Assembly: GCA_903858015.1 (NCBI GenBank)
Contig: CAIOGZ010000032.1
Coordinates: 1-64,000, forward strand
DNA: 64,000 nucleotides
Direction: 5' to 3'
Source of the DNA: an uncultured cyanobacterium
GTDB taxonomy: Bacteria > Cyanobacteriota > Cyanobacteriia > PCC-6307 > Cyanobiaceae
Positions 1 to 64,000 of this stretch are shown piece by piece. The number at the start of each line of letters is the position of its first letter. Position 1 is the stretch's first letter. The notes below the pieces were generated by a model, which had not been told where the DNA came from, made no database searches, and was given only the letters and a program-made list of their open reading frames with translations. The position numbers and the translations under genes were made by a program.

Positions 1-399
1 CTGGGCGGTGCCGTTATGGCGGACAAGGCTGGTATTGCCCTGCGATTCGATCGCGGTGAAGGGCGCACCGATGATCGAATCACTGTTGAGATCAAGCTGG
101 AAGGAAGTTTCCAGCTCCCAGCCGGCGCTGGAGTTGGGATCCACGAGGCCGGTATCGGCGCCGGTCCAGGCCCAGTTGGAATCGAGGGCCCAGACGTGCA
201 ATTGGCCGGTGGGGTTGTAACGCCAGAGGATCTTGTTGGCAGCGCCGATCGTTTCAGCGGCCAGCATCTGCCAGGTGGAGCTGGCGTTGCCAGGACTGGC
301 GGGTGATCCCATGAAGCTGATCGCCGTCGCGGATGAGCCAACGCTGGCGTAGGGCTGCCCATCACCACCGCGCAACAGGGCCGTATCGCCTTGACTTTC
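1..399 (-). other. Tryptophan-rich (W_rich_C-like) repeats of the giant protein
   Basis: From residue about 14304 the protein reads ESQGDTALLR..., then ILWRYNPTGQLHVWALDSN, then WELETSFQLDLNSDSIIG. At nt 48 a second copy begins (IESQGNTSLVRHNG) and runs off the edge. The alternating W-x-LDSN-W and ETSFQxDxNxDxxIG pattern matches the tryptophan-rich C-terminal domain described from Synechocystis proteins (W_rich_C). Such repeats usually sit near the C-terminus of large cyanobacterial RTX-type proteins, so the end of this gene may not be far to the left. That last point is inference. Confidence 0.75.
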
Positions 400-3300
400 C
401 AGTGCGGTGTCATCAGTGAGGATCGTGCCGACAACCGCAGCCGTGGTGCCGATGCTGTAGCCGCTGCCGGCGGCGAGGCTGAGGGCAACGGTTTCATCCG
501 GTTCGATCGTGCTGTCCGCCGTGGGATCCACCGTGACGCTGGCGGTGGAGGCTCCAGCGGCAAAGCCCACCGTCTTGGTGGCGGGGGTGGGGGCGATGCC
601 GGTGTAATCCGTTCCGAGCGCGGCGGTGCCGCCCACGCTGTAGTTCACCGACAGGCTGGTTGTGGTGGGCCCGGTTCTGGTGAAGGTGTAAGTGATGTTA
701 TTTGTTCCATCCTCGCTGACAAGTCCTGGCGCTGCAACAAGAGTGATGCTAGGAAGATCATCATTCTTGATCAGGGCTGTGGCGCTGCTGGCAGCTGGGT
801 CGATGCTCGCTCCGATCGGATCGGATAGCGACAGGGTGAATTGCTCGTCCGATTCAACATTAGTGTCGCCGATCACTTCGACCGTGATCGTTTTCTGATC
901 TTCTCCGGCTACGAATTGAACGCTGCCGGAGCTGAAGGCAGCAGCGCTGAAATCCGTCGCGGCGGCGGGGGAGGCACCACTTCCGCTGATGGTCCAGACA
1001 GCGGAGCTTTGCCGATCGAGGTCCCCGGCGCGGCTGACTGTGAACGTGAAAAGGGTTGAGCCGGTGTTGCCTTCGTTTCGTTGAACTTGATCGCCACTTA
1101 CCCGCAGGATCGGTGCAGGTAGGGTGCCCGCGAAAACAGCCGGGTCGAGAATGATTCCATTCGCAAGCCCATCGTCGTCGCCCCGTCCGCCGTCGCGGAT
1201 CCAGACCACGGCGCGTTCCTTGTTGCCGTCGTTGTCGTCATCATGGAAGATCGCGCCCGTACCGGTGATCGGGTCGTAGCCGAAGGAACGCCAGGCCCCC
1301 GTTATGTCCTGCTTGAGCAGGACGGGGTCGACAAGGCCTTCCCCAGGCAGATTCACCTCCACCTTCTGCAGGCTGCCGGGGGCGATGCCGGCGAGCTGGA
1401 AGCTCAGTTGGCCGAACAGGGGATCGCGGCCGGCCGCCTGTTGCTGGATCGCTTGGCGCGCCGCGGTGCTGAGCGAGCGAAGGCTGAGGTTGCTGAGGTT
1501 CGAGTCGCCACCGGGCGAACGAATCAACATCGCCTGGCTGGCCTGCTGCCGCGGGCTGCTCTGGTGGGCCTCGGCGGGCAGCAACGCCCAGTCCGTGCCA
1601 GACAGTTGCAGCAGCCCACGCTCGCCTGGAATCAAGCTGCTGAGGTCGAGCCGGATCGTTTCCCCGTTGCGCTGGAGGCTGAGGGTTGGTTCCAGGCCGT
1701 AGCGGCGCTCCAACAGGGCTCGCGGATCCAGGATGCGCCCATTCCCCTCTGCCGAAACCGCCAAGGCGCCAGCCAGGGATGGCTCGAACTGAACCCCCGC
1801 GAACGACCCCCCGAGCCTGGAGCGCAGCTCGTCCAGGAAGGGCTGCCGTGCTGGTGCCTGCCAGGCAATGTCGTTCCAGCGCACCAGCTGGTCTTCGCCG
1901 GCACTCGCCTCGATCCGAATCGCCGGGCTGCTGGCGCCATCCACCCCGGCGAACCGCAACCTCGCCAAAGAAACGGTTGCCGTGCCGGGCCAGCCGGCGG
2001 CCAGCGGATCGCTCCAGCTCAGTAGCAGCGATCCATCCTCCCGGCTTTCGCCCATCCAGCCGTCTCGAAACACAGAAACCACGCTGGCGTTGTCGAGCAG
2101 CTCGCCCCGCAGCGGGTCACTCAACCGCACCATCAGGCCTGGGCCTTGCGAGGCCAGCGGGCCTGGCTGGTAGGTCAACTCCAGTTCCTGCCCGTTCAGC
2201 CAGCGGCTGGTGAGCCGCAACGGCTGGCTCTCATCGTCGAGCAATTGCAAGGTCAAGGCTTCCGTGGGCAGCCCCACTCCGCCTGCGGGTGCCTCTAGCC
2301 GCAGCTCCAGCTCCCGATCTCCCAGCAGCAGGGCGTCGTTGCTGCTGGGCAGGATCAGGCTGGCGCGATCAGCGCCGGCTTTCAGCCACAGCAGGCCATC
2401 GAGACTGGGCAGCCGATCGGAGGCGCTGGCGTTGCGGGGGCTCAGGGTCCAGCGCAGGGCCAGGTCGGCCGTGGTGGGCCGATCGAGCAGCAGCTCCAGG
2501 GCAAAGGCTTCGCCTTCCTTCACCTGGTGCCTTCCGCCAACCCGCAGGGTGGGCAGGATGGCCGGGGTGGGTGGCTGGACCACCACGGTTGTGGAGGCCT
2601 GCACCATCGGCCGCTCTGGACCGTCGCTGGCGCCCAGCTGCAGGGCATAGCGGCCGGGCGGGGTGGATGGATCCACCACCAGGCTGCCGCCCTCGAGCCG
2701 AATCCCGGTTGGCAGCGGCGTGGCGTTGCCGCTCGCCAGGTTGAAGCGCAGCGGATCAGCGTTGGGGTCGATCAGCCAACCCTCCTGGACCAGATCCCAC
2801 CGGCCGGCAGCGGTTTCGCTGGCCACCAGGCTGGCGGGCAGCTTCCATACCGGCGCGAAATTGCGCTCGCGGACCGTGATCTCGAAGCGCAGCGCCACTG
2901 CCGTGGAGGGATCGCCATCGCTGGCCAGCACGGTGAACAGGTGGCGGCCGATCGCCTCGAACGGCAGGGAGCCCACGGACAGCCTGGCGGCGCTGGCATC
3001 GAGGCTGATCCCGGCAGGCAGGGTCCCCTCGCCGAGGCTGAAGCTCAAGGGGGTGCCATCGGGGTCGATCGCCAGGCTGCGCAGGTCGATGTGCAGGGGG
3101 GAGGGCGGGGTGTCGCCAGGCCTCGGACCGGTTTCCAGGGCCAGCCTCAACTGGTTCTCCTGGCCCAGAATCCGCCGCGGCGCATCCGGCACGTTGGTCA
3201 CCATCAGCGGCAGGGTGGCGTTGCCCTGGCTGCGGCCATCGCCGTAGTCGAGGCTGAGGTTGAGGGCGCCTTGATGGTCCACGCCCGGGCGCACCACCCA

Positions 3301-6300
3301 GGCGGTGACCGAACGGCTGCCGCTGCCGCTGCCCACCGGCACGCTGATCCGCTGCAGTTGCACCGCTGCGTCGAGCGGGCCGATGGCGCCCATTCCCTCC
3401 AGTTGGCTGCCGCCACCGTCCCGCGCGTTGGCGGTTGGGATCAGGCCGAGGTCGGTGAGGCTGAGCAGCCCCGAGCCATAGGCGGCACCCACGCCGCCGT
3501 AGCCGAGGATCTGCAGCTGCAGGCGCAGTCCATCTCCGTCGCTGCCGGCGCTGAGCGCCGTCAGCGCTTCGGCATAGGGGAGATCCTCGAGCAGCAGCAG
3601 ACCACGCCCCTCCTGGAAGCTGAGGGCGCCGGCCGTGACGCCGCTGGCGGGCGTGGGCGGCGTCAAGCCGGGCAACTGCGCCGCTCCGACCTTGAACAGC
3701 AGGGTCTGCTCGAACAGCCGCAGGCTGCCGCTCACCCCAGTGCCAGCGGCTGCTTCGGGCAGGGTCTCCTGCACGCTGATCCGCAGCTCCAGCGGCCCCG
3801 CCGCTCCGGTGGGGAGGGCGAAGCCCTCAAGCAGGGCGGCGAGATCCCGAGCCTGGCCCCGCTGCCGCAGCAGCACGGGGGTCGGGGCGCCCTGCTGCAG
3901 CACGGTCAACTCCAGCAGGCGCTCGCCGCTGGCGTCGATCAAGCTGGCGGGCAGGCCCAGCCCCCGGATCCGGTTCAGGCTGTTCGGCTGGAGCTCGGGC
4001 CGGTAGAGGGCCGTGTGACGGGTGGCGGTAGCCCCGCTGCCGGCGCTGCTGACCACGAGCCAGCGGCTGTTGGCCAGCCGTTCGGCCAGAGTCGCCTCGC
4101 TGAGCGGCTCCGACCGGTAGGCCCTGAACAGGGTGAGCGGGCCCGCCGTGGTGGTCTCGGGCGCCAGGCGCAGGTCGTCGGAGCTCACCAGGGCGTCCGC
4201 GGAGAGCTGCAGCAGGGTGTGCTGAACCGCGCTTTCGCTGGGATCGAGGCCGGGATCCAGCCGCAGCCGGCTGGTGCCGCCGCCTCCCTCCGCAACCTGG
4301 GCCAGGGGATCGGCCAGGGTTTCGAGGTCGGTGCGGCTCGGCAGCCACGGCACCGCCGCCGCGGCCGGTGGGGTCCAGAAGAATGGCGGCGACTGGGCCC
4401 TGACGTCGTCGCCGAGGTCGACGCCGATCTGCAGCGAACCGCCCTGCAGGCCGACCGGCAGGCTCAGCCGTAGGGAGGCGCTGCTGGTGCTGCTCACCCC
4501 ATCGGCGCTGAAGTTCAGCTCGCCTAGACGCAGCGGCTCAAGGCCATTGCCCCGCAACAGCAGCACGCGGGCATCGGCGATGTCGTCGGAGCGCAGCGCC
4601 CGGCCGCTGACGGCCAGGGTTGCCAGCAGCTGGAACGAACCACTGGCGGGGTCGGGCGCTTCGCTGAGGCTGACCGCCAGGGTCGGGCGGCTGTCGTCGT
4701 TGACCAGGGTGATCGTGGTGCTGAGGCCGCCGGGGCGGATGGCGGCGTTGCCGTGCAGCTCCAGCAGGAAGGGCTCCAGCGGCGATTCGGCGCGGGCATC
4801 GCCGGGGCTGCCATCGCCGGGGCTGATGCCATCGCCCCGCAGCGGCAGCACCACCTGGCTCCAGCGGCTTGCATCCCAGGCCGGCGGGGTGGGGGTGCTG
4901 GGGTGGGGCCAGCTCGGTTCCTGGCTTGGATAGCCGATGTCGATGCCGGCCAGGTTGCCATCCAGGGGGCCGGGCACGCTGAGGCTGGCTGCGGCCGCCG
5001 GCAGGAGGCCGCCCCCCGGGGCAGCACTAGTAAGCCCCACGGGCAGCGCCAGCTGATGGTCGGGGCCGATGCCGGCGCTGCGGTCCAGATGGGCGATCAC
5101 CGCCTCGGGGGCACCGCTTTCGACGAACAGCAGTCGGCTGTAGGCGCTGAGATCGCTGCTGTCGGCGGCGGTGAAGCTGAGGCGGTAGGCCTGGTAGGTG
5201 CCCTGCGGTGGCGTGTAGACCAAGCTGGCGCCCGCGCTCACGCTCAGGCCTGCCAGGCGAAGCCGATCGGCATCGGCATCGGCGGCGCTGGCGTAGGCCA
5301 CGAAGCCGCCGTTGCGGCTGCTGCCGTCGTCGACGCTCTGCCAACGCAGCCAGAGCTGGGCTGGTGCGGGGGCGCCGGCGATCTGGAAACCGCTCGCCTG
5401 CACGGCGATCAGCCGCTCGCCAGCGAGCGGATTGACCCCGAACAGGCCGGCGTCGGCACGGATCAAGGAATAGGCACCGCCCGGATCGCCCACCGCCTGG
5501 ATCTCGGCGGCGGTTACCGCCAGGCTGCGGGCCACCGCAGCGGCCGGCAGGGAGGGCAGATCGAGCCGCAGTTGGCCGGCCGCGCTGGTGAGGGCGGAAC
5601 CCTCGCCGCCGGCCCCATCGACGCGGCTGAGGCTGACGCCGCTCAGCCCGGCGCTGAGGCTGAAGGGGATGGTGAGATCGCGATCGGAGCTCACCTGCAG
5701 CGGCAGCAGCGCCACCCGGTCGATCGAGCCGCTGCCGGCGAGCAGGTCGGTCCGGAGGCTGAGCAGGTTGCGACCATCGCCGGCGAGGTTGGCATCGAGC
5801 TGCAGCGGCTGGCCCAGGGTCTGGGAGCCCAGGCTCACCGGCTGGCTGCTGCTGTGGTCCAGCACCGCCAGGCTGACGCTGGTGAGGCGGCTGGGGCTGT
5901 CGAGGGGAGTGGCAGCCTTCCAGCGCAGCAGCAGCCCGGTGGGATCGGGCTCCAGCGTGAAGGGCAGGGCGGCGTAGTCGCTGTCGGCGATCAGGCCGCT
6001 GCGCAGTTCAGCCGGGGTGGGATCGCCATCGCCGAGGATTTCGAGCACCTGGGTCACCGTGGTGGTGCTGGGGGGCGACCCGGCCGTGACCGCCGTGGTC
6101 ACCACCAGCCGGTAGGTGCGGTTGGCCGCCAGCAGCGGTGCCAAGTGGCGCTCCTCAAGCTGCACAGCCGTGCCCTGCTGGCTGATCCGGGCCGCCTGAA
6201 CCGGCGTGTGGGCCAGGCTCAAGCTGCGGCTCGTGAGCGCGTCGGCATTGAGGAGTTGCAGCCCATCCAGCAGGGTGCGGGCCCGGGCACCGCTGACGCT

Positions 6301-9300
6301 CAGCCGCCGGATCGGCTGGCCGTCGCCGTCGCTGCCGTCGGTCACCGCGATCCGTAGATCACCGCTGCGGGCGGCGGCGCCGGAACGCTCCGCCCAGCCG
6401 GGCAGCACCGCATCGGTGAGGGTTGGCCCGAAGCTGCTCAGATTGAGGCTGCGGCCCCCGAAGCCGTCCACTAGCCGGGCGGTGGATGGCAGCGTCAGGG
6501 TCCATTCATCCAGGGCGTTGCTGACATTGCTGAGGCTGGCGGTGGCGGGGATGCGATCGCCGCCATCGCGGAAGCGCAGCTCCAGGGGCTGGGTCAAGGT
6601 GATCGGCGGCACCCCGCCGCTGCTGAACTCCCGCTGCCACTCCAGCGACAGCGGGGCGCGGCCGCTGGCCTCGCGGCTGGGCATGAAGGCGAGTTGAGCC
6701 AGCTGGTTGGAGAGAAGCGGGATCGCCCGCAGGTCGGCATTGGCCGCTCCGGCCAGGGCGATGGCTGCCGGGGCGGGGGCGGTGCCGCCGCCGGCATCCA
6801 ACAGCACGAAGGAGCCCACGCCGAGGAGCCAGTCGGGCACCACGAGGCGGATCGAGGCCTCGATCGCCAGGCTGCCGGCACCGCCGGGATCGATGGCCAC
6901 GATGCGGTCGCGCAGCTGCAACGGCACCAGCTCGGCGCTGCGGTGTTGCAGGCTGTCGCCTTCGAGCAGGCGGATGGCGCTGAGGCCGAGCAGGCCGGGG
7001 CGGCTCTCCGGCTCCGGCAGGGCCGGCAGCCGCAGGCTGGCCGCGGCGGAGCGCGCCTCCCGGTCTCCCGCATCCACCACCCGCAGCTCCAGGCTGAGGC
7101 CGCTGCCGGGCTGGAGCGCAGCGGCCAGGCCGGCGGCGCCGAGGGCGGCCGGCGTCAGCACCAGGTCTGCGGCGGTGGCGGCGGGGATGTCCTGCCAGGG
7201 GCCGGGGCTGGCGGCGTCGGCACCGCGCACCCGCCACTGATGACGCAGCTGGGCGGCGGCTGATTCGAGGTCGCTGCCGGGGTCCCAGAGCACCCGCAGG
7301 GTCGGGTCGGTGGCGCTACCGGCGAGTTCGAGGCCGTTGAGCCGCGGCGCCGTGGGGTCGTGGTTGCCCCGCACCGAGAGGTTGGGCACCACCGCGAAGG
7401 CCTGGGGCGGGATGCCGTCCATGAGGCCATCGGCCCAGGCCACCAGCAGATCGGGGCGGCCGTCGCCGAGATCCTGCAACCGCAGGCTGTAGGTCGCCGG
7501 GCCGCTGCCCACCGCCGGCGCCAGGGCCAGGCTGATGTCGCCGGCGGTCGCCGCCGCCGGATCGCTGAACCGGAAGCGCAGGGCGCCGCTGCGGGCGTCC
7601 TCCAGCGTGAAGCTGAGGTTGGCGTTGCTGCCGCCTGGCAGCGGTTCACGCACGTCCTGGCCGTTGAGGTAGAGGCGCACATCCGCGGGCACGCCCACCA
7701 GCCGATAGCGCTGGCGCGTCAGGAGGTCGCCGGCCAGATCGAGGGTGTCGCCGAGGGGATCGCCGCTGCGGAAGCTGGCCCGCACCGTGGAGGCCGCGGC
7801 GTTGCCGGGTCCATCGAGATCCACCGCAAGGGTCCACTGCCCCTCGGCGCTGTCAGCGAGGAAGCTGCGGTCCACCACCTGCAGCGTCGTGCGGGTGGCG
7901 CCCACCGGCAGGGTGGCCAGGAAGGTGGGCAGCTCGGGCAGCAGGGCTCCGGTGGGGCCGAGGAAGGGGCGCAGCTCGCGGCCATCGGTGCCGGAGCCCT
8001 GATCCACCAGCAGCCGGCGGCTGCTGGGGTCGTAGACGAGGTGGTCGCGTAGGCCGTCGCTGTCGAGATCGATCGACACCGCCGTGACCACGGCGGCGGC
8101 GGGCTGCAGCAGGGCCTCGCCGGCCAGGGCGACGGCCAGATCCAAACTGCCGCTGCCCAGGGGGCTGTCGACCAGCAGCTGGCCGGCCTTCAGCGTCAGG
8201 TTCAGGGTGCTGCTTGGGGGCCGATCCGCCAGCACGGCCAGCCGCTCCGAGGGCGTGGTCGTCTCGATCAGCGCAACGCTGCCCTTGTTCACGATCGGGT
8301 CGGCCGTGCCGCTGGGCAGCTGGATCACCGCCAGGCGATCCTCGCTGGCGCCGAGCAGGGCCACGCCTTCAGCCACGCTGAGACCGCGGCCCAGATCCGG
8401 CACGCTGATCTGGCGGGAGGGCAGGGTGGCCGCCACGGGGTCGGCCACCTCGACGACGCGGAAGCTGCTGCCGCTCCGGTCGCTGAGGTGCAGCTGCAAC
8501 GGCTCGGCGCTGTTGCCGTTGCGGTGCGCCAGGGCCAGGCCGATGTCGGCGGCGTCGGTGGAACTGGTGCTCAGGGCCCCGCGGAACAGGGCGGGATCAC
8601 CATCGGTGGCGCCGCTGGCCAGCAGCTGCGGCACGCCGCCATTGAGACTGAACAGGGAGACGCGGGGCGTGGCGGCCTCGGGCTGGCTCACCACCGCCAG
8701 GAGACCATCGCTCACCGCGAAGCTGCGGATCGCGCCGGTGGCGGCAGGCAGGGGCATCACGCTCCAGGTTGCCGGCGTCAGCAGGGAGGAGATGCCGAGA
8801 CGGCCGTCCCCAAGCTGGCGCACCAGCAGATCGCCATCGATGGCCAGATCCCGGATCGGGAGTCCGTTCAGCGCCGCTGCGGCCAGCTGGGGGCTGGAGG
8901 GGTCGGCCAGGGAGAGCACCCGCAGGCCGGCATCGGTGGCCAGGAAGGCGCGGGGATTGCTGCCGCCGCTGAGCACCACGTCGCGGATCGGGCCGAGCTC
9001 GCCCGCCGGCGGATCGTTCAGGCCCAGCGCCGCCAGGCCGAGGCTGCCCACGGTGATGGGGGCCGCCGGCGAGCTGAGTTTGTCCACCACGATGCCCCGG
9101 CCGTCGGCGGCGATCCGCACTGCGATCGGCGTGCCGCCGATGCTGCCGGTGGCGAGGCGGCGGATGGCGAGGGGTTGGGGGGTGTCGTGGAGCGGTCGGC
9201 CCACCAGCACCGGACTGGTGGCCGACAGCAACTGGGGCTGCAGGGGCTGAATCGTGAAGTCGGCGCCATCCACCCAGAGCGAGCCGCGGAAGCCCTTGTC

Positions 9301-12300
9301 GATCGCCTGCACCGACCAGTCGTAGGTCTCACCGGGCAGGCCGGCGCTGAACAGGCCGCGGTTGTGGAAGCCCTGGTTGCCCGCGTCGGCCAGCCGCCGT
9401 TCGCCGCTGAGCGGATCGGCGAGGGGTGCGATCTGGTCGAACACCAGGCCGGCACCCGGGGCGACCCGGTCCTCGCCGCTGCGGGGAGCCCGACCCACCC
9501 CCAGGTTGTAGGTGTAGGGCGCGTCGTCGTTGCGCAGGTGGCTGAAGCTCCAGCCCAGCTGCACGGCGTTCTGATCACCGTTCCAGACCGCCTCGATCGC
9601 GTCGGGCCGATCGGGGCGGCGGTTAAGGATGCCGGCGAAGGGCGGTTCGCCCGGAGTGGGCTCGCTGAGGCGTTGGCTGGTGGTGTTGCGGAAGACCTGC
9701 AGGTAGGGCAGCTCGGCGCTGCCCTGCACACCGCTCACCGCCAGATCGAGATCGCCATCGAGATCGATGTCGCCCCAGCTGGCCACGGCGCGTTGCAGAC
9801 CCGGCAGGGCGATCGAGAGGCGCTCGAAGCCGCTGCCGCCACCCACCAGGGGATTGCGCAGCAGCTGGGTGGTGAGCAGGTCGGTGGCGGCGTCGCGGCC
9901 GCTGAGCAGCAGGTCGACGTCGCCGTCGTTGTCGATATCCGCCCACGTGGCTGAGCCCTCCTCCAGGGCCGGGATGTCGAGGATGCCCACCTGGAGGCGG
10001 AAGGCGCTGCTGCCGAGCACCGCCTGGGCGGAGGCGAGGCTGGTGGCATCGGCAAAGTTGATCGCCGGCGTCACCCGCAGCCGGGCGTTGGCCAGCTTTT
10101 CGCCCCAGGTGAAGCTGAGCAGATCGGCATCGCTGCCCTCGCCAGCGGCGAGCTCGTTGTCGCTGTCCTGGAGGCGATCGATCAGCTGATTGGCGCTGCC
10201 CAGGATCTGCAGCCGCAGGGCCAGCGGGGTGGCGGTGGCGCCGAACCGGGCGCTGAAGCTGGAGATGGCCTGGATCTGGTAAGTGCGGCCGGCGATCGGC
10301 GTGCCGATCAGCTCGGCCAGGCTGAACTCGCGGAACACGATGGTGTTGCCGTTATCGAGCCCGCTCACTCCCACCGGAGCGGGCAGCAGCGGATGGCTAC
10401 GGCCCGGCGCCGGGTCGGCGAGGGTGGCGCGCTGCAGATCCTGCTCAGAGAGCGGATGAATGGCGTCGTGCAGCGTCACCATCGCCAGGGAGGGCAGGCT
10501 GCTGCGGGCCGCTTCAGGCGTGCCCGGCAGGGCGAACACCGGGTCGTAGGCCACCATCCCGGCGCGGCCACCGCCCAGGTAGAGATCGGTGAGCGGACCG
10601 CCGAGGTCGACGTCGCCGAAGGCGGCCAGGGTGGCATCGGGGAAGAGGGAACCCTCGGCCAGCTCCAGCGCCGCCGCTCGGCTGATTGGTTCGAGGGCGG
10701 CGGTGTTGCGCAGCACCTCCAGCGGCGATTCCAGCGGCTTCAGCAGCACCTGCACCGAACCGTTGAGGCTGTGGATGTCATCGGTGAGGCCGATCGTGGT
10801 CGGCCGCAGGATCAGATCGCGGCGGAGCAGGTCGGCGAGTTCCTCGGCGGAGAAGGCGGGAGCCTGCACCACGGCGCCGTCGAGCCGATCGGAACGGCCC
10901 AGGGCGATCAGCTCGGCGAAGGAGCGGCCGCCGAGATCAACGAGGCTGCCCTTGGTGGAGAACAGCGCCGCGCTGGCGCTGCTGCTGCTGCTGCTGCTGG
11001 CGCCAGCCAACAGCAGCACCAACTGCTCGAGGGCGACGCGATCGGCGCTGAGGCCCTTGAGCACCGCCGTGTCGAGATGCAGCCGCGCCGCGCTTGGGAT
11101 CGGCCCCAGGTTGTTGATGGTGGCGTTGCTGAGATCGCGGCGGATGTTGACGGGGGCACTGCCCAGGCCGGTGGCCAGCCGGAGATCGAGGATGTCGAGT
11201 TTGTGGTTGAGGCTGCCGCTGCTGCTGGCGGCCCTGAAGTCGATCGTCCGCACCGGGCCCGCCAGCGCGGTGATCAGCGCCTGGCTGAGCTGGGTGGCCG
11301 TGTTGGCCGTACCGTTGAACTGCAGCGGGATCGTGGCGGTGCTGCCGTTGTAGTAAGTGACCGTGGCGATGAAGGAGCCGCGGCTGCTGGCTGCGAACGT
11401 GATTCCCTTGAGATTGAAGGCGTCGCCGCTTCCCTTGGACAGGCTGAGCAGGGGTAACGGCAGCACCGGCAGACCGGCGAGCGAGAGCTCGAGCGCGCCA
11501 GCCCGGATGCCCAGCAGCGCCTGACCCACAGCGCTGCCATTGACCTGGGCACCCTGGTAGGCGGAGATCTCAAGATCGGAGCCCGGCAGCCGGTAGGTCT
11601 TGTAGGCGAGCTCATAGGAGTTGGTCGTCAGTTCGGATCGGACCGTCGAGAGTTCATCGATCGACAGCTGCAGACCCACCCCCGAAAGGCCGTTGACCAG
11701 CGGGAAGCCAAACTTGCCACCCGTGACGTAATAGGGCGTGAAGCTGATGGCATCAACAGCGCCGGCGTAGGGATCGGCGTAGACCTGATCACCCTCCAGC
11801 CACACCACCCGCGAATCGACCAGATTGAAGGCCGATTGAGACCACTCCTCGGCCAGGTAGAGCTTGGTGGTATCCAGTGCTTTCTGATCCCCACTCCGGG
11901 TGTACTGATTAACGCGGAAGAGGTGCCCCGCCAGGTCGCGCTGAGCTTCCGCCATGCCCTTCAGGAGGTTCGAGACATAGGCCAGCTCGAGATTGACGCT
12001 GGCGATATCCGTCGGCTCGGGCAGGGCGATCGTGACCATGCTGGCCAGTGGATCCACGCTTGTGGATTTGATGCTGGCATCGTTGAACGTTGCTTCGAAT
12101 TGATCCAGCCAGCTGAAATTGGAACCGCCTTTGCTATCAGTGGCGGGCAGCCAATAGGCGGCATAGACCTCCGAGGCACTCTGCCCCTGCGATTCCTTCT
12201 CCTGTTCCAGCCTGGGGAACTCGCTGAATGCCCCGACACCCCCACCAGTCAGTCCCACCGTGGGTGAGATGATGCTGACCTTTTGATCTGAAGTGATGTA

Positions 12301-15300
12301 CGAGAGGCCAACCGTGGTTGATTTGGCGACATCTTGGTAAGAGCTCACCCCTAAATCCTTCGTTGTGGCAGCCTGCACATCCCAGATCAGCGCATTGGTG
12401 CTGACCCTCTCGCTGCTGCTGGTTTGGCTAATTCCTGTCGAGGCTGAAGCGGTCGGCAGGCCGCTGCTGAAGCTCTCCACCACCTCCGTGCCGGTGGGGT
12501 TGCTGGCCAGCAGCTGCAGCAGCTGCTGATCCACCACGTTGGCCAGCAGATCGAGTTGGAGCTGCTGGGCCGGGAAGTAGTTGATCGGCAGGGCGATGCT
12601 CTGCAGCGCCTCGGCAGCGGGCTGAACCGCCAGCGAAGCGGCCGGCTCCGCAGCCGTGCTCGCCAGCCGCGTCGCCACCGCTGCCGTGGCGGGGCTGCTG
12701 GCCGCCGAGAGGAGCGCATAGAAGGAGGGATCGAGGTCCAGCAGCAGCGAGGAGGTCCGACCGCGAACCAGGGAGGCATCGACCGTGGTGGCGTTGCTGT
12801 TATTGATCAGCCGCACCGGACTGCTGAGGCTGCTACTGAATTGATTCAGCCAGGGCTGGAGGCTGTCGCTTGCCAGCACGCCGCTGACCGCGTTGCCGGC
12901 CGCATCCACGCCGGTGCTGAGATGGAACAGTTCGGCCAGGAAGCGACGACCGGCGCTGAGCAGGTCCGTGTCGGCTCCGCTCGCCGTCACCAGGGGTCGG
13001 TCGTGCACGATCGGCCCGCTGGGATTGGGGCCGGTGAGCTCGTTGAGGTCGAAGTCGGCGTTGAGGATGTCGCTGCGGGGGTTGCCACGCACCGCGATCA
13101 GCGAATCATCGATGCCGAGGAAATAAACGTAGGCCGGATCATGGCGGAAGGTGAGCGGTGTCTGGTTGAAGGCGCCGTTGCCCAGCAGCTGCCACTGGTC
13201 CTGGTGCTCCAGCAGGAAGGCATCCAGCGCCGAACCTGCGCCCTGGCGGGCCAGGGCAACCGCGGCGCCCTGGTTGGCGGGCGCCGTCTCGACGATGCCG
13301 GCGCTGGGGTTGAAGGCGCTGCCGCTGAACAGACTGCGCGGCAGACGGAAGAGGGCATAGGAGGCCTCGAAGTTGCCACGGCCCAGCTCCAGTTCCACCA
13401 GGGTGCGCAGATCGAGCCGCTGGTTGATCCGTTGGGCTGCCGGGAGGGCAGCGCCGCCCGGCAGCTGATCCTCCAAACCAGCCAGGAAGCGATCGAGCAC
13501 CACCAGGTCCTGGGGCACATCGAACAGGGTGCTGTCGGAGCGCCAGAAGCTCACCGCCTGCTGGAACGACTCCTGTTCGTAATCGAGGCCCTGCCAGCTG
13601 CGGTTCACCGCGATATCCATGCCGCTGGCCAGGCGGGCGGAGGGATCGAGCGAATCGCGATCGCCGCTGTTGTGCTCACCCTGCTCGGTGTCGTAGTAGC
13701 CGAACTGCAGCCGAGCGCCGCCCATGCCGGCGAGCAGGTCCTGCGGGAAGGGGGCCTGGCCGTTGCCGGGGATCACCAGCAGCGTGTCCCGGCCGCTGCT
13801 CGAGACGGCCACATCCGCCAGCCCGTCGGCGTCAAGGTCGCCCCAGGCGCCGCGCAGGATCGCCGCGGGGTCGTTCTCCCAGCTGCTGAGGGCGGCGGCC
13901 CAGGCGGCCGGGGTGACGACGCGGAAGCCGATGCCGCCGTCGTTCTGGAGCACCTCCACCCTGTTGCGGCGCACGAAGTCATCGCCGGTGCGCTGGCCGC
14001 TGACCAGCAGATCGATCCAACCATCGCGGTTCCAGTCGCCCCATGCGGCCTGGTGGATCTGATCGAAGCCGGGCAGATCGAAGCTGGCGGTGAACACACG
14101 CCCACCGGCGGCGTCGATGTCGTTGATCAGGATCTGGGCTTCGCCGTGGCCGAGGCTGTCGAAACCCCAGTGCAGCAGATCGAGGTCGGTGTCGTTGTCG
14201 ACGTCGCCCCAGGCAACGCCGCCCTCCCAGTCGCGGGTCTCAGCGCTGAACAGCCCGCGGTTGAGCTGGGGCACCAGCAGATCGGTGCTGCCCAGCACGT
14301 CCAGCGAGGTGATCGTGACACCGGTGCGCAGGGCCTCGGTGCCGATCGTTGCGAAGGCGCCGCCATTGAGGCTCCATTCGAGCTTCACGGCATGGTCGCC
14401 GGAGCTGCCGTTCACCGCCGGATCCCGCCAGCGCAGTTCCAGATCCACGGCGCGGTCGGCGCGCAGGCGGAGCTGTTCGGCGTCGCTGTCGATCTTCTCG
14501 CCATCGATGAACAGCTCCCAGGCATCGCTCCGGTCGGCGTCGGCGCTGACCCGGAAGCGGTAGTAACCCTCCTCGGCCGGCTGCAGCTGGCCGCGCCAGC
14601 GGGCCGACAGCGCCCCATCCCAGCTCTTCGGTAGACCGCTGGCCGTGTCGCGATCGCTGCCGCTGGGCAGCAGGTAGCCCCAGTCGAAATCGATGCCGGC
14701 ATCGACGCGCCGCAGGAAGCGCTGCTGGAAGTCAGCGCCGAAGTAGTAGTCGCCGATTAGGCCGTACTGGCGGATGGCGCTGATCGCGCCGGAGCCGCTG
14801 CCATCAGCTTCGAAATAGTTCTCGATCGTCAGATCGCGGCCCGGATTGACTACCCCATCGGCATCAAGGTCGATGATCAGGTCGTTGTTGCCGCTGCGGC
14901 CGCTGCCGTTGCCGCGCCCAAAACCGATGCTGCCCTCCTGCACGCCATCAAGGCTGAGCAGATGGGGCAGCTCCAGGGTTAGTTCATCCTCAGCGCCGAT
15001 CGGGCCACCCTGATCGCGGATCACCGTGCCGCCGGCCGTCATCCGCAGCCAGCCCACGCTGTCGTCGGCCGCGGCGCGGCGGTAGAGCAGCTGGTCGGGC
15101 GTGAAGCCGAGCCGTTCGTACTGCTGCCACTGCACCTCACCGCGCCAGCGGCGTGGATCGGCCCAGAGGCGGAACTTTTCCCAACTGATCACGTCGCCAT
15201 CGATCTCCACCGGCCGCAGCGAGCTCGGATCCCCGCCGAGGCTGCGGAACGCCTGCTCCAGCGTGAGCAGGGGCGTGCGGAGGCTGTAGCGGTCATCGCC

Positions 15301-18300
15301 GGCGCCTCCCACCAGCAGATCGCGGCCGCCGCCGCCTTCGAGCTGATCGTTGCCCTCGCCGCCATAGAGCTGATCGTGGCCGCTGCCAGCATCGAGGTAG
15401 TCGTTGCCGCGGTCGCCGATGAGCACGTCGTGGCCGCTGCCCCCCTCGATCGTGTTGTGCTGGTTGTCACCGATCAGGAGGTCGTTGAAGGCGGAGCCTT
15501 CGATGTTTTCGATCTGCGACAGCACGCCGGTGAGCGCCTCGGCCACGGCCCGGCTGCTCAGGTCGGTGGGCTGCTCGGTGGCGATCGCCCGGGCGAAGGC
15601 GTTCAACCACACCAGCAGGTCACCACTGCGGCCGGCTTCGATCAGGGCGTCGCTGCTGGCCGCTGTGAAACTGGTCAGCAGCTGGGCCCGGCGGCCATCC
15701 GCCACCGGGGTGCCGCGAACGGGGTCGCGGCCAAGGGCGATGTCCTGCTGGCGGGCCTGCCATTCCTGCTGCAGCTGCAGGGCCAGATCCCGCAAGCTGT
15801 TGCTGGACACCGCCAGCAGACGGGCAGCGTCGCGGGCCAGCGCTGCCTCCGAGACGCTGCTGCCGGGCAGATCCAGCACGGCCGTCTCGAGGCGGTCGCT
15901 GTCGTTCCAGCCATCCCTGCTGGCGTAGGCGGACACGGAGCTGGCTATCACCTTGAGCCGACCCAGATCGAGCAGCTGGCTGGAGGCCGCCAGCTGCGCC
16001 GCCTCGACCAGCGTGAGGCTGGAACGCGGGCTGATGCCCTTGCGCAGCAGGGCGGTTTCGATGCTGGCGCGCACCTCCGGCCCCACATCGCGCAGCAATC
16101 CATCGCGATCTAGCCGCACCAATGGGGCATCGGGATCGGTGGGAATCCAGAGCACCGGATTGGTGGCGGTGATCTCCGCCAGCTCGGGCAGCAGCGCCGC
16201 CTCACCCTCGCTGAGCTCAGCGAGCAGTTCGGTCAGGCTGGTGAGGGGATCGAAGCGGCGGTAACCGCGGCTCGCCAGCGGGGTGAGCACGGCCAGCAGC
16301 GCGGCGGGCAGATCCTTCAGCAGGGTGTCTGGAGCCAGCTGCAGGGCGTCGCCACTGCCGGGGAGCACCAGCACCGGCTGTTCGCGCCAGCTGAGGTTCA
16401 CCTCAGCCGCGCCCGGATCATCAGCATGGCTGACCCGATCGAAGCCCTCGCCGCCGATCAGCAGATCGCTGCCGCTGCCGCCCAGCAGCCGATCGTTGTT
16501 GAAGCCGCCGCGCAGCAGGTCGTTGCCGCTGCCGCCCTCCAGGCGGTTCGGGCCCCGCAGGCCGACGATGACATCGTCGCCCTCCTGGCCGAGCAGGATG
16601 TCGTAATAGCCGTCGACATCGCTGCCGTAGAGCACATCGTTGCCGAGGCCACCGTCGAGGTAGACCACCGGCACCGCCGCGGCGGCGGTGCTGCCGCGCA
16701 GGACGTCGTTGCCGTCGCCACCGCTGAGTACGCCGAAGAAGTCCGGCAGCCCCGCGAAGGCATCCTCCAGCCAGTCGCCGAGCAGGGAGCGGCGGAAGGG
16801 GATCCGGTAAGCGTCGTCCTGATCGAGCAGATCGGCGCCGTCGCTGCCGTTGCTGGAGACGATGAAGCGCAGCTGGCGGCGGGCCTGATCGTCGGCGGAG
16901 GCGAAGCGGATGCGCCCCTCGTTGAAGCTGGTCTGGAACTGGAGCAGATCCTGATCGATGTCATCGAAGAAGATCAGGGTCTCCGCTGAACGCACGCCGT
17001 CGATGATGGCGTTGATGCGCAGCACTGCACCGCGCAAGGCGAGATTGACGGTGGGGTTGCTGTAGTCGGTGGGGCGGTATTCCTGCAGGACATAGCTGTA
17101 GGTGACCTCCCGCCCGTAGCTGTCGAGGATCGGCTGGCTCAAGAAGCGCTCTGCCGCCCGTTCGTTGCCGCCTTCGTCGCTGGCCAGCACCCGATCCCTG
17201 AAGCCACCCGAGGCGGAGCTGGGGGATTCGGGGTCCTTGCGATAAAGGATTTGATCCCAGACGAAGCTGGCATCCTCCGGCAGGTACAGCTCGACCGTAT
17301 CCAGGAAGGGATTGAAGTGATCGATCACCACGATCGTGCCGCTGGCGCCGCTGCTCAACGGGGTGCCGTAGAGGTTCTGTTGGGCGTCGCCGATCCGGAA
17401 CACGTCCTGCACCGGGGTGCCGTTCAGCACCGCCAGCAGGTCGTAATTGCTGATCTCCTGCCGCCTTTGACTCTCGCTGAAGGCGGGAATCACAGCCTGC
17501 AGGCTGGCCGCTGGGTTGAGGGCGCGGGCGGCGACATAGGCCGAGGCCAGGGCCGGTAGATCGGCGGAGTCGATGGCGTAGGAGCTGCCGGGTGGCGTCC
17601 AGCTCGTGGGACCACTGGGGTCCAGCTGGTTGAAGGCGGTGGGATCGGAGGTCAGCAGGGCCGCTTCGTTGGCGGTCTGGGTGTATTGGGGCTCGGCGAA
17701 GATGCGCTTCATCGCCTGCAGGGTGCCTTGCGCCAGCTGCTGCTTGAAGGCGCTCACCGTCAGCGGCACACCGCTGCCGGCGCTCACCGTGCCGAGATGC
17801 AGGGTGGTGTCGGGCTGGGTGTAGGGCAGCAGGTTGTCCTGGCCGGCGCGGCGGTGGTCGGTGGCGTGGAGCTCCAGCTCGTAGAGGCCGGCGAGCGAGC
17901 CCTGCCCCTGGCGGGGGCTGAGGGTGAGCAGATCGAAGGGGTAGTAGCGCTGACCCGCCGGGGCGGCGCTCAGGAAGGTGCCGGAACTGATCGCGCTGGC
18001 CTCGAGTTCGTTGCCAAGGGCCTGCAGGTCCTGGCGGAGGGCTGTTTGCAGGGCCGCCAGGGCATCGGTGCGGCTGAAATCGCTGCTGCCGTTCGGGGAG
18101 GAGAGGCCGATATAGCGGAGATTGGCCTGCAGGAACTGCCGCTGATCGGTGAAGTTGGGGCTGGCGGCGGCGCGCAGTAGTTGCCCATCGCCGCTGGGCA
18201 GGGGTGCAACCGAGCTGGTCGAGGCGGAAAGATCAACTTGAACATCCACCCGGCTGGCTTCAAACACGCCGAGCACCACCTCCGGCGCGCTGGCAGCGCC

Positions 18301-21300
18301 GCTGGTCGAGCGGGGCGCAAGCGTGAGGGTGAAATAACTGGTGCTCGGATTGAACTGGAAGCTCTGGCCAACCCAGTCGCCCTTGAGGCTGTCGCCATCC
18401 TGCGGATCGAGGCCGAACTCCAGCCTGCTCAGCACACCCGCCTGGCCGGCATGCCGGAGCAGCAGCTGTCCGCTGCTCGAGAGGTTGAGCTGGGCGAGGG
18501 CGGCCTGGATCTCGGGGCGATTGAGGATCGCCGCCAGCCCCGGCAGCTGGCCGCTGACCAGGGCCGCGAAGCCATCGGCGCGGCTGCTGAGGCCACTGCC
18601 GAAGCTGTTGGGGTTGCTGCGGAGGGTGCCGTAGAGCGCCCGCAGCTGGCTGTTGAGGCTGGTGTCGGCCACGACGGCGTTGATGTTGCTGGCGGCCAGC
18701 AGCGCCGCCTGGCCGCTGTACGGCGCGCTGACCAGCGCGCCTAGCTGCAGGCCGCTGGCGACCAGGGCGCTGCTGCTGGAGCTGAAGCTCAGATCCGGCA
18801 GGATCGCGTCGAGTTCGGAGGCGTCGAAGCCGTAATCGAAGTTGGCCCAGCGCTGATCGTTGTCGTTGACCTTGAACAGGGCATTCTCGAAGGCGAGACG
18901 TTCCGCCGGCTTGAGGCCCGCCGCGGTGTTCTCTTTGAGCAGGTTGCGATAGACCAATGTGACGGGATTACCGCCGGCTTGGGCTGAATCGGTGAGGTTG
19001 TTCTCACTGTTGGGGAGGGCAAAGAAGTCTTCACCATTCAGCAGGAGATCCAGATCGCCATCGCCATCGATGTCGCCACTGCTGATCGTGCCATGGGCAA
19101 GGCCATAGAGATCCAGATCGGTGGCCTCGAGGATCGGCGTGCCATCGGCGCGCGTGCTGTGGAACAGGAAGAGCTGGGTCTGGGGAATGGCGAGCGTGTT
19201 GCCATCGGCGGCGCGGCGGCTGGCCGTGCCGAAGCCGATCGTGGCCAGATCGCCCTTGCCGTCGTCATTGGCATCGAAGACATGCAGATCGCCGGCGTAG
19301 ACGCCGAAGGGCCGCAGCTCGTCGTTGACGATCAGGCCATCGTCGTCGGCGTCGCGCCAGATCAGCGGCGTGATGCCGCGCCAGCCGCCCAGCGCGGCGC
19401 CATCCTCCTGCAGCAACGCCAGCAGCGGCTCAGCCTGGCGGGGGCTGGGACTGTCGCTGCTGTTGCCGGCGAGCAGGATCGCCAGCGGGGCGGTGGCGGA
19501 TGGGGCGGTGGCCCCATGGAAACCGCTGAGCGGATCGAAGCTCACCCACAGGGCACTGGCCTCGGCCAGGCTGGCGCCCCGCTGCACGGTGCTGCCGCGG
19601 CTGGTGGTCAGACCCTCCAGGCTCACGCTGAGGTCGAGATCGAAGCGGTAGCTGCCGGGGACGGCATCGCCGCTGGCCCCGCTGCGCAGCAGCAGCAGGG
19701 GACGCTCCTGAACGGCACCGGCGATCAGCGGATCGGGCCGCTCGATCACCCCCTGCAACAGCAGGGATTCCTCGCTGCCATTTCGATCCCGGTCGCCGGC
19801 GGCGATGCGGCGGATCACCACCGTTTCAGCGCTGGCCAGGGGAAGGCGGTCGGGATCGCTCACATCCAGCTGCACCAGCTGACGGGCCTCGGGCGGCCCG
19901 GTGAGCAGATCGAGGCGGGTCACGGGCGTGCCTGGGCTGGCCTCGGCCGGCACCAGCTGCAGCTGGGCCGCCAGCACGGGCTCGCCGTCGCCGAGGTCGC
20001 TGAGGGCGTGGCGCTGGCGAATCCAGGCGGCTGAGAGGGTGAGCGGCGAGGGGCTAGGGGCGGCCAGCCGGTGGAGGCTGCCGCCGGAGCCGACAAACGG
20101 CGCCGAAGCCTCGAAGCGCAGTAGCTCCAGCGCCCCGTCGGGGCGGCGGCTGATCGCCTGGCCATCCCGGCTGATCTGCAGCAATGTGCCGTAGGCCTGC
20201 GGCACGATCCACTCCACCCCGTCGACGACAAGGCGCTGGAGGCGATCGCCACCGCGATCGCGCAGCACCATCAGGCCAACGCCGGCGGTGAGCAACTCGG
20301 GGGATTCCAGGCTGCGCAGCAGGGCAGGCGTGAGGCTGTCGGCGCTGGTCTCGGTTCGCACCAGGCCGCTCCCGAGCGGGTCGCGCTGGATCAGCTCGCG
20401 CAGGGGCAGGGGAGCGGGCGAGCCCGAACTTGAGTCCGATGCGGCGATGCCGCTCTGGGTTGACCAGACCGCCAGCACGGGGGCGGCGCCGGCGGCGTAC
20501 AGCTCGCCGATCACCTCGAAGCGATCGGGATCGGCCGGATCGGGCACGATCAGCTGCAGGCCGCGGGCCTGCATGCCCGCCGGGGTCTGCAGCAGCGTGG
20601 CGCGCACGGCGCCCCAGGGATCGGCGTCGGCCGAGCCGCGGGAGACGAAGCCTTCGGCGGCCTCGCTGCTGTATAGCCAGGAGCTTCCGGCGCCGCCGGC
20701 CTGGCCGTTGGCGCCCACCGCCACCACCACACCCGAGCCGCTGAGGCTGACGTCGCGCGGGGTGAGGCCCGCCACCGCGACGACGGCATGGCCCAGCTGC
20801 TCGGCCCGCGCGGCGGTCTGGCCGCTGGCGTGCCACAGCTCCAGCTCATCGAGGCCGGGGAGCGCCAGGGTCCAGAGGTTGCCGCCAGTGGCGCTGCCGT
20901 AGTTCTCCTGGTAGCCGCGGCGCTGTCCGAACAGGGTGAAGCCAGTGGCGCTGCCCCCGGCCGGGGGCAGCAGCAGCCCCTCGATCGACACGCCCTGGCC
21001 CAGGGCGATGTTGGTGGCGATGCTGCTGCTGACCCCCTCGCTGCCGAGGGCCGTGGGCGCGTCCGCGAGCCCAGCCGCGACGGCCGCATAACCGCCGCCG
21101 AGGATCGGAACCCGCAGCGTCCGGCCGGCGCTGATCTGCAGGGCCGGCCCCCCGGCCGCGGCGGCGAGCTCGGTGGGGCTGAGCGGCAGCCACTGCACCT
21201 GGAGCTGGGAGGGGGCGCCGTAGTAGCCGGAGCGATCGGGCTCAAGCCCCGCGATCAGCAGTCCGTCGGCGGTGATCGCCACGCCTCCGACGCTGGCGAG

Positions 21301-24300
21301 GCTTGATCCCGGGGCGAAGCGCAGCTGCACCGTCTGGCCCGGCGCCGTGCTGCCGGTCGGGAATGGGGTGAGGGCGAGGCCCACGGGACGCAGCAGCGTC
21401 GGGATCCCGGGGTCGGGCTCCTGCAGCAGGCGCACCTGCCAGAGGCGGCCGGCGCTGGTTTGCCAGCCGAGCAGCGGCTCGCTGGGGCTGGCGCCCGGCT
21501 GCTCCCTATCCAGTAGCTCGCTATCCAGCAGCTCAACACTGGGTGTATCGACCAGGCTGCCCGGCCTGAGCAGCAGGCTGAGGCTGGCCAGCTCACCGGC
21601 CTTGAGCTGGCCGCTGAGGTCGGTCCGCAGCGTGGCATCGAGCTGCTGCAGCCAGGCAGGCGGGCTGAAACTGCCGGCCTTGGCAAGCTCCAGGCCGTAG
21701 AGCCGCAGCTCGCCGCCGGCCGGGGCATTCGCCACGGCCTGCAGCTTCACCCGGTCGCCCAGATCCACCAGGGTCAGGCCGCGATCCTTGAGGGTGTCGG
21801 GCAGACGTACGTCCGCAGCGGTGTCGCTGCCCTTGGCCCAGTGCAGCAGCCGTGGTCCAACCGCCTGCTGAGAAAAGGGATTGGCCAGCAGCAGCAGGCC
21901 GCGCTCAGCATCATCGGCCAGGGAGACCGTGCCATCGAAATCGGCGCTGTAGGCGTTGCCCGGCAGGGTTCCGCTGAACTTCAGTGGTGCCAGCTCCTTG
22001 CTGCTGGCATCGCCCTCGTCCAGGCGCCAGAGGCGTTGCTGGATGCTGGCGCTGGCGTAGTCGTAGCCAGTGGCCATCACCACCAGCTGGTGGTCGAGCG
22101 CCTGAAGTTGGAGGCTGCTGAGGCCCGCTCGCTGGGGCAGGCTGTCGTTGAGTGCGATCGGCCGGAAACCGGCAGCATCAAGGATCACGAGCCGATCGGC
22201 ATCGGCGGCCCGATCGATGAAGGCCACGCCCTTGGCGAAGGGGGTGATCGCCAGGCCCGCCAGCCCCTGATAGCCCCAAATCTCGGCACCGGGCGCATAG
22301 CTCCCGACCACCTTGCCGTCGCCGTTGAGCTGCACTAACCGGGTGGCCTCGTAGCCGATGCCGCCGGCAGCATCGAGCACCAGGAAGCCGCCATCGGCGA
22401 GCGGCTGCACGGCCGATCGCAGGGAGCCGTAGCCGATCGGCTCAAGGCTGGAGCGCTCCAGGGGCTCGATCGCAACGCTTCCGTCGGGGCGGAAGCGCCC
22501 CAGCTGCAGCACGGCTGCCGCACCGGAGGTTGGCGCGGCTTGGATCAGCAGCCTGATCTGCCCGGCCGGATCGCTCGAGGCCACCAGGTCGGCCAGGTTG
22601 AGCGTGCCGCCGGCCGCGGCCGGTTCCAACAGGCTGGCGAGCAGCGTGGCGGGCTTCCCGACTTCGCGTGGCAGGCGGATCAGCTGCAGCGCTCCAGCCC
22701 GCCCCAGATCGCCATCCACCAGGACCAGATCGCCCTGGGTTCCGGCGGGCTTCAGCCATGCCGGGGTTTCCGAAGGATGCACCCGCTGGGCGGCGGGCAG
22801 ATCCAACAGGCGTTCGCTGCGGCCGTCAAGGCAGCGCCAGATCGACTGATAGCTCAGATCGCGCTCGGCGTCGTAGCGACGCGTGAGCCAGTAGAAGGCA
22901 TTGCCGCTGGCGGCCAGGCTGGAAGCCTCGATCTCCTCGCCGACCTTCAAATCGGGGCTGAGGCTTGTGAGGATTCCATCGCTGCCCAGCAGCGCCAGGC
23001 TGGAGAGACCGGTGATCGTGGCGCGGCTTCGATCGGCAAGCTCCACCTGGGCACCCTGCTGGAAAGCGCCGAGCGGTTGGCTGAAGCCCGCCTGGAATGG
23101 GGCGATGCCGATGCTGGCTGCGGCGGTGAGGTGGACGACTGGGTCGCCCTCTGCCAGCAGGGGAGCCAGGGGCAGGGTGACCACCAGGCCATCCCCCACG
23201 GTCTGGACCCGGGCCTGATCCGCCTGGCGGAGCAGGCCGTTGCCGGAGGCCAGCCTGCCGACAAGCTCGGCGCTGAGCAGCTCGGCGCTGAGCAGCTCGG
23301 AGCTGAACTTGTCGGTGCTGAGTTTGTCGGCGTTGCGCGGGTCGGTGCTGAGCCGGAGCGTCCCATCGGATTCGGCCACTGAGACGGTCCACAGCTGCAG
23401 TTCCTCGCTGCCGTTCTGCAGCAGGGCCCAGGCACGGTCGTTGGCGTACCAGCCCAGCTCCACCACCTCGTGGACGTCCGGCAGTTCCAGCCGCGCCAGT
23501 TGCAGGCCGCGGCTGTCGCTGAGCAGCAGCTCGCCGCGGCCGTCGAAGCGGATCCCGGCCATCAGCACCCGTTCCCCGTAGGCGGCGGCCCGCTGCTGCT
23601 CGAAGCCCGGCGTCTGCAGCTCCTGAAGGCGATTGATCGCACCGGTGGCGTGGATCGTGCCCTGGGCGGTGGCCAGATCGCTGGGCCGCAGGGCGATCAC
23701 GTCGCCGTAGTGCCCGGGGGTGATCGCCGTGGTGAGGGCGAACTGCCGGGAGGTTCCCTCCCAGGGATCGATGGCGCCGTTGGCGGTGCTGAGCCGGGAG
23801 AAGCTGTCGATGCCGCCGTCGCGGTTCTGGCTGGCGAAGGCCCACAGCGGCGCGTTGCTGCTGATCGGCCAGCCGCTGCTCTCCAGCAGCACCGAGCTCC
23901 AGTCGGGCTGCAGGGGCGAGGCCGGCAGCTGGGGGCTGCGCAGGGCCGGCGCCGTGGCCACCAGCTCGGTCGGGCTGACCGGGCCGGCGGCGCTGCCCGG
24001 ATCGAGCCAAACCCAGTTGCCGAGCAGCAGATCGGGTTCGCTGTTGGCGTTCTGGAAGCTCCACACCGGCGTCAGGCTGCTGTCCTGGTGCCAGCTGGCG
24101 GCGAGGGCGGGGATCTGCAGCGGCAGCGGGCGGCCCGGCGTGCCGCTCAGGTCGACCACGCGGCCATCATCCGCGGCCACGGCCTGCAGGCTGTAGGACC
24201 AGGCCTCGAAGGCCAGGGTTCCGGCGCCGCTGGAGCGCCAGCCGGCCTGGAGCAGCTGGTGGCTGAGCCGGTTGGCGGTGGGGGTGAGCGTGAAGCTGGG

Positions 24301-27300
24301 ATTGAGCTGCGCCTTGAGGCCACCGGGGTAGCGCCGATCGCGGGAGGGATCACCGCCCACCACCTGCGGGCTCGAGGCCGAGGCCACCCCCTGGCTGAGC
24401 ACGGTGATCTCGCGGAAGCCGGTGCCGGCCTCGTCGAAGCGGGCCTCCCCGTCGCCGTCGAGGTCCTGGGCGCGGCTGGTGTTGAGGTAGAGGGCGCTGC
24501 CGGGGATCGTGGTGTTGATGCTCGCCACCACCCGGCCGGTGGAGGCCTCGCTGGTGGGCTCGCCGGCGTAGAAGAGCTGCTCGACCAGATCCCAGCCGCC
24601 GGCCTCCACCACATCGCCGACGGTGCCCAGCAGATGGATCTGCTGGGGCTGGACCCCGGCCGGCATCGGGGCGCCGCTGAAGCTGATGAAATCGAATGGG
24701 CCCGCCGGCTCCTGGCCGGCCAGGGTCCCCGTTGTCCGCTTGCTGAGCGGCAGGGTGAGGCGTCCGTCCGCGTCGCGGTCGACCCAGATCAGATCGTGGC
24801 GCCAGGGGTAGGTGCCGGCGGCGACCGTGTACGAGAGGCTGGGGTGCGGCGGGCTGCCGAGCGGGTTCGGCACGTTGACCGTCCAGGCGCTGGTCAGGGT
24901 TACCGCCTGCGGCGCCGCGGCGCTGATCACCAGCTCGTTCTGATAGGCGCTCAGCAGGCCGTTGGGATCGCGGATCTGCAGGGCGGCGGCGCCATAGACG
25001 CCATTGGCGCCGAACAGGCCGTCGCCATCGAGATCGCTGCCCCAGATCGGCTGGGCCAGATCGATGCGCTCCTGGATCGTGCCGCCGGAGCTGATCAGCA
25101 GTTCGAGGCCGTCGTTGGGATTGCCGTTGAGGTCGAACCAGCGGCTGCTGCCGAAGCGGGTGCCGAGCAGCCCCAGCCCACGCCAGTTGTTCCAGCTGTC
25201 GGTGGCATCGCCGCTGGCGCTGATCGCGGTGATGCGGCGGATCTGGGCTTCGATGGCGGCCAGATCGGTGGCGCCATTCGGATCGCGGGCCAGGCCCTCG
25301 GGCACGCTGATGCGCTCGCTCGCCGAGAACACCGCCTTGCCGGGTTCGGCAACAAGCCGGTCCGGTGGCACGTTCTGCTCATCGATGTTGTGGCGGCCGA
25401 TCGCGTCTTCGCTGACATTGAGGAAGCGGGCCAGCACCTGATCGGTGTCGCGATCGATCAGCGACATCACCCCGACGCTGCTGTTGAACAGCTGGTTGGG
25501 GGCGTAGATCTGGCTCAGGGCGATCCAGATCTCGTTGCTGTTGAGCGGATCCTCGAGAATCGTTTTGTATTGCGCTTCCTCGGCGGAGCTGAAGGCGCTG
25601 CTGTTGCGGAAGCTCCAGTCGAGCGAGTCGAGCGGCGCCACAGCGATGCCGCTTCCCAGCGGGGCCGTGGTCGGCAGGCTGGTCTCGAACCGGGCCACGT
25701 ACTGCCGCAGCAGGTTGATCGCCTGGGCCGTGCCCAGATCGCTCACCAGCTGGTTGGTGAGATCGGCGATCGTCCAGCTGCGCCACTGCAGATCGATCGA
25801 ACCGAAACTGAGGCCGGCGGTGAGATACACCACATCGGTCTCGATCGGGTTGATGTCGAGGTCGTAGCGGATGTCGCTGCCGCCCCCCACCAGCTCCACC
25901 TGGCTGACGCTGAGATCGAGGGTGTAAAGCTCGCCGTTGATCGCGGTCTCGGTGTCGCCGAGGCGACGGCGGGTGCCATCGTGGGAGCCGGCGTAGAAGT
26001 TCCAGACCAGATCGGTACCGGCGCCGGGGGCCAGCTCCACCACCACGCCATCGGTGCTGCGGCGATTGAGCACGAAGCCGCGCGTTCCAGCAGCGCTGAG
26101 CTGGATGCCGTTGGCATCGCTCAGATTGCCAGTGGGAGCGTTGTTGAGGCCGTCGATCAGGGCGGCTGCGGTTCCCTCGTTGACGCCATCGCCGTCGAGA
26201 TCGCCCAAGGGCTGGTTCTTCCAGCTTTCGAGCGACGCGAACAGATCCGTCTCGCTCACCGGCCGCAGGCGATGACCCACCACGATGTCGCTGTCGATGC
26301 CGCCCACCAGCCGGTCGAAGCCGAGCGAGCGCCCATTGGTGGGGGTGTTGTTGAGCGAGAGCAGGAACTCCTGCGCCGTGGGACGACCTTCAACTGGCCC
26401 AACTGGGCCGAAGAGCCGGAAGCCATCGGCGGCGTCGACGCCGCGCTCAGCGCCTTCCAACCCCTCCCCTGCGAACAGCACATCGGCGCCCAGGGCCCCG
26501 AACAGGGTGTCGTTGCCGGTGCCGCCCGCCAGCAGATCGAGGCCGGCGTAGTTCTGGCCGGGCCGGGCCCGGGTGATCAAGATCGGGTCGTCGGAATCGT
26601 CGCCGACAAGCTTGTCGTTGCCGCGTCCGCCGGAGAGCAGGTCGTTGCCGATGCCGCCGCGTGCCTCGTCGTTGCCATCGCCGCCGTAGAGCGCGTCGTC
26701 GCCATCGGTGAACTGCTCAATCAGGTTGAGCGTGGCTTGGTAGCCGTAGAGCACATCGTTACCCGTGCCGCCGAGCACCAGGTCGGCGCCGCTGCCGCCT
26801 TCGGCCAGGTCGGGGCCGCTGCCGCCGAACAGCCAGTCATCGCCGGCCTTGCCCTGCAGCCGGTCCTCATTCACCGGACTGGCCAGGTCGGGGCTGCCGC
26901 TGGGGTCGGCGTCGAGCAGCAGCAGCAGCTCCCAATGCTGGGCGGTGAGCTCGCTCCAGTGATCCACATCGAGCTTCGCCTGCAGCCAACGCAGGGCCGG
27001 GGGTTGGTCGGAAGCGGGGCTGCCGGGGAGGGAGAGGCCGAGCGGGCCAGCGCCAAACAGCTCGGCCAGCACGAACGTCTCGGCATTGCGGAAGTCGCCG
27101 TTGCCAGTGGGCTGGCCGGTGCGGTGCGTGAACAGCGCGGCAAAGCCGGAGACGGCCCCATCGAGGTCGTAGAGGTCGCCGAATAGCCAGTCGTCGCCGT
27201 CGTCGCCCACCAGCTGGTCCTTGCCGGAGCCGCCGATCTGCAGGTCGTCGCCGCTGCCGCCGAACAGCTCGTCGGCTCCTTGGGAGCCGGAGAGGGCGTC

Positions 27301-30300
27301 GTCGCCCTCGTTGCCATCGAGCTCATCGCTGGCGCTGCCGCCCTCCAGCTGGTCGTTGCCGGCGCCGCCCCGCAGCACGTCGGCCCCGGCCCCGCCGATC
27401 GCCCGGTCATGGCCGGCGTTGCCCTCGATCAGGTCGTCGCCCTCATCGCCGAACAGCCAGTCGGCGGCATCGCCGCCCTGCAGCTGGTCGTTGTCGACCC
27501 CGCCCATCAGCAGGTCTTCGTCGCTGCCACCCTCGAGTCGATCCTCGCCGGCGCCACCCTCGAGCGTGTCGCGGCCCGCCCCACCGCTGAGCTGATCGTT
27601 GCCGGTCTCGCCGCGGAGCAGATCCACCCCATCCTCACCCTGGAGGGTGTCGGCCCCGCTGCCACCGAACAAGCTGTCGGCCTCGCTGCCAGCCCGCAGC
27701 AGGTCGTTGCCGAGCCCGCCTTCCAGCAGATCGCTGCCGCTGCCCCCCTCCAGCAGGTCGTTGCCCTCCTCGCCCTGGAGGCGATCGTTGCCGGCATCAC
27801 CGCGCAGCTGGTCGGCGCCGCTGCCGCCCAGCAGCAGATCGTTGCCGAGATCGCCGATCAGAATGTCTTCGCCGCTGCCGCCTTCGAGCGTGTCGTTGGC
27901 GTCGTCGCCATCGATGCTGTCGTTGCCACTGCCGCCGCGTAGCAGATCGCCATCGGCACCGCCCTGCAGCTGATCGTCGCCATCGCCGCCCTCCAGCTGG
28001 TCGGCACCCTTGTCGCCGAACAGTCGGTCGTTGCCGGCCTCGCCATCGATCCGGTCGTTGTCGTCGCCGCCCTGGATGCGGTCGTCGCCGGCGCCACCGC
28101 GCAGCAGGTCGGCACCGGCCTCGCCGTAGATCAGGTCATCGCCGCCGCCGCCTTCCACCGTGTCGATGCCGGCACCGGCCGCGACCGTGTCCTGACCGGC
28201 CTCGCCCTCGAGGCGATTGGCGCCGGCATTGCCGACCAGCAGATCGTTGCCGTCGCCGCCCTTGAGGGTGTCGGCCTCGAAGCCGAGCACGGCAGCGGAG
28301 CTGCCGCTGCGAAAATCCTGCAGTGGCAGGCTGCCACCGGCGGCGGCGGAGCCCGCCACCAGCACGTCGTCACCGGCTCCACCCTCGAGCAGATCGATGC
28401 CGGCATCACCGAGCAAGGTGTCGGCCCCGGCGCCGCCGCGCTGGCTGTCGGCACCGGCTCCGCCCTCGATCCTGTCGTTGCCGTCGTTGCCCTCCAGCAG
28501 GTCGGCGCCCTGATCGCCGAGCAGGGTGTCGTTGCCGGCTCCGCCCTGGAGGCTGTCGTCGCCAAGACCAGCATCGGCGTGGTCATCGCCATCGCCGCCC
28601 TCTAAGCGGTCGGCGCCGGCCGCGCCGACCAGGCTGTCGTTGCCGGCATCACCGCGCAGCAGATCGGCGCCGTCCTGGCCTTCTAGCCGGTCGTTGCCCT
28701 CGCCGCCTTCAAGGCTGTCCTGGCCCGGGCCGCCCTGGAGTGTGTCGGCGCCAGCGTTGCCCCGCAGCAGGTCGTTGCCTTCATCGCCCTTGATCTGGTC
28801 GTTGGCGCTGCCGCCAGCGAGGCTGTCGTCGCCGCTGTTGCCGCGCAGCTCGAGGGCACGGCTCAACTGGGCGGCGTCGATGGCATCGTTGCCTTCACCG
28901 GCATCACCCTTGACGTTCTGGATGCCGGCGAAGCTCTCGCTCTGGCCGCCGGGGCCTTCGATCACGACGTCCTGGCCCTGCATGCGCAGGGTCATGGTCT
29001 CGGGACCATCGCTTGGATCGATGTTGCGTTCCTCGGCCCGCGGACCGATGTTCAGCAACAGCACCGTGGCGGCATCCGGGGCGGAGGCGTAGTAGGGCTT
29101 CGGCGGGGCGCCACCGGGTATCTCTACGCTGAACAGCTCGAATTCCGGTGTTTCGTAGATGGTGAACGACACCGAGAAGGGATCGATGCCTGCCTCGACG
29201 CCGATCGAGGCGGAGAGGGCGACGCGGATGGCGGCATCGAAGATCGCCAGCGGGTTGTAGCTGAAGTTGTCGAACAGCTCCTGGAAGCGCACCCGGCCGT
29301 CGCCGTTGGGGTCGTTGAGCTCGATCTCGAGGGTGCCGCGGATGTGGGCGTCACCGCGCACCTTGAGGATCGGCAGGCCGACGCTGACGCCACCGCTCAC
29401 CTCCAAGCGGATCTCGGCGCCGGCCCCGGGGTACTGACTGCCGTTGACGATGTTGCCGGGCTCGTCATCGAGCACGTAGAAGCCATCGGCGAGGGCCATC
29501 AGTTCGCCGGTCTCGATCAGACCCGCCAGGCCGGTGAGGTCGTAGCCGAGGATGGTGGGGCGGATGTAGGGGGTGATGCTGGCCCCCACCTCCAGATTCA
29601 CTGGCGGCGGAGCGTAGATCGGGCCGATGCTTTGGTTGAAGTCCCAGCTGGTGGAGAAACCCTGGATCTGCAGGCGGATCAGATCGAGCTCGTAGCGGCT
29701 GGCGGGATCGGTGCCCATCAGCAGGTTGATCAGCCGCGAGGAGGTGTAGGCGAAATCGAGGAAGGGGAAGGAGACTTCGGTCTGGCCGATATCCGGTGCA
29801 CTGAAGGCCGCCGTATTCAGGCCAACAGGGCCGCCATCGCCCATCGCGCCGCTCAGCACATCGACCGCGTCCTGCAGTACGCCCTGGGGCGAGCCTGGGC
29901 TGGGCGCGCTAGATCGCGTTTCGGCGTCGATCGTTTGGGTGCGGAAGATATTGAGGTTGGGCCCGCTAAAGGCGGGACCGGCCACGATCGTGTGCAGCTC
30001 GTCGGGCAGAAATAGCCAGGCGGGAATGCTGATCTGGTCCGAATCCTGGAGGCGGGCGACCGTATCCACCACATCATTGATGCCGTGGTAGAGGTTGACC
30101 CACTGGGTAACGGCACCATTCGGATTGCCGTCGATGCTCAGATCAATCAGGTTGTGCAGCTTGCCATCACCGAGCAGCTGCAGTCCGGCGATCGAAAACT
30201 CGGTTTCGAGCAGATCCACCACGGGCTCGAGCGGATCGAGGAAATACTCATTCAGGAACTGGGCGATCTTGACGAATGGGCCGCTGGCGGCCACCAGCTC

Positions 30301-33300
30301 TTCACCGAGATTGAGCTTGATATCGCCGGGACGAAAAACAAAGGGGGTGAGTGAGAAATTGAAACCTGAAGACCCCAGCTCGCCATAGCCACCAAATAAC
30401 ATCTCCCCATCGATGCTGACCACATCGCCCAGCGAGGCGGTGATCGTCGGATCGATCTCGAAGCCCACCTTGGCCAGCGGCTCGAGCTCCAGCTGGCCGA
30501 TGTCCGCCAGGGGCACCAGGCCCGTTCCAGGACCCTGGAGGTCGATGCCGAGCAGCAGCGCGCCGCTGAGGAAGGGATCGTCGGCGGCGGCCAGCGCGGG
30601 CGTAAGCCCCTCGGCCGCAGAGCCCACCCCGAGAATGTTGGTGTCGGAGCTGGCGGCCTCGAGTTCGAGGAAGCCGAGCCGACCGCGCAGGGGCTGGGTG
30701 CTCTGCAGGGTGGCGCCCACCAGCAGCTCGGGGCTACCGCCGGAAGTGCCGTCGAGCAGCAGGGCCATGTCGGCCGGCAGGCGGGAGCCGAGGTTCTGGC
30801 TGACGCCGGCGGCGGTGTCGAGCAGGAAGCTGGAGCCGAGATCGGGGGCGTTGGCATCGAAGGCGAAGCCGATCGAACCTTCGGCAAACAGGTTGAGATC
30901 GAAGCCACCGCTCAGCTCGAGGATGTCGCCGAGGCTGGTGTCGAAGTCGAGATCAATCGTGGTCGAAAGACCATTGAGCTTCAGGTAGAAGCGGTAGTAA
31001 TCGGGAGCATGTTCACCGAGGCGATTGGGATCGGCGCGTACATCGGTGAGGTAATCCCGGAGTGCCTGCAGGCGCGCCGCCCCAGTGCTACCCAGCCGCT
31101 CAAAGGCACCGAGCTGCGCAATCAGGTCAGGCCCGCTGAAGCTGCGATCGGCAGTATCGGTGGCGTTGCGGATCTGGCTTGCCGCGACCGCGCTGCCGTC
31201 GAGGCGTTCCAGGATGATCAGGTGCTCGTGGCCGCTGGCGGCGTCGAGCCGCTGCAGGATGGTGAACGGGGTAGCGAAAGCGGTGGCGGGAACGACCTTC
31301 TTGTAGCCATCGGGCAGCAGGATGGCGTCGTTATTGCCAAGGAAAATATGGGTGGTGCGGTCCTGCCCCTCAAGATCAAAGTCGCCGGAGAGTTTATAGT
31401 TGAGTGAACCAGCCGAGGCGTTGCTATAGCGGGCGCTGGTATCAAGGCGGATCAGCTTTTCGCCGCTGCCGGATGAATCGGCAACGCAGAAGTAGGCATC
31501 GAAGATCGGCCTCGAGCGCAGCTCCAGGCTCAGCACCTCCGGCAGCACGGCATCGATCCTGGGGATCAGATTCCAGGGCAGTACCTGCTCGCCCAGGCCG
31601 CGCAGATCGGCCAGGGCTTTTTCGGCCACGTCGAAGCTACCGGTGAAGCGCTTGATGTCCGCCCCCAGCTCCGGGGCGAAGGTCTTCATCAAGGGGTTAT
31701 CGGCAACGCCCGCTTCGATCGCGTTCTGCACGTTGTCGATCGTTTGCTCCAGCTGGGCCAGGATGAACAGCACCTGCTGCAGCCCGAAGCTGCCGCAGTT
31801 GAGCAGATCCCCTGTATCTTCCAGCGACTGAACCCCCTCCTCGTAGGCCTCTTGGAACGGTTCGAGGGTTTCCAAGGCGGCATCACCGAGCTGTTCGGCG
31901 AGGTCCAGCAGCAGTTCGGGGTTGAACTCCACAGCGGCATCGAAGCCGCTGGCCACCCCCAGCACGCCGCCGCCGAGGGCATGGCCGATGTCGACCAGCT
32001 CGGGGCGCAGGTAGCTGGTGCCGTTGCCGCCCTGCACCTGTAGATCCAGCCCCGCGGCGATGCCCGCCTGCAGCAGGGATTCGCCTGGTGCACTGCGGGC
32101 CGTCAGGCCGGCGAGGTTGACCTGGAGATCGGCGACATCCAGCCAGGCCCGGGCGAACAGCTCCGTGCCGCTGGCGTTGAGCTCGGCGAAGGCGCCGGGG
32201 TCGAGCCCCGCCGGCAGGGTGAAGGGGCTGCTGCCAGGGGCGGTATCGATGACGAAGAACTCGCCCACCGAGCGGGCGTCGAGGTCGAAGCCGAAGCCGA
32301 GCTGGGCATCGATATCGATGCCGATGCTCCAATCGGCGCTGATATCGAAGCCGGCGGGAAGGTTGATCTCGGCCAGTTCCGCCAGCAGGGCGCTGAGGCT
32401 CTGGTCGTCGCCGCCGGCGCTCCAGTCGAGACCGTCGCCGAAATCCAGCTCGAAGAGATAGAGCAGCGGCGTTCGCACGGCCGGGTCGTGCTCGGGGCAT
32501 TCGCCGGCGAAGGCATCGGGCGTGGCTCGCTCCACCAGGGTGAGGGTGATGTCCCCGAGGCCGGCGGCATCCATCGCCTGGTTGAAACGGGTCGCCCATT
32601 CATCCGGCGGCAGGATGCGATCGGTGAAGCTGCGCACCGTGTTGGCCACGGTGGTGAAGCCGTCGCCGACGTCGTCAAAGCTGAAGCCCAGGGCTGCCGC
32701 CACGGCGCTGATCACCGGATCGCCGCCGAGATTGCCCACCAGGGAATCCCGCAGCGCCTCGATCCGATCCGCCAGTCCGGTGAGCATCGCCAGCCAGTTG
32801 GCGGCTGTGAGGGCGCCTTCATCGAGACCGCAAAGGGCCCCATCGAGGGCCTCGGTCACGGCGTCGACGGCATCGCCGATCGCGTCGGCGGTCGAGCCGA
32901 GCGGGTTGCCAGCCAGCAGGAAATCAAGCAGCTGCTCAAGCTGCAGACTGAGGCTGCCGGCGGCGTTGGCGCTGATGTCGACATCGCGCAGGGGCACCAG
33001 CCCCTGGTCGGCGGCATTGGTCAGCGAGCCGTGGTGGAGATCCAGCGCCGCCGCGGCCTCCAGGCCCAGCAGGGAGCGGGCATCGGGCAGTTCGATCAGG
33101 GCGGTGGCCCGCAGGTCGGTGCTGGCGAGGCCGTCGGCGCGCAGCCGCATCCCGGCCGGCAGGGAGGCGATGTAGGTCTGGCTGGCCGGATCGCTGCCCA
33201 CCAGGCGCAGATCAAGGCTGATCCGCTCGCTGACCGGCGACCAGGTGCTGCCGGCGCCGCGCTCGAACAGATGGCGGCCAGCGGCCACCTGCTGCAGTTG

Positions 33301-36300
33301 CAGTTGCAAGGACTCGGGCCGCTCGTTACCGGTGCGGAACAACGCCAGATCGCCGAGCGGGTTGGGGTCGGCGCCGGGGGCATCGGCCAGGGAGAAGCTG
33401 AGCACTCCGCTGGCCGCGCTCACCCAGTTGGCGGGCAGATCGCTGCTGCTGAGCTTGAAGCGATCGGGCCGCTGCAGGCGGTCGAGACCGGCATCGAGGC
33501 GCAGTAGGGCTTCGGCGAACACCGGGTCGTATCCGGCGGGTGCGGTGTCGAAGCTCCAGAGGTCCTCCGGCTGGCGCTCCACCCAGCCGGCATAGGGCAG
33601 CACGCCGCGGCTGTCGACATAGAAGAGCTCGGCCAGATCGCCGCTGCGGCTGTCGTAGCCGGCGATCAGGCCGCCATTGATGCCGAAGTGGTAGCTGAAC
33701 TCGGCCTCATAGCCCTCGCCCACCGAACCCAGGGCCTCGAGCAGGGGGCTGCTGCCGAGGGAATCGCCGAGCAGATTGACCAGATCGGTGAGCCGCAGGG
33801 AGGTGCTGTCGCCGAAGCTGAAACCATCGCCGAAGTCGAGGCGGTAGACGTAGAGATCAGGCGGGCAGTCGAGGCTGGGCGGATCGACGATCAGGCCGCC
33901 CTGGATGGGCTCTTCAGCCTCGAAGGTGATCGCCACGAAACGGTTGGTCGGGACATTCAGCCGCGGATCACCGGGGGGGGCGGCGGCAACGCTGGGCAGG
34001 TAGAGATTGCGTGGATCATTTTCCGGCAGGATGCGGATGCGCAGATCGAAATCCAACGCCCCAACCTGATCATCACTGAACTGGTCGCTGAGATCGGCCG
34101 AGATCAGATCAAAGCTGCTGCCGGGGTTGTTGTATTGCAGCCGGTTGCCACCTGCGGGGGCGTCGTAGACGGCGAAACCGTTGCGGGCCGGATCCCATTC
34201 CAGCCAGAAGGTATCGGGCGTCTGATGCAATTGCTGCAGGGCTACGATATCGTTGATCGTGTAGTTGGCGATGCCATCAAGATCAACGACGCTCTGATAG
34301 CTCATCAGGGTGACCGCTTTGTTCGTGGTCCCACTGGCTTCAGGGTCCACGTCCGAATCCATCGCCGTGGTTGTCGGATCGGCATCGACATCATGCGGAT
34401 GCTCAAGGGCCAGCGAATGGGCCAGTTCATGCAGGGCGACACTCTTCCAGGCCTGCTCAATTGAATTGCCGTAGTACATCAAGCGTTCTTGCGTCGCTTC
34501 ATCATCGAAAGTGATCCCGCCCCAGTTGCGATCAATGGATCCTTCGTGAACCGTGCCAGGCTGGTAAACGCCCAGAGCTCCGGATTCCGATAATTTTGGG
34601 TCGCTGATTATCGTCAGATAGCCACTTGGGTAGAGACTGGGACTGGCCTTGATCAAGGCAGGGATATTGCCATTAACCAATCCAATTTCAGTGAATTTGG
34701 CAGGAATGAATTGCTCCGCATAGTCGAAGGCATCACGCCACCAATCCCGGGATTCATCCGAGGCACCACTGTCAAAAACATAGGGAATCTCGCCATCCGG
34801 TGCCGTGGTTGGTGAATACCAGTCGTACTTGGCAAGTGGGTAAGCAGGATCGCTGAATCCACCCTCTTTGATATAATCTAAGTTGTAGGTCAGCGACGCC
34901 GGGTTGATGCCGGTGCTGAACACGCTCCGGTCGGAGAAGGTCACCGCCACCCGGTTGCGGCCGAAGGCCCCGCTGGCGCCGACACTGTCGCCAAAGCTGT
35001 TCGCCGCCAGGTCGATCACCCAGGCGCCGCTCTGCTCGCGCACGCCGGTGCCGTTGTTGAGGTTGCGCCGGGGTGAGTTGCCATAGCGGTTGGCGAAGGT
35101 CAGGAGGTCGGCGTCGCTGAGGACCCCCTGGCTGACCAGCTCCAGCACGGCGCCACCAAGGCGAAGTTTGGCCAGATTGATGTTGGCCGCATCGTGCAGC
35201 TGCGCCGGGGTCAGCGGTGCGGCGCGATCGAAGCGCTCGTCGTTGAGGTTGTAGCTGTTGACCCCACCGGCATTGAACTGCTCCATCCGGTTGGTGGAGA
35301 GCAGCCATTCCTGCTCGGCCCGCTGCAGCAGGGTGCCGAGAGCCAGCCGGCCGGGGCTGCCGCTGGTCATGGCGGCCAGATCGGCCAGCATGCGGGCTTC
35401 GAGGCCAGGGCTGATCGACTGATCGTCGGTGGAGGCGATCAGCTCGATCGCCCGCAATTCCGGCAGGGCACCGCTGCCGCCGGAGGCGGCGAACGACTTC
35501 CAGGCATTGCGGATCTGCTGCTGGCGCGTCGCATCGAGTTCGTAGCGGCCGCTGGCGAAGTCGACCCTCTGCGCTACATCGGGCTGCTCGATCGTGGTCG
35601 CCCCGGCGCTGGGCCGGAAGAACTGCAGCTGCTGGCTGCGGGCGGCATCGCGGAACAACCTCAGCCGCCCGGGACCTGTGTTGCCGCTATCGGCCTGCAC
35701 CGTGAAGTAGTAATAGCCGCTGATCGGCTCACCGCCGCTGGTCTGCAGCGGGCGGGCCGGATCCAGCTGCGCCACCTGCACGCGCATCGCGTTGCTGAGT
35801 GCCGCGGCACTCACCTGCAGTGAGATGCTGCCGCTCGGGGCGGCGATAGTGGCGCTAAGGCGTGAGCCGCCGCTGGCGGCGTCGTAGAGGGCGAAGCCGG
35901 TGCGGTCCGCGTCCCAGGCCAGCCAGACGCTGCTTTCAGGCACGGTGGCGCCGGCGCCATTGCGCAGGACGAGGGCGTTGCCGGCATCGCCGATCGACAC
36001 CTCGAAACGACCGCCGGCATAGCCGAAGCTGCCATCGGCGAGCTTGATCACCCATTCCTCGCGGCCGCCGGCCGCGACGGCGCTGAACCGCTCCAGGGAG
36101 ACGTTCAGGTCGATGTCCTGGGCGGCGGGACGGTAAAGGCTGACGTCCTCGACCTTGATCCAGGAATCGGACGGGGAGGGATTGAAGTCGTCCGCACGGG
36201 TGAGGAACACCTGCGGCTGGATGCGGAGGTCCTCGTCGTCGCAGCAGCTGCTGGAGGGATTGGTGGGCCTGGCCAGCAGGCTGAGATGGATATCGAGGTT

Positions 36301-39300
36301 GTTCTCGCTGAAGATCGTGTTGATGCTGCCCACGAAACCCTCGGCGCTCAGCCAGCGGTCGCGGAAGGCGGCCATGTCGTCGGTGATCGCGTTGAAACGA
36401 TCGGCCAGGGCGGAGGCCTCGCCGAGCCACTCCGTCGGCACCCAGTCCGGGAGGGCATCGGCCCGGGTCTCGAGCGCCTCGATTTGGCTGGAGAGCTGAT
36501 CCGCCAGCCGGTCAACGGTGTCGATGAAGCCGTTGACGAAGGCGAACCAACCGGCGGGGCACTCCGGCAGGGCCAGGTCTGCGAAGCCGTCGAGGGCTGA
36601 CTGGATCTGGCCGGCCAGGGCCAGGCCCGCCTCGCGGGCATCGTCGGCCACCTCCGCGACCAGGGCGAGCAGGTCGGTCTCGCTGAGGTCGAGGCTCCCA
36701 CCGCCGGCCAGTTGCGGGGCCGAGAGGTCGCCGATCGGGGACTGGTCGCCGGGTAGGTTCTCGCCGATCAGATCGAGGCCCAGGGCCAGCCGCAGGTGGA
36801 AGGTGTCGTCCGGATCGCCGATGGCGCTGAGGCGATAGACGTGCGGGTTGCCGCTGGCATCGAGCAGCAGGGGGGTGGAGAAGCTGAGATCGGTGAGGCG
36901 CAGCGAAGCGGCGATCGCCAGCTCCTGATCCGCCACCGCGGGCGCGCTGCCGGCCGGAAGGGTGAAGGAGAAAAAGTGTTCCTGGTTGAAGTCCGGCCAA
37001 AGGCCCGCCGCCGGCAGGCCGACCGCGGTGTCGAGCAGTCGCACCCCGTCGTCGCAGGATTCAAGAATCGCGAGGCTGCCGCCGGCCGCGAGATCGAACT
37101 GGAAGGTGGCGCTCAGGTCGCCGAGCACCAGCGCCAGCACGTCGGCGAGCACGTCGCCCACCTGGCTGCCCTGGCCGGCGAAGGAGGCCGCGAAGCCGGC
37201 GGCATCGAGCTGGATTGTGCGGCTGATCTGCAGATCGGTGGTCGGCAGTAGTTCGTAGCGATCCGTGGCGGCGGCGCCGCTACCGCTGCTGCTGTGGGCC
37301 AGCTGCAGCGGGATGTCGGCGCCGCGGAACAGGGTGTTGACCCGCTGCACCAGGGCGGCTGGATCAAGGATGGTGTCCTGGAAGCTGCGGATCGCCGCGC
37401 TGATGCTCACCAGCCCGTCGCCGAGGCCGCCGAGCAGGGAAGCGGGCTCGTCCGGCAGCCAGTCCGGCAGGCGATCAAGCAGGTCGCTGCCGGCTTGGAA
37501 GCGGCTGCCGACCGAGGCGACGAGATCGGCGATCGCCGGCAGCAGGGTGCGCCAGCAGGCCAGTTCCGCCGCCGTGGGCAGATCCAGGCCGCTGAACAGA
37601 TCGTCGACCTGCGCCAGCACGGCGCTTCCCAGCTCGCCGGCCAGATCAGCCACCAGATCCAGGAGCGGATCGACGGCCAGATCGAGATCGAGCCGCAGGC
37701 CCGCCGCGATCGTGAGGCTCGGATCACCCACCAGCACGAGGGCATCGCTGAGGGGCACGGGGCTGCCGGGGCTGCGCCGCTGCAGATCGAGGCCCGCGCC
37801 GGCGTTGAGGCGCAGCACCTCGCCGGGGTTCTCCAGCCGGGCCGTGGAGGCGGCCGTGAGGCCGGGCACGGCCGCGCTGATCTGCAGGTCCTCGAGCTGC
37901 AGCCGCAGCTGGGCGGTGAGCTCGGCGTTGGTGGGATCGAGGGCGTCGCCGCTGCGGAAGCTGAACGTGTGGCCGGCGTCGGGATCCCCCTCCGGCCAGT
38001 CCGGGCGGGGCAGGTTGAGGCCGATCGTGTCGACGTAGAGGAAGCGATCGAAGCTGGTGGCGCGGCTGTCGTAGCCGAACACCAGGCGGCCGTCGAGGTC
38101 GAGGTCGAGGCTGAAGCTGCCCTCCACCTGGCCATCGATCAGGGAGAGGGCGGTGTCGACGGCGCTGCCGAGATCCGGGCTCAGCCCCGCCAGCAGCGAG
38201 CTGAGGGCGCCGCTGCTGAGGTTGAAGCTTCGCTCTAGCTCGCTGCCCTCGGCGAAGGCGAGCTCGTAGATGTAAATGGCCGGATCGCAGCCGGCCGGCG
38301 CCGGCGCCTCCACCAGCAGCTCGGTGGTGCTGCCGGGGGTGAGGCCCAGCTCAACCCGCACGAAGCGGTCTTGATCGCGGGGCTGGCCGGTGCTGCCGGG
38401 TTCGTTTTCGGGCAGCAGGCGCAGGCTGAGGCCCGCCCCACCGCCGGCGCCGAGCAGGAGTTGGTTGCCGGGCCGGTCGCTGTCGTCGGGGTTGCGGAAG
38501 CGGGCGATCGCCGCGTCGAGGTCGGCGCTGCTAAGGGCACCGGTGTCGAGCAGTTCGCGCAGGGCCGAGAGGGCGCGGGCCTGGGCCAGCTGCCGGTTGG
38601 CCGCATCGCCGAGGGCACCGCTCTGCTCGCCGGGGATCAGGGTCTGATCCCACTCGAGCAGGGCCCGTTGCAGCAGGGTGTGGAGGCGGGCGTCGACACT
38701 GCCGACCGGGGCGCTGGCCAGGCCGCTGATCAGGCCGGAGAGCTGGCTGGTGAGGGCACCCGAGACCCCCTGGTCGTCGGTGGAAGCGGTGACCAGCAGC
38801 TGTCGAGTGGCTGCCGGGAGCTGGGCGAAGGGGAGCAGGCACTGGCGCAGGCGGAGGCGCTCGGCCGGATTGAACAGGTAGCCACCGCTGGCGAAATCGC
38901 TGTTGCTGACCGTGGCCAGGGGGATGCCGCCGCTGGCGCGGCGCAGTTGCACGTTTTGGCCGCCGGAGCGCAGCTGGATCTCGGCGGGCTGGCCGCCGCC
39001 GGCCGGCACGGGCTGGTAGCCGAAGCTCTCTTGGCTGCCGAAGGGCAGCCAGCTGCTGCCGCCATCGCGGCTCAGCTGCAGATCGCCGCCTGGGGCCAGG
39101 TAGGAGACCAGACCGGTCTGGCCGCTGCGCAGCGTGCCGGCAGGAAGCTGCAGCACCAGGGTGAGCGGCGCGTCCGGCTTGAAGCTCACCTGCTCGGGCA
39201 CCACCAGCCGCTGGTCAACCAGCACCACGAAGCGGCCGGGGTCGAGGGCGCTGCGGGCTGGGTCCAGCGCGGCAACCGTGAGTTCGAGCCGCTGGCCGCC

Positions 39301-42300
39301 CACGGCGGTGGCGTCGCGGTTGAGGAAGGGGGCCAGGGTGTTGCCGCTGCCATCGCGCAGGGCGGCGGCGTCGAGCCGGTGCACCACCAGGCTGGCGTCG
39401 GGCGCGAGGCCGGCGGGCAGGCTTAGCCGCAGGGTGCCGTCAGCGCCGATCGCGCTGGCGGGGTGGCTGAGGTCGGCGCTGCGCAGCAGGCTCGGCGGCG
39501 GCACCACAGCGGGCGGGGTGTCGCAGCAATCGGCGGCATCGGTGGCGGGCCGCGCCAGCAGCCGCAGCCGCAGGCTGAGATCGGCGTCGGCGAAGAGACC
39601 GTTGACCAGACCGACGAAGTTCTCAGCGCTGAGCACCTGGGAGCGGAACCGCCCGAGCTCACCCACCACCTGGCGCAGGCCGTCCGCCAGGCCATCGGCG
39701 GCATCCAGCGCCTCGGCCGGCAGCCAGGCGGGCAGGGCCGGCAGGGTATCGAGACGCCTGGAGAGATCGCTCACCAGGCCGATGAAGCGATCCACGAACG
39801 CCAGCCATTCGGCCGGGCAGGCTCCGGGGCCCTCGAGGTCTGAAAGGCTGGCGCCGATCGCCTCGAGTTCGTCGCTTACGGCCTGGCTGAACTGCTCGAA
39901 CAGGCCGGCAAGATCGCCATCGCGGGCCAGCCGCAGCTGGAGGGCGGCGTCGCCCCGCAGCTGCAGGGCTTCACCGGCAGCGGCGAGCGGCACGATGCCG
40001 GGGCCGAGCCGGGGGTCAGCGCCGACCCTGACCAGATCGAGGTAGGCGGCACCATCGAGGCGCACCAGCCGGGTGAGGTCGATGCCGCCCAGCCAGGCGG
40101 GCAGGCTCTCGCCGGGCGCCAGGGCGATCGAGGCGCTGAAGCCCGCCAGCAGCTCGGCCTGGTCGCCGTCAAAGCCGTCGAGCCGGGGCAGCAGCGCGGC
40201 CCAGTCGATGCTGGAGCCGGGGCCGAACGATGCGGCGCCCAGGGCCGCAGTTCCCGCTGCGGGGCCGTTGGTATCGAGCAACAGGGCCTGCTCGGGGATG
40301 GCGCTGCCCAGATCAATGCCGAAGCGCAGCACCCCCTGCAGCTCCGCCTGCAGCTGGGCGGTGACCGTGGGCAGATCGGGGGGGGCGATGCCGAGGGCCG
40401 AGCTGAGCAGGGCCTCGAGCGGCAGCGGCAGGGACACGGCGGTGCGCATCCCGGTCAGATCGAGCTCCAGCCAGTAGGGCGTGGCGGTGGCGGGCAGGGC
40501 GTTGAGGCCGGGCAGGCTGCCCCGCAAGACCACCCGCCGATCGCCGCTGAGGCCAAGCGGAGTGTTGATCTTGCTGTCCACCAGGGTCTGGAGCCGCTGC
40601 ACCAACTGCTGCGGCAGCACCGGCCCCAGCTCCAGCAGGCCGTTCTGCAGGTCCCGCAGCGGCTTGGTGAGCAGGGCGGCATAGCGCTCCCGCTCGGCCT
40701 CGCTGAGCAGCGGAGCGAGCACGGCTGCATCAAGCAGGCCACTCTCCAGCTGGTCTGCCACCGCATCGGTGAGCCGTACCAGGCCTGCGAGTACGCCCTG
40801 GAGGGTTGCAAGATCCCAGCTGGTCAGGCCCGCCAGGGCCTGGCTGTCGCCATCGCGGACCGCCTCCAGCACGAGGCGGCCGTAGGCGTCGAAGTCGAAG
40901 CGGCGGATCGCGTCCCACACCCGGGGGCTGAGGTCGGCCAGCCGCTGCCAGGGATTGAGGTCGCCGGCGCTGAAGTCCTGCAGGATCGACCAGGCGGCGG
41001 GATCGAGCCGCAGGATCCGGTCGGCGCTGGTCCGGTCGAGGGCCGCGAACCAGGCCTGGAGCTCCGAACTGCCGGCCAGCAGGGCTGCGGCGGTGGCCTG
41101 GGCCGCCGGATCGGCCAGCAGCGGCGGCAGGGCATCGAGCAGATCGACGGCGCCGATCAGGTCGGAGAGCTCGAAATCAAGGCTGGCCGCCTCGATCAGG
41201 TTGGCGAGATCGAGCCGGTTGGCGAGATCCAGCAGGGCGCCGGGCAGGGCCGCCAGGGCCGCAGCGCTGGCGATGCTCGTGCCGATTTCGCTGAAGCGGA
41301 AGCCATCCTCCGGCGCCAGCCAGAGGGGCAGCAGCGGCAGGGAGGGATTGCTGAGGGCGGCCAGCAGGTCAGCGCTGATGCCGGGTATCGCGCCGCTGGC
41401 CAGGGCTGCGGCCGATTCCTGGCTAGCCAGTCCCTCCCGCAGCAGTGGCTCCAGCGCCGGGATCCGCTCGAGCAGGCGGTTGACCATGCCGGCCTCGCCA
41501 TCGGCCCGCTGGGCGTTGTCATACCCCCAGAGCAGCAGCCCGGCCGCCAGGGCCTCCCCGCCGGCCCCCTGCCAGAAGGCTGGGTCGTCGGCGTTGCCCT
41601 GGGCGGCGTCGTTGAACAACAAACCGAAGAGCAGGCGCAGATCCTGCACCGCGTAGGAGGCGGTGAAGCGGCTGAGCAGATCCCCCAGGTCAAGGCTGGG
41701 GTCGCCGCCGCCGTACACGCTGCCCTGGCCGCTGCTCCAGCTGGTCTGCAGTGTGCCGCTGCCGGCCAGCCGGCGTTCGAGATCGAAGCTGGCCGCCACG
41801 AAGCGAGCGGCGGGATCGGTGGGGCTGCTGCCCTGCTCCCAGGCCAGGCTGTAGGTGGCGTCGCGGTAGCGGCGCAGCCCGTCGTTGGCCAGCGGCCGAC
41901 GGGGCACCGGCGGCAGGAGGCTCTGCAGTGGCTCGCTGCTGGAGCCGGGCACGCTGGCCAGCCGCTCCAGCAGGTAGCTGTGCACGGCGTCGGCCCGGGC
42001 CACCGCCAGGCCGGAATTGTTGCCCTCGTAGCCCAGGTTGAGCAATTTGGTGCGCAGGGCCGGGGACAGGGGCTCGGCGTCGGTGGAGGCGCTGATCCGC
42101 AGGTCGGCGATCGTTTGGTTGCCGGCGGCGATCGACGCCACGAGTCGATCGAGCTCCGCCCGTTCGCTGGCTGGCAGCTGGAAGGCGCCGGAGGCGTAGA
42201 GGTTGTTGAAATCCCGCTGGGCGTAGCTGAGCGTCTCCTGGTCCTGGTCCAGACGGATGCGGTCGACAGGCCCACCACTGGCCCCGATGCCGGCATAGAC

Positions 42301-43308: not shown

Positions 43309-43355
43309 GGGAGGTGGGGGCCGTGGAGATAGGCGACTGGCTGCCGCCGCCGGAT

Positions 43356-43643
43356 TCAGGCGGCGCTGCTGGGCTGCTGGGCCGACTCGGGGTTCTGCAG
43401 CCGTTGGAAGGCCTCAGGGTTTTCCACGGCCAGGCGTAGCTGGGCGGCCAGGGCTCGCCGGCCGACATCCATCAGCGCCAGCTGATTGCGGATGCTTTTC
43501 ATCTCCTCTTCGGAGGCACGGATGGCCGCCACGAGTTGCTTGGCAGGTTCGGAGAGGGTGTCGTAGGCGTACTGCTTGCCTGCCAGGGTGATCGTTGGCG
43601 TCTGGCTCTCGCTGGTGTTGACAGCAGGCGAGGGGGCGTCCAT
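43356..43643 (-). CDS. DUF6447-type small protein upstream of the giant gene
   Basis: A 95-residue protein with the core TITLAGKQYAYDTLSEPAKQ followed by a helix ending NQLALMDVGRRALAAQLRLA. The pattern I-x-L-x-G-K-x-Y-x-x-x-x-L-S-x-x-A-K, then a helix with NQLA and a second basic helix, fits the small DUF6447 family of cyanobacteria, whose function is unknown. The ATG at 43643 is chosen because the family core begins about 17 residues later; the frame is open upstream to 43712. The stop is 47 nt before the start of the giant gene on the same strand, so the two are probably co-transcribed. A chaperone or secretion-helper role would be speculation. Confidence 0.75.
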   Translation of the reverse strand: MDAPSPAVNTSESQTPTITLAGKQYAYDTLSEPAKQLVAAIRASEEEMKSIRNQLALMDVGRRALAAQLRLAVENPEAFQRLQNPESAQQPSSAA

Positions 43644-43699
43644 CGGGAAAAACGTAGTAGTTGCGCGGCATGTTAGGAGCAGAATTGCCGAAGGATGTG

Positions 43700-43760
43700 T
43701 GAGCGGAATCACTTTTAACAGTAAATAAATAAATTAAAATCTTTCGCTGCCCGCAGGCGC
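43700..43760 (-). promoter_or_regulatory. AT-rich patch, likely promoter of the DUF6447-giant gene unit
   Basis: Positions 43713-43745 are almost entirely A/T (AACAGTAAATAAATAAATTA on the plus strand), in sharp contrast to flanking DNA of well above 60 percent GC. The patch lies about 70-130 nt upstream of the small gene's ATG at 43643. I cannot fix individual -10 and -35 elements. A short GC-rich hairpin (CCCGC-GCCT-GCGGG on the minus strand) sits just upstream and could instead be a weak terminator of the thiO-like gene. Confidence 0.45.
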
Positions 43761-43835
43761 GGGTTGTAGTGAGCGGGTGCCAGCCCACGCCTGCCCCGTC
43801 CCTCAGGCAGGAATTGAGGGCCCAGGCGGGCATGT

Positions 43836-43907
43836 GACTACAGGCGTGGAGCTAGTGACAGGGCTGGAGTGAGTTACAGGGGTGGAGGTAGTTACAGCGG
43901 TGCAGGT
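43836..43907. repeat. Four tandem 18-bp repeats in the intergenic region
   Basis: Four head-to-tail 18-bp units, the clearest being AGTTACAGGGGTGGAGGT, lie in the 344-nt gap between the thiO-like gene and the DUF6447 gene. Units differ at 3-6 positions. They show no dyad symmetry and no spacer structure. Confidence 0.85.
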
Positions 43908-43987
43908 CAATAGAAGAGTTGTTGCGCCAGGGAATCTTGTTGATCCCGCCGCCTGCTGCAGCGGCCAGCATTTCCTATCCGGTTGTG

Positions 43988-45085
43988 CTACCCGGTGGTT
44001 TCGCTGCCGCCGATTCGTTCGCGCAGCCAGTCCGCCGTGGCGGGGGCCAGCAGCACGCCATTGCGGTAGTGGCCGCAGGCGAGCAGCAGGCCCGGCTCGG
44101 GTTCCTCCAGCACCGGTGCCGGCCGGCCCGCGGGCCGGCAGCGCCAGCCCTGCCACTGGCGCACCAGCCGCGCCTGCCGCAGCCAGCCGGGGGCTTCCCC
44201 CCCCAGCTCCCGCAGCTCCCTCAGGGCAGCGGGGCTGGCGAGGCGACCCGGCTCCAGGGTGGCCCCCAGCCACATCATTCGGCCGCCAACCCCGAGGTCG
44301 GGCCGGGGCACCAGATTCATTCCCCGCCAGACCACGGCGCCGGGCCAATCCCAGCCCGGATCCGCCGCCAGCTCCAGCTCCAGGGCCTGCCCCAGCACCG
44401 GCTCCAGCGGCAGGGCCAGGCCGATGCCGGCCAGCAGGGCTTCGGTGCCGAACCCGAGGCTGAGCACCAGCCAGTCGGCATCGAGGCGCTGGCCTCCGGC
44501 CAGGGTGAGGCGCCAGCGCCGGCCGCGCTCCAGGGCCACGGCCGCCTCGTCGCAGCAGGTGGCACCCGCCCGCCGGGCCTCGTGGAGCAGGGCCTCCAGC
44601 AGGGGCCCCGGATCGATCTGGCCATCCTGGGGCGAGAGCAATCCCCCCAGGGGGCGGCCGGGCAGGTGCGGCTGCCACCCCTCCAGGGCGGCGGCCTCCA
44701 GCAGCCGCATCGGGATCCCCAGCCGCTCCCGCTCGGCGGCGAGGCGGATCTGGCGGGCCCGTTCGTCGGCGTCGGCGGCCAGCAGCAGCAGGCCGGAGCG
44801 CCGCGGCAGCCGATGGCCCCGGCGCTCTAGTTCAGGCAGCCATTGGCCCCAGAGCTCATGGCTGCGCTGGCGCAGCCGCCAGGCCCGGCCGCTGCTGCGG
44901 TGGAACACCCGGGCCATCAGCACCCCCAGGGCCGCCTGGCTGGCGTTGGGGCCTTGGCTTGGCCCCGCCGCCAGAGCCGGATCGAGCAGGCATACCGCCA
45001 GCCCTAGTTGCGCCAGCTGCCAGGCGGCGGTGCGGCCCACGATGCCGCCCCCCACCACGACCACGCAGCCGGAGGCCGGGCTCAC
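43988..45085 (-). CDS. thiO: FAD-dependent amino acid oxidase, ThiO/DadA family (glycine oxidase-like)
   Basis: A 365-residue protein begins with a Rossmann FAD-binding motif (VVVVGGGIVGRTAAWQLAQL) and ends with the family's C-terminal FAD contact LACGHYRNGVLLAPATADWL. Proteins of this group oxidise glycine or other small amines; ThiO supplies dehydroglycine for the thiazole of thiamine. The C-terminal GHYRNGxLLAP motif is what points to ThiO rather than D-amino acid dehydrogenases. The start is a GTG at 45085, placed by the Rossmann motif six residues later; no Shine-Dalgarno is evident. It follows psbQ by 43 nt on the same strand. No other thi genes are nearby, so the exact substrate is uncertain. 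Confidence 0.75.
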   Translation of the reverse strand: MSPASGCVVVVGGGIVGRTAAWQLAQLGLAVCLLDPALAAGPSQGPNASQAALGVLMARVFHRSSGRAWRLRQRSHELWGQWLPELERRGHRLPRRSGLLLLAADADERARQIRLAAERERLGIPMRLLEAAALEGWQPHLPGRPLGGLLSPQDGQIDPGPLLEALLHEARRAGATCCDEAAVALERGRRWRLTLAGGQRLDADWLVLSLGFGTEALLAGIGLALPLEPVLGQALELELAADPGWDWPGAVVWRGMNLVPRPDLGVGGRMMWLGATLEPGRLASPAALRELRELGGEAPGWLRQARLVRQWQGWRCRPAGRPAPVLEEPEPGLLLACGHYRNGVLLAPATADWLRERIGGSETTG

Positions 45086-45128
45086 GCTGGCGGCAGGGGG
45101 GAGGGGGCTGGGGTCGTCAGGGGTGGGA

Positions 45129-45665
45129 TCAGACCTGCTTCAGCGCCACCTTCACCTCGGCCGGCAGGATTTGGGCGTAAAGGCCAAAGCTGCTAGCCAC
45201 TTTGATGTAGCTCTTGCGCAGGGCTTCGCCGTCCTGCAGGCGGGCCGCCTCGTCCAGCTCGGCCAGGGCCGCCTTGAGCGCATTGGCCCGCTTCTGGGCC
45301 TCGGCTTGGTCGGCGGGCAGCAGCAGCTTGTTGATGTACAGCATCTGGCGGCTTACTTCCTGCATCGGGCCGTGGATCAGGTTGCGGGTGAACACCCAGT
45401 TGCGGGTATTCACCAGCTCGGCCAGATCGGGCAGACGATCGCGGGCGGCCAGGAAGCCCTCGGCCTGCTGGCTGATCGAGCTGATCGCCGCGGGGCTCAA
45501 GCTGGCCGGTGCGCTGGCCTTGCTGCCGCTGCAGGCCGCCACCGACACGCTCAACACCAGGGCGAGCACCAAGGCCGCCAGGCGACGCAGGATGCCCAGG
45601 CTGGCCTCGGAGCTGGCGGCCCCGGCAAGGGGTGTAGCGGCGACCAGGCTTGCAGGGCGGACCAT
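45129..45665 (-). CDS. psbQ: Photosystem II lipoprotein CyanoQ (PsbQ)
   Basis: A 178-residue protein with a long hydrophobic signal ending in the lipobox SVAAC (Cys about 45), followed by a four-helix-bundle-type domain. The segment NTRNWVFTRNLIHGPMQEVS, followed by LYINKLLLPADQAEA, is characteristic of cyanobacterial PsbQ. CyanoQ is a lumenal lipoprotein that stabilises the oxygen-evolving side of photosystem II. The ATG at 45665 is preferred over upstream in-frame codons because the longer frame runs into the 16-bp repeats of the intergenic region. thiO follows 43 nt downstream. Confidence 0.9.
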   Translation of the reverse strand: MVRPASLVAATPLAGAASSEASLGILRRLAALVLALVLSVSVAACSGSKASAPASLSPAAISSISQQAEGFLAARDRLPDLAELVNTRNWVFTRNLIHGPMQEVSRQMLYINKLLLPADQAEAQKRANALKAALAELDEAARLQDGEALRKSYIKVASSFGLYAQILPAEVKVALKQV

Positions 45666-45727
45666 GTCATGGAACAGCTCAGTGCCGCGACTGTACCGAG
45701 GCCGGTTCGACTGGCGATCACTCCTTC

Positions 45728-45807
45728 GTGGCTTGCAACAGCTGTGGCTTGCAACAGCTGTGGCTTGCAACAGCTGTGGCTGGCAACAGCAGTGGCTTGC
45801 AGCTGGA
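45728..45807. repeat. 16-bp direct repeats between psbQ and purU
   Basis: Three perfect copies and one near-perfect copy of GTGGCTTGCAACAGCT lie head to tail at 45728-45791. A degenerate fifth copy follows to 45807, and a HIP1 octamer GCGATCGC is at 45825-45832. They occupy the 225-nt divergent gap between psbQ (minus) and purU (plus), where both promoters must lie. They may be binding sites or slippage products; neither is shown by the sequence alone. Confidence 0.9.
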
Positions 45808-45879
45808 GGGCTGGCAACTCAGCAGCGATCGCCCCGCTGCCTGTCGCGACGCTGCCTGTGGCCACAATGCTGGGGTGAT

Positions 45880-45890
45880 GAGGTTTGGAG
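45880..45890 (+). promoter_or_regulatory. Ribosome binding site deciding the purU start
   Basis: GAGG at 45880-45883 lies seven nt before the ATG at 45891. A TTG at 45885 in the same frame would overlap this site, so the ATG is preferred. Confidence 0.6.
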
Positions 45891-46745
45891 ATGGGTTCCC
45901 CAGCGGCGATCCTGCAGTTGGTCTGTGCCGATCGCCCCGGCCTGGTCAGTGAGCTTTCCGGTTGGGTGGCGGCCAACGGCGGCAACATCCGCCATGCCGA
46001 TCACCACACCGATGCCGGCGCTGGCTTGTTTCTCAGCCGGATCGAATGGGGCCTGGAGGGCTTCGGTCTACCCCGCGAGGCGATCGCCCCTGCCACCCAG
46101 GCGCTCGCAGCCCGGCTTGGTGGCGAAGGGCAGCTCCACTTTTCCGATCTCAGCACCAAGGTGGCGATCTTTGTCAGCCGTCAGGATCACTGCCTGGTGG
46201 ATTTGCTTTGGCGCACGCGGGCCGGGGAGCTGCCGATGCAGGTGGCGTGTGTGGTCAGCAACCATCGCGATTTGGAGCCGGTGGCGGCGGGTTTTGATGT
46301 TCCCTTCGTGCACCTGCCGGTGCAGGCCGCCAACCGCGCCGCCGCCGAGCAGGCCCAGCTGGCGTTGCTGGCGGAGCATGGCATCGAGCTGGTGATCCTG
46401 GCCAAGTACATGCAGGTGCTGAGTGGCTCCTTCCTGGAGCGCTTTCCTACGGTGATCAATATTCACCATTCGTTTCTGCCGGCCTTCCAGGGAGCCCAGC
46501 CCTACCACCGGGCCTGGGAGCGGGGGGTGAAATTGATCGGTGCCACGGCCCACTTCGTCACCGAGGAGCTCGATGCCGGTCCGATCATCGAGCAGGTCAC
46601 GATGGCGGTGAGCCATCGCGATGAGGTGGAGGATCTGATTCGCCTCGGGCGCGACACCGAACGCCTGGCCCTGGCCCGGGCGGTGCGCTTGGTGCTGCGG
46701 CGCCAGGTGATCGTGTATCGGGGCCGTACGGCCGTGTTCGCCTAG
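45891..46745 (+). CDS. purU: Formyltetrahydrofolate deformylase
   Basis: A 284-residue protein with an N-terminal ACT-like domain (LQLVCADRPGLVSELSGWVA) and a C-terminal formyltransferase-type domain. The active-site segment INIHHSFLPAFQGAQPYHRA carries the conserved Asn and His, and the catalytic Asp is in EELDAGPIIEQ. It hydrolyses 10-formyltetrahydrofolate to formate and tetrahydrofolate, balancing one-carbon pools and supplying formate for PurT-type purine synthesis. Length is typical of the family. It is transcribed away from psbQ and is followed after 18 nt by the O-antigen-ligase-like gene. Confidence 0.95.
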   Translation: MGSPAAILQLVCADRPGLVSELSGWVAANGGNIRHADHHTDAGAGLFLSRIEWGLEGFGLPREAIAPATQALAARLGGEGQLHFSDLSTKVAIFVSRQDHCLVDLLWRTRAGELPMQVACVVSNHRDLEPVAAGFDVPFVHLPVQAANRAAAEQAQLALLAEHGIELVILAKYMQVLSGSFLERFPTVINIHHSFLPAFQGAQPYHRAWERGVKLIGATAHFVTEELDAGPIIEQVTMAVSHRDEVEDLIRLGRDTERLALARAVRLVLRRQVIVYRGRTAVFA

Positions 46746-46763
46746 GACGGCTGCGGTGCGATC

Positions 46764-48101
46764 GTGATTTCTGCGTTGGCTTCAACCTCCCTGGAAGGGT
46801 TCCGCTTTGTTGGCCTCGGCTTTGCCAGCCTCGATCGCCAGTTGCTCGCCCCTAGGCCGGCGCCAGCCTCGCCCCTGGGCTGGCGTTGTTTCCAGCTGGG
46901 GGTGCTGCTGCTGGCCGCCAGCGCCTTTTTGGGGGGGGTGTTGTTGCTGGTGGCCCTGATCCTTGGCTGCCGCGGCCGCCGGCCGCCGTTGGCCGATGCG
47001 GCCAACCGGCTGCTGCTGCTGCTGGCGGCCCTGATGGTGTTGGGTTGCTTCGGGGCCTACAGCGGCTGGCTCGCCTGGGTGGGTTTGGGCAACTGGCTGC
47101 CTTTTTTTGTCGCCTTCTGGGCTTTTCAGCCCTACCTCGCCACCGCCGCCGCCCGCCGGCGGGTGGCGCTGCTGCTGGTGGCCGCCACGGTGCCGGTGAT
47201 CGTGACCGGGCTGGGGCAGTTGTGGTGGGGTTGGCATGGACCCTTCCAGGCCTTGGGCGGCCTGGTGATCTGGCACCTCAAGCCCGGCGGCAACCCCCCC
47301 GGCCGGCTGGCCGGGCTGTTCGACTATGCCAATATCGCCGGCTCCTGGCTGGCCTTCGCCTGGCCCCTGGTGCTGGCCGCCCTGATCGAGCCGCGCCTCG
47401 GGCGCCGTCGCCGGGGGATCGTGCTGCTGCTGGCCGCTGGTCTGGTCACGGCGGTGTTTCTCACCGATTCCCGCAATGCCTGGGGTGCCCTGGTGTTGGC
47501 CGTGCCGCTGGTGCTCGGTCCGCTCAGTTGGGGCTGGCTGCTACCGCTGTTGATGGCTCTGCTGCTGCTGGTTGCCGCCGCGAGCCTTGGCGGCGTGCCG
47601 GATCTGTTGCAGGCTCCGGCCCGGGCGCTGGTGCCCGAAGCGATCTGGGGACGGCTCAGCGATCTGCATTACGCCGGCCAACGGCCCCTGGCGATCACCC
47701 GCTTGGCCCAGTGGCAGGTGGCCCTTGGCCTGGTGGCGGAGCGGCCTTGGCTGGGATGGGGCGCGGCGGCCTTCAGCCTGATCTATCCGCTGCGCACCGG
47801 CCACTGGCATGGCCATCCCCACAACCTGCCGATCGACCTGGCGCTCAGCCATGGCGTGCCGGCCGCCTTGGGGCTCGTGGGCTTTGTGCTCTGGTTGCTG
47901 CTGCGGGCCCTGGGGCCAGCCCTGCTGCGCGGCAACGGCTTTGATCGCGCCTGGTGGACCGCCGCCCTGGTGCTGGCCGCCCTGCATGCCACCGACATGC
48001 CCGTCTACGACAGCCGCATCAATGTGGCGGGCTGGGTGCTGCTGGCGGGCCTGCAGGCGCTCGCCCAGCCCGCAGGCCCGCCAGCGGCCGAGGCGGGTTA
48101 G
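46764..48101 (+). CDS. O-antigen ligase / Wzy-like polytopic membrane protein
   Basis: A 445-residue, very hydrophobic protein with roughly ten or more membrane segments. It has the O-antigen ligase family arrangement: a central periplasmic-type loop after GRLAGLFDYANIAGSWLAFA, a membrane segment ending in TDSRNAWGALVL, and the late motif GHPHNLPIDLALSHGVPAAL, in which a conserved His precedes a membrane helix. Family members join or polymerise surface glycans; cyanobacterial relatives include IctB-like proteins once linked to bicarbonate uptake. Start is GTG at 46764, 18 nt after the purU stop. Its stop overlaps the stop of the convergent radical SAM gene by four bases. Confidence 0.8.
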   Translation: MISALASTSLEGFRFVGLGFASLDRQLLAPRPAPASPLGWRCFQLGVLLLAASAFLGGVLLLVALILGCRGRRPPLADAANRLLLLLAALMVLGCFGAYSGWLAWVGLGNWLPFFVAFWAFQPYLATAAARRRVALLLVAATVPVIVTGLGQLWWGWHGPFQALGGLVIWHLKPGGNPPGRLAGLFDYANIAGSWLAFAWPLVLAALIEPRLGRRRRGIVLLLAAGLVTAVFLTDSRNAWGALVLAVPLVLGPLSWGWLLPLLMALLLLVAAASLGGVPDLLQAPARALVPEAIWGRLSDLHYAGQRPLAITRLAQWQVALGLVAERPWLGWGAAAFSLIYPLRTGHWHGHPHNLPIDLALSHGVPAALGLVGFVLWLLLRALGPALLRGNGFDRAWWTAALVLAALHATDMPVYDSRINVAGWVLLAGLQALAQPAGPPAAEAG

Positions 48102-49711
48102 GGCTCGGCCGCTGGGCTGGTTGCGGCAGCATCGGTTTCGCCCGCTCCCTGGCGGTGCTGCCACAGGGTTGCTGGGCCCAGGGGGCCTTCGAGGTGGTGC
48201 CAGGGCAGCACCCGGTTGGCCTGCCAGCGGCCATGCACCACCTCCTCCCAGGGCGGTGGCGGTGGCCCGGCTGCCGCTCCGGCGCCGCCGTCGGTCTCGC
48301 CCGAGCGCACCGCCCGGTAGGCCCTTTTCCATCCGCCCAAACTGGCGTGATCCGCCCGGGCGGCCGCAATCACCGGCGCCAGGCGGCGATCGCTGCGGGA
48401 GATCAGGGCCTGGATCACGCTCCAGCCGTAGCTTTCTGGCCGCAGCTCGATGCCCTTCGGCTTGAGCCGCTTGGCCAGCCGTTTGAGCCGTTGTTCGGCC
48501 TCTGGGCGCACGCCGTCCCATTGAAAGGGGGTGTGGGCCTTGGGCACGAAGGTGCTCACCCCCAGCGACAGCCGCAGCCCCGGTGTCGCCTGTTTCAGCG
48601 CCAGCAGCAGGTCGGCGGTGGCTTCGATATCGGCCTCCTCCTCGCTGGGCAAGCCGGCCATGCCGTAGAGCTTGAGGCCGCTGAGCCCGCCTTCGCGCGC
48701 ATAGCGGGCGGCGGCGAAGATCTCCTCGCGGCTGAGTTTCTTGTTCACCACGGCCCGCATCCGTTCACTACCACTTTCGATCGCGATCGTGAGCGATTTA
48801 CTGCCGCGTTTGGCCAGGATCCGCCCCAGTTGGGGGGTGACGGTGGCGGCCCGCACCGAACTGACGCTCACCCGGCTGCCGTCGAAACGGTCGGTGTCGA
48901 GCCAGCTCAAGAGATCGCCGAACTGGGGATGCTGGGTGACCGAGGCACCGAGCAGTCCGAGCCGCTGGGTGGCGGTTAGCCCGGTTTCCACCGCCGGGAT
49001 CAGGCCATCGTCGAGCGAGGGGGTGCGGAAGGGGAGGGTGAGATAGCTGGCCAGGCAGAAGCGGCACAGCTCCGGGCAGCTGCGCACCACTTCCACCATG
49101 TGGATCGAGGGCCAGGCGGCCTCCGGGGTGATCACGGTGGAGTGGCTGAGCGTGTTGCCCCTCCAGGTTTGTTTGCTGATCCGCGCCGGGATGCCGGCCT
49201 GGGTGGCTTCGATCGCCAGCAGGGTGCCGTCCGCGTCGTAGCGGGGTGCGTAAAGGGGCGGTACGTAGACGCCGCCCACCTGGGCCAGCGCCGTTAACCG
49301 TTCGCTGCGGGGCAGGCCGCGGCTGGCCTGCAGCGCCTCCACAAAGGCCGGCAGCAGGAGTTCCCCGTCCCCCAGCAGCACGGCATCCAGGAAGGGTGCC
49401 AGGGGCTCGGGATTGGCGGTGAGCACCGGACCGCCGCCGAACACGATCGGATCCTGGTCGCCGCGCTGGTGGCTCCAGAGCGGGATGCCTTGCTGCTCCA
49501 GCAGATCGAGCAGCACGGGGCCATCCAACTCCCAGCTCAAGGAGAGGCCAAACAGGTCGAGGCGGCCCCCCGCTTGGCGGTGGGGGGGATCCTGGCGGTC
49601 GGTGAACAGTCGCCGCACATCCAGATCGCTGCGGCGGGCCAGGCTGGCCCACACCACCTGGTAGCCAAGGCTGGTGATACCCACCGCGTAGGTGCTGGGG
49701 AAGGCCAGCAC
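48098..49711 (-). CDS. Radical SAM protein with N-terminal B12-binding-like domain (TIGR03960/YgiQ-like)
   Basis: At least 537 residues. The N-terminal part (FPSTYAVGITSLGYQVVW; later PIVFGGGPVLTANPEPLAPF) resembles a cobalamin-binding-type domain. The central radical SAM core carries the cluster motif CPELCRFC (CxxxCxxC) after MVEVVRS, followed by SGSERMRAVVNKKLS and LKLYGMAGLPSEEEADIEAT. The biological substrate is unknown to me. The first usable start is GTG at 49711, yet family-like sequence (LDQETLLFEPAQPAADAL) continues upstream in frame to a stop at 49799-49801 with no ATG, GTG or TTG in between, so the true N-terminus is uncertain. The C-terminal 50 residues are proline/glycine-rich. 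Confidence 0.85.
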   Translation of the reverse strand: MLAFPSTYAVGITSLGYQVVWASLARRSDLDVRRLFTDRQDPPHRQAGGRLDLFGLSLSWELDGPVLLDLLEQQGIPLWSHQRGDQDPIVFGGGPVLTANPEPLAPFLDAVLLGDGELLLPAFVEALQASRGLPRSERLTALAQVGGVYVPPLYAPRYDADGTLLAIEATQAGIPARISKQTWRGNTLSHSTVITPEAAWPSIHMVEVVRSCPELCRFCLASYLTLPFRTPSLDDGLIPAVETGLTATQRLGLLGASVTQHPQFGDLLSWLDTDRFDGSRVSVSSVRAATVTPQLGRILAKRGSKSLTIAIESGSERMRAVVNKKLSREEIFAAARYAREGGLSGLKLYGMAGLPSEEEADIEATADLLLALKQATPGLRLSLGVSTFVPKAHTPFQWDGVRPEAEQRLKRLAKRLKPKGIELRPESYGWSVIQALISRSDRRLAPVIAAARADHASLGGWKRAYRAVRSGETDGGAGAAAGPPPPPWEEVVHGRWQANRVLPWHHLEGPLGPATLWQHRQGAGETDAAATSPAAEP

Positions 49712-49966
49712 GGCCTTGAGGGCATCGGCTGCCGGTTGGGCGGGCTCAAACAGCAGGGTTTCCTGGTCCAGAACAGCGAGCCGGGGTTCACCAGCGTGTC
49801 ATCCTCGCCACCCGCCAACGCTGGCGGCAGCGGTTGCTGCTGCCCTGGGGCCCCTTTCGGCTGCTGCAACCGAGGTTCAAGCGGGCGTCATCGAGTTCAA
49901 CTGCTGCCAGCGGCTGCCAGCTGAGCCTGGCGCATTCTGGCTGGCCCCAGCTCGGTTCTGGCGCCC
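49712..49966. other. Intergenic region upstream of the radical SAM gene
   Basis: The first 90 nt encode an in-frame, family-like N-terminal extension of the radical SAM protein without a standard start codon. The remaining 165 nt, up to the terminator at 49967, show no open frame I can support and no clear promoter box. Confidence 0.4.
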
Positions 49967-50001
49967 AAAACAAAGCCCGGAGCTGCTGGAAGCTCCGGGC
50001 T
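49967..50001 (-). terminator. Rho-independent terminator of the lipoprotein gene at 50078
   Basis: On the minus strand an 11-bp perfect stem (AGCCCGGAGCT / AGCTCCGGGCT, loop TCCAGC) is followed by TTGTTTT. It lies 76 nt downstream of the stop at 50078. Confidence 0.9.
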
Positions 50002-50077
50002 GCTGGCTTGCTGCCGGCCGCCGCCGCCTGGATGATCCCGGCGCGCCGATCGGTAGCAAGCCTGGCTCAAGCCGGGC

Positions 50078-50545
50078 TCACTTGAGCAGGGCGCTGAGTG
50101 GACCGATCAGGCCGGAGATCGCCGAGCCGGCCGTGGCGGCGGTGGGGGTGGAGCCCTTGGCGAAGGTGCTCAGCACCAGGTTGGCGGCGGTGTTGATCAG
50201 GGGCCACTTGTCGCCGGCGATCGGCTGGATCACCGGAGCGGCGGTGTTCCAGAGCAGCTGGAAGCCCCCCATCGAGGCGATGGCCCCGGCCAGATTGCCA
50301 GATTTCACCTGGCCTTCGCTCTTGTTGAGCAGGTCGAGAACGGGGCTGACGGCCGTGCTCAGCGCCGCATTGCCGGTGGCGCTGGCGGCCGTTTTGGCGG
50401 CATCACCGGTGGCGCTGGCGGCATCCTTGGCGGCTTGGCCCGCATCGCGGGCGACTTCCTGGGTGCCGGAGCAGCCGCTGAGGGCCAGGGCGGAGATCGC
50501 GGCTGCGGCGATCAGGGAACGGCGAACAACGCGGATCGGGCGCAT
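50078..50545 (-). CDS. Small alanine-rich lipoprotein, paralogue A
   Basis: A 155-residue protein starting MRPIRVVRR with a signal segment and lipobox LALSGC (Cys25), so it is probably a membrane-anchored lipoprotein. The mature part starts with an Ala/Asp/Lys-rich helix (ARDAGQAAKDAASATGDAAK), then VSPVLDLLNKSE, LLWNTAAPVI, and ends GLIGPLSALLK. It shares VxPVLxxLNxxE, [LF]xxLWxTAAPV and GLIGPLxALL with the next gene, so the two are paralogues. I do not recognise a functional family. It has its own terminator. No Shine-Dalgarno is visible before the ATG at 50545. Confidence 0.8.
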   Translation of the reverse strand: MRPIRVVRRSLIAAAAISALALSGCSGTQEVARDAGQAAKDAASATGDAAKTAASATGNAALSTAVSPVLDLLNKSEGQVKSGNLAGAIASMGGFQLLWNTAAPVIQPIAGDKWPLINTAANLVLSTFAKGSTPTAATAGSAISGLIGPLSALLK

Positions 50546-50741
50546 CGGGATTGGGAGTCAGGGTTCGCTGCCACTTCTACAGAAACCCAAGGCGATGTCT
50601 ACCAATGTGGTCATTCGGTAACAACGATTACCGCTTTTTGAGGGGATGTCCTTGCTTTTGTGGGGCCCCGGGGGTGGCTCTGCGCCCAGCCCCAGCAGCC
50701 GCATCACCCCTCAAACCAGCACCCCTCAAGCCAGCACCCAT

Positions 50742-50765
50742 AAAAAAGGGAGCTGTAACGCTCCC
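50742..50765 (-). terminator. Rho-independent terminator of the lipoprotein gene at 50844
   Basis: On the minus strand the perfect stem GGGAGC-GTTACA-GCTCCC is followed by TTTTTT. It lies 78 nt downstream of the stop at 50844. The rest of the 298-nt gap (50546-50843) contains no gene I can support and should hold the promoter of the 50545 gene. Confidence 0.93.
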
Positions 50766-50843
50766 TGGTCGGCTGAAGGGTTTGCCGTTGGTGGCGGGGG
50801 CTTGGCTTCGACCTGGGGCCCAAGCCAAGCGATCGGGCTTGGC

Positions 50844-51323
50844 TCAGCTGAGCAGAGCCTTGAGGGGGCCGATCAGGCCGCCGAGGGCCGTCAGGGCGTT
50901 GTCCTTGGTGGGGGCGGTTTCGCCACCGAAGGTTTTGACCACCAGGTTCACGCCCGTGTTGATCAGGCCGTAGTTGTCACCAGCGGCCAGCTTGACCACG
51001 GGGGCGGCGGTATCCCACAGACCCTTGAACTTGGCGAAGGCGTTGGTGGCGGCGGGGATGTTGTCGGCCTTCACCTCCTTCTCGGCGGTGTTCAGCACGT
51101 TCAGCACTGGGGTCAGCACGTTCTTGAGCTGTTCGTTGCCGGTGACCTCGGCGGCGGTCTTGGCCACCTTCACCACGGTGCGGGCGGCATCTTTGGCATC
51201 GCTGGAGATGATGCCGGAGCAGGCGGCCAGGTTCATCATCAGCACGAGTGCCAGACCAACCATGGCCAGGCGGCGCAGGGGGGCCAGCCGGGTGCGCAGG
51301 GTGGTCATCCAGGAAGCAGTCAT
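50844..51323 (-). CDS. Small lipoprotein, paralogue B
   Basis: A 159-residue protein with a basic n-region, a hydrophobic core and the lipobox NLAAC (Cys35). The mature part is helical: AKDAARTVVKVAKTAAEVTG, then VLTPVLNVLNTAE, FKGLWDTAAPVVKLAAGDNYG, and a C-terminus GLIGPLKALLS. The last segments match the neighbouring paralogue at 50078-50545 in order and spacing. Function is not recognised. The W-[DN]-T-A-A-P-V core suggests a helical ligand-binding bundle, but this is a guess. The ATG at 51323 is used; a second Met six residues in is possible. Confidence 0.8.
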   Translation of the reverse strand: MTASWMTTLRTRLAPLRRLAMVGLALVLMMNLAACSGIISSDAKDAARTVVKVAKTAAEVTGNEQLKNVLTPVLNVLNTAEKEVKADNIPAATNAFAKFKGLWDTAAPVVKLAAGDNYGLINTGVNLVVKTFGGETAPTKDNALTALGGLIGPLKALLS

Positions 51324-51475
51324 CGGGAATGGTCCGGTACGGAGTACCTAAAGACCGTAGGCAAAGTGGGCCGTTCCGTCAGCAAGCAACCAACGCCTGG
51401 ATGAAAGTCTTTGCATGCCTGATCGGAATCTGACCAGGCCGGTCGGTTCCGATCGTTGGCGCAAGCGGCCGCGCT

Positions 51476-51515
51476 GCCGCCAGTTCTGGCGGCCCAATCT
51501 GGCGGCCCAATCGGC
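51476..51515. repeat. Inverted and direct repeat downstream of acnB
   Basis: GCCGCCAG-TT-CTGGCGGC (51476-51493) is a perfect 8-bp hairpin about 55 nt beyond the acnB stop. The CTGGCGGCCCAAT segment beginning at 51486 is then repeated directly. There is no T-tract on the minus strand, so this is at best a weak or Rho-assisted terminator for acnB. The rest of the 225-nt gap should contain the promoter of the 51323 lipoprotein gene. Confidence 0.5.
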
Positions 51516-51548
51516 GGCAGTCCTGGCGCGGCGAGGGCACCGGCTTGG

Positions 51549-54179
51549 TCAGACTTCCGCCAGCAGCTTCGCCCCAGCTTCGCTGCTCAGCACCCGGCCC
51601 TGATCTTCGAAGCCCTCGATCTGATCGAAGTTGAGATAGCGATAGAGCTGATCCGCCAACGGATCGATCTTGGCGGCGGCGATGGCGAGGTAATCGGCCG
51701 GGGCTGGGATGCGGCCCAGTTGGGCGCAGACCGCTGCCAATTCAGCGCTGCCGAGGTACACCTGGGCGCCGTTGCCAAGGCGGTTGTTGAAGTTGCGGGT
51801 GCTGGTGGAAAACACGGTGGTGTTGTCTTCCACCCTGGCCTGGTTGCCCATGCAGAGGGAGCAGCCCGGCATCTCCATGCGGCTACCGGCCGCTTCGAAG
51901 ATGGTGTAGTAACCCTCGTCCTTCAGCTTCTCCTCGTCCATGCGGGTGGGCGGGCAGACCCAGAGGCGCGCCCGGTTGGCCCCCTGGCCCTCCAGCACCT
52001 TGGCGGCGGCACGGTAGTGGCCGATGTTGGTCATGCAGGAGCCGATGAAGACTTCATCGATGCGCTCACCGGCCACCTCCGAGAGTCGTTTCACGTTGTC
52101 GGGGTCGTTGGGACAGGCCAGAATCGGCTCCTTGAGATCATCAAGGTTGATCTCGATCACGGCGGCGTAGTCGGCGTCGGCATCGGCCTCCATCAACACC
52201 GGCTTGGCCAGCCAGGCCTCCATCGCCTTGATGCGGCGCGCCAGGGTGCGGGCATCGCTGTAGCCCCGGGCGATCATGTTTTTCATCAGCGCCACATTGC
52301 TGCGCAGGTATTCGCTCACCGTTTCCACCGAGAGCTTGATCGTGCTGCCGGCGCAGGACCGTTCGGCGGTGGCATCGGTGAGTTCAAACGCCTGCTCTAG
52401 TTTGAGATCGGGTAACCCTTCGATTTCCATGATGCGGCCTGAGAAGACGTTGGTCTTGCCGGCTTTCGCCACCGTCAGCAGGCCCTGTTGGATCGCTGCG
52501 TAGGGGATCGCATTGACCACGTCGCGCAGGGTGATGCCCGGTTGCAGCGAGCCGCTGAAGCGCACCAGCACCGATTCCGGCATGTCCAGGGGCATGGCGC
52601 CGATGGCGGCGGCGAAGGCCACCAGGCCCGAACCGGCCGGGAAGGAGATGCCCAGGGGGAAGCGGGTGTGGCTGTCGCCGCCGGTGCCCACGGTGTCCGG
52701 CAGGAGTAGGCGGTTGAGCCAGCTGTGGATGATGCCGTCGCCGGGCCGCAGGGCGACGCCGCCGCGGGAGCTGATGAAATCGGGTAGCTCGGCGTGGGTC
52801 TTGAGGTCCACCGGTTTGGGATAGGCGGCGGTGTGGCAGAAGCTCTGCATTACCAGATCGGCGCTGAAGCCCAGGCAGGCCAGTTCCTTCATCTCATCGC
52901 GGGTCATCGGCCCGGTGGTGTCCTGGGAGCCCACGGTGGTCATCAGCGGTTCGCAGCTGCTGCCGGGGCGCACCCCCGCCAGGCCGCAGGCCTTGCCCAC
53001 CATCTTCTGGGCCAGGGTGAAGCCCTTGCCCGTGTCGGCCGGGGCCACCGGGCGGATGAACAGATCGCTGGGGGCCAGGCCCAACTGGGCGCGCACCTTA
53101 TCGGTGAGGGAGCGGCCGATCAGCAGCGGGATGCGGCCGCCGGCCCGCACCTCATCGGCGATCGTGCTGGGCTTGAGCTCGAAGCGGGCCACCACCTCAC
53201 CAGCGCCAGGCTCACCGGCGGCGCGCTCGATCGTGCCGGCGTAGGGCCGGATGGTGATCACATCGCCGGAGTTCAGCGCCGTGACATCGCACTCGATCGG
53301 CAGGGCGCCGGAATCTTCGGCGGTGTTGAAGAAAATCGGGGCGATTTTGCCGCCCAGCACCACACCTCCGCTCCGTTTGTTGGGCACATGGGGAATATCG
53401 GTGCCGGTGTGCCAGAGCACCGAGTTGATCGCCGATTTGCGGGAGCTGCCGGTGCCCACCACATCGCCCACATAGGCCACCGGATAGCCCTTTTGCTTGA
53501 GCTCAGCGATCAGGGCCAGCCCACCTGGCAGGCGGGTTTCGAGCATCGCATTGGCGTGCAGGGGGATATCCGGGCGGGTGGTGGCGTGGGTGGCGGGGGA
53601 AAGATCATCCGTATTCGTTTCACCCTCCACCTTGAACACCGTGACGGTGATCTCGGCCGCTAGTTCCGGTTTGGCAGTGAACCATTCGGCAGCCGCCCAG
53701 CTGTCCACCACCTGCTTGGCGTAGGGGTTGGTGGCCGCCAGCTCCAGCACATCGTGGAAGGCGTCGTAGACCAGCAGGGTGCGGCTGAGGCCGCTGGCGG
53801 CCTCGGCGGCGAGGGCGGCGTCGGGGCTGGAGAGCAGCGCAATCAGGGCGCCGACGTTGTAGCCGCCGATCATGGTGGCCAGCAGTTGGACGGCCTGGAG
53901 GGGGCCCAGCACCGGGCTGGCGGCACGGCCCTCGGCGATGGCGCTCAGCCAACCGGCTTTCACATAGGCGGCCTCATCCACCCCCGGCGGCACCCGCTCG
54001 CTCAGCAGCTCCAATAAGAACGCTTCCTCGCCGGCGGGGGGCTGTTCCAGGAGCTCGGTGAGCGCCTGCACCTGGGGGGCGGAGAGGGGCAGGGGCGGCA
54101 CTCCCAGGGCCTGGCGGTCCGTCGCGGCGGCCCGGTAGGCCGGGAGCAGCTCGGCGGGGGCGAGGGGCGTGGCGGTCAT
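51549..54179 (-). CDS. acnB: Aconitate hydratase B (aconitase/2-methylisocitrate dehydratase)
   Basis: An 876-residue protein of AcnB architecture: N-terminal HEAT-like domain, swivelling domain ([20 protein letters not shown]) and catalytic domain. The 4Fe-4S ligands are in [13 protein letters not shown] and in [12 protein letters not shown]. It interconverts citrate and isocitrate, the gateway to 2-oxoglutarate in the incomplete or modified cyanobacterial TCA pathway. The ATG at 54179 ([16 protein letters not shown]) matches the family N-terminus; an upstream ATG at 54206 would add nine residues. Length is typical. It stands as a single minus-strand transcription unit, divergent from aroG. 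Confidence 0.96.
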
Positions 54180-54403
54180 GCCGGGTCTATGGATCGGAGC
54201 TTCCATTTTCCGCTCTAGGGGGCTTCGCTTTGGGTGGCAACGGTGACGGTTGGCTTTGGTCGGCGGTTGGGGGCTTGCTCTACCGGCTTGATCAACCGGA
54301 TCGAGTCGATCGCTCGAGCTAGGGCAGGCGGATCGAGCTAGGACAAAGCGCTTTCGCTCGCCTTCTAGGCTGGTGGGCTAAGCGTTTCGCTGCAGCCGCC
54401 GGC
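54180..54403. promoter_or_regulatory. Divergent regulatory region between acnB and the DAHP synthase gene
   Basis: This 224-nt gap must carry both promoters. It contains an 8-bp palindrome TTGATCAA (54288-54295) and a 10-bp direct repeat TCGAGCTAGG at 54314-54323 and 54333-54342, spaced 19 bp (about two helical turns). A TAGGCT at about 54366 could be a -10 box for the plus strand. None can be assigned to a known regulator. Confidence 0.35.
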
Positions 54404-55477
54404 ATGATCCCCACCTCCGATCTCCACGTGGTGGAAACTCGGCCGCTGGTGCCGCCGGCGGATCTGCATCGTGAGCTGCCGATCAGCGAGTCGGCCGCCC
54501 GCACCGTGCAGCGGGCCCGCGAGCGGATCAAGGCGATCCTGCACGGCGGCGACCAGCGCCAGCTGGTGATCGTGGGCCCCTGCTCGGTTCACGATGTGGC
54601 GGCGGCCAGTGAATATGCGGCTGCGATCCGCCAGGCCCAGGTCCGCCATCGCGATGACCTGGAGATCGTGATGCGGGTGTATTTCGAGAAACCCCGCACC
54701 ACCGTCGGCTGGAAGGGGATGATCAACGACCCCCACCTCGATGGCAGCTACGACATCAACACCGGCCTGCGCCGTGCCCGCACCCTGCTGCTCCACCTGG
54801 CCGAGCTCGACCTGCCCGCCGCCACCGAACTGCTCGATCCGGTGGTGCCCCAGTACATCGCCGACCTGATCAGCTGGACCGCCATTGGCGCCCGCACCAC
54901 CGAAAGCCAGACCCACCGCGAGATGGCCTCGGGCCTGTCGATGCCGATCGGCTTCAAGAACGGCACCGATGGCAGCGTCGCCACCGCCATCAATGCCATG
55001 GAGGCTGCGGCCCGGCCCCACCATTTCCTTGGCATCAGCCAGCAGGGCCACGCCGCGATCGTGAGCACCACCGGCAACCCCGATGGCCACCTGGTGCTGC
55101 GGGGCGGCAAGGAGGGACCCAACTTCCAGGCCGAGGCGGTGGCAACGGCCGCCACCCGGCTCGCCGCCGATGGTCTGCCGCCCCGCCTGCTGGTGGATTG
55201 CAGCCACGGCAATTCCAACAAGGACTACCGCCGTCAGGCCGAGGTGCTGCGCGATGTGGCCGACCAGGTGCGCTCCGGTTCGGTGCATGTGATCGGGGTG
55301 ATGCTCGAAAGCCATCTGGTGGAGGGCAACCAGAAGCTCCCCGCCGACCTCTCCCAGCTCACCTACGGCCAGAGCATCACCGATGCCTGCATCGACCTGA
55401 CCACCACCTTGGCCCTGCTGGAGGAGTTGGCCGCCGCCGTGCGCGCCGTGCGCGAGCGTCAGCTGGCAGCGGCCTAA
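54404..55477 (+). CDS. aroG: 3-deoxy-7-phosphoheptulonate synthase, class I (AroF/G/H type)
   Basis: A 357-residue protein with all hallmark segments of the Phe/Tyr/Trp-regulated class I enzyme: VIVGPCSVHDVAAA, MRVYFEKPRTTVGWKGMIND, GARTTESQTHREMASGLSMP, GFKNGTDGSV and VDCSHGNSNKDY. It condenses phosphoenolpyruvate and erythrose 4-phosphate, the first step of the shikimate pathway. The N-terminus (about 40 residues) is the feedback-regulatory arm of this subclass. Which aromatic amino acid inhibits it cannot be told from sequence by eye. Start ATG at 54404; no strong Shine-Dalgarno. Confidence 0.95.
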   Translation: MIPTSDLHVVETRPLVPPADLHRELPISESAARTVQRARERIKAILHGGDQRQLVIVGPCSVHDVAAASEYAAAIRQAQVRHRDDLEIVMRVYFEKPRTTVGWKGMINDPHLDGSYDINTGLRRARTLLLHLAELDLPAATELLDPVVPQYIADLISWTAIGARTTESQTHREMASGLSMPIGFKNGTDGSVATAINAMEAAARPHHFLGISQQGHAAIVSTTGNPDGHLVLRGGKEGPNFQAEAVATAATRLAADGLPPRLLVDCSHGNSNKDYRRQAEVLRDVADQVRSGSVHVIGVMLESHLVEGNQKLPADLSQLTYGQSITDACIDLTTTLALLEELAAAVRAVRERQLAAA

Positions 55478-55578
55478 GGGGCTGGGCCGCTGCCAGCGCC
55501 CTGAAGGCCTGCTCCCCTGGCAGCGCTGGTATTGAGATCCAAGCGAATCGGGGCCTGGATGGGGCGCCATTAATGGAT

Positions 55579-55605
55579 TTAGCACTCGCTAACTCTGAGT
55601 GCTAA
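55579..55605 (+). promoter_or_regulatory. Perfect CIRCE element (HrcA operator)
   Basis: TTAGCACTC-N9-GAGTGCTAA matches the CIRCE consensus at all 18 positions. The dyad extends to perfect 12-bp arms (GATTTAGCACTC / GAGTGCTAAATC, 55576-55608). It lies 93 nt upstream of the ATG at 55698. CIRCE is bound by the heat-shock repressor HrcA, normally upstream of groESL or dnaK operons. Confidence 0.97.
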
Positions 55606-55681
55606 ATCAACAGCAGCGTGACGGATTGTTTGTGGTGAACAGACTGCTGATCAGGCCTGATTACGGTTAGATCCCCTTTCC

Positions 55682-55688
55682 AAGGAGG
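55682..55688 (+). promoter_or_regulatory. Strong Shine-Dalgarno of the CIRCE-controlled gene
   Basis: AAGGAGG ends nine nt before the ATG at 55698. It is the best ribosome binding site seen in this window and fixes the start. Confidence 0.85.
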
Positions 55689-55697
55689 TCAGCAGGC

Positions 55698-56084
55698 ATG
55701 GTCTATCTCCTTCAATTCTGTGGTTTATCGGATCCACTCCAGCTCTTCTATTTGGAGCAGCGCAGCCTGGCACTCCCGCCCCGGTCTGCCGCCGGCTCCA
55801 CCGCTTCAGACACCGCTGCCAATCCCGCTGGGCCTGCCTACGGCGGCTTTCGACCCTTCCAGCTCGACCATGTCCTGGAATGGGCGCTCGAAACGGCCCG
55901 GGGTCGTTGCTGGGATGGTGAGGCGATCCAGCGCACCGTGCTGGATGGCTGGTTGGAGCGGGCCGACTTGATCCGGCATTGGCAGCTGCGCTTGCGCCAG
56001 GAGCCGGCTGATCGCCTGCTGGTGGCCGGGATCGGCACCCGCAGCGACTGGGATCAGCAGTGCGAAGCCTTGCTGCGGGCTTGA
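55698..56084 (+). CDS. Uncharacterised 128-residue protein under a CIRCE element
   Basis: The protein starts MVYLLQFCGLSDPLQLFYLE, then has a small-residue-rich linker (residues about 28-50, Ala/Ser/Pro) and a helical C-terminal half with GGFRPFQLDHVLEWALETAR, WDGEAIQRTVLDGWLER and IRHWQLRLRQEPADRLLVAG. No signal peptide or membrane segment is apparent, so it is probably cytosolic. I recognise no family. A perfect CIRCE upstream plus a strong Shine-Dalgarno implies HrcA-repressed, heat-inducible expression. It is a single-gene unit: the next gene is convergent and starts its stop codon 16 nt away. Codon usage looks like its neighbours. Confidence 0.85.
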   Translation: MVYLLQFCGLSDPLQLFYLEQRSLALPPRSAAGSTASDTAANPAGPAYGGFRPFQLDHVLEWALETARGRCWDGEAIQRTVLDGWLERADLIRHWQLRLRQEPADRLLVAGIGTRSDWDQQCEALLRA

Positions 56085-56100
56085 CCGGCGTCTGCCGGCC

Positions 56101-56778
56101 TCATCCCTGGGCCAGGCTGTGCCATAGCCAGGCCACCGCCAGGGGCACCGTGAGGTTGTCGAGGCCCCTAAGCGCCACCTGTTCCACGAGGGCGGCAGCG
56201 GCGCCGATGGCCACCAAGGCGAGCGGAGCCGGCACCGGCAAGCCGGCGGCGCTGCCCAGGCTGGCCAGTCCCAGCAGAACCGCGGCGCTGATGATCGCCA
56301 TCGTGGCTGTTCCGGCCAGGGAGCGCCGCTGGCCGAGGATCTGCCAGCTGGGGGAGCTGACCAGGGGCCCCACCAGGCCGGCCAGGCCGTCGCCAAGGGC
56401 CATGACCAGCACGCCAGCCGCCACGGTGAGCGGTTGCAGCGGCCACCAGAGCAGCAGCAGCAGGGTGATCGAGGCGCCGTAGGCGATCGTGCCGTAACTG
56501 GGGCGGTCGATGTCTTCGATGCTGGGCAGCAGCCGGCGGCGGTGGTTGATCGCGGCCAACAGGGTGACGAAGGCGGCCGCCGGAATCGCGATCCGTCGGT
56601 CGATCTGGAGGGCCCAGGCGATCAGCACCACCGGCCCGGCTCCGATGTGCACGAGCTTGCGGCTTGCTTCTCCCCAGCTACTCCAGCGGCGGCGCAGCGC
56701 CAAGGCCAGGCCGGCCAGCAAGGCGAGCCAGGCCAGCACCGCCGCGATGCCAACCAGCTGCTGCCACCACCAGCCCAT
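56101..56778 (-). CDS. Phytol kinase-like CTP-dependent polyprenol kinase (VTE5 family)
   Basis: A 225-residue polytopic membrane protein with the family motifs in order: SRKLVHIGAGPVVLIAWALQ, RPSYGTIAYGASITLLLL, GDGLAGLVG, the RRSLAGTATM motif of the CTP-dependent dolichol/phytol kinase group, and VEQVALRGLDNLTVPLAVA near the C-terminus. Plant VTE5 and the Synechocystis homologue phosphorylate phytol released from chlorophyll for tocopherol and chlorophyll salvage. The ATG at 56778 follows the sigma factor stop by five nt, so it is probably translated from the sigma factor mRNA. Confidence 0.85.
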   Translation of the reverse strand: MGWWWQQLVGIAAVLAWLALLAGLALALRRRWSSWGEASRKLVHIGAGPVVLIAWALQIDRRIAIPAAAFVTLLAAINHRRRLLPSIEDIDRPSYGTIAYGASITLLLLLWWPLQPLTVAAGVLVMALGDGLAGLVGPLVSSPSWQILGQRRSLAGTATMAIISAAVLLGLASLGSAAGLPVPAPLALVAIGAAAALVEQVALRGLDNLTVPLAVAWLWHSLAQG

Positions 56779-56783
56779 GCGGC

Positions 56784-57851
56784 TCAGGCCGCCTGCTGCA
56801 GGGTCGAGCTCATCATCCGCAGCTTCAGGATTGCCTTGGCCTCGAGCTGGCGCACCCGCTCCCGCGAGACGTTGATCTGCCGACCGATTTCGGCCAGGGT
56901 GAGCGGCTCACTGCCCTCTAAGCCGAAGCGCAGCCGCAGGATCTTCTGTTCGCGATCATTGAGCTGGGCGAGCCAGTTGCCGAGGTGCTCCTTCTGGATG
57001 TGGCGATCCATCGAGTCGAAGTGCTCGTTGCTGGCGGGATCGGCGATCAGTTCGCCCAGGGTGCTGCGGTCCTCATCGCCGCGGGCATGGGCGTCGAGGG
57101 AGGCGCAGGGGGCGCTTTGGGCCATCAGCTCCTCCAGTTCCTCGGGGCTGGTGCCAAGGGCGTGGGCCAGTTCGAGTCGGTTGGGTTGGCGCCCGAGACG
57201 GTGCGAGAGCTCCCGGGTGACCCGCCGCATCTTTGAGAGTTTCTCGCTGATATGGATCGGCAGACGGATGGTGCGGGCGCTGTTGTCGATGGCGCGGGTC
57301 ATGCCCTGGCGGATCCACCAATAGGCATAGGTGGAAAACTTGTACCCCATCGCCGGATCGAATTTGTCGACCGCCCGCTCCAGCCCAATCGCCCCTTCCT
57401 GCACCAGATCGAGCAGTTCCAGACCCTGGTTTTGATATTTTTTGGCCACGCTCACCACCAACCGTAAGTTGGCGGCCATCATCCGGTCACGGGCGCGCTG
57501 GCCCATGCGAATCCGGCGCTGCTGCTGGGCCGTCCGCTGGGATGGCTCCAGGGCCTGGAGTTCCTTGCCGGCCTGCACATGGTGGGCAAGCTCGATTTCT
57601 TCGGCCGGCGTGAGTAGCGGCACCCGTCCGATCGTGCCGAGATACCAGCCGATCGAATCGGCGCTCAGTCGTCCGGCGGATTGAGCGATCGCCCCGCCCC
57701 GTCCTTTCGTCTCCCCCTTTCCTTTGCTCCCCCCTGGGCGGGGGGAACGGGCGCTTGCGGCATTGGCAAGGGCCTGCGGCAAAGGCTTCGCACCCTCGGA
57801 GCCGCCAAGGGCGGTCGTCCCGATCGATGCGGAATGCAGAGGTGTCCCCAT
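56784..57851 (-). CDS. Group 2 RNA polymerase sigma-70 factor
   Basis: A 355-residue RpoD-like sigma factor without region 1.1. A low-complexity N-terminus (about 60 residues) precedes region 1.2 (DSIGWYLGTIGRVPLLTPAE). Region 2 has LRLVVSVAKKYQNQGLELLD, FSTYAYWWIRQGMTRA and IRLPIHISEKL; region 4 has LRLRFGLEG and the helix-turn-helix LTLAEIGRQINVSRERVRQL. These group 2 factors direct stress or dark responses in cyanobacteria. A GTG (57854) and an ATG (57851) are adjacent, both within range of GGAGG (spacing 6 and 9 nt); ATG is chosen. The gene lies 119 nt downstream of ppk and 5 nt upstream of the phytol kinase gene. Confidence 0.95.
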   Translation of the reverse strand: MGTPLHSASIGTTALGGSEGAKPLPQALANAASARSPRPGGSKGKGETKGRGGAIAQSAGRLSADSIGWYLGTIGRVPLLTPAEEIELAHHVQAGKELQALEPSQRTAQQQRRIRMGQRARDRMMAANLRLVVSVAKKYQNQGLELLDLVQEGAIGLERAVDKFDPAMGYKFSTYAYWWIRQGMTRAIDNSARTIRLPIHISEKLSKMRRVTRELSHRLGRQPNRLELAHALGTSPEELEELMAQSAPCASLDAHARGDEDRSTLGELIADPASNEHFDSMDRHIQKEHLGNWLAQLNDREQKILRLRFGLEGSEPLTLAEIGRQINVSRERVRQLEAKAILKLRMMSSTLQQAA

Positions 57852-57970
57852 CACCCCAGGCCTCCGAATTGAATTTGAGGCGAATTTAGCACCGTTCCAG
57901 CCAGACTGAGAGCCGAGCAGCTGGAGATTTTCGTATCAGATCTACCTCCTTTTGCCGCTTGTTGCGGTGG

Positions 57971-60112
57971 TTACGCTTTCAGGCCGCCTCGCCAACGCTC
58001 CATCAGGATCGTTTGCGTAATTTGAGCATCGCCTTCCGGTTGCTGCTGCGCAAAACTGCCATCGCTCTGCATGTGCCAGGCGGCAGTGTCGTGCAAGTAC
58101 AGCTCGATCAGCTCCTTGAGTTGGTCCCGCAGTTGGGGGTCCTCCACCGGCGCCACCGCCTCCACGCGCCGGTCGAGGTTGCGGGGCATCCAGTCGGCGC
58201 TGCCGATCAGCAGCTCATCATCGCCACCGTTACCGAACCAAAACAATCGAGAGTGCTCCAGGAATCTGCCGATCACACTCACGACCCGGATGTTGTCGCT
58301 GAGGCCACCAACGCCGGGGCGCAGCGAGCACATGCCCCGGATCAGCAGATCGATTCGCACGCCTGCGCAGGAGGCTTCGTAGAGCAGGGCGATGATGCCA
58401 GGATCCACCAGCCCGTTCATCTTGGCGCGGATCAAGCCACCGCGGCCTTCGCGGGCATGGCGAATCTCGCGCCGAATCAGCTGCTCCATACCAAGTCTGA
58501 GGGTAACCGGGGCCACCAGCAGTTTGCGGAAGCTCTGTTGTTTGGAGAAGCCGGTGAGGTAATTGAACAGCTCGACCAGGTCTTGGCCGAAATCTTCCCG
58601 GGCCGTGAGCAGGCCGAGATCGGTGTAGAGGCTAGAGGTGCGTGAATTGTAGTTGCCGGTGCCGATGTGGGCATAGCTGCGCAGGGTTTCCTTCTCACGG
58701 CGCACCACCAGAGCTACCTTGGTGTGGGTTTTCAGACCCAGCACGCCATACACCACATGCACGCCCGAGCGTTCGAGCTGGCGGGCCCATTGGATGTTGT
58801 TATCCTCATCGAAGCGGGCCTTGAGCTCCACCAGGGCCATCACCTGCTTGCCGTTCTCGGCGGCGCGGATCAGGGCCGCTACCACCGGTGAATCCTTGGA
58901 GGTGCGGTAGAGGGTCATCTTGATCGCCAGCACCGAGGCGTCGTCGGCGGCCTGGTTGAGAAATTCCTCCACGGATGTGGCGAACAGGTCGAAGGGGTGC
59001 TGCAGCAGCACATCACGGCGCCTGAGCACCGAGAAGATCGATTGGAACTCGTCGGCATTGATCGAGCCATCCTCCAGTTGGCTGCGCTGGGCCTGGGCCA
59101 GGGCCGGTACGGTCCGCCCCTTGAACGGTTCGTCCTTGAGTTCGGGCCGGGGTAGGGCCAGCAGGCTCATCAGGTCGTCGAGCCCCAGCGGGCCGTTGAT
59201 CCGGTAGAGGTCCTCCGGCTCCACAGCGGCGCCCTCCATCAGCAGCTGCACCACCGCATCGGGCATCTCATTGGCCACCTCCAGCCGCACCACTTCGCCA
59301 CCCCGGCGCCGTTTGCGCAGGCCCTCCTGCAGGGCCTCCATCAGGTCGTCGGCCTCAAGATCCCGCAGCTCCAGGTCGGCGTCGCGGGTGATGCGGAAGA
59401 AGTAGTGGCCTTCGATCACCATGCCGGGAAAGAGCAGGTGGAGGTTGAAGGCCACCAGCTGCTCCAGCGGCACCGCCGTGAACATGGGTGCGGGTCGGCG
59501 GCTGCAGAGTTCCGTGGGGATCGGCACAAAGCGCGGCAGCAGTTTTTGCGGCACCTTGACCCGGGCAAATTGCTGCTGGCCGCTGTCGGGATCACGGATC
59601 AGGGCAGCCACGTTCAAGCTGAGGTTGCTCATGAACGGGAAGGGATGGGCCTGATCCACGGCCAGGGGGGTGAGCACCGGGAAAATGGCGCTGCGGAAGT
59701 AGGCGTCGGCCCACTCCTTCTGCTTGGCGTTCAGACGCGCGTAGTCGATCAGTTGGATGCCGTGTTCGTGGAGGTTGCGTTTGAGGCAGTGGCGGTAGTG
59801 CTGTTGCTGCTGTTCCAGCAGCGGTCTGAGCCTGGTCTGGATCGCCTCGAGTTGTTCGAGCGGGGTGCGGCCGTCATCGCTGCGGCTGGTTACCCCCGCT
59901 TCCTGTTGCGACTTCAGCGAAGCCACCCGCACCATGAAGAATTCGTCGAGGTTGTTGCTGAAAATGGCGCTGAACTTCGCCTGCTCCAGCAGCGGTGTGT
60001 GTTCATTGAGGGCCTGGGCCAGCACCCGCTCGTTGAAGGCGATCCAGCTCAGCTCGCGGTTGATGTAGTGCTCGGGGGCGACCGCGGCTGCGGGGGTGCT
60101 GGGCGGGGTCAT
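57971..60112 (-). CDS. ppk1: Polyphosphate kinase 1
   Basis: A 713-residue PPK1 with an N-terminal domain beginning YINRELSWIAFNERVLAQAL, the head domain, and two PLD-like catalytic domains. ARFDEDNNIQWARQLERSGV leads to the segment AHIGTGNYNSRTSSLYTDLG, which holds the autophosphorylated His, and a second active-site segment has FWFGNGGDDELLIGSADWMP. It polymerises ATP gamma-phosphate into polyphosphate reversibly. The ATG at 60112 matches the family start; an upstream TTG at 60148 is less likely. It lies between the MFS gene (58 nt upstream) and the sigma factor gene on the same strand. Confidence 0.96.
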   Translation of the reverse strand: MTPPSTPAAAVAPEHYINRELSWIAFNERVLAQALNEHTPLLEQAKFSAIFSNNLDEFFMVRVASLKSQQEAGVTSRSDDGRTPLEQLEAIQTRLRPLLEQQQQHYRHCLKRNLHEHGIQLIDYARLNAKQKEWADAYFRSAIFPVLTPLAVDQAHPFPFMSNLSLNVAALIRDPDSGQQQFARVKVPQKLLPRFVPIPTELCSRRPAPMFTAVPLEQLVAFNLHLLFPGMVIEGHYFFRITRDADLELRDLEADDLMEALQEGLRKRRRGGEVVRLEVANEMPDAVVQLLMEGAAVEPEDLYRINGPLGLDDLMSLLALPRPELKDEPFKGRTVPALAQAQRSQLEDGSINADEFQSIFSVLRRRDVLLQHPFDLFATSVEEFLNQAADDASVLAIKMTLYRTSKDSPVVAALIRAAENGKQVMALVELKARFDEDNNIQWARQLERSGVHVVYGVLGLKTHTKVALVVRREKETLRSYAHIGTGNYNSRTSSLYTDLGLLTAREDFGQDLVELFNYLTGFSKQQSFRKLLVAPVTLRLGMEQLIRREIRHAREGRGGLIRAKMNGLVDPGIIALLYEASCAGVRIDLLIRGMCSLRPGVGGLSDNIRVVSVIGRFLEHSRLFWFGNGGDDELLIGSADWMPRNLDRRVEAVAPVEDPQLRDQLKELIELYLHDTAAWHMQSDGSFAQQQPEGDAQITQTILMERWRGGLKA

Positions 60113-60170
60113 GGAGGGGGCGGACTCCCGCCGGGGCAGTGGCTGCAACGTAGCAATTACGTTCTGTCAG

Positions 60171-61436
60171 TCAGGGTGTTGGCGATGCTTGACGCGGCAG
60201 CCCGCCGGCCACTAATACCGCCACCGCCAGCATCAAGGCGATGCCAAACCAGAAGGGGCTCTGCCGGCCGGCGGTTTCGTAGGCCAGGCCCGCCAGCGGT
60301 GGGCCGATGAAGCTGCCGGCACTTTGGAGGCCCTGGAGGCTGCCTAAGGCCGCACCCTGGCCCGAGCCCTCCAGCCGGCGGGAGACGAGGCTGCGCAGGC
60401 AGGGTGTGACCAGGCCAGTGCCCAGGGCCAGTAGCGCCACGCCCGTGAACACGGTGGGGATCGCTGCAGCGGGCCGGGCCAGGGGGACCAGCAGGCAGCC
60501 GGCCACCACGCAGCCCAGGCCCAGCAGGCTGAGCCGCCATTCGCCAAAGCGCTGCACCAGGGGTCCGATCAGGCCGCCCTGCACCACCGTGGCCACCACC
60601 CCCACCACCAGGAAGGCCAGGGCTGCGAGCTCGGGACCCCAGCCGAAGGCCTGGCGGAAGTAGAGCACCAGCATCGCGGTGAAGCCACTGAAGGCCAGGA
60701 AGAAGAGGAAGAAGGCGGCACTGAGGCGCTGCAGCTGGGGATTGACGAACACCCTGGCCAGCTGGCTGAAGGGCTGCAATTCCCGTCGCCGCGGCAGGGC
60801 CAGCCGGGCTTGGGGCGGGTGGGTTTCCGGCAGCAGGGCGAGCACCACCACCAGGTTGACCAGGGCGAAGCCCACGGCCACAAACAGCGGCAGGGTGACG
60901 GAATGGCGGGCCAGCAGACTCCCCAGGCCGGGTCCGAGGATGAAACCCAGCCCGAAGGCCACACCGATCAGGCCGAAGGCGCGGGCCCGCTGCTCCGGTG
61001 GGGTGATGTCCGCCAGCACGGCGGCGGCCGTGGCGGCGGTGCCGCCGCTCAGCCCGTCGATCAGGCGGGCCAGGAACAGCAGGGCCAGGGGCAGGCCGGT
61101 GGCCGCCGCGCCCGGCCAAAAACTCTGCCAGGGCAGGCTGACGCTGAGGGCGAACAGGCCCAGGCCCAGTACCGAGCCGGCTACGCAGATCGCCATCACC
61201 GGCCGGCGGCCGAAGCGATCGCTGAGGGCACCAATCAGGGGGGTGGCGCTGAACTGGGCCACGGCATAGGTGCCTGCCAGGAAGCCGAGGGTGCGGCCAT
61301 CGCTGCTGAACTCGGCCAGCAGGAAGGGCAGCAGCGGCAGCACCAGGCTTTCGCCGAGCCGGTCGTTGAGCAGGGTCAGAAAGGCGCCCAGCCTGGGGGA
61401 AGGTCGTCCGATCGGCACGGCGGCCACCCGCGGCAA
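60171..61436 (-). CDS. Major facilitator superfamily transporter (TetA/drug:H+ antiporter type)
   Basis: A 421-residue protein with about 12 membrane helices. Helices 2-3 carry the MFS loop GALSDRFGRRPVMAICVAG, helix 4 has LFLARLIDGLSGGTAATAAA, and helix 5 has the antiporter-type GLGFILGPGLGSLL (motif C, GxxxGPxxGG-like). The second half repeats the fold (LIGPLVQRFGEWRLSLLG). It probably exports small hydrophobic or tetracycline-like compounds by proton antiport; the physiological substrate is unknown. The start is uncertain: TTG at 61436 gives the full length, and in-frame GTG codons at 61427 and 61418 are alternatives. It is divergent from sdhC with a gap of only 49 nt. Confidence 0.9.
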   Translation of the reverse strand: MPRVAAVPIGRPSPRLGAFLTLLNDRLGESLVLPLLPFLLAEFSSDGRTLGFLAGTYAVAQFSATPLIGALSDRFGRRPVMAICVAGSVLGLGLFALSVSLPWQSFWPGAAATGLPLALLFLARLIDGLSGGTAATAAAVLADITPPEQRARAFGLIGVAFGLGFILGPGLGSLLARHSVTLPLFVAVGFALVNLVVVLALLPETHPPQARLALPRRRELQPFSQLARVFVNPQLQRLSAAFFLFFLAFSGFTAMLVLYFRQAFGWGPELAALAFLVVGVVATVVQGGLIGPLVQRFGEWRLSLLGLGCVVAGCLLVPLARPAAAIPTVFTGVALLALGTGLVTPCLRSLVSRRLEGSGQGAALGSLQGLQSAGSFIGPPLAGLAYETAGRQSPFWFGIALMLAVAVLVAGGLPRQASPTP

Positions 61437-61485
61437 CGCACCACATTCCCATAGGGGTCATGCCCCACCCCTGGCTGGGGTGAGG

Positions 61486-62219
61486 ATGGGGGTTCGCCGC
61501 TGCCGAGCCTGCATGGCTGCTCCTGGGTCTGGCTCCGGCCCTGCCCCGCGACCCCCGTTTTCAGCGGTGGGCGGCCCGTTGATTGCCTTGTCCGGGCTGC
61601 TGTTAGTGCTGTTTCTGGTGGCCCATCTGGCGGGCGCCAGCTTGGCGCTGTTCCATCCGCCCGCCTTCGAGGCCCTGGCAACCTGGCTGCACCGCCAGCC
61701 CTGGCTGGGAGGCTTTGAACTAGGGCTGCTCGCTGCTTTGCTGCTCCATCCCGCCCTGGCCTTGGCCCGAAGCCTGGCCGCCCGAACCGCCCGGGGCCCC
61801 GCCGCAGGCCCGCTCCGCAGCCGCCGCGGCCCTGGCCTGGAGGGGCTGGCCGCCCTGGCGGCCGGCTGGTCGCCTTGGACAGGGGCGCTGGTGCTGCTGT
61901 TTTTGGTCGTCCATCTGGCCCAGTTGCGTTGGCAGCGGCCGCTGGCCGGCGCTGAACTGGCGGCCGTTCAGCAGGCCCTTGGTTCCCCGGCGGGCCTCCT
62001 GCTTTATGGCCTGGCCGGTGGGGCCCTGGCCCTGCATCTGTTGCATGGCCATGAGAGCGCCCACCGCAGCCTCGGCTGGCTGCAGGCCGCCAACCGCAGC
62101 CGGATCCGCTGGGCGGGTCGGGCCCTGGCGCTGCTGCTGGGCGCGGGCTTCAGCCTGCTGCCGCTGGCGCTCGTGCTCAGGGCCTGGGATTGGCGCGCCA
62201 CCCTGGTTGGAGTGGCGCG

Positions 62220-62223
<4 letters not shown>
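61486..62223 (+). CDS. sdhC: Succinate dehydrogenase cytochrome b558-type membrane subunit
   Basis: A 245-residue protein with five hydrophobic segments. Histidines suitable as haem ligands lie in membrane segments: [49 protein letters not shown] and [20 protein letters not shown]. The five-helix, single-chain layout and the HGxxSxxRSLGW-like motif fit the b558 family of SdhC found in Bacillus- and epsilonproteobacteria-type enzymes. Starts at 61486 (preceded by GGGGTGAGG) and 61513 are both possible; longer frames run into the MFS gene. Its TGA overlaps the sdhA ATG (ATGA), indicating translational coupling. Confidence 0.8.

Positions 62224-64000
<1,777 letters not shown>

Follow-up and report, generated by a model that had tools for sequence, protein, structure and literature searches.

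A giant gene for a predicted surface protein in Cyanobiaceae, with a body conserved across genera and a tail that differs between lineages

A single, real and unbroken gene was found to occupy most of a stretch of 64,000 nucleotides (the window) from an uncultured cyanobacterium of the family Cyanobiaceae. It is read on the minus strand at 1..43308 and is defined by its open frame and by its orthologues; 14,436 codons are visible, the 3' end being lost at the contig edge. The size class was already known; the conservation across genera and the exchange of tails are new. Judged by alignment, the new element is a body of some 13,000-14,000 residues that has stayed collinear from genus to genus and whose tails have been exchanged. 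Our preferred reading, to which we give a probability of roughly 0.6, is that the gene encodes a single exported surface giant of about 1.5 MDa, acidic, poor in cysteine and calcium-binding, made of a conserved body and an exchangeable sorting tail, its export, location and function being predictions.

Starting at the ATG at 43308, the frame runs to base 1 without a stop codon or an N. A first-pass annotation of the window had proposed one gene of more than 14,436 codons, in phase at every domain landmark: both points are borne out, since the frame spans all of these landmarks and complete orthologues exist. In a random control of 1,000,000 codons with the dinucleotide content of the gene, the longest stop-free run was 650 codons, which rules out a chance open frame, and GC content was highest at third and lowest at second codon positions in 25 out of 25 tiles of the gene. 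The visible part of the protein has a predicted mass of 1,507 kDa, a pI of 4.33 and 16 cysteines in 14,436 residues. Long frames were also seen antisense to the gene, one of 1,238 aa on the plus strand of the window (23470-27186), facing the last part of RTX block 1 and the sequence after it, and one of 4,186 aa in the giant of genome G140; rather than genes, these are probably a side effect of codon use in GC-rich sequence.

The window and contig C32 (107,525 bases in length) of the source assembly G000, a draft of 3.84 Mb in 100 contigs, begin at the same base; the 3' end of the gene was thus lost to an assembly break, and not to the cut of the window. The break falls at the start of the second copy of a W_rich_C repeat. 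The same edge repeat is found at the ends of contigs C8, C17, C95 and C37, at 85-92% identity in those matches that fall within or span the first 360 bases. The assembly breaks at W_rich_C repeats on five contig ends (C8, C17, C32, C37 and C95), so that tail lengths are not readable in this genome. Read in the direction of the gene, C8, C95 and C37 begin inside W_rich_C repeats and run for 443, 213 and 115 codons, respectively, to a stop, and C17 holds the front part of a different protein, which leaves the contig within the same repeat. A further contig, C62, matches the Calx-beta stretch of the window, and its frame ends, by eye, in a different kind of tail. No exact suffix-prefix overlap of at least 10 bases was found between the edge of C32 and the candidate ends of C8, C37, C95 and C62, and none of the four was chosen for joining. 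Nor did the neighbours on the downstream side of the giant in G498 and G140 decide on joining, since no counterpart of them turned up in the G000 stretches examined. If the gene ends as C8, C95 or C37 do, its full length is likely to be about 14,500-14,900 aa (14,500 to 15,000 in the widest form); further repeats may have collapsed at the contig edge.

The comparison with relatives for presence and length, proposed along with the gene, yielded complete orthologues of 14,496 and 15,041 aa. The shorter one (ATG to TGA) lies in a genome of another genus, assembled as a single 3.18-Mb contig (G140), and is collinear with the window gene, with 65% identity over 13,198 aligned residues. The longer one (ATG to TAA) comes from a congeneric MAG, uncultured cyanobacterium Loc090907-1m_bin-282 (G498), and is likewise collinear, with 68% identity over 14,024 residues; genome G580 features the same contig, coordinates and frame length, and is the same as G498. 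Two more genomes contain the gene as a single long frame, both in stretches with a GC content of 0.49: in G651, 14,499 codons are open until the contig end, 14,486 of them from the first ATG, and in G636 13,954 codons run from the contig edge to a stop. G147 carries the giant material split between a frame of 3,129 and one of 11,299 codons, with a 26-base overlap where a homologous stretch holds a run of A (contig C1, around 2174520-2174545). The G651 protein aligns in one piece across this site, and the split may reflect a sequence error, a real mutation or slippage. For the G651, G636 and G147 proteins the match to the window starts near residue 740, and the N-terminal part was looked for upstream of the G147 gene and not found; to judge by these alignments, this branch seems to lack the N-terminal addition that holds OmpA-like module 1. 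A frame of 10,005 aa in G680 was excluded as length evidence, 12,835 of its 30,016 bases being N.

A first contig search with the N-terminal 1,200 residues returned no match, and a second, alignment-based one recovered one MAG, which indicates that the first was too insensitive. With the N-terminal 1,200 residues as query, 3 of 151 family genomes match (the source genome, G140 and G147). A profile of residues 3950-4780, built from the window and G140, matches 4 of 386 genomes of the phylum (the source genome and G147, with G198 and G290 as weak matches) and 9 of 400 genomes of the family, all three genome sets being sampled draws. Seven of the nine are strong (the source genome, G580, G140, G147, G636, G651 and G680) and fall in four genera; the remaining two, G127 and G144, are weak, with E about 3e-4. 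In the genus of the window, 2 of the 22 listed genomes carry the gene, 371 non-matching genomes of unstated genus standing outside that list. By these searches, the distribution of the gene is patchy.

The strong selection that had been postulated for so costly a protein is recovered in part: comparison with either complete orthologue shows purifying selection in all 500-residue bins, but a weaker one than in a housekeeping gene. Simple Nei-Gojobori counts, which at high GC give rough values, yield a dN/dS of 0.413 against G140 (29 bins of 500 residues, 0.18-0.68) and of 0.367 against G498 (29 bins, 0.14-0.67), compared with 0.155 for AcnB between window and G498 by the same count. AcnB, a core gene, is 88% identical between the window and G140 or G498, and the giant 65-68%; the giant has thus diverged faster. 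Its GC content (0.692) is close to that of the right flank (0.681), and the gene therefore does not stand out as foreign; across the four genera, giant-bearing stretches range in GC from 0.49 to 0.69.

A scan of the flank identified the upstream neighbour of the giant as a FAD-dependent oxidoreductase (DAO) gene, at 43988..45085 on the minus strand. It belongs to a block, AcnB - radical SAM - Wzy-like - PsbQ - DAO, which recurs in G498 on contig C80. Just past the block this contig breaks off within a W_rich_C frame, and contig C34 carries the G498 giant behind another W_rich_C tail; the arrangement suggests that window and G498 likely share the same genomic site, across a contig gap. The site is a different one in G140, whose giant lies at 2,835,559 and whose AcnB gene lies at 64,859.

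Among the domains named in the first-pass annotation, OmpA, RTX, Calx-beta and W_rich_C exceed their Pfam cut-offs and FG-GAP_3 does so in shorter pieces, whereas PA14 falls just under and M10 clearly so. All features described below lie on the minus strand. OmpA-like module 1 (residues 371-448, 41965..42198) scores 29.7 bits with PF00691, over the cut-off of 27.2, and is also found in G140 and G498, the G498 copy reaching 15.6 bits, under the cut-off. Modules 2 (residues ~1468-1600, 38509..38907) and 3 (residues ~2579-2735, 35104..35574) were identified solely by similarity to module 1, in the case of module 2 by phmmer. Module 2 is shared with G498, G140, G147, G651 and G636; module 3 has full counterparts in G498 and G140, and only partial, weak matches in G636 and G147. 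The Asp and Arg that we take to be the ligand-site residues of OmpA appear, by eye, to be kept in all three window modules, the Asp being lost in module 2 of G147 and G651.

Between residues ~930 and ~3945 (31474..40521), tile-wise phmmer detected about five degenerate copies of a beta-rich and helical unit, interrupted by OmpA-like modules 2 and 3 and by the protease insert; a self-BLAST of long segments showed no repeats. Structure models of the repeat unit and of the pre-RTX region reached a pLDDT of 53 and 27, respectively, and were dropped as evidence. A Foldseek search with the former gave no match at E 0.001 or better. Sequence searches of solved structures returned, for the repeat unit, a best E of 0.0022, limited to the helical part and unconvincing, and nothing convincing for the tail region.

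The protease that had been placed in the domain order keeps its zinc-binding signature, but is an optional insert. This metzincin-like piece (residues 2801-3031, 34216..34908) contains HELAHSLALEH and LMSY, both present also in G498, in accordance with the HExxHxxxxxH motif and Met-turn of the metzincin, or M10, proteases; with Pfam M10 it scores 15.0 bits, against a cut-off of 24, and a sequence search of solved structures with E up to 1 found no M10 chain. The insert is a clean one, found in G498 and absent from the G140 orthologue, where the flanks align on both sides, and neither the G651 nor the G636 frame showed the HExxHxxxxxH motif. A stretch with the motif GNSLGA, near the N-terminus of the G140 and G498 proteins and absent from the window, may, on that motif, be lipase-like; Pfam recognized no lipase family in either protein, and the best solved-structure match of the G498 stretch (E 0.15) was not convincing. 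By this comparison, the enzyme-like inserts are optional and would not be needed for the body, and scans of the giant proteins found no enzyme family over its Pfam cut-off.

The main RTX block (block 1, residues ~4800-5600, 26509..28911) features 25 stretches of PF00353, with 399 bits, and holds 30 of the 40 GGxGxD repeats of the protein. Two smaller ones, located by Pfam scan and repeat positions, are found at residues ~8860-8960 (block 2, 16429..16731) and ~9285-9340 (block 3, 15289..15456). They are followed by a marginal PA14-like domain (residues 9562-9650, 14359..14625; 23.8 bits, cut-off 24), by FG-GAP repeats of the propeller type (PF13517) at residues 9702-9769 (14002..14205) and 11124-11191 (9736..9939), which in shorter pieces score 32.1 and 27.1 with FG-GAP_3, over the cut-off of 26.9, and by an Ig-like He_PIG domain (residues 13400-13479, 2872..3111; PF05345, 32.2 bits, cut-off 24). 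In residues 5600-8800 and most of 9800-13400, no Pfam family other than those named exceeds its cut-off. The C-terminal end contains a choice-of-anchor U domain (residues 13964-14060, 1129..1419; NF041766), a Calx-beta domain (residues 14083-14184, 757..1062; PF03160, 52 bits, cut-off 27) and the first W_rich_C repeat of the tail (67..342; PF07483, 68.2 bits, cut-off 26.2), the second beginning at the contig edge.

The body closes with the choice-of-anchor domain, and the type of tail that follows it differs between lineages. The choice-of-anchor U scan covered the window and four orthologue C-termini, all of which score over the cut-off of 32 bits: 44.2 in the window, 42.9 in G140, 50.9 in G498, 34.2 in G147 and 39.0 in G636, where the best stretch is short. 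Behind this domain, window and G498 feature Calx-beta and W_rich_C, the G498 protein ending with one W_rich_C copy, and G140 features Calx-beta, cadherin-like, RTX and bluetail sequences. By eye, the G147 and G636 tails resemble EF-hand or dockerin sequences, and no Pfam family names them; they may differ from each other, as the G636 tail gave no match in G147.

In all four genomes tested (G000, G498, G140 and G636) the tail type of the giant recurs on other proteins of the same genome. W_rich_C matches number 16 in G000 and 5 in G498, with none in G140, G147 and 14 control genomes. The G636 tail has 8 matches in 7 G636 frames, that of the giant included, and none in the other five genomes searched. 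Bluetail matches number 5 in G140, 3 in G000, 2 in G498 and 2 in G147, and are seen in 2 of 14 control genomes; since G000, G498 and G147 have bluetail too, the tails are not one per lineage. In a frame of 1,792 aa on contig C8 the W_rich_C copies are internal, with more sequence behind them, and W_rich_C may accordingly bind something instead of sorting the protein.

Several other large frames came to light in the same genomes. Contig C114 of G498 contains, on the minus strand from 113973 to beyond 80001, a second giant frame of 13,014 codons, with W_rich_C at 87136-87426; a BLAST comparison of 11,324 of these codons with the window gene found nothing at 1e-10. On contig C1 of G147, bluetail sequences at 35293-35436 and 2583710-2583808 fall in frames of 8,785 and 4,768 codons, which are candidate surface giants. 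A large protein on C17 of G000 (26679-34886) has RCC1-like repeats, Calx-beta and three W_rich_C stretches, and runs off the contig. In G636 the giant has large neighbours on the opposite strand (contig C9, 41931-54998), three of which match its C-terminal tail. Long frames on C95 of G000 (3447-7826, 11326-14841, 15368-16921 and 17786-19999), two of them with a TIR-like start and the last LanM-like, by eye, possibly form a conflict gene group.

With respect to export, a simple hydropathy scan of the N-terminus (Kyte-Doolittle, 19 residues, windows starting before residue 60) found no hydrophobic segment above 0.94, and the giant may carry no Sec-type signal. A few internal 19-residue windows reach 1.6-1.75, and may be weak membrane segments. 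The RTX repeats and the low cysteine content are in line with export by a type I system. By the 40 GGxGxD nonapeptides, the acidity, the paucity of cysteine and perhaps the N-terminus, not Sec-like in this simple scan, the giant resembles the RTX proteins of type I systems; it differs from them in that no exporter gene is adjacent, the RTX blocks are internal, and in window and G498 the tail is a non-RTX one. The usual type I RTX proteins are far shorter than the giant. A Pfam scan of 20 right-flank frames identified no exporter family. On contig C77, unlinked to the giant, a HlyD-type gene adjoins a cNMP/C39/ABC exporter gene. The HlyD hit of this pair falls slightly short of the family threshold, the best one of G000 scoring 198.2 against an NCBIfam cut-off of 208.65; the search responds in 13 of 14 controls, in one of them over the cut-off, so that weaker hits say little.

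We infer the following course. The protein would exit through a type-I-like exporter, C-terminus first, and would fold outside the cell on calcium at the RTX blocks; the tail would hold it at or beyond the outer surface, and the optional enzyme-like inserts would tune it. By analogy with SwmB of marine Synechococcus, its likeliest role would be that of a long surface protein for contact or interaction, adhesion or shielding, perhaps against grazers. A bolder and doubtful proposal would tether the chain at two ends: the protein would leave tail first, the tail hooking to the surface system of the lineage, the OmpA-like modules, exported last, would stay on the periplasmic peptidoglycan, and a chain of more than 11,000 residues would span the outer membrane as a permanently stalled substrate, with the metzincin-like insert, which follows directly on the last OmpA-like module, acting where present as a release blade.

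Other explanations of the gene have to be weighed against that of a single exported surface protein. The giant chain might be a polyprotein precursor that, after export, is cleaved into a number of functional pieces, perhaps through the metzincin-like domain it carries: the zinc-protease signature lies between the OmpA-like part and the rest, and is conserved with G498. However, G140 keeps the body on both sides without the protease, and the signature does not appear in G651 and G636, which makes a precursor unlikely. The optional enzyme-like inserts, namely the protease signature of window and G498 and the lipase-like motif of G140 and G498, could also be taken to indicate an offensive or degradative secreted protein, a lytic or digestive weapon of the kind proposed for giants of Omnitrophota and relatives, in place of a shield or an adhesin. 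Yet these inserts vary, the conserved body is made of calcium-binding and Ig- or propeller-type modules, Pfam identified no lipase family in G140 or G498, and the lipase-like stretch of G498 had no convincing relative among solved structures; we consider a weapon equally improbable.

An assembly chimera or a decaying gene might be suspected from the contig end, which falls inside a repeat common to several loci, and from the overlapping frames of G147. Against it speak the two complete collinear orthologues, the long frames of two further genomes, the purifying selection seen in every bin and the recurrence in G498 of the order Calx-beta, W_rich_C, and the orthologues and the selection lead us to reject it as very improbable, only the last few hundred bases at the edge remaining doubtful. 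The reading we prefer is still that of one exported surface giant with an exchangeable sorting tail.

The gene had been held to be exceptional in size, which is not so for its group: giant frames of marine Synechococcus are given as 5,016-84,534 bp (PMC2441476), and SwmB of marine Synechococcus WH8102 has 10,791 aa. SwmB is reported to serve in swimming and in resisting grazing (PMC9387257; PMC7994388). RTX, cadherin-like, M10 and tryptophan-rich modules are all reported in the marine Synechococcus giants (PMC9387257, PMC4949707, PMC2441476), and large W-rich and M10-bearing proteins have been seen in Synechococcus exoproteomes (PMC4949707). SwmB and these giants resemble the present one in size class (a single frame of more than 10,000 codons), in coming from related hosts, in being rich in repeats and in their expected place at the cell surface. 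The likeness is one of description, with no claim of homology, and the difference is that here a full-length body is conserved across four genera with exchanged tails. With the W_rich_C (PF07483) proteins the giant shares a tail repeat over the curated cut-off, but in G140, G147 and G636 the same body bears other tails. The giants of Omnitrophota and other PVC bacteria, of up to 85,800 aa (cited in PMC12057145), are likewise very long predicted surface proteins; they are described as having multiple transmembrane helices and carbohydrate-degradation domains (PMC12057145), whereas the Pfam scans here brought no enzyme family over its cut-off. Searches of the open PMC literature listed no description of the present family, most subscription papers lying outside that set.

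The literature describes giant genes as strain-specific (Reva and Tummler, as cited in PMC11573180), and similarity of such large proteins among strains is said to be rare (PMC4949707); giants so described are hard to study by comparison. A gene conserved along most of its sequence in four genera of a single cyanobacterial family provides a natural set of variants. With their exchangeable tails and optional enzyme-like inserts, these can be used to ask what purpose a surface protein of 1.5 MDa serves, and whether tail swaps really do re-sort choice-of-anchor bodies.

Follow-up and report, generated by a model that had tools for sequence, protein, structure and literature searches.

A perfect CIRCE operator in front of an unnamed cyanobacterial gene that looks like an unrecognised target of HrcA

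The stretch of DNA analysed here, referred to as the window, is 64 kb long and carries at positions 55579-55605 the core of a CIRCE operator, the predicted binding site of HrcA, with two 9-bp arms around a 9-nt spacer (TTAGCACTC-GCTAACTCT-GAGTGCTAA), which matches the consensus TTAGCACTC-N9-GAGTGCTAA at 18 of 18 positions. As read from the sequence, the palindrome extends to perfect 12-bp arms, GATTTAGCACTC at 55576-55587 and GAGTGCTAAATC at 55597-55608 (55576-55608 overall), in agreement with an earlier note on this DNA that had described a perfect CIRCE with arms of this length. This is the sole match with three or fewer mismatches in the window, and none appeared in 100 shuffled sequences. 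On the forward strand a Shine-Dalgarno sequence, AAGGAGGT, read at 55682-55689, precedes the ATG at 55698 of an open reading frame of 128 codons that ends at 56084; a gene at 55698-56084 (+) encoding a 14.4-kDa member of a cyanobacterial protein family that has no name is indicated by this reading frame, its homologues and their dN/dS values. The earlier note had given the same succession of operator, Shine-Dalgarno sequence and 128-codon gene, but its distance of 93 nt needs correction, as the gap between the CIRCE core and the ATG is 92 nt, and that between the core and the Shine-Dalgarno sequence about 76 nt. A sigma-70 consensus promoter was sought for the gene and none was found. The upstream neighbor is a co-directional DAHP synthase gene; just 3' of the gene, on the opposite strand, lie a membrane-protein-like open reading frame with no Pfam match (56101-56778) and a gene of the sigma-70 family (56784-57854).

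Homologues of the protein were found in 133 of 400 genomes of the taxonomic family to which the window belongs, presumably Cyanobiaceae, in 67 of 145 genomes drawn from across its class, and in 69 of 244 across the phylum, every one of the latter inside the same class. Their presence in dozens of genera rules out an orphan or lineage-specific gene, and the term "orphan gene" used in the earlier note has to be abandoned, together with the idea of a protein confined to picocyanobacteria: the family is widespread among cyanobacteria, and its link to CIRCE extends to Nostocales and several other families. The same note had assigned the protein to no known family, and here it was right, as the protein falls within no family of Pfam or NCBIfam. 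Searches of both collections with the window protein and 71 family members returned no match over the cut-off, the known chaperone families (GroEL, GroES, DnaK, Hsp20 and others) included, and the weak scattered matches, for example to C2c1_helical (E 2.7e-4, below its cut-off) and TetR_C_15, were rejected as evidence of a known domain. In most relatives from the window's family the N-terminus reads M-x-Y-LLQFCG-x-SDPLQLFYLEQ, and in distant relatives M-x-Y-x-F-x-x-x-GVSP-x-L-x-FF-x-x-QQ, while one glycine, an L-D pair and one tryptophan are invariant in 71 aligned sequences and two further tryptophans are nearly so. Pairwise dN/dS values of 0.04-0.23 indicate that the reading frame is under purifying selection. 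Phage-borne homologues were sought and none was found. Synechocystis sll0846 may be a member of the family.

Conservation of the CIRCE upstream of orthologues, which the earlier note had set as a test of its proposal, proved to be strong. Within the window's family, scanning of the 340 bp upstream of the start with up to five mismatches allowed revealed a CIRCE-like site in 51 of 55 loci, mostly 88-117 bp before the start, in which the arms hardly vary at positions 4-9, substitutions at the three outer positions are largely paired and the spacer is mostly unconstrained. Two of the four remaining loci (L015 and L029) lie on contigs that end too early upstream, and the other two (L048 and L051, in genomes G082 and G090) have enough upstream sequence, yet the site is absent; these two loci are related, and both genomes retain hrcA along with the gene, while the CIRCE was either lost from them or never present. 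Among named Nostocales genomes, which were retrieved with a Nostocales-centred query, all 80 homologues are preceded by a CIRCE, 78 of them at two or fewer mismatches and two at three. Such sites also stand upstream of homologues in families f19, f22, f29 and f37 and in single genomes of f2, f31 (one of five) and f34 (one of three), with weaker ones in f4, f12, f15 and f24. Control stretches elsewhere in the same loci gave 0 sites in 2160 and 1 in 686 at up to four mismatches. A chance palindrome is ruled out by these near-zero controls, the conservation upstream of homologues and the shuffled sequences.

The operator might in principle serve a neighboring gene or some other function instead of the gene that follows it, and roughly half of the Nostocales loci do have a divergent membrane-protein gene that shares the upstream region. 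Nevertheless, the upstream neighbor varies from clade to clade while the CIRCE stays with the gene at similar spacing, and the number of CIRCE sites in a genome follows the presence of the gene, which leaves this alternative very improbable. In many other families, the upstream regions of homologues were scanned and no CIRCE was found; taken together with L048 and L051, these cases indicate that the protein does not need CIRCE control everywhere. On the gene tree the CIRCE label changes about 14 times, with at least seven changes forced by well-supported branches, and both an ancestral link followed by losses and repeated gain are therefore possible. As individual observations, a homologue in genome G428 (L122) has no CIRCE, and in genome G057 of family f22 (L109, 1500-3200; L117) a TnpB-type insertion splits the homologue but leaves its perfect CIRCE in place; in another genome of the same genus the copy that follows the same CIRCE is intact.

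At the level of whole genomes CIRCE sites are very few. The 3.84-Mb genome of the window contains only two CIRCE-like sites at three or fewer mismatches, the one described above and that of groESL (TTGGCAGTC-N9-GAGTGCCAA, three mismatches, 132 nt ahead of groES). The window's contig itself carries no chaperonin gene, in line with the earlier note, which had seen no chaperone gene nearby; groESL is apparently split between contigs C45 and C47, and groEL2 is on C10. HrcA itself is encoded on another contig (PF01628 at C12:41994-42647, E 3.8e-28, over the cut-off). Among 16 gene-bearing genomes of the family scanned in full, 14 have exactly two CIRCE sites and two have one; groESL accounts for one site in all 16 and the homologue of the window gene for the second, the two exceptions being G158, where a more degenerate site was missed by the scan, and G082, where there is none. 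HrcA-positive genomes of the family with no detected copy of the gene have the groESL site alone in 19 of 20 cases and no site in one, and two genomes negative for both HrcA and the gene have no site at all. The view of the HrcA regulon as small and chaperone-centred, from which the earlier note had argued, is thus upheld by a CIRCE set that is otherwise chaperonin-only in the genomes scanned. Seven Nostocaceae genomes (f32) have three sites each, of which one belongs to the homologue of the window gene; of the two others, one was fetched per genome and proved to be groESL or groEL2. In other cyanobacteria, three CIRCE-like sites with two mismatches (L102, L105 and L107) have no groE gene or family member nearby and possibly occur by chance.

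The gene also tends to occur together with hrcA, which is present in 126 of the 133 gene-bearing genomes of the family versus 109 of the 267 others (Fisher test, uncorrected for shared ancestry; counts compiled by hand from the family-wide tables of homologue and HrcA searches). Of the seven gene-bearing genomes where hrcA is missing, six are assemblies less than 90% complete and the seventh is split into 570 contigs. This co-occurrence would suit a dedicated regulator of the circuit, a protein that modulates HrcA activity or the chaperonin cycle by feedback, but it is confounded by shared ancestry, many homologues elsewhere stand without a CIRCE, and many HrcA-positive genomes do without the gene, so that such a role is improbable. 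In fact, about 40% of the HrcA-positive family genomes at 90% completeness have no copy, and the gene is therefore dispensable to the HrcA system.

The conserved CIRCE, the two-site set shared with groESL and the hrcA gene in the same genome make the window gene look like an unrecognised HrcA target and, judged by its sequence, it very probably belongs to the cyanobacterial heat-shock regulon, where it has been overlooked. The proposal in the earlier note of an undescribed heat-shock or GroEL-linked factor is thus supported in part. From what is established about HrcA and CIRCE (reviewed for cyanobacteria in PMC7760821) we expect a gene that is repressed during growth and induced with groESL upon heat or chaperonin overload, and on this basis we consider HrcA binding, repression and heat induction of the gene to be highly probable. 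During normal growth an HrcA dimer would bind the CIRCE at the promoter and keep the gene off; heat or another stress would inactivate HrcA and lift the repression or, alternatively, misfolded clients would occupy the GroEL that HrcA needs for its activity, and upon derepression together with groESL the 14.4-kDa protein would be made. The cyanobacterial CIRCE targets named in the papers found are groESL and groEL2 (PMC4227741, PMC2758279, PMC8400943, PMC5381637), and no mention of the present protein family was found in a literature search that subscription papers mostly lay beyond.

Comparison with these targets reveals both common and distinct features. Like the window gene, the groESL operon of the same genome has a CIRCE 5' of its first gene, the only other one in the genome; in contrast, that CIRCE is less perfect and is accompanied by a K-box. 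A scan with the K-box consensus placed this element beside the CIRCE at groESL of the window's genome and of ten relatives, exactly or with one mismatch, and detected none upstream of the window gene or of any of its 29 relatives. The monocistronic groEL2 resembles the window gene in being a single gene apart from groESL with a CIRCE and no K-box, an arrangement described in Stigonematales (PMC5381637), although the window protein is unrelated to GroEL and no CIRCE was found at groEL2 of the window's own genome. A further parallel is wcw_0502 of Waddlia with its homologues in Chlamydiota, also a clade-specific non-chaperone gene behind a conserved CIRCE; unlike the window gene, it belongs to another phylum and encodes a putative type III secretion effector, and its binding by HrcA was detected by ChIP-qPCR, whereas the window operator is a predicted one (PMC12038028).

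With regard to the protein, its calculated pI is 5.3, and the AlphaFold2 models, at pLDDT 83.6 for the window protein and 90.5 for a shorter relative whose alignment was deeper, show a compact three-stranded alpha/beta domain. The domain is small and acidic, its tryptophans are conserved, and an enzyme motif could not be recognised in it. Comparison with the PDB by Foldseek and VIA-align gave no convincing fold relative, and solved structures include no sequence relative; ThyX, chorismate mutase and methyltransferase matches were dismissed as fold relatives, their scores (E near 1 or higher, or Z no higher than 3.0) being judged meaningless.

The clades have no neighbor gene in common, and the proposed function therefore rests on regulation. 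We tentatively suggest that the protein assists the chaperonin arm of proteostasis, for example as an adaptor or holdase, or as a co-factor for GroEL or its clients; the narrower version, a hitherto undescribed factor under HrcA control that cooperates with GroEL/GroES or delivers specific clients to them, is somewhat more doubtful. No chaperone domain, fold match or conserved neighbor supports a chaperonin role, which is nonetheless the most likely single one, a stress function unrelated to the chaperonin being nearly as likely. In the latter case an HrcA-controlled gene would encode a general stress protein, for instance a protector of a photosynthetic or metabolic complex. In favor of this reading, no chaperone features were found and all phylum-wide matches fall within the window's class; moreover, outside two large clades the CIRCE is patchy though the protein is conserved, and the function is thus not tied to HrcA. 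On the other hand, all other CIRCE sites checked in the window's family belong to groESL and site number follows gene presence, and a general stress role may be regarded as possible but doubtful. As an overall explanation we favor, with a moderate degree of confidence, an HrcA-controlled heat-shock unit at 55576-56084 that encodes an accessory of the chaperonin arm. The gene would be a CIRCE target beyond the chaperonin genes, conserved from picocyanobacteria to the relatives of Nostoc and encoding an uncharacterised protein family, and possibly a component so far overlooked in the chaperonin system of organisms that are of central importance for carbon fixation.

Elsewhere in the window, two adjacent and similar small open reading frames on the reverse strand (50078-50545 and 50844-51323), for which no Pfam match was found, have N-termini with the lipobox-like motifs LSGCSG and NLAACSG and are possibly tandem paralogous lipoproteins.
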